Below, piece after piece: positions 1 through 64,000 of a stretch of 64,000 nucleotides of DNA. The stretch's first letter is position 1. Each line of letters starts with the position of its first letter. The position numbers and the translations under genes were made by a program. The notes under the pieces are model-generated. The model made no database searches and had not been told where the DNA came from. It was given only the letters and a program-made list of their open reading frames with translations. This DNA comes from Planctomycetaceae bacterium (GTDB lineage Bacteria; Planctomycetota; Phycisphaerae; SM23-33): positions 42,737 through 106,736 of the forward strand of contig JAJFVE010000019.1 of assembly GCA_021371965.1 (NCBI GenBank). Direction: 5' to 3'.

Positions 1-1
1 C

Positions 2-160
2 TTCAAGCCCCAGATGCAGGCCTCCATCGCCAAGATCATCGGCGTGGACATCGCGGCCGTCAGCGTCAAGGCCAAGACCAACGAAGGCATGGGCCCCATC
101 GGCCGCGGCGAAGGCATCGCCGTAATGGCCGCAGTGCTGCTGACGACGGAGACGCTATAA
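2..160 (+). CDS. ispF: 2-C-methyl-D-erythritol 2,4-cyclodiphosphate synthase, C-terminal fragment
   Basis: Only the last 52 codons lie in the window; the gene starts before base 1. The translated tail contains SVKAKTNEGMGPIGRGEGIA followed by a short hydrophobic end. This is the characteristic C-terminus of IspF, the trimeric enzyme that makes the cyclic diphosphate intermediate of the MEP isoprenoid pathway. The TNEGMGPIGRGEG stretch belongs to the cytidine/Zn-site neighbourhood in the family. The stop codon TAA overlaps a TATAAT box that may serve cysS, 8 bases downstream. The identification rests on a short but very conserved segment. Confidence 0.85.
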   Translation, partial: FKPQMQASIAKIIGVDIAAVSVKAKTNEGMGPIGRGEGIAVMAAVLLTTETL

Positions 161-161
161 T
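156..161 (+). promoter_or_regulatory. Candidate leaderless -10 box for cysS
   Basis: A perfect TATAAT overlaps the ispF stop codon and lies 7 bases before the cysS ATG. Transcription starting about 7 bases after the box would begin at the ATG itself. No Shine-Dalgarno sequence is visible in the gap and no good -35 was found. Seven other genes in this window show the same arrangement. Confidence 0.45.
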
Positions 162-168
162 CCTCCCA

Positions 169-1557
169 ATGGCCCTGAAACTCTACAACACGTTGACGCG
201 CAGCAAGGATGAGTTCGTGCCGGTCGAGCCGCCGGCGGTGCGGCTGTATACGTGCGGGCCTACGGTTTACAACTTCGCCCACATCGGCAATCTGCGGACG
301 TACGTGTTTGAGGACGTGCTGCGGCGGACGCTGAGCGTTGCCGGCTTCGACGTGCGGCACGTGATGAACGTCACCGACGTGGGGCACCTCGTCAGCGACG
401 CCGACGCCGGGGCCGACAAGATGGAGCTCGGCGCCGCCCGCGAGGGCAAGAGCGTCTGGGAGATCGCCGACTTCTACTGGCAGGCGTTCCGGGCGGATTT
501 GGCGCGGCTGAACATTATCGAGCCGGTGGTCTGGTGCAAGGCGACCGATCACATCGCCGAGCAGATCGAGACCGTCAAGACGCTCGAGGAAAAGGGCTTC
601 ACTTACCTCGCCGGCGATGGGGTATATTTCGACACGTCCAAGCTGCCCGACTACGGCAAGCTCGCCCCCGACAACATCGCCGGTCTGCAGGCCGGGGCGC
701 GCGTTGAACTTGTCGAGGGCAAACGCAACCCGACCGACTTCGCCCTGTGGAAGTTCTCGCCCAAAGACCAAAAACGCCTGATGGAATGGCCCAGCCCCTG
801 GGGCGTCGGGTTCCCCGGCTGGCATATCGAGTGCTCGGCGATGGCCGTAAAGTACCTCGGCGAGCGGCTGGACATCCACTGCGGCGGTATCGACCACATC
901 GCCGTCCACCACACCAACGAGATCGCCCAGGCCGAGGCCGCCCTGGGTCACAAGTGGTGCAATTGGTGGATGCACGGCGAGTTTCTGACCTTCGGCGCCA
1001 AGATGTCCAAGTCATCCGGCGAGTTCCTGACGCTGCAGGCCCTGATCGACAAAGGCTACGACCCGCTGGCGTACCGGTTCTTCCTGCTTGGCGCCCATTA
1101 CCGCCAGCAGCTTGCCTTCACGTGGGAAGGGCTGGACGCGGCCGCCAGCGCGATCAAACGCCTCAAGCGCATCGTGCTGGACCTGCGCGCGGCCGGCGGG
1201 CAAGGCTCGCCCGTCGCTGCGCACGTCGAGGCATTCCAGGCCGCCGCGTTCGACGACCTGAACATGCCCCAGGCCCTGGCCGCCATGTGGGCGGCCGCCA
1301 AAGACACCGCCGCCCCGCCGGCCGACGTGTACGCCACACTGCTGGAGATGGACCGCGTGCTGGGGCTGGGCTTTGCCGACATGCAGGAAGACACTTCGGC
1401 GATTTCCGACGCCGAGATCGAGCGCCTGATCGCCGAGCGCACCGCCGCCCGCAAAGCCAAAGACTTCAAACGCGGCGACGAAATTCGCAAGCAGCTCGCC
1501 GACCTGGGCGTGGAGATCATGGACGGCGCCGGCGGAACCACCTGGCGGCGGGGATAG
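169..1557 (+). CDS. cysS: Cysteinyl-tRNA synthetase
   Basis: Charges tRNA-Cys with cysteine in the cytoplasm. The 462-residue length is typical. The class I signature HIGN is at residues 38-41 and KMSKS at 278-282. Zinc-site cysteines fall at C29 (TCGPTVY) and C222 (HIECSAMA), with the GGIDHIAVHHTNE segment following. The C-terminal part is the usual helical anticodon-binding region (RTAARKAKDFKRGDEIRKQL). The ATG start at 169 fits the family N-terminus (MALKLYNTL). It follows ispF by 8 bases. ispF-cysS adjacency is common in bacteria, and ruvC-ruvA-ruvB follow on the same strand. Confidence 0.97.
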   Translation: MALKLYNTLTRSKDEFVPVEPPAVRLYTCGPTVYNFAHIGNLRTYVFEDVLRRTLSVAGFDVRHVMNVTDVGHLVSDADAGADKMELGAAREGKSVWEIADFYWQAFRADLARLNIIEPVVWCKATDHIAEQIETVKTLEEKGFTYLAGDGVYFDTSKLPDYGKLAPDNIAGLQAGARVELVEGKRNPTDFALWKFSPKDQKRLMEWPSPWGVGFPGWHIECSAMAVKYLGERLDIHCGGIDHIAVHHTNEIAQAEAALGHKWCNWWMHGEFLTFGAKMSKSSGEFLTLQALIDKGYDPLAYRFFLLGAHYRQQLAFTWEGLDAAASAIKRLKRIVLDLRAAGGQGSPVAAHVEAFQAAAFDDLNMPQALAAMWAAAKDTAAPPADVYATLLEMDRVLGLGFADMQEDTSAISDAEIERLIAERTAARKAKDFKRGDEIRKQLADLGVEIMDGAGGTTWRRG

Positions 1558-1630
1558 AAGAGGGCTTCAGACTTCAGGCCTGAGGTCCCAAGCCCGGACT
1601 TGCCGCCTTGCACTCTCTGGGCATCCTGCT

Positions 1631-1636
1631 TAGCAT
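1631..1636 (+). promoter_or_regulatory. Candidate leaderless -10 box for ruvC
   Basis: TAGCAT sits 6 bases upstream of the ATG at 1643, the same spacing seen at cysS, mcsA, bioA, guaA and others. It is degenerate, so taken alone it would be weak evidence. Confidence 0.3.
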
Positions 1637-1642
1637 GTGGCC

Positions 1643-2128
1643 ATGTCTGCCGCCGCCTATCGCGTGCTGGGGATCGACCCGGGACTCAACATCACCGGGT
1701 ACGGCGTCGTCGACTTCGTTGCCGGGGGGCCGCGAATCATCGAGGCCGGGGCCATCCGCACCGTCGCCAAGGCCGACATGCCCGCCCGCATCGCGCAGAT
1801 CTACGCCGACCTCAAAGAGATCATCGCCGAGTTCCACCCCGACTGCGTGGCCGTCGAGAAACTGTATTCGCATTGCAGCCATCCGCTCACCAGCGTGCTG
1901 ATGGGCCACGCCCGCGGCGTGATTCTGCTCGCGGCCGCCCAGGCGGGCATTGCCGTGCTGAACCTGCCTGCAACCAAGGTCAAGAAGAGCCTCACCGGCA
2001 ACGGCCACGCGTCGAAGCTCCAGATGCAGCGCAGCGTCCAGAGCGTGTGCAAGCTGCCCGAGCTTCCCTCCCCTCCGGACGTCGCCGACGCGATCGCGAT
2101 CGCGCTGTGTGCGGGGTCGGAGAGGTGA
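1643..2128 (+). CDS. ruvC: Holliday junction resolvase RuvC
   Basis: Endonuclease that resolves four-way junctions in the RuvABC pathway of recombinational repair. The 161-residue product has the RNase H-like fold signatures. GIDPGLNITGYG near the N-terminus carries the first catalytic Asp, AVEKLYSHCSHP the Glu, and PDVADAIAIALCAG at the C-terminus the final Asp pair. A GTG two codons upstream (1637) is an alternative start; the ATG at 1643 is preferred because a TAGCAT box lies 6 bases before it. Followed by ruvA and ruvB on the same strand, separated by repeat-filled gaps. Confidence 0.94.
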   Translation: MSAAAYRVLGIDPGLNITGYGVVDFVAGGPRIIEAGAIRTVAKADMPARIAQIYADLKEIIAEFHPDCVAVEKLYSHCSHPLTSVLMGHARGVILLAAAQAGIAVLNLPATKVKKSLTGNGHASKLQMQRSVQSVCKLPELPSPPDVADAIAIALCAGSER

Positions 2129-2129
2129 C

Positions 2130-2402
2130 GTCCACGAATGTCACGAATGACACGAATGGGAAAAAGAAAGATCGTTGATGTCCTTGTTAGCGATCGAGCT
2201 TGCTCGATGCGGTTGTTCTCCTGACGCAAGGCAGGGAAGAAACCGCGGGGCATCCGACTTCGCTCCTCGAGCTACGCCGGACAAGAGCCCCGCCGCTAAC
2301 GTTGCCTGCACGCGTTTCTTCTCAATCCTCTTAATCTGTTTCTAATCCGGTAATCCCGCTCTCCCCGTCCCCATTCGTGTCATTCGTGACATTCGTGGAC
2401 TA
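2130..2402. repeat. Inverted repeat with perfect 31-nt arms built of 9-nt units
   Basis: The 317-base gap between ruvC and ruvA holds no credible gene. The left arm (2130-2160) contains three tandem nonamers of the form CACGAATGN. The right arm (2372-2402) is its exact reverse complement over 31 bases. The 211-base interior contains a small palindrome (ATCGAG-CTTG-CTCGAT near 2192) and a 16-nt piece (2286-2301) of the GCTAACG element also found at 4208 and 36609. A partly diverged unit run continues to about 2440, next to the ruvA start. Confidence 0.85.
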
Positions 2403-2445
2403 ATTGTTTTTGTTTCTTCCCTCGGTTCGTGTTATTCGTGTGGCC

Positions 2446-3066
2446 ATGATCGCACGCATCAGTGGACGTCTGGAGCAGGTGGCTGGCGGGGCGGCGCTGG
2501 TCGATGTCGGCGGCGGGCTGTGGTACGAGGTGCTCGTGCCGGGCTTCGACGTCGAGCGCCTGTCTCGCCGCAGCGGGCAGGATGTAGCCCTGTTCACCAT
2601 CCATTATCTCGACGGTGACCCCGCCTACGGCACGCAGACGCCGCGGCTGGTCGGGTTCCTGGCCGAGTCCGACCGGGCGTTCTTCCGCATCTTCATCACG
2701 GTCAAAGGCATCGGCATCCGCAAGGCCTTGCGGGCGCTGGTCCGCCCGCCGGCGGAGGTCGCCGCGGCGATCCAGGCCAAGGACGCCAAGATACTGTCGA
2801 TGCTACCGGAGATCGGCCCGCGCACGGCAGAACGCATCATCGCGGACCTGCACGGAAAGCTGAAAGACTTCGCCGGCGCCGAGACCCCAACCGAAGCGGC
2901 GATCCCCCAGGCCGGCGAAGAAGCCATCGCTGTGCTGGTGCAACTGGGCGAGCGCCGCATAGACGCCGCCGCCCTGGTGCAGCGCGTCCTGGCGGTCGCG
3001 CCGGATCTGCAAAAAGCCGAAGACATTATTCAGCAGGCGTACAAGCTCAAGGCGACAGGACTGTAA
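2446..3066 (+). CDS. ruvA: Holliday junction branch-migration protein RuvA
   Basis: Tetrameric four-way-junction binding protein that loads RuvB. The 206-residue product begins MIARISGRLEQVAGG, which matches the family start and fixes the initiation codon at 2446 rather than the upstream in-frame ATG at 2404, whose extra residues are repeat-derived. The N-terminal OB fold is followed by helix-hairpin-helix segments (ITVKGIGIRKALRAL and LPEIGPRTAERIIADL), then a linker and a C-terminal RuvB-binding domain ending AYKLKATGL. Confidence 0.95.
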   Translation: MIARISGRLEQVAGGAALVDVGGGLWYEVLVPGFDVERLSRRSGQDVALFTIHYLDGDPAYGTQTPRLVGFLAESDRAFFRIFITVKGIGIRKALRALVRPPAEVAAAIQAKDAKILSMLPEIGPRTAERIIADLHGKLKDFAGAETPTEAAIPQAGEEAIAVLVQLGERRIDAAALVQRVLAVAPDLQKAEDIIQQAYKLKATGL

Positions 3067-3073
3067 AAGCAGT

Positions 3074-3151
3074 AATCGGTAGCCAGTAGGCCGCAGCCCG
3101 GCAGAAAATACAACGGAGCAGTCTTAACTGGCTACTGGCTACGGGCTACCG
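3074..3151. repeat. Heptamer-type inverted repeat between ruvA and ruvB
   Basis: The right arm (3127-3153) reads as tandem 7-mers CTGGCTA, CTGGCTA, CGGGCTA, CCGGTGA. The left arm around 3077-3090 carries the inverted form, with GTAGCCAGTAG (3079-3089) exactly complementary to 3132-3142. It ends right at the ruvB start region. The same unit family recurs at 24686-24753. Confidence 0.75.
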
Positions 3152-3163
3152 GTGACTAAACCC

Positions 3164-4201
3164 ATGGCACGAGAACGCATAGTATCGGGCGAGGAACTCG
3201 GCGGCGACGACGAGCAGCTCAATCGGGCGCTGCGCCCGCAGTCGCTGGAAGAGTGCATCGGCATGAGCGACCTGCTGGAGAAGCTGCGCATCTCCATCAC
3301 CGCCTCGCGGCAGCGCAACGAACCGATGGAGCACGTGCTGCTGCACGGGCCGCCCGGGCTGGGCAAGACCACGCTGGCGTACGTCATCGCCCATGAGATG
3401 GGCAGCGCCATCAAGGTGACCTCCGGGCCGGCGCTGACCCGCGCGGGCGACCTGATTGGCATCCTGACCAACCTCGACACGCGCGACGTGCTGTTTATCG
3501 ACGAGATCCACCGCCTCGCCCCGGCCGTCGAGGAGTACATCTATCCGGCGATGGAAGACTTCAAGGTCGACTTCGTCGTCGACTCGGGCATGCACAGCCG
3601 CACGATCAATCTGCCGCTCAAGCCCTTCACGCTGATCGGCGCCACGACGCGCAGCGGCATGCTCAGCCCGCCGCTGCGGACGCGGTTCGGCATCACGCAC
3701 CACCTGGACTTCTGGAGCCCGCAGGAGCTGCTGGCCCGCGGACACATGAGCGCCAAGATGCTGGGCATCGCGTATGAAGAAGCCGCACTCGAGCTGCTCA
3801 GCGAGCGCGCCCGCGGAACCCCGCGCATCGCCAACCGCCTGCTGCGCCGCTGCCGCGACTTCGCGCAGGTCAAAGGCGACGGCCGCCTGACGGTCGCGTC
3901 GGTACAGTCGGCGCTGGAACTCGAAGGCATCGACGAATTGGGCCTGGACGACCTGGACCGCCGCTTCCTGCGGATCATCATCGACACGTACCGCGGCGGC
4001 CCGGTGGGCATTGAGGCCGTCGCCGCCACGCTCGGCGACGACACCGACACGCTGGTGGACGTGGTCGAGCCATTTCTGCTCCAGATGGGCCTGCTGGCGC
4101 GCACCCGCCGCGGACGCCTGGCGACGATCAAGGCGTACAAGCACCTGGGCGTGCAAGGCGCCCCGCCGACGGACGACTCGCCGCTGTTCGAGCAGGAGTA
4201 A
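3164..4201 (+). CDS. ruvB: Holliday junction branch-migration helicase RuvB
   Basis: AAA+ hexameric motor that drives branch migration with RuvA. The 345-residue product has Walker A (GPPGLGKTTLA), Walker B (LFIDEIHRL), the RuvB beta-hairpin region (EDFKVDFVVDSG), sensor 1 (GATTRSGMLS), the arginine finger region PPLRTRFGI, and a C-terminal winged-helix domain (GPVGIEAVAATLGDD). An upstream in-frame GTG at 3152 lies in the repeat arm, so the ATG at 3164 is preferred. It closes a C-A-B ordered ruv cluster. Confidence 0.96.
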   Translation: MARERIVSGEELGGDDEQLNRALRPQSLEECIGMSDLLEKLRISITASRQRNEPMEHVLLHGPPGLGKTTLAYVIAHEMGSAIKVTSGPALTRAGDLIGILTNLDTRDVLFIDEIHRLAPAVEEYIYPAMEDFKVDFVVDSGMHSRTINLPLKPFTLIGATTRSGMLSPPLRTRFGITHHLDFWSPQELLARGHMSAKMLGIAYEEAALELLSERARGTPRIANRLLRRCRDFAQVKGDGRLTVASVQSALELEGIDELGLDDLDRRFLRIIIDTYRGGPVGIEAVAATLGDDTDTLVDVVEPFLLQMGLLARTRRGRLATIKAYKHLGVQGAPPTDDSPLFEQE

Positions 4202-4207
4202 TCCATA

Positions 4208-4234
4208 CGCGCGAGGCAAGCCCCACCGCTAACG
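4208..4234. repeat. 27-nt dispersed element (GCTAACG type)
   Basis: These 27 bases are the reverse complement of 36609-36635 with one mismatch, and 16 bases of the core recur at 2286-2301. The element fills the 27-base gap between the convergent ruvB and beta-helix genes and overlaps the latter's stop codon. Confidence 0.7.
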
Positions 4235-5743
4235 CGGCGCGCCGCCCACACTCTCGACAGCCTCTTTGCCCAAACGCTCCTGGAGTTGCGCCCGGTACAA
4301 GCTTCGCGGTTCGACGGGGCGGCCGGGCGACTCGATGTGGCCTTTGCCGCTCATCTTTGGCGTGATGCACCCGATGGCAAAGTTCTGCGACGTTGGCGGC
4401 TTCTGGCAATCCAGGCTCGTGGCCGTGCAGTTCCAGAAGACCATCACCGACCCGGCCCAGCCATGGCCGGTGCCGCTGCGCCCTCGGTTCTGCACGTTCA
4501 GCGGGCCGCACGTCACGTTGTCGTAAAGCGTGCCGGCAGACCAGCGATGGTGCGGTCCGCTGTCGGCGTGAGCCTTCTCGGCCTTGCAATCGACAAAGGC
4601 GTTCGGCCCGGGCACGCGGGCGTGCATGACGAAATCGTGCCGGCCGTTGCGGGCGTAGCATCGCTGCACCAGCGCAAGCTGCCCCGCCAGGGCGAACGAG
4701 TACCGCCGCCCGCCGGTGATCTTCGAGATCGGGTCCAGGCACTGGCAGTCCTGCACCGTCACGCGACTGGCCGTCGCGCTTGCGTTGACGCAGCTATAGG
4801 CGAAATGCACTGCCGTCACGTTGCGAACCCACGCGTCCTGCACCGCACCGATATGCACCATGTCCCAGGCGTGCTTCTCGTCGGTCTCGCCGCTGTACTG
4901 CGACTGCCCGCGAAGGTTCTCAACGCCAACGTGGCGAAGGCGGCCGGGCCATTGGTACTTGTACACCTCGCCGCCGCCCCACTGCCGCTCGATGGCGCAT
5001 GCGATCGGGGCGTCGATGGTCACCTTGTTGCCCTCGATCTTCGTGACCACGCGCTGGAACGAGAGCGTCAGCGGCTGCCAGTTCTTCACCGGATCGTCCG
5101 GGCCGCGGTTGAGCTTGTCGGCCCCGAGGGTATGAATCCACTCCTGGTTGCCGTGGCGGGCGACGATCACTTCGTCGCCGACGGCCAGGCCTTGGGTTGA
5201 GTCCAGGCTGAAGCTGTGTGCGCCGACGCTCACGTAATCGTCGACGATTGCATGGCGCGTTCCCTTCACTTCCTCAGCTTTGCCGCTGCCGCCAACGGCG
5301 ATGAGCGTGTGCTTCCTCTTGGCCGCAGCGACCAGGACAGTGCCCTTATCGCCGTCGCCCTCGCCGCGCAGCACCACCCCGCTTGAGCGAATGTAGATCG
5401 TGTCGCCGACTTCATAGATGCCTTTCGTGAGCAGCACCGCCCCGCGCAGTCCTGCGGCATCGGCAGGCAGGGCGGAGACCTTGTCGATGGCGTCCTGGAT
5501 GCGCTGCCGCTGATCGCCCGCCTGCGGCGCAAGTGTCTCGCGCACGGGCGCCTCGGGCAGTTTCACGCCGCCGCCCATGTATCCGCAGTTGGAGAAATCG
5601 GGAATGCAGTCGCCTTTGTCGCTGTAGGGCGCATAGACGAGCTTGCCATCGGCGCCGACCTTGACGAGTTTGCTCTCGCCCGCGCTGACGATCTGCGCCA
5701 GCAGGATCACCGCGATAGTCCCGGGAATACCTGCGCGCGTCAT
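4229..5743 (-). CDS. Secreted right-handed beta-helix (pectate-lyase-like) protein
   Basis: 504-residue product with an N-terminal signal peptide (hydrophobic stretch TIAVILLAQIVSAG). The body has the rhythm of a parallel beta-helix protein: an N-terminal cap with DNTIYIRSSGVVLRG-like residues (GDTIYIRSSGVVLRGEGDGD), then successive rungs with VTVQDCQCLDP, NAFVDCKAEKAH and YDNVTCGPLNVQNRG. Such folds are found in pectate lyases and other carbohydrate-active enzymes; the substrate cannot be read here. The ATG at 5743 is chosen over a GTG at 5752 because GAGGTG lies 6 bases upstream. It stands alone on the minus strand. Confidence 0.75.
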   Translation of the reverse strand: MTRAGIPGTIAVILLAQIVSAGESKLVKVGADGKLVYAPYSDKGDCIPDFSNCGYMGGGVKLPEAPVRETLAPQAGDQRQRIQDAIDKVSALPADAAGLRGAVLLTKGIYEVGDTIYIRSSGVVLRGEGDGDKGTVLVAAAKRKHTLIAVGGSGKAEEVKGTRHAIVDDYVSVGAHSFSLDSTQGLAVGDEVIVARHGNQEWIHTLGADKLNRGPDDPVKNWQPLTLSFQRVVTKIEGNKVTIDAPIACAIERQWGGGEVYKYQWPGRLRHVGVENLRGQSQYSGETDEKHAWDMVHIGAVQDAWVRNVTAVHFAYSCVNASATASRVTVQDCQCLDPISKITGGRRYSFALAGQLALVQRCYARNGRHDFVMHARVPGPNAFVDCKAEKAHADSGPHHRWSAGTLYDNVTCGPLNVQNRGRSGTGHGWAGSVMVFWNCTATSLDCQKPPTSQNFAIGCITPKMSGKGHIESPGRPVEPRSLYRAQLQERLGKEAVESVGGAPR

Positions 5744-5788
5744 CTGCAGCACCTCATCGCCGCTTGCGGCGTAGCGTCTTTACGGATG

Positions 5789-5986
5789 TTACAGATTCCA
5801 CGCCTTGGCGAACGCCTTGAAGCTGCGATCAAAGGTCTTCTCCACTTCCGGCGGGAAGCAGCACCCGGGAAGCTGCTTGTTCTTGAGGTGGTACGCCAGG
5901 CAGTCGCAGCAGACGCCCCGGCGGTCGCAGGCGTCGTAACTGCACGTGCATCGATCGGTGCTATTGCTTTGCTTCTTGCACTCCAT
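5789..5986 (-). CDS. Small cysteine-rich protein, DUF6485-like
   Basis: 65-residue protein with nine cysteines in the order CK, CTC, C, CC-DC and GCC, embedded in a conserved-looking core (CDRRGVCCDCLAYHLKNKQL, then PGCCFPPEVEKTFDRS). This pattern resembles the small family named DUF6485. The cysteines could bind Zn or an Fe-S cluster; the function is unknown. It lies 11 bases downstream of the double thioredoxin-fold gene on the same strand, so the two are probably co-transcribed. An AAGGA Shine-Dalgarno precedes the ATG. Confidence 0.7.
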   Translation of the reverse strand: MECKKQSNSTDRCTCSYDACDRRGVCCDCLAYHLKNKQLPGCCFPPEVEKTFDRSFKAFAKAWNL

Positions 5987-5997
5987 GGGCGGTTCCT

Positions 5998-8169
5998 TTA
6001 TTCAAACAGTTCCGGTCTTCCATCGAGTTTCTTCTCCAGCATATCGGCCGCCCGCAGCGTGAAATTCGCCTCGGGACAATCGGCCTTCATCTTGTCGAGG
6101 CGTTTTTTGATGTCGGCAGAGCGGCGGCCGTAGCGCCGGTCCCAGTCTTCCGACTCCTGTCCGCCGGCCGGTCGCGCGGGCAGCGACTCGATATCGCGTG
6201 CCAGCACGAGGAAGGCCGCCTCGGCCTTGCGCTCTCGCTGGAAGTCTGCGTTTGCGTTGAGCTTCTTGAGGATCTGCTGCGCGTCGTCGGCGATTTCCGT
6301 GCCGTCATACGTGCGAATGATGCGGTTGACCATGTTCAACGTCTCGGCGGGCGCCCGCATGGGGTTCGCGCCTGCGCGTTGCAGCAGCCATCCGCCGTAG
6401 GCCTCCAACTGCGGCAAGAGCTTGCGCGCCTCGACGCCGACAGGCCCGCTCTGGTCTCGCGTCTTGCGCGCCACGTTCAGGGCGTCGCCGAGACGGTCGC
6501 GTTTGATGCGCGACACAACGGCCACGCTGTTGGGGTACGTCGCGCCGTCGAGCATGGGAAACTCCGGGCGGGCCTTGAGGCACTCGACGACCTTGGCGAG
6601 CATCTTGTCGTCCGGGGCGCCCTGCCAGGCGGCCTTGCCCTGGTGATTGTAGACCACCGCATAAGGAAGACCCTTGACCGGAATGGCGCCCTTGGTCTTC
6701 GCCGCCAGAATGACCGTGGAAGGAAAGTCGCATCGTCGCGCCGCGTCGACAGCCGCCTGGCGGGGTCCGCTCGTCGCCACCGCCACGCTGACCAGGCCGC
6801 TGCGACGGTACGTCTTGGCGACGCGGGACAGTTCGTTGAGCGTCCGCATCGCCGGCGCATCATCATGTTTGTAGAAGACCAGCATGACGACCTGGCCGAT
6901 CAAATCGTCGGCCGTCAGTTCCGGACCCACCCAGACTTCCGTAAATGACATGGCTGCCAGTGGCGACTGGGCCCATGGCAGCGGCGGATACTCTCTCGTC
7001 GCAACGGCGGCAAGACTGTCGCCGCTCTTGTCGCCGGGAATTTTCAGATCATTGCCCGGCAATTTGAGTTCGTCCAGCGACGAGGTGGAAGACTTTCCCT
7101 CGACCAGTTGTTTGGCCTTGCGCGTCAGGGGGCTGGAGGGATGGTCGGTCTCCATTTTGGCCACTTCTTTAGTTAACTGGTCCAGCAGCTTGGCGTATTT
7201 CTTGTCCCATGCCTCGCGCTCCGGCCCGCCGCTGGGGCGAGGCGGGCTGGACTCGATCAGCCGCTGGATGTTGCGAAACACGGGCTCGGCTTTGCGATTG
7301 GCCTGATAGACAGGGTCGTCGGCCAGATCGGCCACTCGTTTCCGGGCGTGCTCGCCAGCGGCGCTGCCGGCGTAGAGCTTCGCCAGGCGAGTGTAAAGTT
7401 CCAGGGCCTGTGCGGGCGAGTCTTCCGTGGCCTTGGACGCCTGAGTCTGCAGATATCCGGCGTAGGCCGTCAGCCGCGCATACAGCCGCGTGGCCTGGGC
7501 GGCGACCTTCTTCGCGGCCTCGGCGCCGGTGGCGTCTTTCCACTTCTGGCAGTCGGCCATCGCCTCGCCGAGCTTGTCGCGGCGGATCTTGGCGACGATG
7601 GGCCCGAGCAAGTCGTAGTTGACGTCCAGCACGGGATGGCCGGGGTTCTCGCGCACCAGCTTGGTCAGCAGCGGCACGAGAGTCTTGTTGATGGTCTGGG
7701 GATCGGGGAATCCCTGCCAGGCGAGGGTTCCGTTGTAGTCGTAGACGGCCATGTGCGGCGCGACCTGAATGTCGAGGTTGAACCGCTCGCCCGCCACGAC
7801 CGTCAGGCGGCGGTTCTTGGATGCAGATTCCTGGGCGGCCTTGGCCCGATCATCGGCGTTGCCAAGATACCCCGCCACCCCCACCAGGCCCCCGCGCTGA
7901 AAGAGCCCCACCAGAGCATCGGCGTCGGAAAGGGCTTTCTGCCCCGTGCGGTCGTTGGTCTTCCAGAACACCACCAGGACAGGTTTGCCCCACAGCGCGG
8001 TTTCGTCCAGCGGATCGCCCGCGTAGACGTTCTTGAGATCGACCTTGCTCAACGGCGAGGTGGGCCACCATGGGCCTTGCTGGGCCGCTGCCGGCGCCGC
8101 AGCGGCCGCGAGAAGCATCCCGACAGCCAGGGCTGCCAAACTGTTCTTCCCACATCTGGCGTGACGCAT
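5998..8169 (-). CDS. Secreted protein with two redox-inactive thioredoxin-like domains
   Basis: 723 residues from the ATG at 8169, which starts a clear signal peptide (LAALAVGMLLAAAAAPAAAQ). Two thioredoxin/AhpC-like domains follow, at about residues 30-190 and 400-540. Each has the fold's beta1-alpha1 opening (GKPVLVVFWKTNDRTG; GQVVMLVFYKHDDAP) and a cis-Pro-like segment (APHMAVYDYNG; GLPYAVVYNHQG), and each is followed by a helical, TPR-like stretch with RIKRDRLGDAL-type repeats. The position where CxxC would lie has no cysteine in either domain, so disulfide chemistry is not expected. The family is not recognised; a protein-binding role is guesswork. An in-frame upstream start at 8220 is possible but would disturb the signal peptide. 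Confidence 0.7.
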   Translation of the reverse strand: MRHARCGKNSLAALAVGMLLAAAAAPAAAQQGPWWPTSPLSKVDLKNVYAGDPLDETALWGKPVLVVFWKTNDRTGQKALSDADALVGLFQRGGLVGVAGYLGNADDRAKAAQESASKNRRLTVVAGERFNLDIQVAPHMAVYDYNGTLAWQGFPDPQTINKTLVPLLTKLVRENPGHPVLDVNYDLLGPIVAKIRRDKLGEAMADCQKWKDATGAEAAKKVAAQATRLYARLTAYAGYLQTQASKATEDSPAQALELYTRLAKLYAGSAAGEHARKRVADLADDPVYQANRKAEPVFRNIQRLIESSPPRPSGGPEREAWDKKYAKLLDQLTKEVAKMETDHPSSPLTRKAKQLVEGKSSTSSLDELKLPGNDLKIPGDKSGDSLAAVATREYPPLPWAQSPLAAMSFTEVWVGPELTADDLIGQVVMLVFYKHDDAPAMRTLNELSRVAKTYRRSGLVSVAVATSGPRQAAVDAARRCDFPSTVILAAKTKGAIPVKGLPYAVVYNHQGKAAWQGAPDDKMLAKVVECLKARPEFPMLDGATYPNSVAVVSRIKRDRLGDALNVARKTRDQSGPVGVEARKLLPQLEAYGGWLLQRAGANPMRAPAETLNMVNRIIRTYDGTEIADDAQQILKKLNANADFQRERKAEAAFLVLARDIESLPARPAGGQESEDWDRRYGRRSADIKKRLDKMKADCPEANFTLRAADMLEKKLDGRPELFE

Positions 8170-8243
8170 GGAGTTATCATACCATTGCGATGATGGCCTG
8201 CCAAGGTTGTCGCCGGACAAGTGGAATGCACTCAGTCATGGTG

Positions 8244-8337
8244 GGAAAGTCGCGGCGGTATGATACCCGGGCCAACTGTTTATCAACGCCTGCAAAACGG
8301 CATTGATGAACACTTGGTGCCTCCGCCGCGACTTTCC
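8244..8337. repeat. Nested inverted repeat (long hairpin) upstream of the pterin enzyme gene
   Basis: Outer arms 8244-8258 and 8323-8337 are perfectly complementary over 15 bases. Inside them, 8277-8290 and 8299-8312 are complementary at 12 of 14 positions around an 8-base centre. The whole 94-base element can fold as one long hairpin. It lies in the gap between the divergent genes at 8169 and 8383. No T-tract follows, so it is not a plain terminator. Confidence 0.75.
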
Positions 8338-8382
8338 CCCCGGAAACCCGGCTGCACGACCGCGCTAGAATGGGACAGTAAT

Positions 8383-8784
8383 ATGGCGATATACGAAATC
8401 AGCGTCGATCATGCCTTCACGGCCTCGCATGCGGTATTGATGCCCAACGGGCAGATGGAGAAACCGCATCGCCATGACTGGATGGTGATGGTTTCTTTTC
8501 GCGCCGGGCAAGTCGACGCCCGCAGCGGCATGGTTGCCGACTTCCTGGTCGTCAAGAGCGCCCTGGATCAGGTGTGCGGCCTGATGGACGCAATGGATCT
8601 CAACTCGCTGGGGCTGCTGGGCGGCGACATTCCCACAGCCGAGCGCGTCGCGCGATTCATCGCCGAGGAAATCTTGCGCCGCCATGGCCTGGAACATTCG
8701 CTTTATTGCGTGCAGGTGACCGAGGCGGTCGGCTGCCGGGCGGCATTTTATCCGTGGCTTGACGAGCCTCCGTGCCGATCTTAG
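8383..8784 (+). CDS. 6-pyruvoyl-tetrahydropterin synthase family protein, PTPS-III-like
   Basis: 133 residues, tunnel-fold family. Zn-binding histidines are visible in FTASHAV and in the H-R-H of MEKPHRHDW. Catalytic-site residues sit around GMVADFLVVKSALDQV and the late QVTEAVGCRAAFY segment. The usual catalytic Cys (CxxxHGH of QueD/PTPS) is absent; the segment reads ExxHxH, as in PTPS-III enzymes reported to bypass FolB in folate synthesis. A folate role is therefore an inference; a divergent queuosine enzyme remains possible. The ATG at 8383 is chosen from homology; TAGAAT (8365-8370) is a possible -10 with a very short leader. Confidence 0.8.
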   Translation: MAIYEISVDHAFTASHAVLMPNGQMEKPHRHDWMVMVSFRAGQVDARSGMVADFLVVKSALDQVCGLMDAMDLNSLGLLGGDIPTAERVARFIAEEILRRHGLEHSLYCVQVTEAVGCRAAFYPWLDEPPCRS

Positions 8785-8787
8785 GAT
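8782..8787 (+). promoter_or_regulatory. Candidate leaderless -10 box for mcsA
   Basis: TAGGAT, overlapping the stop codon of the preceding gene, stands 6 bases before the mcsA ATG. The AGGATGGA sequence could equally act as a weak Shine-Dalgarno, so the two readings compete. Confidence 0.3.
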
Positions 8788-8793
8788 GGAAGC

Positions 8794-9279
8794 ATGAAGG
8801 GCAAATGCGAAAAATGCGATCGCCCCGCGACGGTCCATATGACCGAGATCATCGGCGGCGAGAAGATCGAGAAGCACCTCTGTGAGCAGTGCGCGATGAC
8901 GGCCGGGATCACCATCAAGGCTAACGTGCCTATCAGCCAGATGCTCGAGGACTTCGTGCTGGCCACGTCTAACGCCCCGGAAGAATCGCCGCTGGCATGC
9001 GACTGCTGCGGGATCACCTTCAGCGAGTTCCGCTCCAAGGGCCTGCTGGGCTGCCCCAACGACTATGACGCCCTGGAGAGCCAACTGCTGCCCATCGTCC
9101 GCCGGGCCCAGGAAAACGCCGAACAGCACGTCGGCAAAGTTCCCTGCCGCGCCGGCGACGACCAGGTGAGGCAGACTAACATCCTGAGGCTCCGCTCGCA
9201 GCTCCGCGACGCTGTGGCGACCGAGAACTACGAACTGGCCGCGCGCCTGCGCGACCAGATCAAAGAGGTGGAACCGTGA
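8794..9279 (+). CDS. mcsA: McsA, activator of protein-arginine kinase
   Basis: 161 residues. CxxC pairs at C5/C8 and C30/C33, then a second Zn module (CDCCGITFSEFRSKGLLGCP), followed by a UVR motif at the C-terminus (SQLRDAVATENYELAARLRD). McsA binds and activates the McsB kinase, which marks proteins with phospho-arginine for ClpC-ClpP degradation in Firmicutes. The gene overlaps mcsB by four bases (GTGA), which implies translational coupling. No ctsR or clpC lies beside it, unlike the Bacillus operon. Confidence 0.92.
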   Translation: MKGKCEKCDRPATVHMTEIIGGEKIEKHLCEQCAMTAGITIKANVPISQMLEDFVLATSNAPEESPLACDCCGITFSEFRSKGLLGCPNDYDALESQLLPIVRRAQENAEQHVGKVPCRAGDDQVRQTNILRLRSQLRDAVATENYELAARLRDQIKEVEP

Positions 9280-10328
9280 CGCTGGCGGACCTGACACGAC
9301 AGGCCGGCGAATGGCTCCGCGGCGCCGGGGCGATGCACGACGTGGTCATCTCGTCGCGCACACGCCTGGCGCGCAACCTGGCGGGCATGCCCTTCCTGTC
9401 GCGCTGCTCACCCGCCCAGCAGCACGAGCTCGAACAGCGCCTGCGCCGCGAAGTGCTCGAGGCCGCCTTGGCGCGAGAAATGTTCTACGTGGACGTAGCC
9501 GCCGCCGGACCGCTCGACCGCCAGCTGCTCGTCGAACGCCACCTGATCTCGCGCCAGCACGGCGCCGCCGAGCACCCGCGCGGCGTAGCGGTCAGCTCGG
9601 GCGAGACCATCTCGATCATGGTCAACGAGGAAGACCACCTGCGCCTGCAGGTGCTGCGAAGCGGCTTTGAGCTCGACGAGGCGTTCGCCGAGATCAACCG
9701 CATCGACGACCGGCTCGAAAGCCGCCTGAGCTTCGCCTTCCACAGCCGCTACGGCTACCTCACCGCCTGCCCGACGAACGTCGGCACGGGGCTGCGCGTC
9801 AGCGTCATGCTGCACCTGCCGGCCCTGAAGCTCACCAACACCATCGAGAAAGTCTTCCACGCCGCGCAAGATCTGCACATGGCCATCCGCGGGCTCTACG
9901 GCGAAGGCACCGAGGCCATGGGCGACTTCTTCCAGCTCTCCAACCAGACCACCCTGGGCAAAACCGAGGGGCAAATCCTCTCGGAGTTTCGCGACCAGAT
10001 CGTGCCCGCCATCGTCGAGTACGAGCGCAAGGCCCGCGAGGGGCTCGTGCGCCAGCAGCTCGTGGCGGCCGACGACCGGATCTTCCGCAGCCTCGCCCTG
10101 CTGCGCAGCGCCATGCTCATCTCCAGCGAAGAGACCATGTATCTGCTCTCGCTGGTGCGGCTGGGGATCAATCTCGGGCGCGTCCGCGACGTCGACATCA
10201 AGACCGTCAACGAGCTGTTCCTGCTGACGCAGCCGGCGCACCTGCAGAAGATCCACAACCGCGAGATGGACGCCAACGAACGCGCCGCCTGCCGCGCGAC
10301 GTACATCCGCCAGCGCCTGGCGCCCTGA
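9276..10328 (+). CDS. mcsB: Protein-arginine kinase McsB
   Basis: 350 residues, phosphagen (ATP:guanido) kinase fold. Visible signatures are SSRTRLARNLAGMPF near the N-terminus, the active-site NEEDHLRLQ, and the catalytic Cys loop CPTNVGTGLRVSVMLHLP. ATP-contacting arginines are distributed as in the family (FHSRYGYL, GLYGEGTEAMGDFFQLSN). It phosphorylates arginine residues in proteins. The GTG start at 9276 overlaps the mcsA stop codon. A heptamer-type inverted repeat fills the gap to the convergent bioD gene. Confidence 0.94.
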   Translation: MTLADLTRQAGEWLRGAGAMHDVVISSRTRLARNLAGMPFLSRCSPAQQHELEQRLRREVLEAALAREMFYVDVAAAGPLDRQLLVERHLISRQHGAAEHPRGVAVSSGETISIMVNEEDHLRLQVLRSGFELDEAFAEINRIDDRLESRLSFAFHSRYGYLTACPTNVGTGLRVSVMLHLPALKLTNTIEKVFHAAQDLHMAIRGLYGEGTEAMGDFFQLSNQTTLGKTEGQILSEFRDQIVPAIVEYERKAREGLVRQQLVAADDRIFRSLALLRSAMLISSEETMYLLSLVRLGINLGRVRDVDIKTVNELFLLTQPAHLQKIHNREMDANERAACRATYIRQRLAP

Positions 10329-10332
10329 CGGC

Positions 10333-10454
10333 ATTTCGATTTCCAATTTCCGATTTGGAATTTCCAATTGAAGAACAGGCGATGCCATCGGATAGCCCGA
10401 TACTGGGCGGATCCCGTTGTTCAATTGGAAATTGAAAATCGGAAATTGGAAATG
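10333..10454. repeat. Heptamer-type inverted repeat between mcsB and bioD
   Basis: The left arm (10333-10376) is a run of 7-mers of the ATTTCCA/ATTTCCG type. The right arm (10418-10454) is an inverted run of AATTGGA-type 7-mers; GAAGAAC/GTTCAATT-like ends border the 41-base spacer. The element occupies the convergent gap from 5 bases after the mcsB stop to 3 bases before the bioD stop. The same unit family is at 58078-58184. Confidence 0.85.
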
Positions 10455-10456
10455 GA

Positions 10457-11227
10457 TCACAGCCCCGCGATCTGCGCCCAGGGCACCTGAGCAATGGTGG
10501 CCTCGGCCGCTGCGGCGATCGTGGCCTTTTCCACATCGTTATCAGGTTCGTCGGTCACCAAGACGATGCGGTCCACCTTACCGCGCTGGGCGATCTGGGC
10601 AGGATTGGCGGCTATCGAAGGATCGAACGGGGCGTTGTCGCCGGGGAAGCGGTTGATGACCACGGCCGCGATGTGCAGGCCGGCGCTGCGGGCGGCGTGC
10701 AGCGTCAGCAGCGTGTGGTTGATTGTCCCCAGGCCCGGCCGCGCCACGAGCACCAGCGGCAGGCCGATCAGTTTGGCGAAGTGGATCACCCAGAAGTCGT
10801 CGCTGATGGGGCACAGCAGCCCGCCGATGCCTTCGACGACGGCCACCTCTCCGTATTGCGGCAGTCGGCGGTAGGCTTGAAAGATGGCGTCCAGGTCTAC
10901 GCTTTGGCCGAGTCTCTCAGCCGCCACGTTGGGCGCCAGCGGCTGGGCGAACCGCACGGGCGTGATCTGGGCGAGCGACTGAGTCGTATCCGCGCAGGCG
11001 GCGAGGAACTCCGCGTCGGCGCTGATGAGATCGTTGCGGTCGTGGCGGCATCCGCTGGCGGCGGGCTTGAAGACGGCTGCCCGCCGTCCATCCAGGCGCA
11101 GGCGGCGCGCGATCGCCCCGGCGATGAGCGTCTTGCCCACGCCGGTGTCGGTGCCGACGACCATCAGCCCGCGCAGCCGCGGCAGCGGCGGCCAGGCCGA
11201 CACGTCAAAGTCAAATCCTCGTTCCAT
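10457..11227 (-). CDS. bioD: Dethiobiotin synthetase
   Basis: Closes the ureido ring of dethiobiotin from 7,8-diaminopelargonate, CO2 and ATP. 256 residues with the P-loop MVVGTDTGVGKTLIAGAIA, the KPAASGC segment, the VEGIGGLLCPISDD loop and LVARPGLGTINHTLLTLHAA, all usual in BioD. The ATG at 11227 lies inside the end of bioA (17-base overlap), which indicates translational coupling. A start at the internal Met 22 is possible but would lose the overlap. The remaining biotin genes (bioF, bioB) are not in this window. Confidence 0.93.
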   Translation of the reverse strand: MERGFDFDVSAWPPLPRLRGLMVVGTDTGVGKTLIAGAIARRLRLDGRRAAVFKPAASGCRHDRNDLISADAEFLAACADTTQSLAQITPVRFAQPLAPNVAAERLGQSVDLDAIFQAYRRLPQYGEVAVVEGIGGLLCPISDDFWVIHFAKLIGLPLVLVARPGLGTINHTLLTLHAARSAGLHIAAVVINRFPGDNAPFDPSIAANPAQIAQRGKVDRIVLVTDEPDNDVEKATIAAAAEATIAQVPWAQIAGL

Positions 11228-12563
11228 CGAAGTACTCGCGAATGCTCGTGACGATGCCCGTCAGCAGTTCGTCCAGCGTGGCCAGGTCCATCGCCGGCGC
11301 GGGCATGAGCACGACGACATCGCCCAGCGGCCGCGTCAGCACGCCGTGGTTTCGCGCGTGCATGCAGACCGCCGCCCCCGTCCGCCGCGCGGGGTCGAAC
11401 TCCTGCCGCGTGGCACGGTCCTGCATAAGCTGGATCCCAATCATCATACCCCGCTGGCGAACCTCGGCGACGTGCGGATGGTCGGCCAGCCCCGCCAGGC
11501 GGCGGGCGATCAGGTCTTCCTTGCCGGCCAGCGAATCGAGCAGCCCGCTGGAGTAGATCAGGTCGAAGCTCGCTGCGCCTGCCGCACAGGCCAGTGCATT
11601 GCCGGTGAACGTGTGGCCGTGGAAGAACGTCTTCTCGCCGCCTTCGCTGAAGGCCCCGAAGATTTCCTCTGTGGCCAGCGTGGCTGCCAGTGGGAGATAT
11701 CCACCGCTGAGCCCTTTGCCCAGGCACATCAGGTCGGGCGAGACGTTCTCGTTCTCGCACGCGAACAGCCGCCCGGTGCGGCAGAAGCCAGTGGCGACTT
11801 CGTCGGCGATCAGCAGCACGTCGTGGCGGCGCGTGATCTCTCGCACGCCGGCGAGGAACCCCTCGCCATGCCTGAGCATGCCGCCGGCGCCCTGCATCAG
11901 CGGTTCGACGATCATCGCCGCGTACTCACCCGGCGCGGCGGCGAGCGTCTGCTCGATCTGCTCGAGCACGGCCGCCGTGGCCGACTCGCCCGCCGCGTTC
12001 ACGTACGGGCAGGGCGAAGGCACGAGCGTGGCCTCGAACAGCAGCGGGCGGAAGATCTCGTGGAAGCTGTCGATCCCGCCGACGCTAACAGCCCCGATCG
12101 TGTCGCCGTGGTAGCCGTGCTGAAGGGCCATGAACCGCCGGCGCGGGCGTCCGCGATTGCGCCAGTACTGGAACGCCATCTTCAAAGCGATCTCGACGGC
12201 CGTGGCGCCGCTGTCGCTGTAGAACACGCGGGTCAGGCCCTTGGGTGCACACCGCACGAGGCGCTGAGCCAGCTCCACGCTAGGCGGGCTTGCGTGGCCG
12301 AGCAGCGTCGTGTGCGCGACGCGCCCAAGCTGGCGGGCGATCGCTTCGTCGATCTGCGGCACGCGATGGCCGTGCAGATTGCACCACAGGCTGGAGAAGC
12401 CGTCGATGAACGACCGTCCGACGCTGTCGGTCAGGCGAAAGCCTTCGGCCGCCACGATCATGCGCGCGGGCTCGTCGCCGCTGTCGAGCCAGATATGCCC
12501 CGGCGTGAAGGGGTGCCAGAGGCGCTGCTTGTCGGCGGCGATGAGGTCATCGGGTCTTTTCAT
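11211..12563 (-). CDS. bioA: Adenosylmethionine-8-amino-7-oxononanoate aminotransferase
   Basis: PLP enzyme that makes 7,8-diaminopelargonate for biotin. The 450-residue product shows LWHPFTPG at the N-terminus, YSDSGATAVEIALKMA, the HGYHGDTIGAVS segment, LLIADEVATGFCRTGRLFAC with the PLP Asp, and the Schiff-base Lys in CLGKGLSGGYLPLAAT. The end carries the usual TRPLGDVVVLMPAPAM. The ATG at 12563 is chosen over the upstream in-frame start at 12623 because the protein then matches family length and a TACGAT box lies 6 bases upstream. bioA leads a bioA-bioD operon. Confidence 0.95.
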   Translation of the reverse strand: MKRPDDLIAADKQRLWHPFTPGHIWLDSGDEPARMIVAAEGFRLTDSVGRSFIDGFSSLWCNLHGHRVPQIDEAIARQLGRVAHTTLLGHASPPSVELAQRLVRCAPKGLTRVFYSDSGATAVEIALKMAFQYWRNRGRPRRRFMALQHGYHGDTIGAVSVGGIDSFHEIFRPLLFEATLVPSPCPYVNAAGESATAAVLEQIEQTLAAAPGEYAAMIVEPLMQGAGGMLRHGEGFLAGVREITRRHDVLLIADEVATGFCRTGRLFACENENVSPDLMCLGKGLSGGYLPLAATLATEEIFGAFSEGGEKTFFHGHTFTGNALACAAGAASFDLIYSSGLLDSLAGKEDLIARRLAGLADHPHVAEVRQRGMMIGIQLMQDRATRQEFDPARRTGAAVCMHARNHGVLTRPLGDVVVLMPAPAMDLATLDELLTGIVTSIREYFDGTRI

Positions 12564-12569
12564 GGCCGT

Positions 12570-12575
12570 ATCGTA
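12570..12575 (-). promoter_or_regulatory. Candidate leaderless -10 box for bioA
   Basis: On the minus strand TACGAT stands 6 bases before the bioA ATG, with no Shine-Dalgarno between. This matches the TANNNT spacing at seven other genes here. No BirA-type operator was recognised around it. Confidence 0.35.
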
Positions 12576-12889
12576 CGAAGGCTGCAAATTTCCCGCAAGC
12601 CGATTGGCCCGCGGGGGCGGCAAATCCTAAGGTGCTTGTGCATCGCCTGGAGGGTAGGTGCGTGGCAGAAGGTGGCAGGAGAGTTGTGCCCTTTGAGGAA
12701 CCGGTGCGCAGGGCGGCGGGCTTATTCGTGCGCGGCTCGTCCGGCTCACGCCCTGCGCCAGCGGAGGGCATACAGACAGCATGAATGAAACTCCGTAGTG
12801 GCTGTCACGACGGAGCGTTTTTAGTCGGCGCCGCCCGCCTCGTCGCAGGCGCGGCGGCGTTCTGCGCCATGAGTGCCCTGCCAAAGAGG
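12576..12889. other. Gene-free stretch between divergent bioA and the PEP-CTERM gene
   Basis: About 310 bases with no convincing open frame, tandem repeat or inverted repeat. It must hold the start signals for the PEP-CTERM gene, but I see no clear -35/-10 pair. A GGAGGAGGAG ribosome-binding site at about 12891-12900 directly precedes the gene. Confidence 0.5.
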
Positions 12890-12903
12890 CGGAGGAGGAG
12901 ACA

Positions 12904-13593
12904 ATGAAGATGATGAGACCTCAGAGAATACTGCAGCCCCTTGCTACTATGGCGTTTCTTCTGATGCTGGTGGCGGCATCTACGGTGGCGTCGGGCGAGA
13001 TCATCGGCGGCGTGGACCTGCCGCAGGGCTACGTATCCTTTGCAGACGAGGTGGTTGCCTACGTGCCTGGGGCCGGCATCGACGCACCGGACGTGCGGTG
13101 GCAGAACCCTAACGACGCGCTGGGGACGCCGAACTACACCCCCCCGCTGCCCGGGGCTACCGAGCACAATACGGGGCAGTTCGCCTCGCTGGGCAACGGG
13201 GGGAGCCTGACGCTGGAGTTCACGGACAATTTCCTCTCCGGATGCGGCACCAGTTGCTACGACCTGTGGGTCTTCGAGGTCGGCCCGGTCGTCGAGGGGA
13301 TGTCCGTCGAGATCAGCAAGGACGGCGTAACGTGGTACTCCGTCGGAAGCATCGGCGGCGCGACGGCAGGGGTTGACATTGACGCCTACGGATTCTCACA
13401 CGGCGACCGTTTTTACTACGTCCGCCTGACGGACGACCCGAACCAGTGGCCGCAGACGGACCACTACGGCAAATGGTCCGGGGCCGACATCGACGCCGTG
13501 GCGGCGATCCACGCCCCCGAGCCGATGACGCTGCTGCTGACGCTCATGGGCGTGCCATACCTGATGATCCGGCGGCGCCAGCGCTCGGCCTAG
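12904..13593 (+). CDS. Exported protein with PEP-CTERM sorting signal
   Basis: 229 residues. A signal peptide (MAFLLMLVAASTVASG) leads into a globular domain with an FxDNFL strand, a disulfide-capable pair in SGCGTSCYDLW, and SVEISKDGVTWYSVGS-type beta-sandwich segments. The C-terminus has PEP (APEPMTLL), a hydrophobic helix and a basic tail (MIRRRQRS), the exosortase-dependent PEP-CTERM arrangement. The domain resembles cell-surface beta-sandwich proteins, with no assigned function. A strong GGAGGAGGAG precedes the ATG. No exosortase gene lies in the window. Confidence 0.8.
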   Translation: MKMMRPQRILQPLATMAFLLMLVAASTVASGEIIGGVDLPQGYVSFADEVVAYVPGAGIDAPDVRWQNPNDALGTPNYTPPLPGATEHNTGQFASLGNGGSLTLEFTDNFLSGCGTSCYDLWVFEVGPVVEGMSVEISKDGVTWYSVGSIGGATAGVDIDAYGFSHGDRFYYVRLTDDPNQWPQTDHYGKWSGADIDAVAAIHAPEPMTLLLTLMGVPYLMIRRRQRSA

Positions 13594-13604
13594 AGATGAT
13601 GGAC

Positions 13605-13707
13605 GGTCGCCATCGCGACCGATCCTCCGCCAAGGGTGTCCCTGACGCTTGAAGATCCTGAGAGCGTGGGCGAGACGCCCACGTCACGCGCGGACGAGAC
13701 GTCCGCG
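13605..13707. repeat. Cluster of short palindromic hairpins
   Basis: Three hairpins in about 100 bases: GGTCGC-CATC-GCGACC (13605-13620), GTGGGCGAGACGCCCAC (within 13665-13683) and GCGGACGAGACGTCCGC (within 13689-13707). The last two share the GAGAC loop and belong to the same family as 48198-48319 and 56715-56743. They lie between the convergent PEP-CTERM and hydrolase genes, with no T-tract. Confidence 0.75.
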
Positions 13708-13737
13708 ACACGGGCGATTCCTCACGGCGCTGTCGCG

Positions 13738-14634
13738 TCACGACCCGCCGGGGGCGACGGGAAGCCATTGATCCGGGCGGACCACATGTGGCTGCGGAGG
13801 CGCAGGCGGCGCTGGCATCTCGGCCGGCGAAGCGGCCGGTAGCGAGGGGCTGGCCGCTTGTGCCGGGGGCGCGCTGGGCGAACTCATGATCCAGGACGCT
13901 GGAACCTCGGCTACGAAACCCGGGCTCGTGGCCGCGAAGTGCGCGCTGCCGCCGGAGGTCACCGTGTGCTGCGCCAATCGCGCATAGGCGCCGAGGCTCT
14001 CGGTCGAGGCGTTCTCCGAGTCGGGCGAATGGAATCCGCTACGTCCGGCTGAGGCTCCGTGGCCGCCGTCAAGGTTGCCCAGGATGGCGGTCCCCACCCC
14101 CAGCAGCGCGACGTCATCGGGATTGTAGCAGTTCAGGATCCCGCTGCGGCACATGCCCAGGGCCTTGGTCAGGTCGTATCCGGAGGAGATGCTCGCCGAG
14201 AGCAGCACCAGGCCGTCGATGGGCTGCCCCTGGCGATTCGATGCCAGCGACTCGGCCACGAACACCGCCAGCGCCCCGCCGGCGCTGTGCCCGATAATAT
14301 GCACGGGGCGGCCGGGGTAGGCCTTCTGATACGCCGCGACCGCATCGGCGATGGCCGAGGCGCTGACCCGCGCGCCCAGGAAGTCGACCTGGTTGAGCAC
14401 CACGCCCGCAATGGGGATGGGCTTGCCCCAAGGCTGGACAACCACCGCGCGATCGACCCCGGCGTCGATCAGCCCGCGGCGAATGTCGGATGACAGCCCG
14501 TCGGGCCCCTGAACGCCCGGCAGGACCACGATCAACCCGCGTTCCGCGCCCGCCTGCCGCGTGTAGTCGGCGCAGCCCCCCACAACCACCGCCGCCAGCA
14601 CCGCCGCAACGATCGACATCCTATGGCCGCTCAT
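13738..14634 (-). CDS. Lipoprotein serine hydrolase (alpha/beta fold), paralogue of 20440-21219
   Basis: 298 residues from the ATG at 14634. A lipobox (VVVGGC) predicts lipid anchoring after signal peptidase II. The nucleophile elbow is GHSAGGAL, preceded by VVLPGVQGPDG. A conserved tail segment reads CYNPDDVALLGVGTAI followed by LDGGHGASAGRSGF, whose His could complete the triad. The last 60 residues are Pro/Ala-rich and low complexity. The substrate is unknown. Upstream in-frame codons to 14856 would place the lipobox too far from the N-terminus. A close paralogue lies 6 kb away on the other strand. Confidence 0.78.
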   Translation of the reverse strand: MSGHRMSIVAAVLAAVVVGGCADYTRQAGAERGLIVVLPGVQGPDGLSSDIRRGLIDAGVDRAVVVQPWGKPIPIAGVVLNQVDFLGARVSASAIADAVAAYQKAYPGRPVHIIGHSAGGALAVFVAESLASNRQGQPIDGLVLLSASISSGYDLTKALGMCRSGILNCYNPDDVALLGVGTAILGNLDGGHGASAGRSGFHSPDSENASTESLGAYARLAQHTVTSGGSAHFAATSPGFVAEVPASWIMSSPSAPPAQAASPSLPAASPAEMPAPPAPPQPHVVRPDQWLPVAPGGS

Positions 14635-14815
14635 CGCCCGCCCCCCTTTTCGTAAGGGAGAAACGCGCCGGAGCCGCCAAATGAAGAGGCAATTCGTTTT
14701 GAATAACTTCTCATTTAGTGCCGCCTGCGGCGTGGCAACGCGCTCTTCCTCAGAGCGCCCGGGCCGCGCCTCTTCCCTCGGTAATGGATCGTTTCCTTCC
14801 GCCCCCATCTGCTGC

Positions 14816-14843
14816 TTGACTTGGGGTTGGACAATGATATCAT
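14816..14843 (+). promoter_or_regulatory. Sigma-70-like promoter for the LysM lipoprotein
   Basis: TTGACT (14816-14821), a 16-base spacer, then TATCAT (14838-14843), about 50 bases before the ATG. It is the best -35/-10 pair in this divergent gap. Confidence 0.55.
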
Positions 14844-14892
14844 CCCTGCGGGGCAAAAATGATCTTTTCCCCTTCCCGGAAGGAAATATCCG

Positions 14893-15255
14893 ATGAAATA
14901 TCTCCTGCTTGTCTTAACCGTGGCGGCATTCGTGGCCGCCGGATGCAACCAGAACAAGGCGCCCGAACAGACGGAATTGAACCAGGCGCAGCCGCGATCG
15001 CTCGAGTCGGTGCAGCCGTACACGCCTCGCTATCGCGGCGCCGACGAAGTCGCGCCGGCGCCCGACGCGCCCAAGCCCCAGCCCGTGCTGCCCAAGTACA
15101 TCAACTACACCGTCCAGCGGGGCGACACCTTCTGGTCGATCGCCCAGCGCACGCTCGGGCAGGGCAATCGCTGGAAAGAAATCGAACAGGCCAATCCCGG
15201 CGTGACGGCATCATCCCTCAAGGCCGGGCAGGTCGTCAAGATCCCCTCCAGGTAG
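14893..15255 (+). CDS. LysM-domain lipoprotein
   Basis: 120 residues. The N-terminus is a lipoprotein signal with lipobox VAAGC. A Pro-rich linker (residues 25-70) leads to a single C-terminal LysM domain (YTVQRGDTFWSIAQRTLGQG, then NRWKEIEQANPGV and LKAGQVVKIPS). LysM binds N-acetylglucosamine polymers such as peptidoglycan, so a role anchoring at the cell wall is likely. AAGGAA precedes the ATG. It is followed 16 bases later by recG, which may be co-transcribed. Confidence 0.85.
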   Translation: MKYLLLVLTVAAFVAAGCNQNKAPEQTELNQAQPRSLESVQPYTPRYRGADEVAPAPDAPKPQPVLPKYINYTVQRGDTFWSIAQRTLGQGNRWKEIEQANPGVTASSLKAGQVVKIPSR

Positions 15256-15271
15256 CGCAAGCGAGGGCGGC

Positions 15272-17347
15272 GTGGCCGATCTCAGGCTGGACACTCCGGT
15301 GCAATACGTCAAAGGAGTCGGGCCGACGCGCGCTCAGCAGCTTGCGCAGCTCGGCATCGCCACTGTCGAAGATCTGTTGACGTACTTCCCCTTCCGCTTC
15401 GACCTGCGACGCCAGGTGCAGCCGATGAACACGCTGCGCGGGGCCGAAGAGGCCGCCACCGTCGCCGGCGAAGTGATGGCCGTCCACGAGCACAACTGGG
15501 GACCCAAGCCTTTCTTCCAGATCGAGCTGGCCGACCAGACCGACCACGTGATGGTCAAGTGGTTCCACGGCGGATACCTTGCCACGCGCATCCGCCCAGG
15601 CGTGCATCTGGCCGTCAGCGGGCGCGTGGGCCTCTATCGCGAGCAGCTCCAATTCGTCAACCCGCGGTTCCAGGTGCTCTGGGACCCGCAGGCGACCAAG
15701 CTGGACCACGACGAACTGCTGCCGGTGTATCCCGCCGGAGGGGCGCTGACCAGCGGGATTATCGCCTCCTTGGTCAAGCACGTCCTGCCCGAGGCGCGGC
15801 GGCTGATCCCGCGATGGTACGATCAGGAATATCTCGAACAACGCGGGCTGATGAGCCGCCCCGCGGCCGTCGAGGCCATGCACCGGCCCGAGGATAAGGA
15901 GCACTGGGGCATGGCCCGGCGCCGCCTGGCGTACGACGAGTGCATGGTGATGCAGCTTGGCATCGCCATCACGCGGATGTCCGAGATCAGCCGACCCGCT
16001 CATCCCCTCAAGCTTACACCGACCATCGACGAGCACATCCGCCGGCGGTTCCCCTTCCCTCTGACGGCCGCCCAGGACAAGGCCGTCGCCGAAATCGTCG
16101 CCGACCTCGGTTGCGACCGCCCGATGAACCGCCTGCTGCAGGGCGATGTGGGCTGCGGCAAGACGGTCGTGGCCCTGTACGCCGCCCTGCTGGCAGTGGC
16201 GCAGGGCAAGCAGGCGGCCATCATGGCGCCAACCGAAATCCTCGCAACGCAGCACTTCGAGAAGATCAAGGATTTCCTCGCCGGGTCGCGCGTAAACATC
16301 GCCATGCTCGTCGGCGGCCAGAACGCCGCGCAGCGTCAGGAGATCCTGGCTGGCCTGGAAAGCGGCAAGACCAACATCGTCGTCGGCACGCACGCGCTGA
16401 TCAGCGAAGGCGTGCGGTTCTCGGATCTGGCGCTGGTGGTCGTCGACGAGCAGCACAAGTTCGGCGTGCGGCAGCGCACGAGTTTTCGCGGCAAGGGCTT
16501 CGCGCCGCACTACCTGGTGATGACGGCCACCCCCATCCCGCGCACGCTGGCGATGACGGTCTTCGGCGACCTGGACGTCTCGATCATCGATGCCCTGCCG
16601 CCCGGGCGCGGGACCGTCACCACGCGCACCGTCGACGCGGCGCGATTCGACGAGGTGCTGGCGTTCGTGGCCGACAAGCTGCGCGAGGGCCAACAGGCCT
16701 ACTTCATCTATCCCCTCGTGACGCCCTCGCCGGATCTCGAGCTCAAAGCGGCCGAGGAGGCGTATCACGAGCTGGCCGCTGGGCCGCTGGCCCAGTTCGG
16801 CGTGGCTCTGGTGCATGGGCAGATGAGCCCCGCCGAAAAGGCCGCCGCCATGGAGGCGTTCCGGTCCGCCGCCGCCAAGGTGCTCGTAGCGTCGGTGGTC
16901 GTCGAGGTTGGCGTGGACGTGCCTGCCGCCAACGTCATGGTCGTGATGCACCCCGAGCGGTTCGGTCTGGCGCAGCTCCACCAGCTTCGAGGCCGCATCG
17001 GTCGCAGCCGCCAGAACGCCGTCTGCCTGCTGGTCACCACGCCGCGCAACGTCACCGCCGATGAGCGTCTGGCCGTGCTGGTCAAGACCCACGATGGGTT
17101 CGAGATCGCCGAGGAGGACCTGCGCCTGCGCGGCCCGGGCGAGATCTTCGGCACGCGACAGCACGGGCTGCCAGAGCTGAAGGTCGCCGATCTGGTGGAA
17201 GACCTGGATTTGCTGCGCGTGGCGCGCCGCGACGCCTTCGCCATTGTCAACGAAGACCCCGGGCTCAACGCCCCGCATCACCAGCAGCTTCGCCGCGAGG
17301 TGCTGAAAGCCTACGCGGGAAGACTGAATCTGCTGGGCGGGGCGTGA
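15272..17347 (+). CDS. recG: ATP-dependent DNA helicase RecG
   Basis: 691 residues, the normal length. The N-terminal wedge/OB domain starts with VQYVKGVGPTRAQQLAQLGI. Helicase motifs follow: Walker A LLQGDVGCGKTVVA, the DEQH box (VVVDEQHKFGVRQR), MTATPIPRTLAMTVFGDLD, VVEVGVDVP, and the QLRGRIGRS motif VI. The C-terminal ELKVADLVED region is also typical. RecG remodels stalled replication forks. The start is a GTG at 15272, the only candidate that keeps the VKGVGP opening near the N-terminus. Confidence 0.96.
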   Translation: MADLRLDTPVQYVKGVGPTRAQQLAQLGIATVEDLLTYFPFRFDLRRQVQPMNTLRGAEEAATVAGEVMAVHEHNWGPKPFFQIELADQTDHVMVKWFHGGYLATRIRPGVHLAVSGRVGLYREQLQFVNPRFQVLWDPQATKLDHDELLPVYPAGGALTSGIIASLVKHVLPEARRLIPRWYDQEYLEQRGLMSRPAAVEAMHRPEDKEHWGMARRRLAYDECMVMQLGIAITRMSEISRPAHPLKLTPTIDEHIRRRFPFPLTAAQDKAVAEIVADLGCDRPMNRLLQGDVGCGKTVVALYAALLAVAQGKQAAIMAPTEILATQHFEKIKDFLAGSRVNIAMLVGGQNAAQRQEILAGLESGKTNIVVGTHALISEGVRFSDLALVVVDEQHKFGVRQRTSFRGKGFAPHYLVMTATPIPRTLAMTVFGDLDVSIIDALPPGRGTVTTRTVDAARFDEVLAFVADKLREGQQAYFIYPLVTPSPDLELKAAEEAYHELAAGPLAQFGVALVHGQMSPAEKAAAMEAFRSAAAKVLVASVVVEVGVDVPAANVMVVMHPERFGLAQLHQLRGRIGRSRQNAVCLLVTTPRNVTADERLAVLVKTHDGFEIAEEDLRLRGPGEIFGTRQHGLPELKVADLVEDLDLLRVARRDAFAIVNEDPGLNAPHHQQLRREVLKAYAGRLNLLGGA

Positions 17348-17470
17348 TTGTGCTGCCGGGTGCCGTGGCGGGACGGCGAAGCCCGACAGCCACGACGAAA
17401 CGCTGCTGGGCATCCTGGGATCGTGGCTCTCCGGGCCTGCAGCCCTGCGAGCCACGCCACCCACGCGTGG
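17346..17470. repeat. Two GTGGC-type inverted repeats after recG
   Basis: Two imperfect hairpins: one bounded by CGTGGC and GCCACG (17364-17394), the other by CGTGGCTC and GAGCCACG (17422-17456) with an inner GGGCCTGCAGCCC palindrome. They lie within the 199-base recG-hisI gap. Their similar outer ends suggest one repeat family. No T-tract follows either. Confidence 0.65.
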
Positions 17471-17546
17471 TGAACGCGCCGCGCAAGTCTTGTTGCAGCC
17501 ATGGCCCTGCTCCGATAGCATGCACGCATAACCTAAGGAGTCTTTC

Positions 17547-17948
17547 GTGCCAGAGTTGGAACAGACCGTTAACGCTCTCAAGTACGATTCGGCCGGGCTG
17601 ATCCCGGCCGTCATCGTCGACGCCAAGACCAAGGCCGTCCTCATGGTGGCGTACATGAACAATGCCTCGCTGCTGGACACCGTGCGGACCGGCAAGACGC
17701 ATTTCTGGTCGCGCAGCCGCAAGAAATACTGGATGAAGGGCGAAAGCTCCGGCCACACGCAGCAGGTTCACGCGATCTACACCGACTGCGACACCGACAC
17801 GCTGGTGATCGAAGTGACGCAGATCGGCGCGGCCTGCCACGAAGGCTACCTCTCGTGCTTCTTCCGCCGCCTCAACGATCAGGGCACATGGGACACCGTC
17901 GGCGAAAAGCTTTTCGATCCCGAAAAAGTCTATAAAGACAAGAAGTAG
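17547..17948 (+). CDS. hisI: Phosphoribosyl-AMP cyclohydrolase
   Basis: 133 residues, third step of histidine synthesis. Family signatures: AVLMVAYMN, THFWSRSRKKYWMKGESSGH, the metal-binding DCDTDTL and GAACHEGYLSCFFR with the zinc cysteines. The GTG start at 17547 has AAGGAG 7 bases upstream. It is a monofunctional enzyme with no fused HisE domain. No other his genes are adjacent; a K+ transporter gene follows after 9 bases. Confidence 0.95.
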   Translation: MPELEQTVNALKYDSAGLIPAVIVDAKTKAVLMVAYMNNASLLDTVRTGKTHFWSRSRKKYWMKGESSGHTQQVHAIYTDCDTDTLVIEVTQIGAACHEGYLSCFFRRLNDQGTWDTVGEKLFDPEKVYKDKK

Positions 17949-17957
17949 CCTCCGCCC

Positions 17958-19745
17958 ATGAGCACTCGCACCATGCCTTCGCCGAGCGCCGCGACCGCGC
18001 CCCCCGCCGCACTGGCGGCGGTTATGGCGCTGGCCGGCGTCGTTGCGGCCGCGCTGCTCGTCCTGCGATACGGCCTGCGCCCGCCGCTGCCGGTCGACGA
18101 AGCGACGCTGTTCAGCGCCGCCGCGGCGATCATCGGCGTGTTCATTCTCGACCGCCTGATGCGCCTCGTGCTCACCGGCGACCGTGCCGCGGCCCTGAGT
18201 GAAAACGGCATCGACCTGGCGATGATCGTCGCGGCCTCCGTCGCGACGATCATCTTCAGCTCGCGCGGCGACTCGATCTGGCCGATCATGGCCGGCGCCT
18301 TGCTCTACATCATTATCTCGCAGGCATACCAGCTCGGCGCGTGGACCATCCGCCGCCTCGGCGAGGCAAGCATTTCTCCCCCGGCGATGTTCGTGTTGGC
18401 GTTTCTGACGCTGGTGCTGGCCGGGACGGCCATGCTTAGCCTCCCTGCCGCCACGCCCGAGAAGGCGCGGTTCTTCTTCGTCGATGCCGTCTTCACGGCC
18501 GTCAGTGCCGCCTGCGGCGTCGGCTTGGTCGTCAAAGACACCGGCGGCGACTTCACGCCCCTGGGCCAGGGCGTAATCCTGGTGCTCGTGCAGGCCGGCG
18601 GCATGGCGATGCTGTTCTTCGGATCGTTGCTGGTGATGAAGATCGTCTCGCCCCAGCGCGTGGCGGCGCATCAGGGCCTGCGACGGCTTGGGGCGTCGGT
18701 GGTGCTGGTAGCGTTGGCGATTGAGGCCGTCGGAGCCGCCCTGCTGTACCCGATGTTCGCAGCCCCGCAGGGGCCGCACACCCCTGCGCCCGCCCAGGCG
18801 GCATGGGACAGCATCTTCACCAGCGTCTGCGCGTTCTGCAACGCGGGCTTCTCGCTCTATCGCGAGAACCTGATGGCCGGCGCGGCGCAGGGCTGGGAGC
18901 AGCCGCTGCGGTCGCACTGGCAGGTGCTGGGGGTCATCGCCCCGCTGGCGGTGCTGGGCGGGCTGGGTCTGCCGGTGCTGCTGGACCTGGGCGCCTGGCT
19001 GCGCAGCGGCCTGCGAACCAAGCTTTCGTCGCACAGCCAACTGGTGATCGCCGTCACGGTGCTGCTGCTGATCGGCGGGGCCTGCGGGCTGCTGCTGATT
19101 CAGCGCGGCGACGCGTCGACCAACGTCGTCGGCCGCCACGCCAAGTTCAACACCGTCGGCGCGACTGTCAGTGACTGGAACAAGCTCACCCCGCCGCAGC
19201 GGCTGGCCAGCTCGCTGTTCCAAAGCGCCTCGGCCCGCACGGCCGGGTTCACCATCCTCGATGTGACGCAGCTCAGCGACGCAAGCAAGTTCTGGTTGTG
19301 CGGCCTGATGACCGTCGGCGGCGGACCCGGCGGCACAGCGGGCGGCATGAAGGTCGTGACGCTGGCAGTGCTGCTGGCGGCGGCATGGGGATTTCTGCGG
19401 CGCCGCGACGATCAGCAGCCCCTGGCCGGCGCGGCAGCGCCGCTGCTGCGGACGGCGCTGCTGGCGGCGTTCTTCTTTTCGCTGCTGATCGCCACAACGG
19501 CGATCCTGCTGTGCCTGGCCCAGCCGACGGGCCAGTCGTTCATCGACCTGTTCTTCGAGGCCTGCAGCGCCTGCACGAGCACGGGGCTGACAGCCGGCGT
19601 GACCGGCCCGACTACGAGCTTGAACGAGGGCGGCAAGTACATCCTTGCCGGGGCGATGGCCGTCGGGCGCCTGGGCCTGCTGGTGATGCTGCTGCACCTG
19701 GCCGACGGCATGCAGGGCAAGCCGCAGGAGATCGCCATCGCGTAG
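17958..19745 (+). CDS. TrkH/KtrB-type potassium uptake membrane subunit
   Basis: 595 residues, strongly hydrophobic. The four pore loops of the superfamily are visible: TAVSAACGVGLVV, SVCAFCNAGFSLY, SASARTAGFTILD and EACSACTSTGLTAGVT, each with the selectivity-filter glycine, plus GGGPGGTAGGMKV after the third. About 150 N-terminal residues carry extra membrane helices, making it longer than ordinary KtrB (about 450). No trkA/ktrA regulatory subunit lies next to it. Substrate K+ or Na+/K+ is inferred from the family. Confidence 0.88.
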   Translation: MSTRTMPSPSAATAPPAALAAVMALAGVVAAALLVLRYGLRPPLPVDEATLFSAAAAIIGVFILDRLMRLVLTGDRAAALSENGIDLAMIVAASVATIIFSSRGDSIWPIMAGALLYIIISQAYQLGAWTIRRLGEASISPPAMFVLAFLTLVLAGTAMLSLPAATPEKARFFFVDAVFTAVSAACGVGLVVKDTGGDFTPLGQGVILVLVQAGGMAMLFFGSLLVMKIVSPQRVAAHQGLRRLGASVVLVALAIEAVGAALLYPMFAAPQGPHTPAPAQAAWDSIFTSVCAFCNAGFSLYRENLMAGAAQGWEQPLRSHWQVLGVIAPLAVLGGLGLPVLLDLGAWLRSGLRTKLSSHSQLVIAVTVLLLIGGACGLLLIQRGDASTNVVGRHAKFNTVGATVSDWNKLTPPQRLASSLFQSASARTAGFTILDVTQLSDASKFWLCGLMTVGGGPGGTAGGMKVVTLAVLLAAAWGFLRRRDDQQPLAGAAAPLLRTALLAAFFFSLLIATTAILLCLAQPTGQSFIDLFFEACSACTSTGLTAGVTGPTTSLNEGGKYILAGAMAVGRLGLLVMLLHLADGMQGKPQEIAIA

Positions 19746-19764
19746 GGAAATCGCGGCAAGTGCC

Positions 19765-19792
19765 TTGTCAATTTCGTGCGAGGGGGTAGAAT
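19765..19792 (+). promoter_or_regulatory. Sigma-70-like promoter for the lipoprotein operon
   Basis: TTGTCA (19765-19770), a 16-base spacer, TAGAAT (19787-19792), 34 bases before the ATG at 19827. It would drive the lipoprotein and the hydrolase that follows after one base. Confidence 0.55.
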
Positions 19793-19826
19793 CGGCGGCG
19801 CGACAACACTTTGAGAGGAGTTGACG

Positions 19827-20438
19827 ATGACCAGGCGATCGTTGTTCAGCCTTATGAGCGGCGTATGTCTCTTCGTAGCGATGTGCGGCGGGTGTGCCCC
19901 GGAATTGGTGGCCAATCCCAACTACGCCGGGTGGGCGTCGTTCCTGCCCGGCGCCAGCGTCACCATGCAAGGCACGCAGAAGGACGGCAAGCGGACCGAC
20001 CAGGTCACCATGACTGAGAAGCTCGTTTCCCGCGACGCCGAGAAGGTCGTCATCGAACGCACCGTTCAACTGGAGCAGGGGCCGCCCCACGTCGCAACGC
20101 GCGTGGAGAAGGCCCTGATCGATCCGGCCGACCACCCCCGCACGCACCCCGGCGCCAAGGTCAAGCCCAAGGGCACGCAGAAGATCCTCGTCGGCGACAA
20201 GAAGGTGCTCTGCGCCGTCTGGGAGCTTACTGTCAACGCCGCCGTGCCAGGCTTCGTCGACCAGAGCCAGGACATGTGGATCCGCTCGTGGCGGAACACG
20301 GCTGTGCCCGGCGGGCTGGTCAAGGTGCTGCTCAAGACCAAGACCACTTTCCGGCAGATCGAACTGGATGGACAAGTGACCCGTTTTAGCGGAACGCTCG
20401 CGCCGGCGTCGCAGCCGGCCACAGCGAAGGAGAAATGA
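19827..20438 (+). CDS. Lipoprotein of unknown function
   Basis: 203 residues with a signal peptide and lipobox (MCGGC). The mature part is a single mostly beta domain with GWASFLPGASVTMQG and a central TQKILVGDKKVLCAVWEL strand; no known family was recognised. GAGAGGAG precedes the ATG; an in-frame TTG two codons upstream is ignored. One base separates it from the downstream lipoprotein hydrolase, so the two products probably act together at the cell envelope. Confidence 0.72.
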   Translation: MTRRSLFSLMSGVCLFVAMCGGCAPELVANPNYAGWASFLPGASVTMQGTQKDGKRTDQVTMTEKLVSRDAEKVVIERTVQLEQGPPHVATRVEKALIDPADHPRTHPGAKVKPKGTQKILVGDKKVLCAVWELTVNAAVPGFVDQSQDMWIRSWRNTAVPGGLVKVLLKTKTTFRQIELDGQVTRFSGTLAPASQPATAKEK

Positions 20439-20439
20439 C

Positions 20440-21219
20440 ATGTCTAGCGCAGGAAGTCTTTTTGTAGTGGCGTTACTTGCGGCCGCGCCCATGCTCAGCG
20501 GCTGCGGCGATGAGGCGACTTTCGCCTCCTCCGATCGCCTGGACAAGGGCCTTGTGGTGATTCTGCCGGGCATCGAAGGCGAGAGCTCGGCCAACCACGA
20601 ATTGCGCCAGGGGCTGCTGGACTCGAACATCCCGTACGCGCTGGTGATCCACAAGTGGGGATTCCCGATCCCGGGCCTGGGATTGCTGGTCAACCAGACC
20701 GACAGCGATGGCAACCGCCGCGCGGCCGAGTCGCTGGCCGAGCACATCGCCGCGTACCAGGCCGAGCACCCGGGCAAGCCGGTGTACCTCGTCGGCCACA
20801 GCGGCGGCGGCGGGGTAGCGGTCTTCACTCTCGAGGCACTGGCGGCCTTGCCCGGAGCCAAGCCCGTCGAAGGGGCGTTTCTGCTCTCGGCAAGCCTTTC
20901 GGCCGATTACCCGCTGGCGACGGCAATGACGATGACCCGCAAGGGCATCTGCAACATCTATAACCCTGATGACACCAACACGCTGGGGACCGGCACTGCC
21001 GTCTTCGGCAACGTCGACGGAGGCCATGGCGACTCGGCCGGACGCACCGGAATCTATGGCAAGTATCCCAAGCTCTATCAGATCAACGCCAGCCGCGCCG
21101 GCGCCAGGGGCAACCCGCACTTCATCGTCACCAAGGAGCAACTGGTCCTGCGGGCCGCCCCACTATGGCTGAGCGGTCAGCCCTGGCCGCCCAAGGGCAG
21201 CATCGCCGATCAGAAATAG
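20440..21219 (+). CDS. Lipoprotein serine hydrolase (alpha/beta fold), paralogue of 13738-14634
   Basis: 259 residues. Lipobox MLSGC, then LVVILPGIEGES, nucleophile elbow GHSGGGGVAVF, and the segment CNIYNPDDTNTLGTGTAVFG followed by VDGGHGDSAGRTGI. The same blocks occur in the same order in the minus-strand gene at 13738-14634 (GHSAGG, YNPDD, DGGHG.SAGR). That identifies a paralogous pair. It lacks the Pro-rich tail of its partner. The substrate is unknown. GAAGGAGAA precedes the ATG and overlaps the end of the upstream gene. Confidence 0.8.
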   Translation: MSSAGSLFVVALLAAAPMLSGCGDEATFASSDRLDKGLVVILPGIEGESSANHELRQGLLDSNIPYALVIHKWGFPIPGLGLLVNQTDSDGNRRAAESLAEHIAAYQAEHPGKPVYLVGHSGGGGVAVFTLEALAALPGAKPVEGAFLLSASLSADYPLATAMTMTRKGICNIYNPDDTNTLGTGTAVFGNVDGGHGDSAGRTGIYGKYPKLYQINASRAGARGNPHFIVTKEQLVLRAAPLWLSGQPWPPKGSIADQK

Positions 21220-21282
21220 CACCGGAACGTGCTTCTCGCCATGGACCGATCATGGCAGAACAATGGAACTTGGAGAGAAGGC

Positions 21283-21912
21283 ATGCGTATGCGCAAGCGC
21301 TGGATCGCGGCCACCGTCGCCACGCTGCTGTCAGCCGCCGCGTGTGGCTGCCAGAGCAAGGACGATCGCATTGCCCGCAATAAGCTCCGCAGGGCCGTGG
21401 CGCAGACGCAGTCGAAGGACGTCGCGACGGCTGTCAAGGGCGCGCGGGCGATTGCTGAAAACCCGCGGGGCGTCGAGGCGCTGCCGCACCTGGCCGCGGC
21501 CTTGAGCCGCCCGGAGCCCGAAGTCCGCCGCGCGGCGGCGATCAGCCTCTCTCAGATGGGACCGGCAGCCAAGCCGGCCCTCGATGCCCTCAAGCCCGCC
21601 AGGAACGACCCGGATCGCCAGGTGCAGATCGCGGCGGTGTTCGCGCAGTTGATGATCGAGCCCGAGGCCACGCCCGACCTGGCGCCGCTGACAGAGGCGC
21701 TGGACAGCCCCGTCGAGGCCGACCGCGGACAATCGGCCTTCCTGCTGGGATTCCTGGGCAAGCGCGCCTCGGCGGCAATTCCATCGCTCGAGGCGGCGGC
21801 AAAGAAAGGCGGCCGCGCCGGCGATGTGGCCCGAGCGTCCATCCGGAGAATTAATGGCGAACGCGCCCCCGTGCCGGCGATGGGCTCGTCACCGGGAAAG
21901 GTGACGGAGTAG
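21283..21912 (+). CDS. HEAT-repeat lipoprotein
   Basis: 209 residues. A signal peptide ends in a Cys-containing lipobox-like region (LLSAAACGC). Then come HEAT/PBS-type helical repeats such as LPHLAAALSRPEPEVRRAAA and ALDALKPARNDPDRQVQIAA. Such solenoids bind other proteins. The ATG at 21283 with GAGAAG just upstream is preferred to an in-frame ATG at 21229. It is the last gene of the group starting at 19827, 63 bases after the hydrolase. Confidence 0.72.
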   Translation: MRMRKRWIAATVATLLSAAACGCQSKDDRIARNKLRRAVAQTQSKDVATAVKGARAIAENPRGVEALPHLAAALSRPEPEVRRAAAISLSQMGPAAKPALDALKPARNDPDRQVQIAAVFAQLMIEPEATPDLAPLTEALDSPVEADRGQSAFLLGFLGKRASAAIPSLEAAAKKGGRAGDVARASIRRINGERAPVPAMGSSPGKVTE

Positions 21913-21999
21913 CCGCAGGCAAGAAGGACGAATGAACGGGGGCCCTGCATCTGCTGAACCATGCCAAGAATGTAAGAAGGCGTGGCCGTTATATTGACA

Positions 22000-23166
22000 T
22001 CAGGGTTTCCACAAGTCCGCGGTGCTTTGAAGTTCTTGGGCCGTCACTGCCCGCACGGCGCCGCTGCCCATCAGGGCGTTCATCTTGCCGCCGTGGCGAA
22101 GACGCTCCTCGTCGACGATCGCGTTAAGAATGTCCTGATGATTCCCATCGGGGTCGATGACGGCGGTGTCGTAGTCGGTGACGACCAGTTGTTCCGGCCG
22201 CACGGTCGAGCCCTCGGGCACTTGGTTATTCATGCCGTAGTTGCCCGGCCAATTGACCATGACCGGCCCCCCGCCGCCCCCGCTGGGCGCCACTTCGGTC
22301 ACCAGCACCCGCCAGCAGTCGATGTATCCGCCCCAGCATCCCGTCGAGACGATTTCCAGACTGGTCCCGCCGTTGCTGAGCCGCAAGGCGTCATCGCCGT
22401 TGAGGCTGATCCACGAACCCCAATAGTACGAGTTGTAGTTGGTGCCGGGATTGCCGACGATGGGATCGCTGGCATAGAGTGCGGAAGCCACATAGTCGCC
22501 GGCGATGATCCCGATGACCTTGCCGCCGGTAACCGTGATCGTCGCGGGGCGGTCGGCCCAGTGCGGGCCCCATGGCGCCCACGGATCGCAGTAGTACATG
22601 AAGTAGCTGTCGACTTTCGTGCCGGCCGGCACGATCTTGTTGGCCTGGATGTCGTACATCATCGACTCGAAATCGGCGTCGGCGAACGACACGGCCATAT
22701 TCGACGCCAGCGTCACGTTCTTCCTCTCGGGGAAGATGAACGACTTGGTGCCGCTAAAGGTGCTCAGGTAGGTCTGCGTGGCGATCATCTGCGTCCCGCC
22801 GGTGGCGGCCACCGACAGCGGAACCTGCGGCGGCGGAGCCGAACCCTCCCCCGCCGGGGCTGGGGCCTGGAACGAATAACGGTCCCCGCCCTTGGGGCAC
22901 GCCAGAATCACTGGCGTCGCATTGGCGACGACCGCAGCCGTCCACTTCGACACCGCAGGGATGCCGTTCTTGCCGACGTGAAGCGCCTGGGAAATGTTAT
23001 TAAGGTTGGACTTGCACTGCGTGTCGGCGATGCGCTCCATGAACGCCCCGCCTGCGGGTATCAGCAGTGTCACGAGAATCGCGATCACCGCAATCACCAC
23101 CAGCAGTTCCGTCAGCGTCATACCCTGCCGTCGGTTCTTCCATTCCCAATGGCCGATGGACCCCAT
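22000..23166 (-). CDS. Type II secretion-like pseudopilin with large C-terminal domain
   Basis: 388 residues. The prepilin cleavage and methylation motif is [20 protein letters not shown] at residues 12-31, with the conserved Glu at +5. The +1 residue is Met, not the usual Phe. The rest is a globular domain with [19 protein letters not shown] near the end and H-x-D-like residues ([20 protein letters not shown]), the latter typical of long planctomycete and verrucomicrobial pseudopilins. AGGAG precedes the ATG. No other secretion gene is adjacent. Confidence 0.82.
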
Positions 23167-23266
23167 GTGCGACTCCTGATGGCGCGATTGCCGCTACTAT
23201 TATCCGCACCAGTCGCGGCCACGTCTTCAGATTTCTTCAAAGCATCTGGAATATCCTTGAATTACG

Positions 23267-23298
23267 TATAATAGATGCTAATCTCTATGGACATTAGC
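23267..23298 (+). promoter_or_regulatory. Promoter and inverted-repeat operator of the Rrf2 gene
   Basis: A perfect TATAAT (23267-23272) is followed at once by GCTAAT (23277-23282), a 10-base spacer, and ATTAGC (23293-23298). The dyad covers the expected transcription start, so binding would block it. Autoregulation by the Rrf2 protein encoded just downstream is the simplest reading. No strong -35 was found. Confidence 0.55.
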
Positions 23299-23311
23299 GG
23301 AGACTGGACGC

Positions 23312-23755
23312 ATGAACGTATCGCAAAAATGCCACCACGCGCTGCGGGCGATGCTCGAGCTGGCCATGAGGCATGATCGCGGGGTGACATCGATCGCCGA
23401 GATTGTGGCCTCACAAAGGGTGCCCGCTCGATTCCTTGAGAGCATCCTCGTAGAGCTCAAGCGCGGCGGACTTGTGGAGTCGCGCCGCGGCGTGCGAGGC
23501 GGGTACGTTTTGGCGATGAATGCACGCGACATCAGCGTCGGACACATCATTCGCCTCATCGACGGCGAGATCGTGCCGCTCGCCGGCGTGAGCGTCCCGC
23601 TCGACGCAACGGCGCGCGGCCGCACGGCTCTTGGCGATCTGTGGCAGCGTGCTGCGGAGGCCTTAGCGGAGATCTATGACACAACCATGCTGCACGATCT
23701 GGTCGAGCAGGAGCGTTCGATGCTGGCCCGCAGCACGCCAATGTACAGCATCTGA
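23312..23755 (+). CDS. Rrf2-family transcriptional regulator
   Basis: 147 residues with the winged-helix core of Rrf2 proteins: KCHHALRAMLELA, SIAEIVASQRVPARFLESIL, ELKRGGLVESRRGVRGGYVL and the ISVGHIIRLIDGEI segment. The three clustered cysteines that bind the Fe-S cluster in IscR/NsrR are missing (the only Cys is C8). It therefore resembles CymR-type members that sense a protein or metabolite. An inverted repeat over its promoter suggests autoregulation. The next gene on the strand is a TauE/SafE exporter, so a role in sulfur control is inferred. Confidence 0.85.
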   Translation: MNVSQKCHHALRAMLELAMRHDRGVTSIAEIVASQRVPARFLESILVELKRGGLVESRRGVRGGYVLAMNARDISVGHIIRLIDGEIVPLAGVSVPLDATARGRTALGDLWQRAAEALAEIYDTTMLHDLVEQERSMLARSTPMYSI

Positions 23756-23838
23756 TCAACCTGCCCTTGCCAGCCGGAGGCACCGCTTGCGAACTATCCT
23801 GAAAGGCAGACTCAGAAGACTCGACAAGGAGGCGTTTC

Positions 23839-24684
23839 ATGCCTGGTCCCAGTGAGCCGCTGACATTGCTCCTGCTCTTGATGGGCGCGGCGTTCATCGC
23901 CAAGTATCTCGATACGTCGATCGGCATGGGGTATGGCACCGCCCTGACGCCGGTGCTGTTGCTGGCGGGCTTTGAGCCGTTGACGATCGTGCCGGCTGTG
24001 CTTGCCAGCGAACTGGGCCCCGGTCTGCTGGCGGCACTGGCCCACCACAACGCGGGCAACGCGCGGCTGATTCCGCACAGCCTGGCCACGGCCGCCGCAG
24101 CAGCGCCCGACGGGTCCGGGGTGATGCACATCCTGCGCTGCGCCCTGCCGACGGATCTCAAGATCGCCTTGTTCATCGCCTTCACGAGCATCGCCGGCGC
24201 CGCTGTCGCCGTGCTGCTGGCAGTCAAGATCAACGCGCTGGCGATGCAGATTTACATCGGCTCTCTGGTGGCCGCAACGGGGGTGTACCTGTTGGCCTCG
24301 CGGAACAAGCGGCGTCCGCTGTCGATCTTGCGCCTGGCGGGGCTGAGCCTGGTGGCCTCGTTCAACAAGGGGCTCACCGGCGGCGGGTATGGGGCGATCA
24401 TCACCGGCGGGCAGATCATTACCGGCGTCGAAGGCCGCAACGCCGTGGCAATAACGTCGCTATGCAAGAGCCTCACGTCGGTGGCCGGATTCGTGCTGTA
24501 CCTCGCGTCGCACCGCATAAACCACTGGCCGCTGGTGCTGTGCCTGTGCACCGGCGCGGTCCTGTCGGTGCCGCTAGGCGCCGCGACAGTCAAACGCGCC
24601 CACCCGGAAGGGCTCAAAATTGCCATCAGCATTGCCTGCATGGTGCTGGGCGTCCTGACGCTGATCAAGGCGATGATGCTGTAG
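23839..24684 (+). CDS. TauE/SafE-family membrane transporter
   Basis: 281 residues, about eight hydrophobic helices. Signatures: FIAKYLDTSIGMGYGTALTP at the N-terminus, SLVASFNKGLTGGGYGAIIT at the middle repeat, and CLCTGAVLSVPLGAATVK. The family moves sulfite, sulfoacetate or related anions out of cells. The ATG has GGAGG 7 bases upstream. Its place 83 bases after a Cys-poor Rrf2 regulator fits sulfur-responsive control, as in CymR regulons, but that is an inference. Confidence 0.83.
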   Translation: MPGPSEPLTLLLLLMGAAFIAKYLDTSIGMGYGTALTPVLLLAGFEPLTIVPAVLASELGPGLLAALAHHNAGNARLIPHSLATAAAAAPDGSGVMHILRCALPTDLKIALFIAFTSIAGAAVAVLLAVKINALAMQIYIGSLVAATGVYLLASRNKRRPLSILRLAGLSLVASFNKGLTGGGYGAIITGGQIITGVEGRNAVAITSLCKSLTSVAGFVLYLASHRINHWPLVLCLCTGAVLSVPLGAATVKRAHPEGLKIAISIACMVLGVLTLIKAMML

Positions 24685-24685
24685 C

Positions 24686-24753
24686 AGTACCCCGTAGCCG
24701 GTAGCCAGGAAATCTCGAAGCGTTGTTCTCCATCACGGGCTACCGGCTCCTGT
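24686..24753. repeat. Heptamer-type inverted repeat between SafE and HYExAFE genes
   Basis: The left arm (24686-24712) contains TAGCCGG-TAGCCAG 7-mers. The right arm (24735-24753) contains the inverted CGGGCTA-CCGGCTC. It spans the convergent gap almost from stop to stop. The units match those at 3074-3151. Confidence 0.7.
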
Positions 24754-24755
24754 TT

Positions 24756-25277
24756 CTACAGGAACATCGTCATGTCGCGGGCGCTTTTGGCCAGGTCGGC
24801 GGAGGGCATGCTGAGGGTTTGCCACTTGGCGCTGCGAGGACGGGCCAGGGCGGCGTAGTCGCGCAGCGAAACTGCGACGAAGGCATAATGCCTCTGGCGG
24901 AAGAGGTGCACGTCCTCGAACGGGCTGCGCTGAGGCGGGCCCTGCAGCCAGTAGGCGAACACGAGAACGGCATGGAAGTCCTGGCCGAAGACTCTCTCCC
25001 ACTCCGTCAGACCCTCGACGTCGTCGCGGGTGATCCAGTTCTCCCACGCGCGGGCGTGGCCGCGCTTGAGACCGGGGACCGAGTCGGGAAACTTGCGCCC
25101 CTTCACGTCCACCAGCAGATTAGGCCCGGACTGGCTGTAGACCAGGAAGTCGAAGCTTTTGACGGCCGCCTCCGTGAAGATGGCCTTCTTGGCTTGATCG
25201 ACGGCCACATACGGCCACCCCTTCGATCGCAGGTAGTCTTCAAAGGCCGCTTCGTAATGCAGGTCCCGGCGAGTCAT
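24756..25277 (-). CDS. HYExAFE-type protein, PD-(D/E)XK nuclease-like
   Basis: 173 residues. The N-terminus carries HYEAAFEDYLRSKG, the signature after which the planctomycete HYExAFE family is named. The core SFDFLVYSQSG followed by NLLVDVKGRKF has the Asp and D-x-K spacing of a PD-(D/E)XK nuclease active site, with an upstream Glu (FED). That suggests DNA cleavage, but no activity is established for the family as far as I know. TATAGT lies 11 bases before the ATG. It is monocistronic. Confidence 0.78.
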   Translation of the reverse strand: MTRRDLHYEAAFEDYLRSKGWPYVAVDQAKKAIFTEAAVKSFDFLVYSQSGPNLLVDVKGRKFPDSVPGLKRGHARAWENWITRDDVEGLTEWERVFGQDFHAVLVFAYWLQGPPQRSPFEDVHLFRQRHYAFVAVSLRDYAALARPRSAKWQTLSMPSADLAKSARDMTMFL

Positions 25278-25314
25278 GTGCGGATGAGACTATACTGCAA
25301 AGCATGCCTGCATG

Positions 25315-26214
25315 TCACTGCTGCGAAAACGCGCGCTCCAGAACGGTCTTGATCATCTGGGCCTTGTTGCCCTCGGGAGCCATCTTCAGGGCTTCTTCCA
25401 GAGTCGTCTTGCTCGCGTCTCGCTGCTTGGTGGCGAAGAGAGCCTGGGCCTTGACGAACAGCAGGTCCTGGGCGAGTTGTCCGGTGGCCTTGAGCTTGAC
25501 CATGGCCGCGTCGATCTTCGCCAGCGCTTCTTTCACCCTTCCGGCGGCCATTTCCGCCTGCACGTCGGCCATGACGACCGCAACCTGGTACTTGCCGCCC
25601 AGGCCGGCCTTGTTGTCGCTGTCGAGCTTGAGGATCTCGTCCACGGTCGGGCGGTAGAAGTTGACCGCCAGCGACGGGTCGATCTCCGACAGGGCCTTGT
25701 CGAGCAGCTTGGCCTTTTCGATACCGGAGGCCTTGGCGGCCGCGGCGAGCGCCGCATCGCGCCGCACGCGGATCTGGCGCTTGGCGTTGAGCGTCTCCAT
25801 GTACTTCTTGGCGCCGCCTTCCTGGTAGCCCAATTCCGCATAGGGACGGCCTTGGGCGTCGAGCAGGAAGATCGTGGGGAACCCCTGGACGACGAGTTTC
25901 TGCTGCCACTGGCGGTTTTGGGCGACCACTGCCGGCGCGAGCTGCGTGCGCTGGGGAAAATCGAGCGTCACCAACACGAACAGCTTGGGCGCTTCGGTGA
26001 CGAATGGCTCCTGGCTGAAGACTTCCTTATGCAGCTTGATGCACCAGCCGCACCAGTCCGAACCGGTGAAGTCGAACAGCAGGTCCTTGTTGTCCTTCTG
26101 CGCCTGGGCCATCGCTGCCTGGACGTCGCTGCCCCACTTGGCATCGGCGTGGGCCAGGCCGCAAGAGGCCAATACCGCCAGGATCATCGCACCCGCCGCT
26201 ATTCGATTCATCAT
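25315..26214 (-). CDS. Secreted thioredoxin-domain protein
   Basis: 299 residues. Signal peptide (AAGAMILAVLASCGLAHA), then a thioredoxin fold with the active site SDWCGWCIKLHKEVF and the cis-Pro segment VVQGFPTIFLLDAQGRP. The C-terminal half (residues 165-299) is helical and TPR-like (KAKLLDKALSEIDPS, AGRVKEALAKID). The CxxC is intact, unlike the double-domain protein at 5998-8169. It probably acts in periplasmic disulfide reduction. AAAGGA precedes the ATG. Confidence 0.85.
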   Translation of the reverse strand: MMNRIAAGAMILAVLASCGLAHADAKWGSDVQAAMAQAQKDNKDLLFDFTGSDWCGWCIKLHKEVFSQEPFVTEAPKLFVLVTLDFPQRTQLAPAVVAQNRQWQQKLVVQGFPTIFLLDAQGRPYAELGYQEGGAKKYMETLNAKRQIRVRRDAALAAAAKASGIEKAKLLDKALSEIDPSLAVNFYRPTVDEILKLDSDNKAGLGGKYQVAVVMADVQAEMAAGRVKEALAKIDAAMVKLKATGQLAQDLLFVKAQALFATKQRDASKTTLEEALKMAPEGNKAQMIKTVLERAFSQQ

Positions 26215-26277
26215 GTCGCGTCCTTTCCTTGAAGGTCAGCTTTGCTGTAACTATAACACACCTGCGGGCAATACCCG

Positions 26278-26306
26278 TTGCGAAATGATTTGCCCGAGCG
26301 TACAAT
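26278..26306 (+). promoter_or_regulatory. Sigma-70-like promoter for the small basic protein
   Basis: TTGCGA (26278-26283), exactly 17 bases, TACAAT (26301-26306), 30 bases before the ATG at 26337. A GAAAGGA ribosome-binding site stands between. This is good support for a real short gene. Confidence 0.6.
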
Positions 26307-26336
26307 CCCCGCTCCCGAACGTTGAAAGGATGTGTC

Positions 26337-26480
26337 ATGGGAGAGCGCAGAGAACGTAAAGATAAGCGTCTGGCCAACCAGGCGACCACGCGTCTGAAGA
26401 ACGCCCCACGCAAGGCCAAGGCCCGCGCCCGCAAAGCCGCGCGCGACGCCGCCAAAGCAACGCGCCGAACCGCCAAGTAA
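26337..26480 (+). CDS. 47-residue lysine/arginine/alanine-rich basic protein
   Basis: A short frame too small for a usual length cut-off. It starts MGERRERKDKRLANQATTRL and continues with K-A-K-A-R-A-R-K-A-A-type residues to a TAA stop. About 19 of 47 residues are Lys or Arg, and the second half is Ala/Lys/Arg only, like histone H1 tails. GAAAGGA lies 7 bases before the ATG, and a TTGCGA-17-TACAAT promoter lies upstream. DNA or RNA binding is inferred from composition. No family was recognised. Confidence 0.6.
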   Translation: MGERRERKDKRLANQATTRLKNAPRKAKARARKAARDAAKATRRTAK

Positions 26481-26640
26481 TCTTCGCTTGGCGTAATCCG
26501 CTGGCATGGCGCACGCATGCTTCTCGCAGGGCGCCATGCGGCCTGTGAATCATTCCCCATTTGAATGCGCTATCTTTGCGCGCATATCGTGCCCCTACCG
26601 TTCGACCTAAGCGGCAATAGTTCAACCACCGCGTCGGGTG

Positions 26641-26740
26641 GGCCGCAGAGACACGGAGCTCACGGAGACGGGGCAGGATCTTGGCAAAGAGGAACACAAA
26701 TACAAGTTCCTCTCTGTGTTCTCTGTGCCTCTGTGGCCCA
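26641..26740. repeat. Nonamer-type inverted repeat before the isomerase-like gene end
   Basis: The left arm (26641-26670) has 9-mers CGCAGAGA(C), CACGGAGCT, CACGGAGAC. The right arm (26707-26740) has the inverted CTCTGTGTT, CTCTGTGCC, TCTGTGGCC. It lies between the convergent basic-protein and isomerase-like genes and ends 5 bases before the latter's stop. The rest of the 265-base gap shows nothing else. Confidence 0.75.
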
Positions 26741-26745
26741 ACGTC

Positions 26746-27585
26746 TTATCCTATCGCCGCGCGGAGATTCTTCAGCCCGGCCGCCAGGCCCTTCAGGCAG
26801 TCGTCGGAGCCTTCGTATTCGATGGAAACGAATCCGCTGTATCCGACGGCCTTCAGCGCGGCCATGCAGGCGGGAACGTCCACGCTGCCTTCGCCCACGG
26901 CTGTGCCTTCCAGCAGTGCCCCGCCGCGCGACCGCAGGCCGCCCTTGCCCGCCGACCCCGCGGCCGGCGTCACGCGGAAATCCTTAGCGTGCACGTGCAC
27001 CACAAAGGGCGCCATGCGCTTGGTGGCCACCACCGGATCGTCGTCAGCGCACAGAAAGTTGCCGATGTCGATCAGCCAGCCGAAGTTGCGGTCGCCCACC
27101 GCGCGGGCGAGCTTCGCGCAGCGAACCGAATCCTGGACGAAGTACCCATGATTCTCCACGCATGTGCGAATGCCCAGTTCGGCTGCGAACTGCGTGATCT
27201 CGCGGCAGGCCTCGGCCAATTGCGGCAGCACGGCATCGAAGGCCGCCTCGTCTTTGCTGTCCTCAGGGCCTCGCCATGCCGCATCGTGTCGCAGCACCGG
27301 CGCGCCCAGAATCGCCGCGATCTGCAGCTCGCGTTTGACGCCTTCGATCGCCGCGGGCGTCTTGTCCAGCAGATTCGCCCCGACCGTGTACGAGACGATC
27401 GGCAGACCGAAAGCCGCGCAGGCGTCCTTCAGCCCAGCCGCCAGGTCTTCCGGCGCTTCGCCACCCAGGCCGGTGAATTCGATGCCCTCGAAGCCCAACT
27501 CGGCGGCCGTCTCGACCGCCCAGAGGAGGTCCTTGCCCCGGCCGAGATATTGCGAAAAGCTGTAGCTGCTGACGGCAGTCTTCAT
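26746..27585 (-). CDS. Sugar phosphate isomerase/epimerase-like TIM barrel
   Basis: 279 residues of the xylose-isomerase-like (AP endonuclease 2) superfamily. Visible motifs: AVETAAELGFEGIEFTG, CVENHGYF (a metal-binding Glu), GWLIDIGNF, VVHVHAKDFR (metal-binding His and Asp) and FVSIEYEGSDD (final Glu). These make up the divalent-metal site of sugar isomerases. The substrate is not deducible. AGGAG precedes the ATG at 27585. It stands alone. Confidence 0.82.
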   Translation of the reverse strand: MKTAVSSYSFSQYLGRGKDLLWAVETAAELGFEGIEFTGLGGEAPEDLAAGLKDACAAFGLPIVSYTVGANLLDKTPAAIEGVKRELQIAAILGAPVLRHDAAWRGPEDSKDEAAFDAVLPQLAEACREITQFAAELGIRTCVENHGYFVQDSVRCAKLARAVGDRNFGWLIDIGNFLCADDDPVVATKRMAPFVVHVHAKDFRVTPAAGSAGKGGLRSRGGALLEGTAVGEGSVDVPACMAALKAVGYSGFVSIEYEGSDDCLKGLAAGLKNLRAAIG

Positions 27586-27739
27586 GGTATCACTCCTGTA
27601 TGCAAGGCAGGCACTCTATCGCCCCAGCCGCCGAGGGTCAAGAATTGCACACCCATATGGCCCGGCCGACGCGACAGGACTATAATCACATCCAAGTGAC
27701 GCATCGATCATCCTGGGATAGAACACATAGAGGTGGGTC

Positions 27740-30133
27740 ATGAAGAAAGTATTTGCTGCACTTGCGGCGTGTGCCTGCATGGTCGTTCTCTGCAGCGTGA
27801 GCCGTGCTCAGACGCCCTCGCGCCTGGACGTGCTGCTGGCCGGTGCGAAAGATTCCAACGACTCGCTGCGCAAGTCGGCGATCCGGGCGATGGCCGAGGT
27901 CAAAGACCCGCGTGTGGTCGATGCGTTGATCGAGCTGAGCTGCGACCCCAGCACCGAGATTCGTGAACTGGCGGTCGAGTCGATGGCCGCCGTCGCCACG
28001 CCCAAATGCTTCGCCGCGCTGGTCTCGGCGCTGGCCGACAGCAACGACCGCACGCGAATGCATGCGGCACGCGCCCTGGGGGCCCTGAAAGACCCTCGGG
28101 CCATCGAGCCGCTGATGGAACTGCTGGGCACGCACCGGTACGAGTACGACAGCTACGGCCGCGGAACCAACGTGGCCGCCGTCATCGCCAACTTCGGCGA
28201 CCAGGCCGTCGCGCCGGTGGCCAAGGCGCTGCAAACCCGCATCGCCATGCGGGCGTCGCTGATCCAGATTCTGATGACCATCAACACCAAGGCCTCGCAG
28301 GCCGAACTGGCCAAGGCCGCCGCCGCGGACGACTGGCGCCTGCGCCTGGCGGTGGTCGAGGCCGCCTCCCGCTATGACGCGCGCGGGATGGAGGCCATCG
28401 TCACCAAAGGACTGGAAGATCCGATCGCCTCGGTGCGATTTGCCGCCATCGTGACGCTGGACAACCTGACGCAGCGGCAGTCTCCGCCTTCGCCGGCGCT
28501 GCAGGACGCCATCGTCAAGGCCCTGAACGATCCCAACCCCTCCACCCGCGAGCGGGCGGTGCAGATGGTCACGCGGCTGGACGACGCCCACGCCCTGGCC
28601 CCCCTGGCCAAGCTGCTGGGCGAGGGAAACTCCAACATCCGCCGCCAGGCCATCTCGCGCCTGTCGAACATGACCGACCAAGCCGCCGCCACGGCGATGG
28701 TCAAGTCCCTGGATGACTCCGACGCCTATGTCAGCCGCACCGCGGCCATTGGACTGGCACGCATGGGTCGGCCCGAGGCCGTCGCCGCCCTCAAACGCGC
28801 CGCCATGGCCGAGAGCGAAGGCAGCGACAACCAGATCCTCGACGCCCTGCGGCAGATCGGGACCAAGGCCGTTCCGGCCCTGCTGGAGATCGCGCGGGCC
28901 AAGGTTCCCGCCAGCCGCCGGGCGGCGCGAATCCTCATGGATATCAACGACTCCGCGGCCGCCGCGGGCGTGGCCGAGGCCATCAAGAACGGCGACGCGC
29001 AGACCCGCCGCGAACTGATCTCCGCGATGGGCTCCTCGCGCCAGCCCTCGTCCATCGCTGCCCTCAGCGAGGCTCTGAACGATTCGGACGAGTCCGTCAA
29101 ACTCGCGGCCGTTCACGCGCTGGGCAACCTGCGGACGCGGACGGCCGTGACCGCACTGGCCAAGGCCGTCAAGGACCCCAGCCGCACCGTGCGCTACGAG
29201 GCGGTTCGGGCGATGGGCTACAGCCGCGGCAACGGCATGAGCGACGATATCGCCGACGCGCTGGCGCCGGCGGCGGACGATTCGGACCAGCAGGTGCAAA
29301 TCTCCGCCGCGGCGGTTCTTGCGGGCGCCGATAGCCCCAAGGTCGTGCCGCTGCTGTGCCGCATGATCGAGAAGGGAGTTCTTACCAGCATGGGCAGGGG
29401 CGGCGACGGTAACAGGTCGGCCATCGTTCAGGCCCTGGGGCGCCCGGGCGACACGCGCGGCACGGCGACGCTCATCGGACTTTTGAAGGACTCCAACGAC
29501 CCGCAGGTGCGCTACGCCGCGGCTGTGGCGCTGGGCAACACCGGCGGGGAAGGCGCCGGCGCGGCGCTGCTGGCATGCCTGGCTAATGCTGAAATGTCCC
29601 TGCGGGAGATGTGCGTGATCTCGCTGGGCCGCCTGCGCGACAAGAATGCCACCAAGGCCCTGCAGGCACTGGCGACACAGGAAGACGGTTCCCTGAGCCG
29701 CAGCGTCGCGATCGCCTTGGCGAGAATCGACTCCAAGGCCGCCTGGAAACCTTTCCTGGCGATGCTCAGCCATCAAGGCGGCGACAATGTCGCCCTGGCC
29801 AAGGCGATGGAAGAAAGCGGCGACGACGTGATCGAGTCGCTGATCGCCGTGCTCAAAGCCCCGGCCTCGCCGGCGGTCTTTCAGGCGGCGTACTGGCTGG
29901 GCGAACTGGCCGACCAGCGAGCCGTCCAGCCGCTCCAGAAGCTCATGGAACAGGCCAAAGAAACCGGACTGGGCAACCAGGCTTACAACGCCCTGCAGAT
30001 GATATCGCGCGCCAACAGCTCCAATCCGCGCCACCCCCCGTACATCCGCCCGCGACGCCCCACCAGCCGCCCGGCGATAAAGTTCCCCCGTACCATGCCA
30101 TCGTCCGCCCGCTCGAGAGCTATGATTTCATAG
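27740..30133 (+). CDS. Large exported HEAT-repeat protein
   Basis: 797 residues. Signal peptide (LAACACMVVLCSVSRA), then more than twenty HEAT/PBS-lyase-type repeats of about 30 residues, each with a D-P or D-S turn, for example IRAMAEVKDPRVVDALIELS and AVHALGNLRTRTAVTALAKA. The tail is Pro/Arg-rich. Such solenoids are protein-binding scaffolds; nothing shows an enzyme. A TATAAT at 27681-27686 and AGAGGTGG before the ATG are likely start signals. The pterin dehydratase gene follows after 16 bases. Confidence 0.85.
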   Translation: MKKVFAALAACACMVVLCSVSRAQTPSRLDVLLAGAKDSNDSLRKSAIRAMAEVKDPRVVDALIELSCDPSTEIRELAVESMAAVATPKCFAALVSALADSNDRTRMHAARALGALKDPRAIEPLMELLGTHRYEYDSYGRGTNVAAVIANFGDQAVAPVAKALQTRIAMRASLIQILMTINTKASQAELAKAAAADDWRLRLAVVEAASRYDARGMEAIVTKGLEDPIASVRFAAIVTLDNLTQRQSPPSPALQDAIVKALNDPNPSTRERAVQMVTRLDDAHALAPLAKLLGEGNSNIRRQAISRLSNMTDQAAATAMVKSLDDSDAYVSRTAAIGLARMGRPEAVAALKRAAMAESEGSDNQILDALRQIGTKAVPALLEIARAKVPASRRAARILMDINDSAAAAGVAEAIKNGDAQTRRELISAMGSSRQPSSIAALSEALNDSDESVKLAAVHALGNLRTRTAVTALAKAVKDPSRTVRYEAVRAMGYSRGNGMSDDIADALAPAADDSDQQVQISAAAVLAGADSPKVVPLLCRMIEKGVLTSMGRGGDGNRSAIVQALGRPGDTRGTATLIGLLKDSNDPQVRYAAAVALGNTGGEGAGAALLACLANAEMSLREMCVISLGRLRDKNATKALQALATQEDGSLSRSVAIALARIDSKAAWKPFLAMLSHQGGDNVALAKAMEESGDDVIESLIAVLKAPASPAVFQAAYWLGELADQRAVQPLQKLMEQAKETGLGNQAYNALQMISRANSSNPRHPPYIRPRRPTSRPAIKFPRTMPSSARSRAMIS

Positions 30134-30149
30134 CCGAAAGGAGACGGTT

Positions 30150-30509
30150 ATGGATGAGACCACAAACTCAGCGTGCTCGCTGGCCGACCGGGAGTGCGTC
30201 CCGTGCAAGGGCGGCACGCCGCCGCTGCAGGGCGAGGAGATTGAACAACTCCAGGAGCAGCTCGGCGGCGAATGGGAGGTCGTCGATAGCAAACGGCTGA
30301 CCAAGAGCTGGAAGTTCAAAGACTTTCGCCAGGCGCTGGACTTCACCATTGAGGTAGGCGCACTGGCCGAACAGACCGGCCACCATCCCGACATCCACCT
30401 GGGCTGGGGCAAGGTGACGATCGAACTGACAACCCACAAGATCGGCGGCCTGTCCGAAGCCGACTTTGTCATGGCGGCCAAGATCGACACACTTGACAAA
30501 CCGACGTAG
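30150..30509 (+). CDS. Pterin-4a-carbinolamine dehydratase family protein
   Basis: 119 residues. The signature EVGALAEQTGHHPDIHLGWG carries the histidines and Asp of the active site, followed by KVTIELTTHKIGGLSEADF. The enzyme dehydrates 4a-hydroxy-tetrahydropterins; in bacteria it is also linked to molybdopterin and folate metabolism. The N-terminal 35 residues contain a Cys-containing ECVPCKGGTPPLQG segment typical of bacterial members. AAAGGAG precedes the ATG. A pteridine-reductase-like gene lies downstream. Confidence 0.9.
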   Translation: MDETTNSACSLADRECVPCKGGTPPLQGEEIEQLQEQLGGEWEVVDSKRLTKSWKFKDFRQALDFTIEVGALAEQTGHHPDIHLGWGKVTIELTTHKIGGLSEADFVMAAKIDTLDKPT

Positions 30510-30520
30510 ACGCCACAACT

Positions 30521-30600
30521 TGCCACAAAGATCACAAAGAACACGAAGAAGTAATTTCCTCGTCGTCTTCCCTTTGTGGTCTTTGTGTCCTTCGTGGCAA
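30521..30600. repeat. Nonamer-type inverted repeat between pterin dehydratase and SDR genes
   Basis: The left arm (30521-30551) has 9-mers CACAAAGAT, CACAAAGAA, CACGAAGAA. The right arm (30570-30600) has CTTTGTGGT, CTTTGTGTC, CTTCGTGGC. The 18-base centre is short, so a long hairpin could form in RNA between the two pterin-related genes. Confidence 0.8.
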
Positions 30601-30647
30601 TGTTTTTGTCTTTGCCTTTCTTCAGGGATCTGCAGTGAAATGATACT

Positions 30648-31394
30648 ATGAACGAACTTGCCGGAAAGACCGCTCTGATCACAGGCGGCGCGCTGCGGCT
30701 TGGCCGGGCGATGGCGCTGGCCTTGGCCGCGCGCGGGGCCAATGTCGCCGTTCACTACAACAAGTCCGCCCAGCAGGCCGAATCCCTCGTCGCCGAGCTG
30801 GCGGACATGAACGTGCGATCAGCAGCCGTCGCGGCCGATCTGTCCGATGCGGGCGCCGTCACGAGCCTTGTCGGCCGGGCGATCGAATCGCTGGCGCCGC
30901 TGGATATCCTCATCAACAGCGCGTCGATCTACGAGGGCGGCCGCGTACTGGAGCTTACCGGCGAGGATTTGTCGCGCCACGTGCAGATCAACGCCCTGGC
31001 CCCGCTGGAACTTGCGCGGACATTCGCGGCACAGAAGCGGCCCGGCCACATCATCAACTTCCTCGACGCCACCGTGCTCGATCAGGATGCCTCACACGTG
31101 GCGTATCATCTGAGCAAGCGGATGCTGCTGCAGTTGACGCAGCTCCTGGCCGTCGAGCTCGCCCCAGCGGTGGCCGTCAACGCCATCGCCCCCGGCCTGA
31201 TCCTCCCCCCGCCGGGCGAACCGGCCGACGCCTACGACAAGCTCACCTGGACCAACCCGATGCACAAAGTCGGTACGCCAGAAGCCATTGTGCACGCCGC
31301 GATGTTCCTGCTGGAAAGCGATTTCATCACCGGCCAGGTGGTCTTCGTCGACGGCGGAAGACACCTCAAGCGTTTCATTCGCCGAGGTAAGTGA
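30648..31394 (+). CDS. Short-chain dehydrogenase, pteridine-reductase-like
   Basis: 248 residues. The NADP-binding loop TGGALRLGRAMALALA has the R-L-G pattern seen in pteridine/dihydrofolate reductases (PTR1/FolM) in place of the common TGxxxGIG. HYNKSAQQAE, the catalytic YHLSKRML (Tyr-x3-Lys), IAPGLILPPPGE and FVDGGRHL follow. It is therefore probably a pterin or dihydrofolate reductase, which fits its pterin dehydratase neighbour; other SDR substrates cannot be excluded. No clear Shine-Dalgarno precedes the ATG. Confidence 0.85.
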   Translation: MNELAGKTALITGGALRLGRAMALALAARGANVAVHYNKSAQQAESLVAELADMNVRSAAVAADLSDAGAVTSLVGRAIESLAPLDILINSASIYEGGRVLELTGEDLSRHVQINALAPLELARTFAAQKRPGHIINFLDATVLDQDASHVAYHLSKRMLLQLTQLLAVELAPAVAVNAIAPGLILPPPGEPADAYDKLTWTNPMHKVGTPEAIVHAAMFLLESDFITGQVVFVDGGRHLKRFIRRGK

Positions 31395-31603
31395 TTGTGT
31401 CAAATACACTTCTTGCACTCCCGAATTATTGCCCGGGTCCTACGAGTCCCCCGTCATATGCACTAGCAGTGATCGTTGGCATTGTCTGTCTGATTGTCGT
31501 GCACAGGAAGTGCGACCTCTCAGTCAGAACGCGCGTTATTATTACCTTGGGGGCGGTAATCTGGCTTGTCGCCAGCACGATCAGGTTCATCTGCTCTCGT
31601 TGA
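31391..31603 (+). CDS. Possible small membrane protein
   Basis: 70 residues from a GTG that overlaps the SDR stop codon by four bases. It has two hydrophobic segments (SYALAVIVGIVCLIVV and VIITLGAVIWLVASTI). The base use is less GC-rich than its neighbours. No ribosome-binding site or family was recognised. It could be a translationally coupled gene or a chance frame. Confidence 0.35.
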   Translation: MIVSNTLLALPNYCPGPTSPPSYALAVIVGIVCLIVVHRKCDLSVRTRVIITLGAVIWLVASTIRFICSR

Positions 31604-31629
31604 ATTGCTGACACCCTCAAGATCTCATC

Positions 31630-32163
31630 TCACGGCCAGAAGATGGCGATGGCCGCGGCGATGAGCATGATGACGCCGACGGCCATTTTGCCGATGGTGC
31701 CCAGCAGGCGGCCGATGCCGGCGCCTTTGCCTACGGCCACAGCGGGTTTGAGCGGCTTGCCTGAGGCCATCTCCATCAGCATCGCGCCGGCGAACGCCCC
31801 GCCGCAGGCGCCGATCAGCGTGCCTAGCAGCGGCACGGGGATGATGAAGGTGCCGACGACGGCCCCGATCAGCGAACCCGCCAGCGCCCCGATCGAGCCC
31901 AACCACGTACCGGAGGCTTTTCGCGCCCCGGCCAGGCCGGCGACGAACTCGACGATCTCGCCCAGGATCGCCAGGACTGTCAGTACGATCAGGCTCTGCA
32001 GGGAGACCGCCTGGTTCCACGGGCCCAGGGCCGGGTTCCACTGCCACCACGCAAAGCCCCCCATCGCCAGCACGATCAGCCAGTTGCCCGGCAGACCGAA
32101 AAGATTCAGCGTGAAGAACAGCACGTTGACCAGTACCAGAACAGTTCCCCAGACATAGAACAT
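31630..32163 (-). CDS. DUF456 family membrane protein
   Basis: 177 residues with about five hydrophobic helices. FTLNLFGLPGNWLIVLAM near the N-terminus and the glycine-rich GSIGALAGSLIGAVVGTFII and GTLIGACGGAFAGAML segments match the DUF456 pattern. Its function is unknown. AAAGGA precedes the ATG. It diverges from the EamA transporter, and their shared 224-base gap holds a nonamer repeat. Confidence 0.85.
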   Translation of the reverse strand: MFYVWGTVLVLVNVLFFTLNLFGLPGNWLIVLAMGGFAWWQWNPALGPWNQAVSLQSLIVLTVLAILGEIVEFVAGLAGARKASGTWLGSIGALAGSLIGAVVGTFIIPVPLLGTLIGACGGAFAGAMLMEMASGKPLKPAVAVGKGAGIGRLLGTIGKMAVGVIMLIAAAIAIFWP

Positions 32164-32219
32164 TGATCGGTTCCTTTCAGCAATATCTTACCCGTCGCCG
32201 GGTTCGCCCGGAAGAGATC

Positions 32220-32308
32220 AACCGCAAAGATCGCAAAGGGCGCAAAGGAGAAAGTGTTATTGTTCTTTTCCAAGAACCCTTTGCGTGCTTTGAGATCTTT
32301 GCGGTTAA
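32220..32308. repeat. Nonamer-type inverted repeat between divergent DUF456 and EamA genes
   Basis: The left arm (32221-32250) has 9-mers CGCAAAGAT, CGCAAAGGG, CGCAAAGGA. The right arm (32275-32307) has the inverted CTTTGCGTG, CTTTGAGAT, CTTTGCGGT. This is the only such repeat lying between divergent starts. Confidence 0.8.
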
Positions 32309-32375
32309 CTCCCCTGTTGCTTTCTCGCGTGCCCGTGGCGACCCGCTGCGTGTGTCGCCATGTCACCCGGTCTTG

Positions 32376-32381
32376 TATAAT
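32376..32381 (+). promoter_or_regulatory. Candidate leaderless -10 box for the EamA transporter
   Basis: A perfect TATAAT stands 6 bases before the ATG at 32388, with no room for a ribosome-binding site. It supports this start over the long in-frame upstream extension, which runs through repeat sequence. Confidence 0.5.
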
Positions 32382-32387
32382 GCCGCG

Positions 32388-33332
32388 ATGGTAGTTCTGG
32401 GCATCTTGATGGGTCTGGGCTGTGCGCTGGCGCAATCCTTTGGGTACATCTTCTCACGGAGGTTTGTGCTGCACCATCGCGGCGGGCCGCTGCGGCTGTT
32501 GGTGCTGGCCCACGTGATCATGGGAGTCGCGGCCGCTGCCGCCCTGCCGTTCTTCTGGCCGCGAACCATGCCGCCGCTGTCGGTCTGGGCCTGGCCGGTG
32601 ATCGCGATGACGGGCTTCTACCTCATGGGGCAGATGGTGATCTTCCTGGCGCTGCAACGCGTGGAGGCCTCGAAGGTCGCCCCGCTGCTGGGACTGAAGG
32701 TCCCGATCCTGGCCATCCTGGCGGTGGCGGCCGTCAACGCCCCGCCGCCCCTGCACGACTTCGCCGCGTTCATGGGCATCACGCAGGCCAAGTCGCCGGT
32801 GGGCCTGCAGTGGCTGGGCGTGGCGCTGGCGGTGGCGGCCGCGATGGCGCTTTGCCACCACGCCGGTCAGTGGCTTTCGCTGAAGGTAATCGCCGCGATC
32901 GTCTTTGTGTGTATCACGTATTCGCTGTCGGACCTGAACATCATCGCCACGCAGCACGCACTCGCCAACACCGGCGCCTCGCCGGCGATCCTCAGCGCGT
33001 GCATCTGCTACGTTCTGTGCGGCGTGATGGCGGCCGTGACGCTGCCCTGGCTGGGCACGCGCAACCGCGGCGCCTGGATCGACGCGGCCCCGTTTGCGGG
33101 CTGCTGGCTGGTAGCCATGATTCTCTTCTTCGCCTGCCTGGCGCAGGTCTCGGCGATTTTCGGCAACATCCTCCAGTCGACGCGCGGGCTGCTGTCCATC
33201 GTCGTAGGCGCAGCCACCGCCCACATCGGCCTGCTGCACCTGGAGGGCAAAATGGAACGCTGGGCGTTTGTTCGCCGAGTCATCGCCGCGATGCTGATGG
33301 TCGGGGCGATAGCGCTGTACGCTGCGGGGTAG
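32388..33332 (+). CDS. EamA/DMT-family transporter
   Basis: 314 residues with about ten membrane helices. The opening VVLGILMGLGCALAQSFGYI and the LALQRVEASKVAPLLGLKVP segment at the end of the first repeat are typical of EamA-like metabolite exporters; a matching half follows. The substrate is unknown. The ATG at 32388 is chosen because the first helix then begins at residue 1 and TATAAT lies 6 bases upstream. The convergent serA gene follows. Confidence 0.8.
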   Translation: MVVLGILMGLGCALAQSFGYIFSRRFVLHHRGGPLRLLVLAHVIMGVAAAAALPFFWPRTMPPLSVWAWPVIAMTGFYLMGQMVIFLALQRVEASKVAPLLGLKVPILAILAVAAVNAPPPLHDFAAFMGITQAKSPVGLQWLGVALAVAAAMALCHHAGQWLSLKVIAAIVFVCITYSLSDLNIIATQHALANTGASPAILSACICYVLCGVMAAVTLPWLGTRNRGAWIDAAPFAGCWLVAMILFFACLAQVSAIFGNILQSTRGLLSIVVGAATAHIGLLHLEGKMERWAFVRRVIAAMLMVGAIALYAAG

Positions 33333-33335
33333 AAA

Positions 33336-33445
33336 CAGATCCTAGATCCTAGGTCCTCGATCCTAGGCGGGGAAACCACAAACAAGACGGTCCTAGATCC
33401 CCGGTTTTTCCCGAGGATCTAGGACCTGTCATCTAGGATCTGTTG
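33336..33445. repeat. Heptamer-type inverted repeat between EamA and serA
   Basis: The left arm (33337-33369) is a run of 7-mers AGATCCT, AGATCCT, AGGTCCT, CGATCCT. The right arm (33411-33443) is the inverted CGAGGAT, CTAGGAC, CTAGGAT series. A middle GGTCCTAGATCC adds a third copy. It fills the convergent gap, leaving 3-4 bases at each stop codon. Confidence 0.85.
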
Positions 33446-33449
33446 TTCC

Positions 33450-35063
33450 CTACTCCTGCTCTTCCACCGGAAGGTCGGCGAGTTTCAGGTACCAGGCGTT
33501 CTTGACGAACTGCAGTTGCGTCAGTTTGTCCATCAACGCCTGGGGGGCGGCCTGGTCGAGGTTGATGCCCACCAGCGCCATGCCACTCTTGAGCTTGCGG
33601 GAGAACGTCATGTCGGCGATGTTGATGTTGTTATCGCCGAACAGCGTCCCGTAGCGGCCGACGACGCCGGGCTTGTCCTCGTTCTCGATCACGACGACGT
33701 GCCCCTCGGGCTTCATCTCCATGCGGTAGCCGTCGATCCCGATGACGCGCGGGAACTTGTTGCCGAAGATCGTTCCCACGGCCCAGCGTTTGCCCTTGTC
33801 CGTCGTCACGTGCACTTCCATCAGGTTGGCGTGCTCGCGGATGCGCGGGCTGGTGATCGTCTGCACGTCCACGCCGCGCTCCTGCGCCAGCCCCGGCGCG
33901 TTGATCACGTTGACGGGGCTGTCCATGTGGCCGCTCATCAGGCCCACCAGCACGTGCGTGGTCACGGGCGTGACGTTCATGTCCGCGATCGCGCCGCGAT
34001 AGATCACCTCGACTCGGCTGATCGCACCGGGCGTGATGGTGCCCAGGATCGTGCCCAGCCGCCCGGCCAGTTCCGTGTAAGGCCGCAGCACTTCCGGCAG
34101 GGCCTGGTCGAAGCCGGGGGCGTTGACGGCGTTGCGAACCTCGCCGCCGCGCAAGGCCTCGACAAGCTGCTTGGCCGCGTCGAGGGCGACCTGCTCCTGC
34201 GCCTCTTCGGTGCTGGCGCCCAGATGGGGAACGGCCAGCACGTTGGGGTGCGTGATCAGGGCCTTCTCGACCTCGCTCTCGGGCGGCTCGGCCATATAGA
34301 CGTCCAGCGCCGCGCCGGCCACTCGGTTTTCGTTGAGGGCCTTGAGCAGCTCCTGCTCGTCGATGATCCCGCCGCGGGCGGCGTTGATCAGCCGCGCTCC
34401 GGGCTTCATGACGGCGAACTGCGCCGCGCCGATCATGCCCAGCGTTTCGCCGCTCTTGGGCACGTGCACGGTGATAAAGTCGCTGCGCTTGCACAGCTCG
34501 TTGAGGTCCTTGACCATCTCGGTCTGGTCCATCGACTCGCCGGCGAAGAACGGATCGTACCCCAGCACGCGCATGTCCATCGCGGCCGCCCGCGTCGCGA
34601 CGGTGCGCCCGATGCGACCCATGCCCACGATGCCCAGCGTCTTGCCGGCAAGCTGCGTGCCCTCGAAGTTCTTGCGGTCCCACTTGCCCGCCCGCAGCGA
34701 GGCGTTGGCCGGGGCAATCTTGCGCGACAGCGCCATCATCAGCGTCAGCGCAAGCTCGGCCGTGCTCATCGTGTTGCCCCCGGGCGTGTTCATGACGATG
34801 ATGCCCTTGCGCGTGGCCACGGGCACGTCGACGTTGTCGACGCCCACGCCCGCGCGGGCGATGCACTTCAAGGCGCCCGGCTCGGCCATAACCGCGGCCG
34901 TGATCTTCACGCCCGAACGGATGATCATGCCGTCGTACTGGCCGGCGATCTTGGCCAGCTCTTCCGGCGCCAGCCCGGGCTTGATGGTGATCTCGACGTC
35001 CTTTTGTTCCTTAAGCCAGTCCAGCCCCACCTGGCTGAGTTTGTCTGCTACGAGCACTTTCAT
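33450..35063 (-). CDS. serA: D-3-phosphoglycerate dehydrogenase
   Basis: 537 residues, the long SerA type. NAD fold LGIVGMGRIGRTVATRA, the catalytic Arg in LINAARGGIIDEQEL, the Glu and the His in HLGASTEEAQEQVALD. An intervening ASB domain (residues 315-450) and a C-terminal ACT domain (GHVVVIENEDKPGVVGRYGT) follow. It oxidises 3-phosphoglycerate in serine synthesis; the ACT domain allows feedback control by serine in many members. AAAGGAG precedes the ATG. The aminotransferase gene upstream on the same strand probably provides the next step. Confidence 0.97.
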   Translation of the reverse strand: MKVLVADKLSQVGLDWLKEQKDVEITIKPGLAPEELAKIAGQYDGMIIRSGVKITAAVMAEPGALKCIARAGVGVDNVDVPVATRKGIIVMNTPGGNTMSTAELALTLMMALSRKIAPANASLRAGKWDRKNFEGTQLAGKTLGIVGMGRIGRTVATRAAAMDMRVLGYDPFFAGESMDQTEMVKDLNELCKRSDFITVHVPKSGETLGMIGAAQFAVMKPGARLINAARGGIIDEQELLKALNENRVAGAALDVYMAEPPESEVEKALITHPNVLAVPHLGASTEEAQEQVALDAAKQLVEALRGGEVRNAVNAPGFDQALPEVLRPYTELAGRLGTILGTITPGAISRVEVIYRGAIADMNVTPVTTHVLVGLMSGHMDSPVNVINAPGLAQERGVDVQTITSPRIREHANLMEVHVTTDKGKRWAVGTIFGNKFPRVIGIDGYRMEMKPEGHVVVIENEDKPGVVGRYGTLFGDNNINIADMTFSRKLKSGMALVGINLDQAAPQALMDKLTQLQFVKNAWYLKLADLPVEEQE

Positions 35064-35087
35064 GGTCTTGCTCCTTTCAGAAACCTA

Positions 35088-35248
35088 CCACAGAGACACA
35101 GAGGGCGCAGAGGTGAAAAACGGAAGGACGGAATGGTGAATTAATGAGTTGACGGGCGCGGCCATTGGGCGGCGTTTACCCATCCTTCCATTCTTCCATT
35201 CTTCCATCATTCCCCGTACCTCAGTCTTCTCTGAGCCTCTGTGGTCAG
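35088..35248. repeat. Nested double inverted repeat between aminotransferase and serA
   Basis: The outer pair is nonamer type: CACAGAGA(C), CACAGAGGG, CGCAGAGGT at 35088-35116 against TTCTCTGAG, CCTCTGTGG at 35224-35248. The inner pair has 8-base periodicity: GGAAGGAC-GGAATGGT (35121-35141) against CTTCCATT-CTTCCATT-CTTCCATC (35182-35215). One element appears inserted within another. Confidence 0.75.
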
Positions 35249-35258
35249 TTGTTCGTTG

Positions 35259-36395
35259 TTAGTTCCAGTCCTTGAGCACTTTCGCCGCGGCGGCGACGCC
35301 TTTGCCGATCTCGATTTTCGCGCCCAGGTCGGCTAGCACGTACTCCACTGCCGCGATCAGGCCCAGCGTGTCCAGCGGATCGACGTAGCCCAGATGCGAG
35401 ACGCGGAAGATCTTGCCTTCCAGGTCGTCCTGACCGCCGGCGACGCTGCAGCCGTACTTGTCGCGAAGCGTGCTGCGGAACTTCTTCTCGTCCAGTCCCT
35501 CGGGCAGCCAGATGCCCGTCACCGAGTCGCTGGGCTGCCGCGAATAGGTCTTCATCCCCAAAGCCTCGCAGGCCGCCCGGGTCGCCTTGGCCATGATGGC
35601 CGTGCGCGACCAGATCTTCTCGATGCCGACGGCGTGGATCATGTCCAGCGCCACCTTGAGCCCGCGCATCAGCGAAACGGCCGGCGTGTAGGGCACGTCG
35701 CTCTTAGCCAGCGCCTTTCGGTACGCCTTGAGGCTCAGATACAGCGTCGGCGGGTCGATCTTCTCGATCACGTCCCAGGCCTTCTTGCTCACCGACACCA
35801 TCGCCAGCCCCGGCGGCAGCATCAACGCCTTCTGGCTGCCGATGCCGACAATATCAATGCCCCAGGCGTCGGTCCGCAGCGGCAGCGTGCCGGCCGCGGT
35901 GATGCAGTCGGCGATCAGCAGCGCCGGCGTCGGTGCCACGACCTTGCCGATGGCCTCGAGGTCGCACGCGGTTGCGGTGGAGGTTTCGCTGTAGACAACG
36001 ACCACGGCCCCGTACTCGCCGGTGGCGAGTTTGGCCTTGATCACATCCGGCGAAACGGCCGTGCCCCACTCCTGTTTGACCTCGTCGATCTTGAGGCCGT
36101 ACACCTTTGCGACCTTGACCCAGCGCTCGCCAAACTTGCCGCTGTTGACGATGAGCACTTTCTTGTCGCGCGGGACGGCGCAGGCGATGGCCGCTTCCAT
36201 GGCGGCCGTGCCCGACCCGGCGATCATCAACACGTCGTTCTCGGTCATCAGCAGCTTTTTGAGTGACGCGTTGACCTCAGCGAACATGGTCTTGAACCGC
36301 TGCGTGCGGTGGTGGAACATGGGCTTGGCCATTTCGATGAGCACTTCGGCGGGGACGTCAGTGGGACCGGGGGTGAACAGACGCTGCTTGATCAT
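35259..36395 (-). CDS. Class V aminotransferase (serine/alanine-glyoxylate type)
   Basis: 378 residues, PLP dependent. It starts MIKQRLFTPGPTDVPAEVL, the family opening. Further blocks: MIAGSGTAAMEAAIACAVPR, LLIADCITAAGTLPLRTDAW with the PLP-binding Asp, and the Schiff-base Lys in VGIGSQKALMLPPGLAM. Family members act as serine-pyruvate, alanine-glyoxylate or phosphoserine aminotransferases. Its place just upstream of serA suggests phosphoserine production, as for similar pairs elsewhere, but this is inferred. GAGGAG precedes the ATG at 36395; an in-frame upstream extension runs through the leader. Confidence 0.9.
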   Translation of the reverse strand: MIKQRLFTPGPTDVPAEVLIEMAKPMFHHRTQRFKTMFAEVNASLKKLLMTENDVLMIAGSGTAAMEAAIACAVPRDKKVLIVNSGKFGERWVKVAKVYGLKIDEVKQEWGTAVSPDVIKAKLATGEYGAVVVVYSETSTATACDLEAIGKVVAPTPALLIADCITAAGTLPLRTDAWGIDIVGIGSQKALMLPPGLAMVSVSKKAWDVIEKIDPPTLYLSLKAYRKALAKSDVPYTPAVSLMRGLKVALDMIHAVGIEKIWSRTAIMAKATRAACEALGMKTYSRQPSDSVTGIWLPEGLDEKKFRSTLRDKYGCSVAGGQDDLEGKIFRVSHLGYVDPLDTLGLIAAVEYVLADLGAKIEIGKGVAAAAKVLKDWN

Positions 36396-36525
36396 GAGGG
36401 ATCTCCTCGAGTTAGGCGACTGGAACAGGCCGGCAGAGCCGCGGGCACTTCCCACGGTTGCCTCACAGCCGCAGTTCTTATCCAGAGCGTCAGGGCGTCG
36501 AGAACCGATGCTCCTTGCGCTGGTC
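36396..36525 (-). promoter_or_regulatory. Structured 5' leader of the aminotransferase-serA operon
   Basis: From the predicted start near 36525 to the ATG, the RNA is about 130 bases and can form several helices. One is a 7-bp hairpin CCGTGGG-AAGTG-CCCGCGG just after a GGCAACC segment; another pairs CGGTTCT with AGAACTG. The features hint at a regulatory RNA, but I cannot match it to a known riboswitch class. Confidence 0.35.
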
Positions 36526-36531
36526 ACAAGT

Positions 36532-36560
36532 ATTCTCAGCACGAATGCCGAATTCGTCAA
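36532..36560 (-). promoter_or_regulatory. Promoter of the aminotransferase-serA operon
   Basis: On the minus strand TTGACG (36560-36555), a 17-base spacer, GAGAAT (36537-36532). The -35 is strong and the -10 matches at four of six positions. Confidence 0.45.
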
Positions 36561-36608
36561 CAGAAAAGTGTGAGATTTTGCAATTCTGTTTATCGTCGCG
36601 CAGCGTCC

Positions 36609-36713
36609 CGTTAGCGGCGGGGCTTGCCTCGCGCGGTCTCCTCACGCGAAAGCCCTCTGAGCAAGAGCGCCACGCTGCCGCCAGGAAACGAACACGAATG
36701 TCACGCATGAGCG
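36609..36713. repeat. GCTAACG element and partial nonamer run in a gene-free gap
   Basis: 36609-36635 is the inverted copy (26 of 27 bases) of 4208-4234. At 36691-36713 there is a diverged nonamer run (CACGAATGT, CACGCATGA) like that at 2130, without a visible partner. The remaining gap to the DUF6785 gene at 36884 shows no gene. Confidence 0.6.
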
Positions 36714-36883
36714 AATAAAAATGAAACGTGCGCAGGATCCGCCACATTACTCGCCGGATTGCGATTTGCGGGGCTGTGCGACTGAGCAGAGAAATACTTT
36801 CTGTTTTCTCTGATAACCACCGGTGCTCCTTCGTTAGCAGGCCGAAGCGGCGCGCGAGCCTTGAGAGAAACAGGTCTCGCTCG

Positions 36884-38929
36884 CTACAGCGGGAAGATGA
36901 AGTACTTGGCGGGTTGCTGGCCGGTGATGCCGTAGCTAACGGCGCCGGCGATCATCCATAGAGCGCCGCCGGCCAGGTCGCCGGCGATTACGCCGATCAT
37001 GAACAGTCGCAGCGATTGCCATGACAGGCCGTACTTCAGCCCCAGGCGCTTGATCAGCCAGCCCAGCAGGAACGAGTAGGCCATCTCCTGCATAGGTCCG
37101 GTTCCCCAGACCAGCAGCAGGATCGGATGCAGCGGCCACCATGGCAGTCGCATCCGCAGCCAGGCCAGAAGTAGTACGGCGCCGAATCCCAGGCCCATCG
37201 ACCAGAGGAATTTCGGGTCGGGCTTCATGTGGGTCAGGCGATCCAGGACGGACATGTTCCGCGAGTTGAGAAGTTGGCCGCGGCCCCGCAGGTCGTTATA
37301 GGACTGTGCGACATACTCAAACGTGCCCGACGGCGGGTTGGCGATGGTGCTGGCCTCTTTGGGCGTATTGCCCATCTTGAAGCCCCAGTTGTAGTCCACC
37401 CACAGGCCAAACGGCACGGCCACAGCCGCGATGGCCAGCAGCGAGAGGACCGAGATGGCCCCCACGCGGCCGGCAAGAACCTTGTTGTAGCGGCAGATTC
37501 GCAGGCCGTTGAGGATCATGGGCATGAGGCAGTCGCGCCGATCGAAACTCAGCACCGGGTAGAAGATGCCGATCATCGCCAGGTTCTGCAGCCCCAGCGA
37601 CTCGGCGCCGAAGAGCCCCACCAGCACGGCCATCGGCTGCCACCAGCTCGTGATCAGCACCAGTCCGGACTCGACGTTGATGCGCGCAAAGACCAGGAAC
37701 CCCAGCATGAACAGGCCAACGGCGATGACGGCAAAGGGCCAGTCCAGGCCCATCTTCGTCATGATCAGCACCAGCAGCGCATAGCAGATCAGGAAAACCC
37801 TGCCGGCCCAGGCTTCGTGCGATCGCACCTCGCCAGGTTGGCCGATACCGAAGACGCGCCCCAGCAGGCGGCTGTAGTAGCGGCGTCCAAGGTAGAGGAT
37901 CGTAACTCCGACGGCCAGGAAGCTGCCGGCCATTTGCCAGCCCAGCACGCCGCCGTCGAGGTAGCTCCAATTGAGGTTTATCCCGCTCTCGGTGCACAGC
38001 ACGCCCACCAGCAGAAACGGAATGGCGGAAATGCCCAGCGAGAAGCTCACGTTTTCGTTGATGAAGCAGGCGAAGGCGATGATCGTCGGCCACAAGGCCA
38101 CGTGCACCAGGCCGAACCCCCACACGCCGCTGTTGAGCGTGGGGTATTTCTGGAGGAACTCAAAAAAGTTGTAGACCATCGGGATTTCGATAAAGCGACC
38201 GTTGGTCCAGGTGTTCAGACCGTTGACCAGGTGAATACCGAAGACCACTATGGCGCCGATGATGAAAAGGTGATTCCGGAAGAGCCCGCCGGGCGCCGGG
38301 TTTTCATCGGTGCCCATGAAGGCCGCGGCCACCGCCGCAATGGGATACGGCAGCCGCTCGTTCTCCGCCCATTGGCGACGGACCATCAAGGCCATGCAGA
38401 TCGAGGCGATCGAGTAGAGCAGAATGATGGGCATCCAGGTCGCCAGGGGGCCTCGCCACTGCCACCAGGGGACGTCGGAAAAAGAGATGTTGGGGGCGTC
38501 GGAACCCTTGCCCAGGCCGCGATAGGCATCGGCGATGCCTTCGCTATACCTGCCGTCGTTGACCAGCAGATATGACGGGACCTGCTGCATGGCCTGGGCC
38601 TTATTCCATCGGACATTTCCGTGGTTGATCAGGACGGGCATGAAGGTCCCGCGGCTCCAGAACCGCAGGAGCCCCGTGCCCAGGAGGCTGCATCCGATGA
38701 GCATGATCGCGGCCACGACGGAGAGCTCGCCGCCCGAGAGGCGCCAGCGGCTGCCGATGCGATTCAGCAGCGGATTGGCTGCCCCGAGCATCACCAGCGG
38801 AAAGAACACGACGATGGGGAAGAACTGGTTGGCGAAATGGGCGAGGTTGGCGACCTGGCTGGAGAAATAGCCCACCGTGACGATAAAGATCGCCCCAAGC
38901 AATCCCAGGATGGTCGCTCGCAAAGTCAT
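36884..38929 (-). CDS. Large multi-spanning membrane protein, DUF6785/DUF6784-like
   Basis: 681 residues from the ATG at 38929, with about 15 hydrophobic helices. Recognisable segments are RWRLSGGELSVVAAIMLIG, YSIASICMALMVRRQWAENE followed by RLPYPIA, RINVESGLVLITSWW, and a late LPWWPLHPILLLVWGTGP. This pattern, related to oligopeptide transporters (OPT), is common in planctomycetes under the DUF6785/DUF6784 names. Transport is likely; the substrate is unknown. It diverges from the aldo/keto reductase gene. Confidence 0.75.
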   Translation of the reverse strand: MTLRATILGLLGAIFIVTVGYFSSQVANLAHFANQFFPIVVFFPLVMLGAANPLLNRIGSRWRLSGGELSVVAAIMLIGCSLLGTGLLRFWSRGTFMPVLINHGNVRWNKAQAMQQVPSYLLVNDGRYSEGIADAYRGLGKGSDAPNISFSDVPWWQWRGPLATWMPIILLYSIASICMALMVRRQWAENERLPYPIAAVAAAFMGTDENPAPGGLFRNHLFIIGAIVVFGIHLVNGLNTWTNGRFIEIPMVYNFFEFLQKYPTLNSGVWGFGLVHVALWPTIIAFACFINENVSFSLGISAIPFLLVGVLCTESGINLNWSYLDGGVLGWQMAGSFLAVGVTILYLGRRYYSRLLGRVFGIGQPGEVRSHEAWAGRVFLICYALLVLIMTKMGLDWPFAVIAVGLFMLGFLVFARINVESGLVLITSWWQPMAVLVGLFGAESLGLQNLAMIGIFYPVLSFDRRDCLMPMILNGLRICRYNKVLAGRVGAISVLSLLAIAAVAVPFGLWVDYNWGFKMGNTPKEASTIANPPSGTFEYVAQSYNDLRGRGQLLNSRNMSVLDRLTHMKPDPKFLWSMGLGFGAVLLLAWLRMRLPWWPLHPILLLVWGTGPMQEMAYSFLLGWLIKRLGLKYGLSWQSLRLFMIGVIAGDLAGGALWMIAGAVSYGITGQQPAKYFIFPL

Positions 38930-39178
38930 GCAGGGATACTCAGGTTGGTCTCCATTAACCTCGGCCGCTTGCGCCTTGGCAGTTTCTGTGCTTGCTGAAC
39001 AACGGCCACGCTGCAAGCGGCAGTGCGCAGACTTGCATGGTACTTCACGGACGCTACCGGAGGCAACCCGATGTATAAAAACTTGCGCAAGGCTAATTCT
39101 GAACTTGAATCGTCCGGCGCGGGCGGGTATCTGGTTCATTTCAGGAAAAGTTCAGTCACACCCCACGGAGAACTCGCG

Positions 39179-40285
39179 ATGTGGAAGAAACCTTACGGCA
39201 GGACGGGCAAGAATGTCAGCGCGATCGGCTTTGGGGGGATGCGATTCCCCAAGCCCGAGGAGATCGACGCCAGTGCCGCCCTGGTGCTGCACGCCCACCG
39301 GCGCGGGATCAACTACTTCGACACCGCCCCGGGCTACTGTAACGACAAGAGCGAAGACATCATGGCCGCGGCGTTCAAAAGCATGCCGCGCGACTCGTTC
39401 TACGTCTCGACCAAGACCTTCGCGTCCAAGACCGACGAGATGCGTGCGGCAATCGAGAAATCGCTCACGCGCTTGGGCGTCGACCGGATCGACTTCTATC
39501 ACATGTGGTGCCTGAACAAGGAAGGCGACTACCAGAACCGCCGGGACGAGGGCGCCATCAAGGCCATGATCAAGGCCAAGGAAGAAGGGCTCATCGCCCA
39601 TGTCGTCGCTTCGTCGCACCTCTCGGGCGGGCTGCTGAAGGAAGTGCTGGCCGAGGGCGTCTTCGAGGGCGTGCTGCTGGGCTACTGCGTCGTCAATTTC
39701 CCCTACCTCCAGGAAGCCGTCGACGCCGCCGGGGCCATGGGGCTGGGCGTGGCGGCCATGAACCCCCTCGGCGGCGGGCTGCTCGCCCAGCACGCGAAAA
39801 CGTTCGACTTCGTCCGCGGCCCGGCCGACCGGACGGTCGTCGAGGCGGGGCTGCGATTCGTCGTCTCCGACCCGTCGATCTCGACGGCGTTGGTGGGGTT
39901 CTCCAGCATCGAGCAGATCGACGAGGCCGTGGCGGCTGTGGAGAACTTCCGCCCGTACGATGCGGCCCACATGGAGCGTCTGCGCAGCGGAATCCTGGAC
40001 AAGTTCGACGGGTTCTGCACCGGCTGCGGGTACTGCGTGCCCTGCCCCAACGGCGTGCCGATCCCGCAGTTCATGGACACGCACAACGTCATGAAGCTGC
40101 AGAACGACCCGGACCAGTCGGTCCCGCGGCTGCGATGGCACTGGGTGGTCGATCCCGAAGCGGCCGCCAACTGCAACGATTGCGGCGCCTGCGAAGACCA
40201 ATGCACGCAGCACCTGCGGATTCGCGATCGCCTAAAAGAAGTGCTAGCCGCCTCGCGTGAGTGGGAAAAGAAGCGGCAGAAGTGA
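39179..40285 (+). CDS. Aldo/keto reductase with C-terminal double [4Fe-4S] region
   Basis: 368 residues. The AKR barrel begins MWKKPYGRTGKNVSAIGFGG and shows the catalytic Asp/Tyr region INYFDTAPGYCNDKSED, a Lys in VSTKTF, and the His of DFYHMWCL. The C-terminus holds two cysteine clusters, CTGCGYCVPCP and CNDCGACEDQC, each able to bind an Fe-S cluster. This architecture is usual for anaerobes. The start at 39179 has GGAG 8 bases upstream. An in-frame ATG at 39071 with GGAGG is a real alternative that would add 36 residues. Confidence 0.88.
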   Translation: MWKKPYGRTGKNVSAIGFGGMRFPKPEEIDASAALVLHAHRRGINYFDTAPGYCNDKSEDIMAAAFKSMPRDSFYVSTKTFASKTDEMRAAIEKSLTRLGVDRIDFYHMWCLNKEGDYQNRRDEGAIKAMIKAKEEGLIAHVVASSHLSGGLLKEVLAEGVFEGVLLGYCVVNFPYLQEAVDAAGAMGLGVAAMNPLGGGLLAQHAKTFDFVRGPADRTVVEAGLRFVVSDPSISTALVGFSSIEQIDEAVAAVENFRPYDAAHMERLRSGILDKFDGFCTGCGYCVPCPNGVPIPQFMDTHNVMKLQNDPDQSVPRLRWHWVVDPEAAANCNDCGACEDQCTQHLRIRDRLKEVLAASREWEKKRQK

Positions 40286-40290
40286 GTGGC

Positions 40291-40424
40291 AGGGATTAGG
40301 TCATAGGGTCTAGGGCTTAGGGTCTCGATATGATGTCTGGTGCGTTGGCGGCTATTGCCGCCTTATTCGACGCTCGACGAATCTGCGCCCTATGACCTAC
40401 GACCCAAGACCTAAACCCTATCCC
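40291..40424. repeat. Heptamer-type inverted repeat containing the stop codon of the PPC gene
   Basis: The left arm (40291-40325) is 7-mers AGGGATT, AGGTCAT, AGGGTCT, AGGGCTT, AGGGTCT. The right arm (40388-40424) is CCTATGA, CCTACGA, CCCAAGA, CCTAAAC, CCTATCC. The TAG of the minus-strand PPC-domain gene (40418-40420) lies within the right arm. The interior has GGCGGC-TATT-GCCGCC at 40347-40362. Confidence 0.85.
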
Positions 40425-40861
40425 TTCGCGAAACTCAGCAGCTTCAGCGCCAGTTGCGGGTCGGGCGCGCGGCAGGCGGTGGTGCCGGTGATCTCGATCA
40501 TCACCACTTCCAGCACGCAGAAGACTGTCGCGCCGCCGCGGGGGCAGCCGTTGATGGCTTCGTCGCCTCGGCCGATCGCGCCGTGAAGATGCAGCCTGGG
40601 TCCCGTCTCGTCGCAGAAGATCGTCCCAACGCCGGCGATCTCGCGGGCGTCGTCAAACTCCTTGTACTGTGGCTCGATGGGCCCGTGCGGGTCCTTGGGC
40701 CCGACCACCACCTTGGCTTTTCGCAGCCCGCCCACTACCAGCACCGCGGCGCTCTTGACGCCCTCGCGATCGGCGAGGCCTTCGATCTCTTTGTAGACGT
40801 CCTCGCCCTCGAACCCGCGCATGACAATCACTCTGCCGACGCCGCCAACCTGGTAATCCAT
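40418..40861 (-). CDS. PPC (DUF296) domain protein
   Basis: 147 residues, a single domain. The metal-binding motif is GPRLHLHGAIGRGDEA (H-x-H-G), with VLVVGGLRKAKVVVGPKDP upstream and the end segment ATVFCVLEVVMIEITG. Members form trimers; plant homologues bind DNA, while the bacterial role is unknown. Its last codons come from an inverted repeat arm. It is the only gene between the AKR and the LPP20-like gene. Confidence 0.8.
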   Translation of the reverse strand: MDYQVGGVGRVIVMRGFEGEDVYKEIEGLADREGVKSAAVLVVGGLRKAKVVVGPKDPHGPIEPQYKEFDDAREIAGVGTIFCDETGPRLHLHGAIGRGDEAINGCPRGGATVFCVLEVVMIEITGTTACRAPDPQLALKLLSFAKG

Positions 40862-40906
40862 AATTCTCTCGCTTTCAAAATAGCTGTCGGTTGTCAGCTA
40901 TCCGCT

Positions 40907-42310
40907 TCACTTGCACGCTTCCGAGTATCGCAGGACGTCTTCCCACAGCGGGCCCAGCGGGGCCTCGACGGTTACCGACGCCCTGCCGTCGTCGCCAATC
41001 TTCTGCGTTCCCTCGACGACGCGGGCGTCGAGCGGATATGTCGCCACGAAGGCGCGGATCGGCTCGCTGGCGGCCATCAGGTCGCGCATCGTTGTCGCCG
41101 GGCCGACAGGCAGGTCCAGGAACTTCGTCGCCAGCGAGCACCGCGCCTCCCGAGCCGCCGCCAGCATGGCGCTGCGCATGGCCTCGTCGCTCTCACCGGC
41201 CTTGGGCGCTGCAGCCGACCCGCTCGCACGCTCGCTGCGGCCCAGCCAATCCGGCGCCGCCGAGGCCAGGGCCAGGCGCTTGAGCATTTCGGGCGTAGCG
41301 TTGCGGACGTGCTTGAGCGGCGCTGCCGCCACCCCGGTGCCGCTGATGACGGCCTCATCGCCCTTGAGTATCAATTCCTCCAGGCGGTCGACCTGCTCGC
41401 GCGAGGCCTTGGGGTGGCTCGTTCGGGCCCAGCTTCGCAGGCTCATGTAGACCGACCGCAGGCGCACCTGCACCGCCGACTCGACGACGAGGGCGTCGCG
41501 GCGGTATCGCCGGCCGGTCTCGCGGGCGCCGCGGAGAAACTTGGTCATGTCGACGGCCGGCTCGTCGCTGGTAGCCACGAAATCCGCCACGGTGACCTCC
41601 GGGGCAATGTAGATGCCGCGGACTTGCAGAGCCAAGTGCCGCCGGGCGGCCATGTAGGCGTCCTGCTCGGCCTTGCGCAGGCCCCAGGCATTGCAGTGTT
41701 CCTGCCAGAACTCGCGGACGGCCGGCGGCGCGTTGTCGATTCGCGGCTCGCCCTCTCCCACTGCCGGCTCGACCAGCGAAGACCAGTGCTCGTCCACCAC
41801 GCCCGATTCGCCGCTGGCCAAGAGGATTTGCCCTTTCGTGTCGGCCGCGAGCTTCTTGAAGTCCTCCGCCTTGACCGTGTTGCCCTTGTAGGTGCTGGTG
41901 CAGATTTCCGCCAGCGCCTCGGCCACCGCCGGCACGTCGGCCACGACCGTCAGCGAGCACGCGCCGCGGCGGTATTGCTCATCGAGTATCTTGCTGATGG
42001 CGGGCAGGCGAATCATCAAGGCCACTTCCAGGCCGCTCGACTCGGCCAGGAAATCTTTGACGCTGACCTTGGGCGTGACGCTCAACAGCCGCGCCTGGGC
42101 GGCCATGTCCATGAAAGCACCGCTGCGCGCGGCCAGGTACGCCTGGCGCTTGGACTGCTCGGTCCACTGCGGCTGGCTGGCCGAGGCTGCCTGCGAGGTG
42201 GCCGCCGGTCCGGTAGCGGCCGCGGTGGCGGTCGCCGGCTGCGTCTCCTGCGCACTGGCGGCAGAGAGACCAATCGCCATCGAAAGGAAGAACAGGGCGG
42301 ATTTTGCCAT
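40907..42310 (-). CDS. Secreted protein with three LPP20-like repeats
   Basis: 467 residues. Signal peptide (ALFFLSMAIGLSAASAQ) and an Ala/Thr-rich linker. Three copies of an approximately 85-residue unit follow, each opening with an Ala-rich helix and a VxDF/VRDL segment: QAYLAARSGAFMDMA with VSVKDFL, DAYMAARRHLALQV with VTVADFV, and SAMLAAAREARCSL with TTMRDLM. This is the LPP20-type pattern known from envelope proteins. Function unknown. It diverges from rplM. Confidence 0.65.
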   Translation of the reverse strand: MAKSALFFLSMAIGLSAASAQETQPATATAAATGPAATSQAASASQPQWTEQSKRQAYLAARSGAFMDMAAQARLLSVTPKVSVKDFLAESSGLEVALMIRLPAISKILDEQYRRGACSLTVVADVPAVAEALAEICTSTYKGNTVKAEDFKKLAADTKGQILLASGESGVVDEHWSSLVEPAVGEGEPRIDNAPPAVREFWQEHCNAWGLRKAEQDAYMAARRHLALQVRGIYIAPEVTVADFVATSDEPAVDMTKFLRGARETGRRYRRDALVVESAVQVRLRSVYMSLRSWARTSHPKASREQVDRLEELILKGDEAVISGTGVAAAPLKHVRNATPEMLKRLALASAAPDWLGRSERASGSAAAPKAGESDEAMRSAMLAAAREARCSLATKFLDLPVGPATTMRDLMAASEPIRAFVATYPLDARVVEGTQKIGDDGRASVTVEAPLGPLWEDVLRYSEACK

Positions 42311-42476
42311 CGTACAATCTCCAGTCCATCGCTACGACGTTTGAGATACCATAGCAAAATGGCCTCCCGCCTGCAGCAAAAACCCGCGAGGCATGGGCGC
42401 CACGCTCATGCCACGGGATGGGAGGAGGCTCATGGCGGGCGAAAAATGATTTTTGCAGCGGCGATAAATTTTCGTG

Positions 42477-42505
42477 TTGACTGGCGCGCGAACCGCCGCG
42501 ATAAT
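42477..42505 (+). promoter_or_regulatory. Sigma-70-like promoter of rplM-rpsI
   Basis: TTGACT (42477-42482), exactly 17 bases, GATAAT (42500-42505). It lies 47 bases before the rplM ATG and is one of the best matches in the window, as expected for ribosomal protein genes. Confidence 0.7.
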
Positions 42506-42552
42506 GCGCGACTCGTTTTGAGTGCTCTGTTTACAGCTACTGAGGCAGTGGA

Positions 42553-42984
42553 ATGAAGACGTACATGGCAAAGAAGGGCGAAGTCAAAGCCGCCTGGCAC
42601 GTGGTGGACCTTACCGACAAGGTCCTCGGCCGCGCCGCGACCAAGATCGCCATGCTCCTGATGGGCAAGCATCGCCCGGAATACACCCCCAACGTGGACA
42701 CGGGCGACTTCGTCATCGTCGTCAACGCCGCGAAGGTGCGCATCATCGGCGACCAGAAGCAGACCGATCGCACCTACGACCACTACACCGGCTACCCGGG
42801 CCACCTCAAGCAGATACCCTTGAGCAAGATGTTTCAGCGCCGGCCGAACTTCGTCGTTACCGAGGCCGTTCGCCGCATGATGCCCAAGAACAACATTGGG
42901 CGCGCGATGCTCAAGAAACTAAAGGTTTACGCCGGTCCGACGCATCGCCATCAGGCACAGAATCCCCAACCGCTAGAGGTCTAG
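42553..42984 (+). CDS. rplM: Large-subunit ribosomal protein L13 (uL13)
   Basis: 143 residues. WHVVDLTDKVLGRAATKIAM, DFVIVVNAAKVRIIGDQK, DHYTGYPGHLKQIPLSKMF and MLKKLKVYAGPTHRHQAQ are diagnostic. A 23S rRNA-binding protein of the early assembling large subunit. rplM-rpsI pairing is conserved across bacteria, and rpsI follows after 18 bases. An in-frame product of the other frame is a shadow. Confidence 0.98.
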   Translation: MKTYMAKKGEVKAAWHVVDLTDKVLGRAATKIAMLLMGKHRPEYTPNVDTGDFVIVVNAAKVRIIGDQKQTDRTYDHYTGYPGHLKQIPLSKMFQRRPNFVVTEAVRRMMPKNNIGRAMLKKLKVYAGPTHRHQAQNPQPLEV

Positions 42985-43002
42985 TTCAGGACGTACGATT
43001 CC

Positions 43003-43512
<510 letters not shown>

Positions 43513-43541
43513 TCCCGAGCACGCACGACCGAAACAATCAG

Positions 43542-43578
43542 GCTCCGGCGGCCGCTCAGGACCGCCGGAGCTTTTTTT
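43542..43578 (+). terminator. Intrinsic terminator after rplM-rpsI
   Basis: A perfect 10-bp stem (GCTCCGGCGG against CCGCCGGAGC) with a 10-base loop is followed by seven T residues. The strong structure and T-tract mark the end of the ribosomal protein operon just before argC. Confidence 0.92.
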
Positions 43579-43595
43579 AAGGACAGGAGCACTCC

Positions 43596-44627
43596 GTGGC
43601 GCAATCAACCAGAAAGATCCGCGTCGCCCTTATTGGCGGCAGCGGCTACGCCGGCTTTGAAGTCATCCGCTGGCTTCTGCGACACCCCGTCGCCGAGCTG
43701 GTGGGCGTGTATGGGCCGGCCAACGAGCTAGGACCGATGGAAGATTTCTACCCGCTGCTGAGCAAGCAGGTGATGCTCAGCCAAGAGCTCTTCGACCCGG
43801 CCAAGCTCGCCGCCCTCGACGTGCAACTGGCGATGATGTGCGTTCCGCACAAGGTGGCCATGAGCTACGCCCCGCAGCTTCGCAAAGCCGGCCTGCGCGT
43901 GATCGACTGGTCTGCCGACTATCGCCTCAGCGACGCGGCGGTGTATGAAAAGTGGTACTGCCCGCACACCGACCTGGAGGGCCTGGCCGAAGCAGTGTAC
44001 GGCCTGCCCGAGTACTACGCCGCCCGGATCGCCGGAGCGGGACTGATCGCCAATCCGGGCTGCTATCCCACGTGCACGATCCTGGCGCTGGCGCCGCTGC
44101 TGCGGGCCGGGCTGATCGAAGACAGCGGGATCGTCGTCAACGCCATCAGCGGCGTCAGCGGCGCGGGGCGAACACCCAGCCTCAAGAACCACTATCCCGA
44201 GCGCAACGAAAACTTCGAGCCCTACGGCGTGGGCAACCACCGCCACATGCCCGAAATGGAGCAGGTGCTGACCGACGTTGTTGGACGCCCGGTGTCGCTG
44301 CTCTTCCAGCCGCACCTGTGCCCGATGGACCGCGGCATGCTCGCCAGCATCTACGCGACCCCCAAAACCGGCGCGACCGAAGAGACGCTGACGGCCGCCT
44401 TGACCGAGACGTACGCCGACGCGCCGTTCGTCCGCGTGCGCACCAAGGTGCTGCCGGCCACCAAGTACGTCAGCGGCACCAACTACTGCGACATGGCCGT
44501 CAAGATGGCCAAGGGCAAAGTGATCGTCTTCTCGGCACTGGACACCGTGATCAAAGGCGCCTCCGGCCAGGCGATCCAGAACATGAACATCATGTTCGGC
44601 CTGCCGCAGACGACCGGACTGTATTGA
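43596..44627 (+). CDS. argC: N-acetyl-gamma-glutamyl-phosphate reductase
   Basis: 343 residues, third step of arginine synthesis (to the semialdehyde). NADP loop ALIGGSGYAGFEVIRWLL, the catalytic Cys in LIANPGCYPTCTILALAPL, SGVSGAGRTPSLKNHY and the late TKYVSGTNYCDMAVK. The GTG start at 43596 has AAGGACAGGAG upstream, immediately after the rpsI terminator. argJ follows beyond a repeat-rich gap. Confidence 0.96.
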   Translation: MAQSTRKIRVALIGGSGYAGFEVIRWLLRHPVAELVGVYGPANELGPMEDFYPLLSKQVMLSQELFDPAKLAALDVQLAMMCVPHKVAMSYAPQLRKAGLRVIDWSADYRLSDAAVYEKWYCPHTDLEGLAEAVYGLPEYYAARIAGAGLIANPGCYPTCTILALAPLLRAGLIEDSGIVVNAISGVSGAGRTPSLKNHYPERNENFEPYGVGNHRHMPEMEQVLTDVVGRPVSLLFQPHLCPMDRGMLASIYATPKTGATEETLTAALTETYADAPFVRVRTKVLPATKYVSGTNYCDMAVKMAKGKVIVFSALDTVIKGASGQAIQNMNIMFGLPQTTGLY

Positions 44628-44629
44628 CC

Positions 44630-44762
44630 AGTTGTGAGTTGTGAGTCCTCGCCCCGAAGGGGCGACAGAATTTAGCCGGGGGCGTCAGCCCCCGGAAAGA
44701 TGTCTTTTAGGCGCAGAGCCCCGAAGGGGCGACAGGTTTTTTGCCCAAGGCGCACGCCTCGG
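44630..44762. repeat. Palindromic repeat cluster between argC and argJ
   Basis: GCCCCGAAGGGGC occurs twice (44651-44663 and 44718-44730), each followed by GACAG. CCGGGGGCGTCAGCCCCCGG (44676-44695) and a weaker AAGGCGCACGCCTCGG (44747-44762) complete the set. Two tandem AGTTGTG heptamers (44630-44645) begin the cluster, with no inverted partner seen. This is a REP-like element. Confidence 0.8.
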
Positions 44763-44780
44763 AAAAGGAGCTTACTCCTG

Positions 44781-45989
44781 ATGCCCGCAAAACAGCAGCA
44801 CATTACCAAGCCCCAGGGTTTCCTCGCCGCCGGCGTCGCCTGCGGGATCAAAAAGTCAGGCCGCAATGACATGGCCATCATCGCCGGCCAAGCCGACGTG
44901 GCCTGCGCGATGCTCACGACCACCAACCAGGTCGTCGGGGCGCCCGTCATCTACAGCCGAAAGCTGCTCCCCAAGGGCTACGGCTTCGTGCGTGCCATCG
45001 TCATCAACGCCGGCAACGCCAACGTCTGCACTGGCAAGGTCGGCCTGGCCAACGCCGCCGCCATGGCCAAACAAACCGCCCGCTGCCTCGGCACTAAGGC
45101 CGACAAGATCCTCGTCGCCTCGACCGGCATCATCGGCCACCAACTGCCGATGGAAAAAGTCCGCTCCGGGATCGACGCCGCGGCCGCCATGCTCGGCACC
45201 GACCAGGACATGGAAGCCCTCCACGCGATCATGACCACTGACCTGCATGAGAAGTACGCCGTCGCCACGATCAAGATCGGCGGCAAGACCGTCACGCTGG
45301 CCGGCATGGCCAAGGGCTCGGGCATGATCGCCCCCTCGCTGGCGACGATGATCTCCGTCCTGACCACCGACGCCGCCGTCGCTCCCGCCGCTCTGTACAA
45401 AGCCCTGAAAACCGCCTCGGGCCGCACGTTCAACGCACTGACCGTCGACAGCGACACCTCGACCAGCGACACGCTCGTGCTGATGGCCAGCGGCCAGGCG
45501 GGCAACAAGACCCTCACCGCAACCGGGGCGGATTATCCCGCCTTCGCCGCGGCAGTCTATCGCCTCTGCGACCAGCTCGCGCGGAGGGTCGCTCGCGACG
45601 GCGAGGGGGCGACCAAGCTCATCGAGATCACCGTCCGCGGCGCCGCCAGTGACGCCGACGCGATGATCGCCGCCAAGAGCGTCGCCAACAGCCCGCTGCT
45701 CAAATGCGCCGCCCACGGTGGCGATCCCAACTGGGGCCGCATCGCCGCCGCGCTGGGCAAGAGCCCCGCCCGCGTCGTGCCTGAAAAACTCTCGATCCGC
45801 CTGGGCGGGACGCTGGTGTTCCGCCGCGGCATGGGCGCCAACTTCGACGTCAAGAAGGCCGCCGAGCACATGTCCGGCGACCCGGTCATCATCGACGCCG
45901 ACCTGGGCCTGGGCAACGGCGTCTTCACGGCAGTCACCTGCGATTTCTCCCGCGAATACATCGCCATCAACGCCGACTACCACACCTGA
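44781..45989 (+). CDS. argJ: Bifunctional ornithine acetyltransferase/N-acetylglutamate synthase
   Basis: 402 residues. The proenzyme cleaves itself at a conserved Thr in AKGSGMIAPSLATMISVLTT, producing two chains. AFVRAIVINAGNANVCTG-like (VRAIVINAGNANVCTG), ASTGIIGHQLPMEKV, FNALTVDSDTSTSDT and the final YIAINADYHT are usual. It transfers acetyl from N-acetylornithine to glutamate. The ATG at 44781 is preferred over 44700, whose extra residues come from the repeat; AAGGAG stands upstream. Confidence 0.96.
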   Translation: MPAKQQHITKPQGFLAAGVACGIKKSGRNDMAIIAGQADVACAMLTTTNQVVGAPVIYSRKLLPKGYGFVRAIVINAGNANVCTGKVGLANAAAMAKQTARCLGTKADKILVASTGIIGHQLPMEKVRSGIDAAAAMLGTDQDMEALHAIMTTDLHEKYAVATIKIGGKTVTLAGMAKGSGMIAPSLATMISVLTTDAAVAPAALYKALKTASGRTFNALTVDSDTSTSDTLVLMASGQAGNKTLTATGADYPAFAAAVYRLCDQLARRVARDGEGATKLIEITVRGAASDADAMIAAKSVANSPLLKCAAHGGDPNWGRIAAALGKSPARVVPEKLSIRLGGTLVFRRGMGANFDVKKAAEHMSGDPVIIDADLGLGNGVFTAVTCDFSREYIAINADYHT

Positions 45990-46042
45990 TCGCCTCTCTG
46001 CGAGTCAGCCTTGATGTCGCCGCGGCACCCGTGTTGATTTTC

Positions 46043-46102
46043 GCCCGCCAATCCGCTATCTCTTGAGAGCTGATCCCGCGATGTTGGCGGGCTTTTCTTT
46101 TG
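46043..46102 (+). terminator. Terminator-like hairpin after argJ
   Basis: GCCCGCCAA (46043-46051) pairs with TTGGCGGGC (46084-46092), followed by TTTTCTTTT. The 32-base loop carries a small CTCT-TG-AGAG helix. It stands between argJ and the iorA start at 46121. Confidence 0.8.
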
Positions 46103-46120
46103 ACGAAGGCAGCATAGACG

Positions 46121-47728
46121 ATGGCCGGTGCGGAACGATTATTGCTCAGCGGCAACGAGGCGATGGCCCTTGCCGCCCGCGACAGCGGCTTTGCCCTCGG
46201 GGCCGGTTACCCGGGCACACCCTCGACCGAAATCCTTGAGCGATTCGCCGACCTGGGCGGCAAGGCGCAGTGGTCGCCTAACGAGAAGGTCGCCTTTGAG
46301 GTGGTGCTCGGCAGCGCCTACTGCGGGGCCCGCTCGCTGGTGACCATGAAACACGTCGGGCTCAATGTGGCCGCGGACGTGCTCTTCACGGCCGCCTACA
46401 CCGGGGTCAGCGGGGCACTGGTGGTCGTCTCGGCGGACGACCCGGGCATGTGGTCCAGCCAGAACGAGCAGGACAACCGCCGCTACGCAGTCGCCGCGGG
46501 CGTGCCGATGCTCGAGCCGGCCGATTCGCAGGAAGCATACGACTTTCTCTTCGCGGCCGCCGAGGTCTCCGAGCGATGGCGCCTGCCGGTGATCCTTCGC
46601 CTGACGACGCGGGTCTGCCACTCCAAGACGGTCGTGCGGCCCCGCCAACGCATCGAGCCTCAGCCTCCCAGGTACGAGCGCGACTATCGCTCGCGCGTGA
46701 TGATCCCGCTGCATGCCCGCCCCGCCCACCGGCGCCTGCGGGCGAAGCTGGCTGAGATCGACGCCTGGAACGAAACCTCGCCGCTCAACCGTCGCATCGT
46801 CGGCGAGAAATTGCTGGGCATCATCACCTCGGGCATCAGCTTCATGCACGCCCGCGAGGCGGCGCCGCAGGCGTCGATCCTGAAGATCGGCATGAGCCAT
46901 CCCCTGCCGATGAAAATGATCCGCGATTTCGCCGCCTCGGTCGACCGCTGCGTTGTGATCGAAGAAGGCGACCCGGTTCTGGCCGATGCGATTCGCGCCG
47001 CCGGCATCGCCGTCGAAGCCAAGAGCGAGATGTACCGCTTCGGCGAGCTCAACGTCTCGCGCGTGCGGCGCATTCTGGCCGGCGACAACTCGCCCGAGCC
47101 GCAGCCCGCCAAGGGCAAACCGCCCGAGCTATGCAAAGGCTGCCCGCACCGCACGGTCTTCGAGACGCTCAAGAAGCTCGACTGCCTCGTCAGCGGCGAC
47201 ATCGGCTGTTACACGCTGGCGGCCCTGCCGCCGCTGGAGGCGATGGACAGCATGATCTGCATGGGCGCCGCCGTGGGCGTGGGACTGGGAATGCGGCACG
47301 TGCTGCCGGCCGACCAGGCCAAGCGCGTCGTCAGCGTCATCGGCGACAGCACGTTCGTGCACAGCGGAATTACCGGTCTGGTCGAGATGATCTACAACCC
47401 CCCCGCCACCGGACACGTGCTGATCATCCTGGATAACGGCATCACGGCGATGACGGGCCTGCAGGAGCATCCCGGGACGGGGCGCACGCTCGACCACAAG
47501 GCCACCGGCCGCGTCGTGTATGAAGACCTCGCCCGCAGTCTGGGTGTGAAGCAGGTTTATGTGCTGGACCCGATCAAGGATCCTCAGCGACTCGAGGACG
47601 TGCTGCGGCAGTGCCTGGCGGGCGACGAGCTTTCCGTGATCGTCGCGCGGCGTCCTTGCCTGCTGGCGGCCAAGAAGATCGAGCAGTGGTCCGCCGCCAA
47701 CGCTGCGGCAAAGGCGGTGCAGCCATGA
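46121..47728 (+). CDS. iorA: Indolepyruvate ferredoxin oxidoreductase alpha subunit, lacking the ferredoxin domain
   Basis: 535 residues. The opening LLSGNEAMALAARDSGF with AGYPGTPSTE, the NVAADVLFTAAYTGVSGALV core, CKGCPHRTVFETL and the TPP-binding VIGDSTFVHSGITGLVEM and DNGITAMTG are diagnostic. It decarboxylates aryl pyruvates to aryl-acetyl-CoA and passes electrons to ferredoxin. The C-terminal 2x[4Fe-4S] region of typical IorA (about 600 residues) is absent: the protein ends after RRPCLLAAKKIEQW. It overlaps iorB by four bases. Confidence 0.93.
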   Translation: MAGAERLLLSGNEAMALAARDSGFALGAGYPGTPSTEILERFADLGGKAQWSPNEKVAFEVVLGSAYCGARSLVTMKHVGLNVAADVLFTAAYTGVSGALVVVSADDPGMWSSQNEQDNRRYAVAAGVPMLEPADSQEAYDFLFAAAEVSERWRLPVILRLTTRVCHSKTVVRPRQRIEPQPPRYERDYRSRVMIPLHARPAHRRLRAKLAEIDAWNETSPLNRRIVGEKLLGIITSGISFMHAREAAPQASILKIGMSHPLPMKMIRDFAASVDRCVVIEEGDPVLADAIRAAGIAVEAKSEMYRFGELNVSRVRRILAGDNSPEPQPAKGKPPELCKGCPHRTVFETLKKLDCLVSGDIGCYTLAALPPLEAMDSMICMGAAVGVGLGMRHVLPADQAKRVVSVIGDSTFVHSGITGLVEMIYNPPATGHVLIILDNGITAMTGLQEHPGTGRTLDHKATGRVVYEDLARSLGVKQVYVLDPIKDPQRLEDVLRQCLAGDELSVIVARRPCLLAAKKIEQWSAANAAAKAVQP

Positions 47729-48195
47729 CGGCCGCAGTGACGAACGTCGTGCTGGCGGGTCTGGGCGGCCAAGGCGTGATCAAGGCGTCGGACATCCTGG
47801 CGCAGGCGGCCTTCGACGCCGGATTCGACGTCAAGAAGAGCGAGATTCACGGCATGAGCCAGCGCGGGGGGTTCGTCGCCAGCGACGTGCGATTCGGCGA
47901 GCAGGTGCTCAGCCCGATGATCCCCGCCGGCGAGGCCGACATCCTCGTCCTGATGGCCGCCGATCAGCTCGAAGCGGCCCGCCCGTGCCTCAAGGCCGGC
48001 GGCGAGCTGATCCTTGGCGCCGAAATCGACATCAAGGGCATGCCGCCGCGGTGCCTGAACGTGGCCGTGCTCGGGGCCTTGAGCTCGGCGTTGGAGATCC
48101 CCCGCAAGAGCTGGCACGCCGCGATCCAGGCGCTGTTGCCGCCGAAGTCTCACGAAGAAAACCTGCGGGCGTTTGAAGCCGGCCGCCGGGTATGA
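47725..48195 (+). CDS. iorB: Indolepyruvate ferredoxin oxidoreductase beta subunit
   Basis: 156 residues. NVVLAGLGGQGVIKASDILA at the N-terminus, SEIHGMSQRGGFVASDVRFG in the middle and the C-terminal helical part match IorB, a gamma-type 2-oxoacid oxidoreductase subunit. The ATG overlaps the iorA stop in ATGA, showing coupling; the upstream in-frame extension lies in iorA. At 156 residues it is slightly shorter than many homologues. Confidence 0.93.
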   Translation: MTAAVTNVVLAGLGGQGVIKASDILAQAAFDAGFDVKKSEIHGMSQRGGFVASDVRFGEQVLSPMIPAGEADILVLMAADQLEAARPCLKAGGELILGAEIDIKGMPPRCLNVAVLGALSSALEIPRKSWHAAIQALLPPKSHEENLRAFEAGRRV

Positions 48196-48197
48196 CG

Positions 48198-48319
48198 TGT
48201 CGCGGACGTCTCGTCCGCGCTTGCCGCGGGCGTCCCGCCCGCGGAGCGCAGGCAAGAACTGACCGGGATGCGAGGGCAAGATGCCCTCGCGACGCGCGGG
48301 CGGGACGCCCGCGATGCGA
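48198..48319. repeat. Cluster of four palindromic hairpins between iorB and paaK
   Basis: Successive palindromes GCGGACGTCTCGTCCGC, GCGGGCGTCCCGCCCGC, GAGGGCAAGATGCCCTC and GCGGGCGGGACGCCCGC. All share a 6-bp GC-rich stem around a 5-base loop; the first is the inverted form of the unit at 13689. They belong to the same family as 13665-13707 and 56715-56743. Confidence 0.85.
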
Positions 48320-48333
48320 TCAGAGGATGATTC

Positions 48334-49650
48334 ATGATTCAAAGCGACGAGAACATCAGCGCGCCGGACTACCTGCCGGCGGAGGAATTGCGGCGGCTTC
48401 AGTTTTCGCGCCTCCAGGCTATCGTGCGGCGGGCGTACGACCACGTGCCGCTGTTCCACCAGCGGATGCAGGAGCGCGGCCTCACGCCCCACAGCATCAC
48501 GCGGATAGAAGACATCGCCCGCCTGCCCTTCTCCGTCAAGGCCGACCTGCGCGACACGTATCCCTTCGGCCTCTTCGCCAGCCCCATGGAAGACATCGTG
48601 CGCCTGCACGCCTCCAGCGGCACCACGGGCAAGCCGATCGTCGTGGCGTACACGCAGGAGGACGTGAACGTCTGGACGAGCGTGATCGCCCGCACGCTGG
48701 CCGCGTGCGGCTGCCATCGCGGCGACATCGTGCAGAACAGCTACGGCTACGGCCTCTTCACCGGCGGGCTGGGGCTGCACTACGGCGCCGAGGCGCTGGG
48801 GGCGACGGTGATCCCCATGTCCGGCGGCAACACCGAGCGTCAGATCATGCTGATGAAGGACTTCGGCGTGACGGCGATCTGCTGTACGCCCAGCTACTTC
48901 GTACACCTGGTCGAGCGGGCGGCGGCAATGGGGATAGACGTTCGCGATTTGCCCCTGCGGACGGGCATCTTCGGCGCCGAGCCCTGGTCCGATGCGATGC
49001 GCCGCCAGATCGAGCTCACCGGCGGCATCAAGGCGTACGACATCTACGGCCTCTCCGAGATCATCGGCCCGGGCGTGGGCATCGAGTGCCCTTGCCAGAA
49101 CGGGCTGCACATCTTCGAGGACCACTTCTTCCCGGAGATCGTAGACACGGCCACGGGCGAGCCGCTGCCGGAGGGCGCCGAGGGCGAGCTGGTGCTGACG
49201 ACGCTGAGCAAGCAGGCCATGCCGATGATCCGCTACCGCACGCGCGACATCACGACGCTCATCAGCGGGCAATGCCCCTGCGGGCGCACGATCCGCCGCA
49301 TCCGCCGCATCGGCCGGCGAAGCGACGACATGATCATCATCCGCGGGGTGAACGTCTTTCCCTCGCAGATCGAAGCGGCGCTGCTGGCCGTATCCCCTTC
49401 GCTGCTGCACTACCAGATACACCTGTCGCGCGAAGCCGGGCTCGACCAGATGCAGGTGCACGTCGAACTCACGCCGGACCTGTTCAGCGACGAGGTGCGG
49501 GCGATGGAAGATCTCGCCTCGCGCATCGACCGCTCGATCGAGGGCACGCTGGGCCTGCGCGTGGGCGTGCGGCTGGTCGAGCCGCATTCCATCCAGCGAA
49601 GCGAAGGCAAGGCCAAACGCGTTTTCGACAACCGCCAACTTCAAGCCTGA
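48334..49650 (+). CDS. paaK: Phenylacetate-CoA ligase-like AMP-forming enzyme
   Basis: 438 residues. The ATP loop LHASSGTTGKPIVVAYTQED, the PSYFVHLVERA region, YDIYGLSEIIGPGVGIEC and the C-terminal hinge RRSDDMIIIRGVNVFPSQIE are those of PaaK. With IorAB, it fits aryl-acetate activation (for example phenylacetate plus CoA to phenylacetyl-CoA) or the reverse, ATP-yielding reaction. Substrate specificity is inferred from the operon. GAGGA precedes the ATG. Confidence 0.93.
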   Translation: MIQSDENISAPDYLPAEELRRLQFSRLQAIVRRAYDHVPLFHQRMQERGLTPHSITRIEDIARLPFSVKADLRDTYPFGLFASPMEDIVRLHASSGTTGKPIVVAYTQEDVNVWTSVIARTLAACGCHRGDIVQNSYGYGLFTGGLGLHYGAEALGATVIPMSGGNTERQIMLMKDFGVTAICCTPSYFVHLVERAAAMGIDVRDLPLRTGIFGAEPWSDAMRRQIELTGGIKAYDIYGLSEIIGPGVGIECPCQNGLHIFEDHFFPEIVDTATGEPLPEGAEGELVLTTLSKQAMPMIRYRTRDITTLISGQCPCGRTIRRIRRIGRRSDDMIIIRGVNVFPSQIEAALLAVSPSLLHYQIHLSREAGLDQMQVHVELTPDLFSDEVRAMEDLASRIDRSIEGTLGLRVGVRLVEPHSIQRSEGKAKRVFDNRQLQA

Positions 49651-49659
49651 GGTGACGCC

Positions 49660-50103
49660 ATGAAAGTCATGCAACTTTCGGTCTTTCTCGAAAACAAGCC
49701 CGGAGAGTTGAGCGGGCCGTGCAAGGCCCTGACTGACGCGGGCATCAATCTCCTCTCGGTGTCGCTGGCCGACACTCGGCAGTTCGGCATCCTGCGCATG
49801 ATCGTGTCCGACCCCGACAAGGGCAAAGCCGTCCTCGAACGCGCCGGCTGCGTCGTGAACCTCACGCCGGTGGTGGCCATCGACATACCCGACAAGCCCG
49901 GCGCGCTGGCCTCGATCGTCAAGTCGCTCGAAGAGGCCGCCATCAACATCGAATACCTCTACGCCTTCTGCTCGCGCATCGCCGGCCACGCGGTGCTCGT
50001 CATGCGATTCGACGCCCCCGACGCCGCCATCGCCGCCCTGCAATCTACCGGCGCCCGAGTCCTCCAGGCCGCCGAGCTTCTCGATCGCGTGCAGGAAAAT
50101 TAA
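49660..50103 (+). CDS. Tandem ACT-domain protein
   Basis: 147 residues formed from two ACT domains: KVMQLSVFLENKPGELSGP at residues 2-20 and VVAIDIPDKPGALASIVKSL at about 70-90, each with the ENKPG/DKPG loop. ACT domains bind amino acids. The same iorA-iorB-paaK-ACT order is seen in many anaerobes and archaea, where the ACT protein is thought to sense aromatic amino acids. It starts 9 bases after paaK. Confidence 0.9.
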   Translation: MKVMQLSVFLENKPGELSGPCKALTDAGINLLSVSLADTRQFGILRMIVSDPDKGKAVLERAGCVVNLTPVVAIDIPDKPGALASIVKSLEEAAINIEYLYAFCSRIAGHAVLVMRFDAPDAAIAALQSTGARVLQAAELLDRVQEN

Positions 50104-50105
50104 TA

Positions 50106-50137
50106 TGGAGCGCGGCAGCCTTAGCTGCCGCACTCCA
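50106..50137. repeat. Small palindrome before the SDR gene
   Basis: GCGGCAGC-CTTA-GCTGCCGC (50112-50131) is flanked by TGGAG and CTCCA. It is a single short hairpin immediately after the ACT gene and could act as a weak terminator; no T-tract follows. Confidence 0.6.
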
Positions 50138-50149
50138 CAGGAGCTTACC

Positions 50150-50905
50150 ATGATCGCAATAGACCTCTCCGGACATACCGCCGTCGTCACCGGCGCCAGC
50201 GGGCAACTCGGACGTGCCATGGTGCGAACCCTCGCCCGCGCCGGGGCCGACGTGGCCGTCTGCTTCCTCAAGAACCAATCCAAGGCCGACGAACTCGCCG
50301 CGCAGGTCGAGGCCCTGGGCCGGCGCAGCATCGTCGTGCAGGTGGACGTGACCGCCGCCAACGCCATCAACGTCCTTCGCGACCGCGTTGCCGCCGAACT
50401 GGCCCCGGCTGACATCATCGTCAACAATGCTGTGATCCAGTATCCCTGGAAGGGCGTGCTCGAGCAGCCCAGCGACGATTTCGAAAGCCAGTTCCGCTCC
50501 TGCGTGATGCACAACGTGCTGATGGCCCAGGCGTTTGTTCCGGGGATGATCGCCCGCAAGTGGGGCCGCGTGATCGGCATCAACACCGAGTGTGCCATGC
50601 AGTGCGCCGCGGGGCAGGGCGCGTATGCCTCGGCGAAGCGCGGGATGGACGGCGTGCTGCGCGTGCTTGCCCGAGAGGTCGGTCAGCATGGCATCACCGT
50701 CAACGAGATCGCCCCCGGCTGGACGATCAGCGAAGACCAGGGCGACGATTCGCCGCAAGCCTACCGTGACACGCTTCCGCTGCGCCGCCGGGGCACCGAC
50801 CAGGAGATCGCTAACGTGGTCGCCTTCGTCGCCAGCGACCTGGCGTCCTACATCACCGGCGCTTATATCCCCGTCTGCGGCGGCAACATCATGCCCGCAA
50901 TTTAG
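50150..50905 (+). CDS. Short-chain dehydrogenase/reductase
   Basis: 251 residues. Cofactor loop VVTGASGQLGRAMVRTLA, a YASAKRGMDG active-site Tyr-x3-Lys, and ITVNEIAPGWTISED. The usual catalytic Ser about 13 residues before the Tyr is not obvious (segment GINTECAMQCAAGQG), which may alter the chemistry. The substrate is unknown. The ATG at 50150 follows a CAGGAG site; an upstream in-frame start at 50105 lies in the hairpin. Confidence 0.85.
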   Translation: MIAIDLSGHTAVVTGASGQLGRAMVRTLARAGADVAVCFLKNQSKADELAAQVEALGRRSIVVQVDVTAANAINVLRDRVAAELAPADIIVNNAVIQYPWKGVLEQPSDDFESQFRSCVMHNVLMAQAFVPGMIARKWGRVIGINTECAMQCAAGQGAYASAKRGMDGVLRVLAREVGQHGITVNEIAPGWTISEDQGDDSPQAYRDTLPLRRRGTDQEIANVVAFVASDLASYITGAYIPVCGGNIMPAI

Positions 50906-50945
50906 GCGCACCGCCGTTAAAGATGTGGGTTCAACAGATGGGCTG

Positions 50946-50951
50946 TAAAGT
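50946..50951 (+). promoter_or_regulatory. Candidate leaderless -10 box for the PQQ-propeller gene
   Basis: TAAAGT sits 6 bases before the ATG at 50958, with no Shine-Dalgarno. The box is weak alone but fits the TANNNT pattern. Confidence 0.3.
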
Positions 50952-50957
50952 CCGTCT

Positions 50958-53900
50958 ATGATCACTCGACAGACATTGCTGGTTCTGATCGCCTGCGCGG
51001 CGCTGCTGGGCGTGGGCGGCAAGCGCGGGCGGCAGTTGCCCGTCGACGCCGAGATGACCCCCTGCGGAAAGCTCGACCCGCTCCCGCGCGACTTCGAACT
51101 GCGGACGCGATGCGAGGCCCTGTTCCGTAGCGACAGCCCCGCCACCAAGGAGCTTCTGCGGCCGGAGGACATCCAGAAGATCCTCGATCTAGGGACGGCG
51201 TCGGGCTATGCCTTCGACAAATCGCCCTCGCACTATGTCGCGTGCACGCTGGCAATGGACGAGTTTCTGGCCAAGCTGCCCGCCGATTTTGTAACGCCGC
51301 TGCGCGACGCGCAGAACAAAGCGGCCTTGCGCCACGTGGAAGATCTTCGGCCCGCCGGCGATACCGCAGCCATCGCCGGCCTCGCCCGTCGATACCCTTA
51401 CGCCGCCTGCGTCCACGAACTGCTGCTGGAAAGCGCCGAGAGGGACCTGCGCCGCGGCCGCACCGCCCCCGCCGCGGCAGCGCTCAATGACGTGCTTGTT
51501 CACGCACCACCTGGAGCGCTTCGCGATAATGCGCAGGCGGCGGCGTGGTTGGCCATGGCCCAGGAAGACACGCCGCAGGCGCGAGTGGCCCTGGAAGAGC
51601 AGCTCGCTGCGGCGGCCGGGCCGCCCATGACCTGGCGCGGCAGAAGCGCCGCACCGCAAGATATCCTCAAGGAACTGCTGGCGGGCCTGCCCCCTCGTGC
51701 GCCGCGGGCGATGGCAAGCCTGCCGCGAAAATCGCTGCGTCTACCCGCCTCGTGGCCCAGCGAGCAGCGCAAGGGCGATGGCCCGTTGCTCGACAGCATG
51801 CTTCATGCCCCTTGGCCGGTGATGGGGATCGCCTCGATGGCCGGCGCTCCTGTGCTGGCGGGGCGCGGCGTCATCGCCCGCTGGCGAGATGACGGCGCCG
51901 GACCGGCGTGGACTCGCCCTACGTGTATCGAGGACAAAACCTGGGATCCGCTGGCCGCTGCGCGATTCCTCAGGAGCAACCCCGCCCCGGACCTGACCAT
52001 ACGTCCGGTGGTGACCAGCCTCGCTGTGCCGGCCTCACCGGATGCAAAGGCGATGTATTGCCTCACATCGCAGCCGCCTGCCATTGCGGCGGTGGAGGCC
52101 GCAACCGGCAACACGCTCTGGAGCACAGACCAGCGCCCGGACTGGAAGGACATGACGCCGATGTCGCACCCGGCGATCTGCGAAGGGCGGCTGTATGTTC
52201 TTGCCGTGCCGGTCAATTTGACCGGCGACGCCGGCCCCGGGCCGCTCAAGGAAGCCGGCCCGCCGGTGCTGTGGCACTTGGCCTGCCTGGACGCCCGCGA
52301 CGGGCGGATGATCTGGAAGCAGCCGCTGGCCTGGCAGCCGTACACGCTGCTGGACCTGGCCCGAGCAACACCGCCCGTGACGATCAGCCAAGGCAGCGTC
52401 TACTGCAACACGAACATGGGCGTGATCGCCCGCTGCGACATCCGCGACGGCGCCCTGCTGTGGCTGCGGGGCTACGCCTGCACGGTCTCGGCGGACATAC
52501 TATCGCCGAATTTCAGCCGCGAAGGTTCTTCCCCCATTGTCGCAGGCAAGACGGTGATGGTGGCCCCGCGCGACTGCAGCGGCATCCTGGCCTTCCACCG
52601 CGACAGCGGCCAGGAACTTTGGGATAGCGACGAACCATCGCAGCGTCTCGTTGCGGCATCCGGCGGTGTACTGATTGCGGCAGCCGATCAGGGTCTTGCC
52701 GGCGTCGAGATCGCCACGGGCAAGACCCTCTGGAAGCGGAGCTTTCCCGCCGGCGGCGCCACGCGCGCAACCGTCGCGTCCGATGAAGTGCTCGTCATGG
52801 ACGGCAGCCCCGCCACGGCGAACCTCCAGATGCACCGGATCGCCGCCGCATCGGGCAAGGACATCGAGCAGGCCGCCCTGCCCGGCGCGGGCGCGGATGA
52901 AATCCTGCTCCTGCGCGACGGCACGCTCGCAGAACTGCACTTGGCGCCGGCGATGGATCCCGCGACGGCGATGGCCTCGCGCCCGGCCGGACAGCCGGGC
53001 AACGTTTATGAAGAGATCATGCTGCTGCCCATGGCGCGCCCGGAGATCGTGTGGCCCACTGTCCCGGGCGAGGGCCAATTCGTCGTCTGGTGCGGGCGGC
53101 GCCTGGCACGCATCGCCGCCGGACCGAACTGGAATGTCGCATGGCAGCGGGTCTTGCCCCGGCAGCTCGGGCGCGTGGCGCTGCAGGGAAATCTCGTCGT
53201 CGCGGCCGCCGGAAGCAGTCTGACTGCCTTTAGCGCTGCCGACGGGTCTGTGAAATGGTGCGTCAATCTGCCGTTCGTCCCAGGTGCCGTCGGCAGCAAT
53301 GGCGATATCTCCTTTGCCGCCGGTGCGGGCGCAGCAGCGTGCGTTGATGCGGCGGGCAAGCTGCTCTGGAGCGGCAGGCCGCCGGAAGGCTCGCGAGTGC
53401 AAGGCCCGCCCGCCCACGCAACTCTCAAGGGGGCCGGTCAGCAGGTGTCGCTGCACGTGATCTTCCCGGCGGCCTCCTTCCCTGATAGCGGGATGTTTCC
53501 GGCAGAGATGGTTCTCGATGCCCGCACCGGTCGGCTGCGGGAGTTCAGGCGTTTCCTCCCGCAGGAGCCGGGCTGGCCGCCGCACATCGTCTTTGACGGC
53601 GAGACGATCCGCTGGGTCGGCCGCGACGGCCGCGCGCATGTCACCTCGCCCGCCGGCGACCATGACGCCGCCGCCAAGTGGCGTCGCGGCGCCAACCTGC
53701 AGGGGTACCCGCAGCATCCATCGTTCGCCTTCGGCATCAGCACGGCGCCCTCGGGCTTGTATCTGCGGTCGATCAGCCAACTGGCGCACTACGACCTCTC
53801 GGGCGACAAGGAGATGCTCTACAATCTGCCGCGCAATCGTTTGCCGCGGCGCACGCGCGTCGAGCAGCCGCCGACGAACTTGATCTTCGATCTGCGCGAG

Positions 53901-54284
53901 GAAGGTAACCTGCTGCTGGTACTCTCGGGCACCACGACTGCGGCCTACGAGGACTGGGGCAAGTACTGGCGCGACGTGTTCAATCCCAACTGGGCGCGGA
54001 TGTTCGTCGATGTCTTTGACCGCACCACCGGGGCCCACCAAGGACGCCAGCAGTTGGGCGATCTGCCTTACTGCACATTCGGCAGCGACGGCATGGACAC
54101 GCAGGCGCGATTCGTGGGGGAGACCGTCGTGGTGACGGCCCCGGACGGCGTGCATGTTTTCAAGCCCAAAGCCGGCGGCGCCAAGATCGACAACCCCCCG
54201 CCGCCGCCTCCGCTGCCGCCCAAAGAGCCGATCAAACCGAGGGCCGCGCCAGCCAAACGTCCCAAGAACCGTCTGGCCCACTAG
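50958..54284 (+). CDS. Very large PQQ-like beta-propeller protein
   Basis: 1108 residues with an N-terminal signal ([20 protein letters not shown]). A helical region (residues 20-230) resembling TPR-type repeats precedes a long stretch of outer-membrane BamB/PQQ-like blades: [76 protein letters not shown]. Each has the D/A-x-x-T-G-x-x-x-W pattern. The end is Pro-rich and basic. Planctomycetes carry many such giant proteins; the role is unknown. No quinoprotein catalytic set was recognised. Confidence 0.8.
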
Positions 54285-54311
54285 CCGATTGCTTTCCCGT
54301 GATTGGCCTCG

Positions 54312-54317
54312 TAAGAT
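54312..54317 (+). promoter_or_regulatory. Candidate leaderless -10 box for guaA
   Basis: TAAGAT is 7 bases before the ATG at 54325 and overlaps the competing ATG at 54316. It thus favours the start at 54325. Confidence 0.4.
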
Positions 54318-54324
54318 GCGCCCG

Positions 54325-55884
54325 ATGACCACAGCACAAGCGCAATCGGAAACGATCGTCATTCTCGATTTCGGCAGCCAGTACGCCCAGCTCATCGCCC
54401 GGCGCGTGCGCGAAAACGGCGTCTACAGCGTGCTGGCGCGCCCCGACGTTACACTCGACGAAATCGCGGCGCTCAATCCGCGCGGGCTGATCTTCACCGG
54501 CGGGCCATCGAGCGTCTACGAAACCGGCGCCCCCCGCTGCCGGGCGGAAGTCTTCAATCTCGGCGTGCCGATCCTGGGCATCTGCTACGGGATGCAGCTC
54601 GCCTGCCAGATGCTCGGCGCCGAGGTGCGCAGCGCCCCCTCGCGCGAGTACGGCCGCACCACCCTGAACGTCACCGAGGGCGGACACTTTCTCAAGGGCG
54701 TCCCGGCCGAGACCACCGTCTGGATGAGCCACGGCGACCAGGTGCGCGAGCTCAACGACGACTTCGTCTCGCTGGCGGCCACGCCCACCTGCCCCATCGC
54801 GGCGGTGCGCCACAAGACTCGCCCGTTCTACGGCGTGCAGTTCCACCCGGAAGTCACGCACACGCCGCACGGGCGCGAGATCTTCGTCAACTTCCTGTAC
54901 GACATCTGCAAATGCCAGGGCCTGTGGAAGATGGGCTCGTTCATCGAGGCCGTCGTGTCGGACGTGCGCTCGCGCGTGGCGGCCGACGAACGCGTCATCT
55001 GCGGGCTCTCGGGCGGGGTCGACTCCTCCGTGCTGGCGGCCCTGCTGCACAAGGCCATCGACACGCGGCTCTCGTGCATCTTCGTCGATAACGGCCTGCT
55101 GCGGCTCAACGAAGTCGAGCTCGTCGAGACGACGTTCAAGGATCACTTCAAGATCAACCTGACGACCGTGCGCGGGGCGGACGATTTTCTGACGAACCTC
55201 AAGGGCGTGATCGACCCGCAGCAGAAGCGCCGCGTCATCGGGCACACGTTCATCGACATGTTCAAGCGGGCCGCCAAGAGCATCCCCAACGCCCGCTACC
55301 TCGCCCAGGGCACGCTGTACCCCGACGTGATCGAGTCTGGCCACTCGCTGGCCGGGCAGGCGGCCAACATCAAGCTGCACCACAACGTCGGCGGCCTGCC
55401 GGCCGAGCTTGGCTTCGACCTGATCGAGCCGCTGCGCGACTTGTTCAAGGACGAGGTGCGGCAGGTCGGCGAGCTGCTGGGCCTACCCGAGCAGGTCGTC
55501 TGGCGCCACCCCTTCCCCGGCCCGGGGCTGGCCGTGCGGTGCCTGGGCGAAGTCACGCCCGCACGCCTGGAAGTGCTGCGCAAGGCCGACAACATCGTCA
55601 TCGAAGAAATCACGGCCGCCGGGCTCTACCGCAAGACCGCCCAGACCTTCTGCGTGCTGCTGCCGGTTCAGTCGGTAGGCGTAATGGGCGACGGCCGCAC
55701 GTACGAAAACGTGGTGGCCGTGCGCTCGGTGGACACCTCCGACTTCATGACCGCCGACTGGTCGCGCATCCCCTACGACGTGCTGGCGACAATCTCCAAC
55801 CGCATCATCAACGAAGTCCGCGGGATCAATCGCGTGGTCTACGACATCAGTTCCAAACCCCCCGCGACGATCGAATGGGAATGA
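54325..55884 (+). CDS. guaA: GMP synthase (glutamine-hydrolysing)
   Basis: 519 residues. Class I amidotransferase domain: [20 protein letters not shown], the nucleophile Cys in [14 protein letters not shown] and the His/Glu in [12 protein letters not shown]. The ATP pyrophosphatase domain has [20 protein letters not shown], then the C-terminal dimerisation domain ending [18 protein letters not shown]. It makes GMP from XMP. The ATG at 54325 is preferred over that at 54316; a longer frame from 54154 lies in the preceding gene's end. Confidence 0.97.
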
Positions 55885-55933
55885 CCCGCAAGAGATTCCC
55901 GAATAACCCTCTACCTCTTTTCCGGTTTGAGCC

Positions 55934-56710
55934 ATGTTCTATAAACTCATCAAATCACTAGTCCTGCCGCTGAGCGTGATCCTGATCGCGATGATCGTCG
56001 GCCTTGTGTTGACGCGCCGTGCGAATGCGGAAAAGCGCCGGCGGTTCCGCGCGGGGCGCATCCTGCTGATCGCCGCGGCGGCTCTGCTGTATCTGCTGAG
56101 CATCCCGCCGGTGGCGGACCTGCTGGTGCGGCCGCTGGAATCGGGCTACCCCCGCTCCGACGCGGCGGCGCTCCAGGGCGTGCAGGCGGTGGTCGTGCTG
56201 ACCGGCGGCGCGGGCCAGGCCAACGCCTTGCGGCCTGAGGCCGCGCCCGGAGGAGTAAGCCTGGCCAGGATCATCCATGGCGTAGAAGTGTTCCGCGCCT
56301 CCGGCGCGCAGCACTTGGTCATCACCGGCGCCGCGCCGGACCAGGCCGTTAGCGAAGCGGCGACGATGAAGGCCGTCGCGATCAAGATGGGCGTGCCAAC
56401 GGACAAGATCGTTCTGGAGGAAAAGGCCACGAGTACCGCCGAGCACGCCCCGCGCGTGCTGGAAGCGATGCCCGAACTTGCCGGCATGAAGATCGCCCTG
56501 GTGACGTCGGCCCTGCACATGCCGCGGTCAGTCGGGGCGTTCCGCAAACACTTCCGAAGCGAGCAGCTAGTGCCCTGCCCCTCGGACTGGCTGTACAACT
56601 CCGAGCCATGGACGCTGCGCACCTTCGCTCCCAGCGCCGACTCGCTGGCCAAGAGCACCAACGCCTGCGTGGAGTACATCGGGCGGCTGTGGTATTGGCT
56701 GCGAGGCTAA
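55934..56710 (+). CDS. YdcF/ElyC-type DUF218 membrane-anchored protein
   Basis: 258 residues. Two N-terminal membrane helices (LVLPLSVILIAMIVGLVL and ILLIAAAALLYLLSIPP) precede a DUF218 Rossmann-like domain: AVVVLTGGAGQ, HLVITGAAPDQAVSEAATM, EEKATSTAEHA and IALVTSALHMPRSVGAFR. ElyC of E. coli is linked to peptidoglycan precursor metabolism. A cell envelope role is inferred from the family. Confidence 0.85.
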   Translation: MFYKLIKSLVLPLSVILIAMIVGLVLTRRANAEKRRRFRAGRILLIAAAALLYLLSIPPVADLLVRPLESGYPRSDAAALQGVQAVVVLTGGAGQANALRPEAAPGGVSLARIIHGVEVFRASGAQHLVITGAAPDQAVSEAATMKAVAIKMGVPTDKIVLEEKATSTAEHAPRVLEAMPELAGMKIALVTSALHMPRSVGAFRKHFRSEQLVPCPSDWLYNSEPWTLRTFAPSADSLAKSTNACVEYIGRLWYWLRG

Positions 56711-56714
56711 AACC

Positions 56715-56743
56715 CGTGTCGCGGGCGAGACGCCCGCGACACG
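56715..56743. repeat. Perfect 29-nt palindrome after the YdcF-like gene
   Basis: CGTGTCGCGGGCG and CGCCCGCGACACG are perfectly complementary 13-base arms with a 3-base loop (AGA). It is the longest hairpin of the GAGAC-loop family. It lies 5 bases after the stop and may help termination, although no T-tract follows. Confidence 0.8.
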
Positions 56744-56812
56744 TAACGAGCTACATCGTCACCTCGCTGTAATCGAGCACCTCGAAAAATGATCAGGTCG
56801 TGGCCGCAGGCT

Positions 56813-56818
56813 TATAAT
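56813..56818 (+). promoter_or_regulatory. Candidate leaderless -10 box for the GtrA-like gene
   Basis: A perfect TATAAT ends 5 bases before the ATG at 56824. No Shine-Dalgarno exists in between. The -35 position reads TGATCA, a poor match. Confidence 0.45.
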
Positions 56819-56823
56819 TGTTC

Positions 56824-57216
56824 ATGCTTGTTAAGTACCTACTTTATCTGCTTCGGTGGCAGCTTTCGACGCCGATCCTGGCCGGCTGCGTCTACCTGCT
56901 GACGCGGCACCTTGGGGCCACGCTGACCACCGTCATCGCCAATTTCATCGGCGGGCTGATCTTCTTCTGGGTGGACCGCTGGATCTTCACGCGCACGAGC
57001 ATCCTGCACTCGGGCGAACTGTGGGAGGCCCTGCCCAATGTTACCTGCGCCGACTGCCACCAGACCGTCCAGCGTGGCTACCGTCTCGTGAGGGCGGGCA
57101 GTTACGACCGCTCGCGCGATCGCCATCCGCAGTTCCGCTGCCACGAATGCTCGCGCCGAAAGTACCTGCGAACACAGCAAGAAATCGCCGCCACCTCAAA
57201 AGCGAATACAGAATAA
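56824..57216 (+). CDS. GtrA-like membrane protein with C-terminal zinc ribbon
   Basis: 130 residues. Two hydrophobic helices (STPILAGCVYLL and TTVIANFIGGLIFFW) with the GtrA-like VDRWIFTRTS end. They are followed by a soluble part with two cysteine pairs, CADCHQ and CHECSRRK, spaced about 38 residues, consistent with a zinc ribbon. Joining of a GtrA-type membrane hairpin to a zinc ribbon is unusual. An in-frame TTG two codons upstream is ignored. Confidence 0.65.
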   Translation: MLVKYLLYLLRWQLSTPILAGCVYLLTRHLGATLTTVIANFIGGLIFFWVDRWIFTRTSILHSGELWEALPNVTCADCHQTVQRGYRLVRAGSYDRSRDRHPQFRCHECSRRKYLRTQQEIAATSKANTE

Positions 57217-57371
57217 AACGCTCCCGCGTGTGCGGAAGCGTAAATAGGGCTTGTGCTTTCAGTACAGATGGGTTGCCAAGACGAAGTTCGCCGTTGCCCC
57301 CAAAGCGAGAGCTCGGCTTCGCGTGCACCGCTCGTGGAAGTCTTCGTTCGCCACAAGCGGCGAACGAAGAC

Positions 57372-57444
57372 TGGAGCCGAGGGGGCTCGAACCCCTGACC
57401 TGCTGATTGCGAACCAGCCGCTCTTCCAACTGAGCTACGGCCCC
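57372..57444 (-). tRNA. tRNA-Ala, anticodon CGC
   Basis: The 73-base minus-strand sequence folds as a cloverleaf: acceptor GGGGCCG/CGGCTCC, D stem GCTC/GAGC, anticodon stem GCTGG/TCAGC, T stem AGGGG/CCCCT and T loop TTCGAGC. The anticodon loop TTCGCAA gives CGC, reading GCG (Ala). The G3:U70 pair, the main alanine identity element, is present. Discriminator A73 is followed by GTC, so CCA is not encoded. Confidence 0.96.
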
Positions 57445-57455
57445 GGAACGTTTCT

Positions 57456-57484
57456 ACTGTATCGGAAAATACCGCCCCTGACAA
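57456..57484 (-). promoter_or_regulatory. Promoter of tRNA-Ala
   Basis: On the minus strand TTGTCA (57484-57479), exactly 17 bases, TACAGT (57461-57456), which is 11 bases before the tRNA 5' end. This is a convincing tRNA promoter. Confidence 0.7.
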
Positions 57485-57498
57485 TAGCCTATGCGCAG

Positions 57499-57527
57499 TT
57501 GAAGCGGAACGTTTGTCGCTTTAGTAT
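57499..57527 (+). promoter_or_regulatory. Promoter of the DJ-1/PfpI gene
   Basis: TTGAAG (57499-57504), 17 bases, TAGTAT (57522-57527), 27 bases before the ATG at 57555. It is back to back with the tRNA promoter on the other strand. Confidence 0.55.
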
Positions 57528-57554
57528 ACAAGCAGCACAATGCAGGAGCGTCCT

Positions 57555-58076
57555 ATGAAACTTCAAGGCAAGCGCATCGCTATCATGATCGACCAGGGCT
57601 ACCAGGAGATCGAGGTCTGGTACCCATACTATCGCTTTATCGAGGAAGGCGCGCAGGTCATGTTCGTCGGCCCTGAGGCCAAGACCGCCTATCCGTCGAA
57701 GCTGGGTTATCCCTGCACGTCGCACGTATCGGCCACTCAGGTCCACGGCAAGGACTTCCACGCCGTTGTAGTGCCCGGCGGATGGGCGCCTGACTTCATG
57801 CGCCGCGACGAGGGCATGGTCCGTTTCATTCAGCAGTGCGTCGCAGCCGACATCGTTTTGGCGGCGATCTGCCACGGCGGATGGATGCTCTGCTGCACCG
57901 ATGCCCTGCGCGACAAGCGGGCGACAAGCTTCATGGCGATTCGCTTCGACATGATCAACGCCGGCGCCCACTGGGTCGACGAGCAATGCGTCGTCGACGG
58001 AAAGCTCATCACGGCCCGCAAGCCCGACGACCTGCCGGCGTTCTGCCGGGCGATTACTGATTCGCTGGCCTTGTGA
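57555..58076 (+). CDS. DJ-1/PfpI family protein
   Basis: 173 residues. The fold starts KRIAIMIDQGYQEIEVWYPY with the acidic residue of the site; the nucleophile elbow is LAAICHGGWMLCC, and VVPGGWAPDF precedes it. Family members include cysteine proteases, glyoxalases and stress chaperones, and the exact activity here is unknown. The ATG at 57555 follows CAGGAG; a start at 57540 is an in-frame alternative. A heptamer repeat separates it from the convergent yggS. Confidence 0.85.
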   Translation: MKLQGKRIAIMIDQGYQEIEVWYPYYRFIEEGAQVMFVGPEAKTAYPSKLGYPCTSHVSATQVHGKDFHAVVVPGGWAPDFMRRDEGMVRFIQQCVAADIVLAAICHGGWMLCCTDALRDKRATSFMAIRFDMINAGAHWVDEQCVVDGKLITARKPDDLPAFCRAITDSLAL

Positions 58077-58077
58077 C

Positions 58078-58184
58078 CATTTCCAATTTCCAATTTACAA
58101 TTTCCAATTGAACAACGGTGGCGCTGCGAGGCGGTCGGGCGTCTTGTCTTAAATTGGAGATTCCAAATTGGAAATTGGAAATGC
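58078..58184. repeat. Heptamer-type inverted repeat between DJ-1 and yggS genes
   Basis: The left arm (58079-58115) is 7-mers TTTCCAA, TTTCCAA, TTTACAA, TTTCCAA. The right arm (58151-58183) has AAATTGG, CAAATTG, GAAATTGG-type units inverted. It covers exactly the space between the two stop codons. Same unit family as 10333-10454. Confidence 0.88.
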
Positions 58185-58913
58185 TTACTGCGCGAACAAC
58201 GCGCGCCCAATGCGGAGCATGGTCGCGCCTTCGGCGACGGCCAGGGGATAATCGTCGCTCATGCCCATGGAGAGATGCTTGAAGGCTGGTCCGCCGATCT
58301 TCTGGCTGCGGATTTCTTCAAAGAGCTCTCGCAGACGCACGAAGGCCGCCCGGGCGCCCTCGGGGCCGCCTTCGGTCGGACCGATGGTCATCAGCCCCAC
58401 CAGGCGCACCGACTTGAGCGTAATGGCCAACTCCGCCATGTGCAGGGCGGCGCCGACGGCGCAGCCGGATTTCTGAGGTTCCTCGGTGCAGTTGACCTGC
58501 AGGAGGATATCGACGGTCTTTTCGTCCTTTTCGGCGCGGGCATTGATTTCTTCGGCCAATCGCAACGAGTCGACCGAGTGGACGACCTGCACGAAGGGAA
58601 GGACCTTTCGAACCTTGTTCCGCTGCAGCGTGCCGACCATGTGCCAACGCGGCGTCAGGGGCTGGTCGCTTCGGCGCCGGGCGATCCAGGCGTTGATGGC
58701 CTCGGCTCGCTCGGCGAGGATCTGGGCGCGGCTTTCGGCCACGTCCGTCACGCCGGCCTCGAGCAGGGCCTTGACAGCGTCGAGTTGGCCGCTCTTGGTG
58801 ACGGCGACGATGGAGACGTCCTTTTCGCTGCGCCGCGCGGCGCGGCAGGCGCCGGCGATGTTCTGGCGGATCTGCTGCAGGTTCTTCAGGATGCGGTTCT
58901 TGGTCAACGCCAT
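58185..58913 (-). CDS. PLP homeostasis protein (YggS family)
   Basis: 242 residues. VSIVAVTKSGQLDAVKALLE carries the PLP lysine. ESRAQILAERAEAI, RWHMVGTLQRNKVRKVLPF, VVHSVDSLRLAEEINARAEK and LSMGMSDDYPLAVAEGATML follow in the family order. It binds and delivers PLP without a known reaction. The usual HxIG segment reads HMVG here. The stop codon abuts a heptamer repeat. Confidence 0.94.
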   Translation of the reverse strand: MALTKNRILKNLQQIRQNIAGACRAARRSEKDVSIVAVTKSGQLDAVKALLEAGVTDVAESRAQILAERAEAINAWIARRRSDQPLTPRWHMVGTLQRNKVRKVLPFVQVVHSVDSLRLAEEINARAEKDEKTVDILLQVNCTEEPQKSGCAVGAALHMAELAITLKSVRLVGLMTIGPTEGGPEGARAAFVRLRELFEEIRSQKIGGPAFKHLSMGMSDDYPLAVAEGATMLRIGRALFAQ

Positions 58914-59083
58914 AGCGGAGGCACAATACCGCGCTGGGCGGCGATTAGCAAGGGCTCGCGGCGCCGGATGCGAAGAAACAACCTCGCCGCGGATATCACA
59001 GAGAACGCTGAGGGGACGGGAGTGCGGGATTACCGGCCGGAGCGGGTCTGGGGGGACTTGAATTAGCCGCTGAGGTCGCTAAG

Positions 59084-59154
59084 GAAGACAGTTGTGAGGT
59101 GTGAGCGTTTTGCCACTCACAACTCACAACCCGCCACTCACCACTGCTGTCTTC
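59084..59154. repeat. Heptamer-type inverted repeat at the 3' end of the methyltransferase gene
   Basis: GAAGACAG (59084-59091) pairs perfectly with CTGTCTTC (59147-59154). Inside, GTTGTGAG and GTGTGAG face CACTCAC, AACTCAC, AACCCGC, CACTCAC. The right end overlaps the minus-strand stop codon at 59153-59155. No other element is seen in the 239-base gap. Confidence 0.8.
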
Positions 59155-59935
59155 ATTTCAGCTTCATCACGTAGTTCATGCAGTATTCATCGCGGCCGCC
59201 GACGGCTTCGGCGGCGTAGATCGTGGCCATGATGCCTTCGATGCACGGGTCGATCAGGCCGGCGTCCATGCCGTGATAGATCGCCTGGCTGAGCAGGGCG
59301 AAGTTCACGAACTTGCGCTTGGGCAGGCCGAAGCTGATGTTCGAGCACCCGCCGCCGATGTGCACCGTCGGCCATTCTTTATGGATGGCGTCGAGAGCCG
59401 AGATCACCATGCGCCCGGCGGTCTGGTCGGCCGAGACGGGCAGGAAGCACGGATCGATGATGATCTCGTCGACTTTCTTGCCCACGCCGGTGAGCTTGTC
59501 GATCAGGGTCGCGGCGCTCTTGAGGCGGTCGTCGATCCCGCAGGGCGTGCCCGCGTCGCTCATCAGCAGCGCCACGATCATGCAGTCATACGAGCCGGCC
59601 AGCGACAGCAGCCCGTCCAGGCGGTGCTGCTCGAGCGAAATGCTGTTGAGGATAGGCTTCTTCTTGGCCTTGTCCAGCCCGACCTTGACCGCTGCCGGGT
59701 CGGCCGAGTCCACCGCCAGCGGCAGCTCGCAGTTCGCCTGAACCAGATCGGCCAGCCAGGCCATGTTCGCCGCCTCGGCGCCGGGGCGCGGGTCGCCGCC
59801 GTTGATGTCGATGTAGTCGGCGCCGGCCGCCGCCTGCTCCTGCGCCGTGGCGATGATCGCCTTCTCGTCCTTGGCGGCCAGGGCGGCCGCAATGGCTTTA
59901 CGCGTCGCGTTGATCTTCTCGCCGATGATAATCAT
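59153..59935 (-). CDS. Methyltetrahydrofolate:corrinoid methyltransferase-like protein
   Basis: 260 residues, pterin-binding TIM barrel. MIIIGEKINATRKAIA, AGADYIDINGGDPRPGAEA, ELPLAVDSADPAAVKVGL, KPILNSISLEQHR and HIGGGCSNISFGLPKRKFVN are typical of MtrH/AcsE-type enzymes. It moves a methyl group between methyl-THF and a corrinoid protein, either in the acetyl-CoA pathway or for methionine. Which one cannot be told without neighbours. AAAGGTGAG precedes the ATG. Confidence 0.9.
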   Translation of the reverse strand: MIIIGEKINATRKAIAAALAAKDEKAIIATAQEQAAAGADYIDINGGDPRPGAEAANMAWLADLVQANCELPLAVDSADPAAVKVGLDKAKKKPILNSISLEQHRLDGLLSLAGSYDCMIVALLMSDAGTPCGIDDRLKSAATLIDKLTGVGKKVDEIIIDPCFLPVSADQTAGRMVISALDAIHKEWPTVHIGGGCSNISFGLPKRKFVNFALLSQAIYHGMDAGLIDPCIEGIMATIYAAEAVGGRDEYCMNYVMKLK

Positions 59936-60090
59936 GGCTCACCTTTTTGTGTGCCGGCCGAGGCCGGTAGTCCTTCAAAGGGGTTCTTCATAGCCTCTGG
60001 CGACGCGCGTGGCAAGAGGCAAGAGCGGAAAAATGCGGCGTCGGCTTTCCATGCTGTCCAGCCACAGCCTGGACAGGCAGGCTACATGGG

Positions 60091-61077
60091 TCATTGCGGC
60101 GTCAGCGCGTCCTGGGCTTCGTAGAACAGCGTCGCCAGCGTGCTGCGGTCGAAGGAGCGGCACTGGCCGCCTACGCTCTTGGCAAAGTCGGACATGCTCT
60201 TGGCGTCGGTCTCGGTCGGGCAGATGCCGACGATCACGATGCGGATCTTGGCCAATTTGATCGCCTCGGTCATCCCCTTGAGCGTCTCACTGCCCTTGCG
60301 CGTCAAAACCACAACAGTGCTGGGACTGAACGACATGGCCTTCTGCATCGCCCGCCCCAGGTCGGTCAAGCCGTTGGGCTCGATGCTGACCAGGAACATC
60401 TCAGCGTTGCCCAGGCCGCCCTTATTGGCCTTAATCAGCCCGCCGGGAGGGGCCTTGTCCTCTTTCGCCTGGCAGGCGACAATCGAGAATTGCCCGCCGT
60501 TGAGCGACTTCATCGATGCGCTGGTCATGCGGCAGGCGTACGCCAGAGCCGAGTCCAGCGACATGCTCCCGGCCCCGTCGACGATGTAAACCACCGGGGC
60601 GGTTATGGCGATATCATCCGCCACCGCCGGGCGGCTGCGGTTGGCCAGGAAGGGATTTCGCAGTTCTGGAGTGTGGTTCGGGTCGATCGGGGGCGGCGGA
60701 TTGATGATCGAAATGACGATCCACACGCCAAAGCCCAGCAGCACTACCAGCGCCCCGAGCATGACCAACGCCGTCACGCCCTGGAGCATCACGCGACGGG
60801 CCTCGGGAATCTGGCTCTCGTCAATCGCCCCGGCAGCAGTCTGAACGACGCGGCCGCCGCCGCAAGCCCCGGCCGGTTTGGCCGGCGCTGCCGACCTCGC
60901 CCCGGCGGGCGCAGCGGGCCTGGCGCCGGGCGCCGAGGGGCGTGCGACGGTCCGGGTCGTGTCGACCATGCCCGGCACCGGGACCAGCGCCCGGCAGTAC
61001 GGACAGCGGCAAATGCCGCCGGCGAAGGCCTCGTCGATGGCAATGCGTTTCTGACATTCGGTGCAACGTATTTTCAT
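60091..61077 (-). CDS. Membrane-anchored VWA-domain protein with zinc ribbon
   Basis: 328 residues. The N-terminal zinc ribbon has C5/C8 and C23/C25/C28 (IRCTECQ, CRCPYCRALVP). After an Ala/Pro-rich stretch there is one membrane helix (GVTALVMLGALVVLLGFGVW), then a VWA domain starting PVVYIVDGAGSMSLDSALA. The MIDAS-type motif reads DGAGS instead of DxSxS. MARCTPQ-type residues do not continue; the C-terminus is VWA fold. Function unknown. Confidence 0.75.
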   Translation of the reverse strand: MKIRCTECQKRIAIDEAFAGGICRCPYCRALVPVPGMVDTTRTVARPSAPGARPAAPAGARSAAPAKPAGACGGGRVVQTAAGAIDESQIPEARRVMLQGVTALVMLGALVVLLGFGVWIVISIINPPPPIDPNHTPELRNPFLANRSRPAVADDIAITAPVVYIVDGAGSMSLDSALAYACRMTSASMKSLNGGQFSIVACQAKEDKAPPGGLIKANKGGLGNAEMFLVSIEPNGLTDLGRAMQKAMSFSPSTVVVLTRKGSETLKGMTEAIKLAKIRIVIVGICPTETDAKSMSDFAKSVGGQCRSFDRSTLATLFYEAQDALTPQ

Positions 61078-61193
61078 GACAACGTCCGAGGAAAACTCGC
61101 TCCCATACTATGATACTCGCCGGGCCTGGGAAAACAACGGCCTTGGATGCGCATAATTGCCCACCCGCATCGGGCGCGCACCCGCTCCATCCC

Positions 61194-62681
61194 CTATGGC
61201 AAGAGCCCGATGACCGCCAGCAGCGGTTGGGGATAAACCCCGATCGCCACCAACGCCGCCGAGAGCACACACAGGGCCGCCGCGGTCGGCCACGCCACGC
61301 GCGGAAGGTCCGGCCCCGCCGCTTGTGGTGAAGCGTCCGTCTCCCATGCCGGGCGGAACATCTCCGAGATGACGCGCAGATAATAGAACAGCCCCACCGC
61401 GCTGTTGATGATGAGGATGACCGCCAGGGTCCACAGCCCGCGCCCCGCGCCGGCGGCGACGACGTAGAACTTGCCGACGAACCCGGCCGTCAACGGCAGG
61501 CCCGCCAGCGACAGGAGCATCGCCGTCATCGCCGCGGCCAGCCATGGCCGCCGCCATGCCAAGCCGCGATAATCGCGCACCTGCTGCGTCTCGCCTTCAG
61601 AATTGCTCATCGCGGCCACCACCGCAAAGGCGCCGATTTTGGCGACGAAGTACGCCGCCAGATAGATTCCCACGGCCTGGGCGGCCAGCCTGCCCGCAGC
61701 CAGGAATGCCACGAGCAGATAGCCCATGTGGGCGATCGACGAGTACGCCAGGATGCGCTTGACGTTGTCCTGCTGGAGCGCCAGCAGATTTCCCGCGAAC
61801 ATCGAGGCGACGGCAATGACCGCAAAGGTCCAAAACACCGGTCCGCCGGTGGCATTGGCATTCCAGCCTGTGGCGCCGTCACCGCCGGGAAAGGCTGTGC
61901 CGCTGCCCATCTGCCAGAAGTACCGCACCAGCAGGGCGAAGATGGCGCCCTTGGACACCGTCGCCACCAGCGCCGCGACGGGAGCGGAACTGCCTTGGTA
62001 CACGTCGGGCGTCCAGAACTGGAACGGCACCACGGCCAGCTTGAAGCCGATCCCGACCGTCATCGCCGCCATGCCCGCGAACATCAACACGCCCGCGCCG
62101 CCATGGGCGAGCTGCGTCAGGTGCATCGTCCCGCGCGCGGCGTACACCAGCGCCATCCCGAACACCAGCATCGCCGACGACACCCCCGCCAGCAGCAGGT
62201 ACTTGATGCCCGCCTCGAGCGCGGCCGCCTGATCGCGGCGGTACGCGATCATCGCGAAAAGGCTCACGCTGAGAATCTCAAGCCCCAGCAGGAACGAGGC
62301 GAAATGGCTGCTGGCCGCGAGCACGCCCGCCCCCGAAGCCGCCAGCAGCACCAGCACGTAATACTCCTCGGGCATCAGATCGCCCCCGCGGCCGACGGCG
62401 ACGAAGTACGGCTGCGAGATCATCACCACCGCCAGGCTGCCGGCCAGCACCAAGCCGATGTAATACAGCGCGAAGCGGTCGATCATCAGCATCGAGCTGA
62501 TCTCGCGCGGTGCCGCCGCTGCGGCGACGGGCAAAAGCCCAATCGCCGCGGCCAGGCCCAGCGCCGCCAACACGGCGCAGGCGCGGTGGCTGCGCCGGAT
62601 GGCGATGGCCAGCATCACCGCCACCGCCGCAGCGGCGGTAACGATCAGCGGGAGCATGGCCTGCACGTCTGCGGCGTTCAT
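61194..62681 (-). CDS. nuoN: NADH-quinone oxidoreductase subunit N
   Basis: 495 residues with about 14 membrane helices. LLGLEILSVSLFAMIAYRRD, GIKYLLLAGVSSAMLVFGMA, FKLAVVPFQFWTPDVYQGSS with the conserved Lys, and RILAYSSIAHMGYLLVAFLA are characteristic of the proton-pumping antiporter-like subunit. The start is the ATG at 62681, which overlaps the nuoM stop codon in ATGA. The overlap indicates coupled translation of the nuo operon. Confidence 0.95.
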   Translation of the reverse strand: MNAADVQAMLPLIVTAAAAVAVMLAIAIRRSHRACAVLAALGLAAAIGLLPVAAAAAPREISSMLMIDRFALYYIGLVLAGSLAVVMISQPYFVAVGRGGDLMPEEYYVLVLLAASGAGVLAASSHFASFLLGLEILSVSLFAMIAYRRDQAAALEAGIKYLLLAGVSSAMLVFGMALVYAARGTMHLTQLAHGGAGVLMFAGMAAMTVGIGFKLAVVPFQFWTPDVYQGSSAPVAALVATVSKGAIFALLVRYFWQMGSGTAFPGGDGATGWNANATGGPVFWTFAVIAVASMFAGNLLALQQDNVKRILAYSSIAHMGYLLVAFLAAGRLAAQAVGIYLAAYFVAKIGAFAVVAAMSNSEGETQQVRDYRGLAWRRPWLAAAMTAMLLSLAGLPLTAGFVGKFYVVAAGAGRGLWTLAVILIINSAVGLFYYLRVISEMFRPAWETDASPQAAGPDLPRVAWPTAAALCVLSAALVAIGVYPQPLLAVIGLLP

Positions 62682-64000
62682 CGGCGGGCCTCCGTCAAGG
62701 CAACGGCCGACTCCTGCAACTTCTTCACGGCCGGCTGCGAGGTGTCGAGAAATCGCTGCGGCCACAAGCCCATCCAGAGGATGCCCGCGATCAGCGTGGC
62801 CATGATGACCCACTCGCGCGGGGTCAGGTCGGGCAGCTTGCTTTCGGTGACGCGCGGGCCGTGGAACGTCTCCTGCATGATCCGCAACGAGTAGATCACC
62901 GAGAGCACCAGTCCAGCCGCCCCTGCCGCCGCCAGCGGGACCGAGACCTTGAACGTCCCCAACAGCACCAGCAACTCACCCACGAACCCGGCCAGGCCCG
63001 GCAGGCCCAGCGAGCCCATCACCAGCACCATCGCCGCCCCGCCCATCCGCGGCATCAGCGCCCACAGGCCGCCGAGCTTGCCCAGGTCGCGCGTATGCAG
63101 ACGCTCGTCCAGCAGGCCCACGAGGATGAACATCGCGCCGGTCGTCAGGCCGTGCGCGAGCATAATGATGATCGCCCCATGAATCGCCAGATCGTTCCAG
63201 GCGAAGATGCCCAGCATCACGAAGCCCATGTGGCTGATGCTGCTGTACGCCACCAGCCGCTTGAGGTCGCGCTGCCCCAGGGCGAGCAAAGCCCCGTAGA
63301 TGATGCCGACGACGCCTAGGGCCATCGCTACCGGCGCGACCTGCACTGCCGCGGCGGGGAACAGCGGCACGGCCATGCGGAGCATCCCGTACCCCCCGGC
63401 CTTGAGCACCAGCCCGGCAAGCTGCACGCTGCCTGCCGTCGGCGCTTCGGTATGCGCGTCGGGAAGCCACGTGTGGACGGGCACGACCGGCAGCTTCACA
63501 GCGAATGAAATCAGAAAGGCGATCATCAGCGGCATCGCCCACTGCAGCGGCATGTGCCCGCCGAGCAGGCGAAGGTAGTCGAAGGTGCTTTCGCCGGTGT
63601 TGGCAGCGTGGACGAAGTGCAGGCCAAGAATTCCCAGCAGCAGGAACAGCCCGCCAGCCTGCGTGAAGATAAAGAACTTCAGCGACGCGTAAAGCCGCCG
63701 TTGGTGCCCCCAGATGCGGATGAGGAAATACAGCGGGATCAGCATCATCTCCCAGAACACGTAGAACAGGAACAGGTCTCGCGCGAGGAAGACGCCCGTC
63801 ACGCCGGCCAGCGCGGCCAGAATGTTGAAGTGGAAGAAGCCCACCCGCTCCTGGATCGACCGCCACGATGCCAGCACGCACTGCACGCCCAGCAGGGCCG
63901 TCAGCAGCACCAGCAGCAGGCTCAGGCCGTCCACGAACAGCGCGAAGCGGATGCCCAGGCCCGGGATCCAGGTCCAATCGACGTTCATCGCCGCGCCGCC
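62678..64000 (-). CDS. nuoM: NADH-quinone oxidoreductase subunit M, 5' end outside the window
   Basis: At least 436 residues. FALFVDGLSLLLVLLTALLG, FYVFWEMMLIPLYFLIRIWG, KLPVVPVHTWLPDAHTEAPT with the conserved Lys and His, and RLVAYSSISHMGFVMLGIFA are diagnostic. In full NuoM about 70 residues and two helices come before the WxPGLGIRFALFVDG segment. The frame has no stop between the ATG at 63988 and the edge. The true start is therefore probably beyond base 64000. Confidence 0.93.
   Translation of the reverse strand, partial: GGAAMNVDWTWIPGLGIRFALFVDGLSLLLVLLTALLGVQCVLASWRSIQERVGFFHFNILAALAGVTGVFLARDLFLFYVFWEMMLIPLYFLIRIWGHQRRLYASLKFFIFTQAGGLFLLLGILGLHFVHAANTGESTFDYLRLLGGHMPLQWAMPLMIAFLISFAVKLPVVPVHTWLPDAHTEAPTAGSVQLAGLVLKAGGYGMLRMAVPLFPAAAVQVAPVAMALGVVGIIYGALLALGQRDLKRLVAYSSISHMGFVMLGIFAWNDLAIHGAIIIMLAHGLTTGAMFILVGLLDERLHTRDLGKLGGLWALMPRMGGAAMVLVMGSLGLPGLAGFVGELLVLLGTFKVSVPLAAAGAAGLVLSVIYSLRIMQETFHGPRVTESKLPDLTPREWVIMATLIAGILWMGLWPQRFLDTSQPAVKKLQESAVALTEARR

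Follow-up and report, generated by a model that had tools for sequence, protein, structure and literature searches.

Intergenic hairpins are known as REP/BIME elements with RAYT transposases, and small selfish elements with an S23p ORF are known as the intervening sequences (IVSs) of 23S rRNA, which also exist in ORF-less form. In Coxiella, three tandem heptamers (two in some strains) directly precede the IVS ORF, and mention is made of inverted repeats in IVSs (PMC4990558, accessible text). Among repeats of 5–11 nt, heptamers are reported to be the most abundant class in the majority of genomes, with polymerase slippage as a proposed source (PMC4679880, accessible text). In Xanthomonas, GGGAATC units form inverted pairs, 70 in Xcc and 75 in Xac (PMC4692102, accessible text); this weakens the remark, in a preliminary description of the DNA studied here, that no named family was known with such an inverted arrangement. 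In the accessible parts of their literature, the GGGAATC/GGGGATT repeats of Xanthomonas and Nostoc and the cyanobacterial STRRs are described as G-quadruplex repeats with one main unit per organism, generally without association with mobile elements and with no mention of "four helix", and their origin is left open.

Heptamer-armed elements between protein genes

We analyzed a 64,000-nucleotide stretch of Phycisphaerae (Planctomycetota) DNA, hereafter the window. The seven inverted heptamer repeats noticed earlier were confirmed, with 7-nt periodic inverted arms at every locus. Compared with resampled controls (first-order Markov sequences, not exact dinucleotide shuffles), the observed two-arm lag-7 statistic was reached by 0/1000 resamples at six loci and by 1/1000 at 59084–59154 (3/400 if any lag from 5 to 12 is counted), while the inverted-repeat score was reached by 0/150 at all seven.

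Separate gene calling yielded ten convergent gaps, although one depends on a doubtful 47-aa ORF; five of the ten were filled by heptamer elements nearly from stop to stop, in agreement with the earlier count of five among about ten. An ORF-less element with an AATTTCC (TTTCCAA) unit (10333–10456; 44-nt arms, 89% complementarity) fills the gap at 10329–10456 between genes for an ATP:guanido phosphotransferase and a BioD-like protein, and a second member of the same family (58078–58184) fills the gap at 58077–58184. The gap at 24685–24755 holds an ORF-less element with a GTAGCCG-type unit (24686–24753), in which about two units of each arm look clean by eye, arm regularity being uneven among the loci. 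An ORF-less element with a TAGGGTC-type unit (40291–40419) fills the gap at 40286–40417, and an ORF-less composite element with AGATCCT units (33334–33444) fills that between the EamA and 2-hydroxyacid-dehydrogenase (SerA-like) genes, with a second AGATCCT hairpin (33389–33426, minus strand) nested in its loop. Two elements lie outside convergent gaps: an ORF-less one with a GTAGCCA/G-type unit (3071–3157) between ruvA and ruvB (both on the plus strand), which shares GTAGCC-type units with the element at 24686, and a short one with a GTTGTGAG/GGTGTGAG unit (59084–59154) directly 3' of a pterin-binding gene (59153–59935, minus strand). The earlier impression that the loci share an architecture but not a sequence, and that this is pronounced in the convergent gaps of the window, was borne out.

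All seven loci lie between protein genes and none in 23S rRNA; Rfam at gathering scores detected no rRNA in the window, only one tRNA and one Acido-Lenti-1 RNA. This differs from the IVSs, which sit within 23S rRNA and are excised by RNase III, whereas the elements described here are scattered over numerous sites and have a wide variety of units. The window loci share with the Xanthomonas, Nostoc and cyanobacterial repeats the intergenic tandem heptamers, but differ in that a single genome has many units, several of which lack G-tracts: on reading, the AATTTCC, AGATCCT, GTAGCCG and GTTGTGAG units contain neither GGG nor CCC, and AGGGTCT contains one such tract.

Related elements with 8- or 9-nt units share the window. 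One with CACGAATGN 9-mer arms (2130–2400) lies between ruvC and ruvA; in the orthologous gap of the close relative G081 there is likewise a 9-mer element, its loop being shorter, and the CACGAATGN unit also flanks a GxxExxY gene (L152) in that genome. Another related element, with CACAAAGAN 9-mer arms (30520–30600), is ORF-less, as is a possible element with degenerate 8/9-mer arms of weak periodicity (26639–26740).

PF05635 genes and inverted tandem arms

Genes of the S23 four-helix-bundle family PF05635 were frequently found between arms of this kind, in loci that were mostly the best-scoring matches per genome rather than a random draw. In Phycisphaerae, 63 of 79 distinct scorable PF05635 loci had inverted tandem arms, with units mostly differing from locus to locus and a period of 7 nt in 50, 8 in 11 and 12 in two. 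These figures derive from 82 loci taken, of which 80 were scorable (L128 and L164 were not) and 64 had arms, one locus having been counted twice; 16 of the 80 lacked tandem arms at the threshold used. In other groups, 14 of 17 scorable loci (L189 being unscorable and L185 left out) had tandem arms (13 Acidobacteria, 1 Verrucomicrobia), two of them with 9-nt instead of 7/8-nt arms. On plasmids, arms accompanied all 16 PF05635 loci fetched (14 from cyanobacteria and one each from Gemmatirosa and Azospirillum; 31 matching records), under settings that had no control of their own and with one locus scoring 29, below the cut of 30 used elsewhere. By contrast, none of 113 control genes of 300–520 nt from G081 had such arms. 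Scanning of five proteins encoded between the arms identified them as PF05635/TIGR02436, and searches assigned the remainder to PF05635. No PF05635 gene was found in the window itself, either among 40 ORFs scanned with Pfam or by tblastn with 97 PF05635 and five related queries at E 0.01.

The repeat period mostly tracks the protein family, being 7/8 nt with PF05635 and 9/10 nt with GxxExxY. Arms around GxxExxY (PF13366) genes (48 loci, from which L144 and L145 were left out) were mostly of 9/10 nt, and within the class 7 versus 9 nt separated the two families (51/0 against 0/12, p 3.7e-13). Protein identity and unit distance were also correlated (Mantel r −0.26, 0/2000 permutations), as is likewise expected from shared descent without recognition. 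Three genomes without PF05635 (400 kb), lower in GC than the positive ones (0.52–0.62 vs. 0.63–0.68), contained one lag-7 run and none with an inverted partner, yet no heptamer run was seen in 140 kb sampled from G109, a genome with six PF05635 genes and one of three additional positive ones.

A scan that started from the arms (7/8/9-nt arms 150–1500 nt apart; G081 sample and window) found 20 pairs, and two enclosed a four-helix-bundle ORF, the rest having longer ordinary, short repeat-derived or no ORFs; PF05635 is therefore absent from most arm pairs. This would suit ordinary MITEs whose transposase is encoded elsewhere, with the PF05635 gene as cargo, as would inverted ends, small size and many ORF-less copies. 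For a MITE, a coding partner that has its ends is expected in the same genome; in the relative G081, the AATTTCC and AGATCCT families have one. That partner, however, is not a transposase, and the ends are varied tandem units without fixed sequence. Most of the PF05635 or GxxExxY loci examined carry such arms, and a clear target duplication was not seen among 74 elements (mean match z 1.1–2.6 over permutation by length, few full matches; at the L241 site, at best a 3-nt ATG repeat). We thus consider the MITE explanation improbable.

Dispersed families and filled and empty sites

The preliminary description took the different units to argue against the simple spread of one mobile element. They do not speak against mobile elements, since window units recur in G081 as separate dispersed families, and two of these include ORF-bearing copies with the same unit. 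The AATTTCC/TTTCCAA element matches about 40 places there (a hand count from 111 matches), at least one of them ORF-bearing, with a PF05635 gene between the arms (L133). AGATCCT copies are likewise dispersed, one with a PF05635 gene (L106). A full-copy counterpart of the GTAGCCG family was found in genome G203, as an ORF-bearing element with GTAGCCGG units (L108); for the AGGGTCT and GTTGTGAG elements of the window, no full copy sharing their unit was found. Full and ORF-less copies with the same unit thus occur in one genome: three full heptamer elements were scored in G081, and their units lay at distances of 0, 0 and 1 from one of its ORF-less families, whereas of 54 units taken from other genomes, five came within distance 1. 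Independent heptamer build-up at each junction was rejected because the units recur as dispersed families, which by eye share subterminal letters.

Junctions were also compared with those of the relative. The window elements were missing from its ruvA–ruvB gap and from C69:1704–1866, the orthologue of the junction holding the 24686–24753 element, and by eye each had another hairpin instead; these were not clean empty sites, as orthologous gaps differ throughout between the window and G081. A congener search returned only G081 itself. Since these gaps differ too much, cyanobacterial plasmids were used instead, and those of Nostoc and Calothrix had orthologous filled and empty sites at four locations. 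Among orthologous filled pairs, the arms of L235 and L296 were one unit apart and those of L242 and L297 differed in letters only. Among the ORFs between the arms, to which the search extended, no transposase or other enzyme for movement was identified.

Together, same-unit dispersal, the link between PF05635 and arms, and the plasmid sites make it most likely that the window loci are S23-protein elements without the ORF, and kin of the 23S rRNA IVSs. Like these, the elements are small, and an S23p ORF lies between the ends in L106, L133 and L108, unlike in the ORF-less window copies. We regard it as highly probable that the seven loci are non-autonomous copies of several families that belong to a single class of small mobile elements. 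Full-length copies measure about 0.5 kb, with an S23 gene between inverted arms of some 3–5 tandem heptamers (sometimes octamers) each, and ORF-less copies retain the arms and a loop of about 10–120 nt. Each family has its own unit, and this would account for the variation of the unit among loci. The window copies themselves probably moved; the S23 protein may recognize its own arms, as DNA or as an RNA hairpin, and help to copy the element, with cutting and joining perhaps performed by host or other enzymes.

Placement at stop codons and remaining explanations

The preliminary description tied the process to convergent junctions. Half of the convergent gaps in the window are indeed filled, but the bias was modest in a 1.1-Mb sample of G081. 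Among gaps of 60–600 nt, heptamer elements occurred in 5/80 convergent, 14/299 codirectional and 2/116 divergent ones (convergent vs. rest, Fisher p=0.36), and pooled 7/8/9-nt elements in 18/80, 41/299 and 7/116 (p=0.012). The clearer preference is for positions directly after stop codons, with avoidance of divergent gaps: 18 of 24 heptamer/octamer elements in codirectional gaps were closer to the upstream stop, at a median of 11.5 nt. Copies settle there, most visibly in the convergent gaps of the window, where a long hairpin closing a transcript would be least harmful.

The same placement would be expected if the elements served at transcript 3' ends, as bidirectional terminators (a role suggested earlier) or as hairpins for RNA stability, having arisen locally and been retained at stop codons by selection, with mobility secondary. 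The plus strands of the seven elements fold stably (z −2.0 to −9.6), and the other hairpins in the G081 ruvA–ruvB gap and in the counterpart of the 24685–24755 gap lie at the same place. However, sites with a terminator signature (a hairpin followed by a T-rich tail) coincided with only two of the seven elements (24686 and 33334), with totals near those of shuffles, in a scan limited to loops of 3–8 nt that would have missed longer-loop sites. Such structures also leave the roughly 40 places of one family and the PF05635 link unexplained, and we find this account unlikely.

A comparably unlikely alternative is that the S23 protein is a partner like Avd of diversity-generating retroelements and the element moves via RNA, with a reverse transcriptase in trans. 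The transcript would form a long hairpin, homology between PF05635 and Avd has been suggested (PMC10053308, accessible text), and the L106 and L167 proteins gave weak matches to the Avd model (E 3e-4 and 7e-4); those matches, however, fall under its cut-off. Avd is a four-helix-bundle relative, but neither a variable region nor, near the elements, a reverse transcriptase was noticed. REP/BIME elements, too, resemble the window loci as intergenic hairpins, but the partner here is a four-helix bundle. A mutational product, in which slippage creates heptamers and template switching copies them to the other arm, agrees with the one-unit difference between L235 and L296 and with the slippage proposed for abundant heptamers (PMC4679880, accessible text), but is very improbable because it predicts no specific gene between arms, no link between period and protein and no filled and empty sites. 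Such a process may still account for the likeness of units within one element.

Returning to the S23-protein elements, a broader reading can be put forward only tentatively, as a whole of four parts. There may be one very widespread, transposase-free class of mobile elements, with short units lined up to form the ends. Its sole protein would set the unit length, at 7/8 nt for short PF05635 proteins and 9/10 nt for GxxExxY nucleases. The letters of the unit would be free, all copies in both arms being rewritten together as families diverge, perhaps via repeated short-template copying. Cyanobacterial STRR heptamers, Xanthomonas GGGAATC repeats and 23S rRNA IVSs would all belong to the class. A search of the literature found no paper linking heptamer inverted arms to S23-protein elements. 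The elements may offer a cause for the cyanobacterial and Xanthomonas repeats, give a genomic context to two common uncharacterized protein families (TIGR02436 and GxxExxY), connect these to the IVSs, and, through the tendency of period to follow protein, point to DNA movement without a recognizable transposase.

In Nostoc edaphicum, GGGAGTA arms surround an S23 gene. PDB 2gsc (XCC0516) was matched at E 7e-24, and the link to Xanthomonas is based on this structure and on the accessible text of PMC4692102. GGGAATC gave three matches in viral contigs, around each of which up to about 480 nt were viewed.

Heptamer elements of the window and of its nearest genome

All seven inverted repeats with heptamer arms in the preliminary description (at 3074, 10333, 24686, 33336, 40291, 58078 and 59084) were borne out by sequence re-analysis. 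The lag-7 statistic, that is, for an arm period of 7 nt, lay above 1000 of 1000 resampled controls at six loci and above all but one at the seventh. Inverted-repeat scores exceeded 150 of 150 resamples at every locus, and RNA hairpin folding of the + strand gave z values of -2.0 to -9.6. The claim that about half of the convergent junctions are filled also held with our own gene caller (5/10 convergent gaps); the ruvA-ruvB element and that at 59084 lie outside such gaps. Neither PF05635 (four-helix-bundle/S23 family) nor GxxExxY (PF13366) genes were detected in the window by tblastn at E 0.01; as a positive control, the same queries recovered the known genes in two G081 loci, L133 (17 queries) and L106 (76).

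Gene content of the window (65% GC) is ordinary and includes, by Pfam and NCBIfam, cysS, ruvC, ruvA, ruvB, bioA, recG, argJ, guaA and nuoN, with bioD, serA and argC added by inference. The SerA-like protein is at most 74% identical to those of Phycisphaerae/Planctomycetota MAGs. The nearest of 298 class genomes searched was G081, with a 99% identical GuaA and 76-94% identity in the larger DNA matches.

In a 1.106-Mb sample of G081, lag-7 runs per 100 kb numbered 71 in convergent, 47 in codirectional and 28 in divergent gaps and 0.8 within genes; resampled intergenic DNA had none. Lags 8 and 9 were also raised, as were lags 4, 6 and 12 to a lesser degree. Tandem arms were present in 66 of 242 inverted repeats from this sample and the window. 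A few of the 66 look like chance, the majority forming recurring families with units of 7 nt (AATTTCC, AGATCCT, AGTAATC, AAATCCT and others), 8 nt (TGGAATAA, TGGATGGN) or 9 nt (CCGCAGAGN, CACGAATGN, CACAAAGAN). The ORF-bearing AATTTCC locus L133 matched 111 G081 stretches, or approximately 40 places by hand count, ORF-bearing and ORF-less copies taken together. By eye, eight AATTTCC copies agree in a variant third unit and in subterminal letters, for instance GAACAAC. At C9:29397-29771 of G081, the whole AATTTCC element stands three times in tandem, with near-identical short spacers.

With regard to placement, G081 gaps of 60-600 nt were tallied. Heptamer elements occupied 5/80 convergent, 14/299 codirectional and 2/116 divergent gaps, and the proposed convergent enrichment was not seen for heptamers alone (convergent vs. 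rest, p=0.36). A modest enrichment emerged when 7/8/9-nt elements were pooled (18/80, 41/299 and 7/116, respectively; convergent gaps, p=0.012 vs. the rest and p=0.0009 vs. divergent). Elements with 7/8-nt units occurred in 24 codirectional gaps, at a median distance of 11.5 nt from the upstream stop and 53.5 nt from the next start; the stop was nearer in 18. Together, gap counts and stop distances indicate a tendency to lie directly after a stop rather than between divergent genes, and the counts make the 5/10 of the window an extreme sample.

PF05635 and GxxExxY genes between tandem arms

The following analyses tested whether four-helix-bundle and GxxExxY genes are located among such repeats. 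PF05635 matches were found in 8/8 related genomes, 97/120 class genomes and 6/10 genomes of other groups. The class set comprised 82 loci, one entered twice (30 of the 37 listed related-genome matches, 28 new from the class search and 24 in further stretches), of which 80 were scorable. An inverted repeat with a score of at least 30 spanned the gene in 65 of these, with tandem arms in 64 (lag 7 in 51, 8 in 11 and 12 in 2), or in 63 of 79 loci without the duplicate. In other groups, 14 of 17 scorable loci (13 Acidobacteria, 1 Verrucomicrobia) had tandem arms (lag 7 in 10, 8 in 2 and 9 in 2). As a control, run only for G081, 113 genes of 300-520 nt yielded one inverted repeat and no tandem arms. 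At slightly different settings, all 16 plasmid loci fetched from 31 matching records were armed (lag 7 in 13, lag 8 in 3; one scored 29). An element with GGGAGTA arms lies between ribonucleotide reductase subunit genes in Nostoc edaphicum, and a further armed element between cas10 and a cmr3 gene in Picosynechococcus.

Three PF05635-negative class genomes (400 kb sampled) contained one lag-7 run, lacking an inverted partner, compared to 7 runs in the PF05635-positive G038 (120 kb) and 16 in G010 (140 kb), while G109, with six PF05635 genes, had none in 140 kb. This comparison supports the link, but few genomes were sampled, one of the positives was a miss, and GC differs. PF05635 elements with differing units also occur in pairs approximately 1.3-1.6 kb apart (G010:C1, G103:C4, G024:C9, G109:C10), as if elements settled close to each other.

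Full elements, with the gene between the arms, share units with ORF-less copies. In G081, L106 (AGATCCT), L133 (AATTTCC) and L201 (AAATCCT-like) were at unit distances of 0, 0 and 1 from the genome's own ORF-less families, compared to 5/54 units from other genomes within distance 1 of six listed ORF-less G081 families. By eye, L200 (TGGAATAA), L125 (TGGATGGA) and L131 (GACGAG) also share units with such families. At C9:73968, G081 has a copy with 95% identity to L133 across 55 nt, extending beyond the arm. L108 of G203 is a full element with the GTAGCCG unit of the window.

For GxxExxY genes (PF13366/TIGR04256; 48 loci fetched, 46 scored), inverted repeats were found at 41 loci, 25 of them tandem at the PF05635 threshold and 16 below it. 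The lags of these 25 were 9 in 12, 10 in 9, 8 in 3 and 11 in 1, none being 7. Arm period mostly follows protein family (7-nt/9-nt arms: 51/0 for class PF05635 vs. 0/12 for GxxExxY, p 3.7e-13, the 51 including the duplicate), with exceptions such as the 9-nt arms of the Acidobacteria PF05635 loci L184 and L188. Two further exceptions, ORFs of 214-216 aa between 9-nt arms that encode TIGR04258 four-helix-suffix proteins, came from a search of the G081 sample that started from the arms; among its 20 arm pairs, spaced 150-1500 nt, the other 18 enclose longer ordinary, short repeat-derived or no ORFs. By eye, GxxExxY arms (L301-L330, L135-L152) often carry a loose CRCRRAG/CRCRRAT unit, in contrast with the varied PF05635 heptamers. 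Possibly GxxExxY-type, too, are further inverted repeats of the window with 8/9-nt units (CACAGAGA, CGCAAAGNN) at 35082-35250 and 32220-32306, the latter overlapping the called start region of an EamA gene.

Units are alike within one element and different between families, with 51 distinct heptamers among 57 non-redundant lag-7 elements. Protein identity correlated with unit distance (Mantel r -0.26, 0/2000 permutations), and units at most one letter apart made up 41% of pairs at 60% or higher protein identity (22 pairs) vs. 1% below 40%. This indicates that arms and gene travel together, without demonstrating recognition.

Mobility, similar published repeats and proposed mechanism

Four plasmid sites carry an element in one record but not in others whose flanks are approximately 85-97% identical: a TraM/hypothetical site (filled, L235; empty, L248 and L249), a ribonucleotide reductase pair (L234; L253) and two adjacent sites in one plasmid region (L241 and L242; L250-L252 and L254). 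At L241, stop and start overlap as TAATG in the empty state; insertion kept both genes, with ATG repeated at both ends. By eye, approximately 13-14 nt seem replaced at the L235 and L234 sites, and insertion ends are blurred at L242. No target duplication stood out across 74 elements. In an Arthrospira strain, four-helix-bundle proteins are reported among the strain-unique genes (2/24; PMC8700078).

The Coxiella 23S IVS, described as selfish, has its S23p ORF behind three tandem heptamers (two in some strains) and is cut out by RNase III (PMC4990558). In Xanthomonas, GGGAATC repeats form 70 and 75 inverted pairs, for which the authors report generally finding no mobile-element association (PMC4692102); Beggiatoaceae TAACTGA repeats are reported as almost all direct (PMC4679880). 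Among the open-access literature matches listed, none tied S23/four-helix-bundle or GxxExxY genes generally to inverted tandem arms. The L106 protein matched PDB 2gsc (E 7e-24), the X. campestris S23 protein, described as a homopentamer (PMC4990558).

The sequences reveal one-gene elements with inverted tandem arms that have ORF-less copies, are dispersed, show insertion polymorphism in plasmids and tend to lie after stop codons. The S23 protein, a pentamer in the solved relative, would bind the repeated units, as DNA or as an RNA hairpin, and promote copying of the element, with cutting and joining enzymes probably supplied by the host or by an unseen partner. In view of the suggested kinship of the S23 protein with Avd, the route may pass through RNA.

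An initial reading of the loci as products of a junction-building process is mostly unsupported, as same-unit full copies, dispersal and the PF05635 link point elsewhere. The copies in the window may have a second role, as hairpins at 3' ends, which a terminator scan backs for only 2/7. We conclude that the window loci are most likely several families of ORF-less S23-type elements. The arms, the statistical PF05635 link and plasmid polymorphism are well supported; we are less sure of the manner of movement and of whether Xanthomonas and STRR repeats belong here.

Other repeats and RNAs of the window

Downstream of recG, an element of approximately 105 nt (17357-17462), not heptameric, belongs to another repeat family, with some 30 dispersed G081 relatives (77-85% identical). 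An Acido-Lenti-1 RNA (Rfam RF01687, 56.8 bits) lies at 44650-44695 on the minus strand between genes called argC and argJ, adjoined by a short AGTTGTG tandem (44630-44646). Finally, positions 13662-13713 (52 nt), in a convergent gap, have a 24-nt period and a few similar copies in G081, one on contig C53 being 96% identical over 52 nt.
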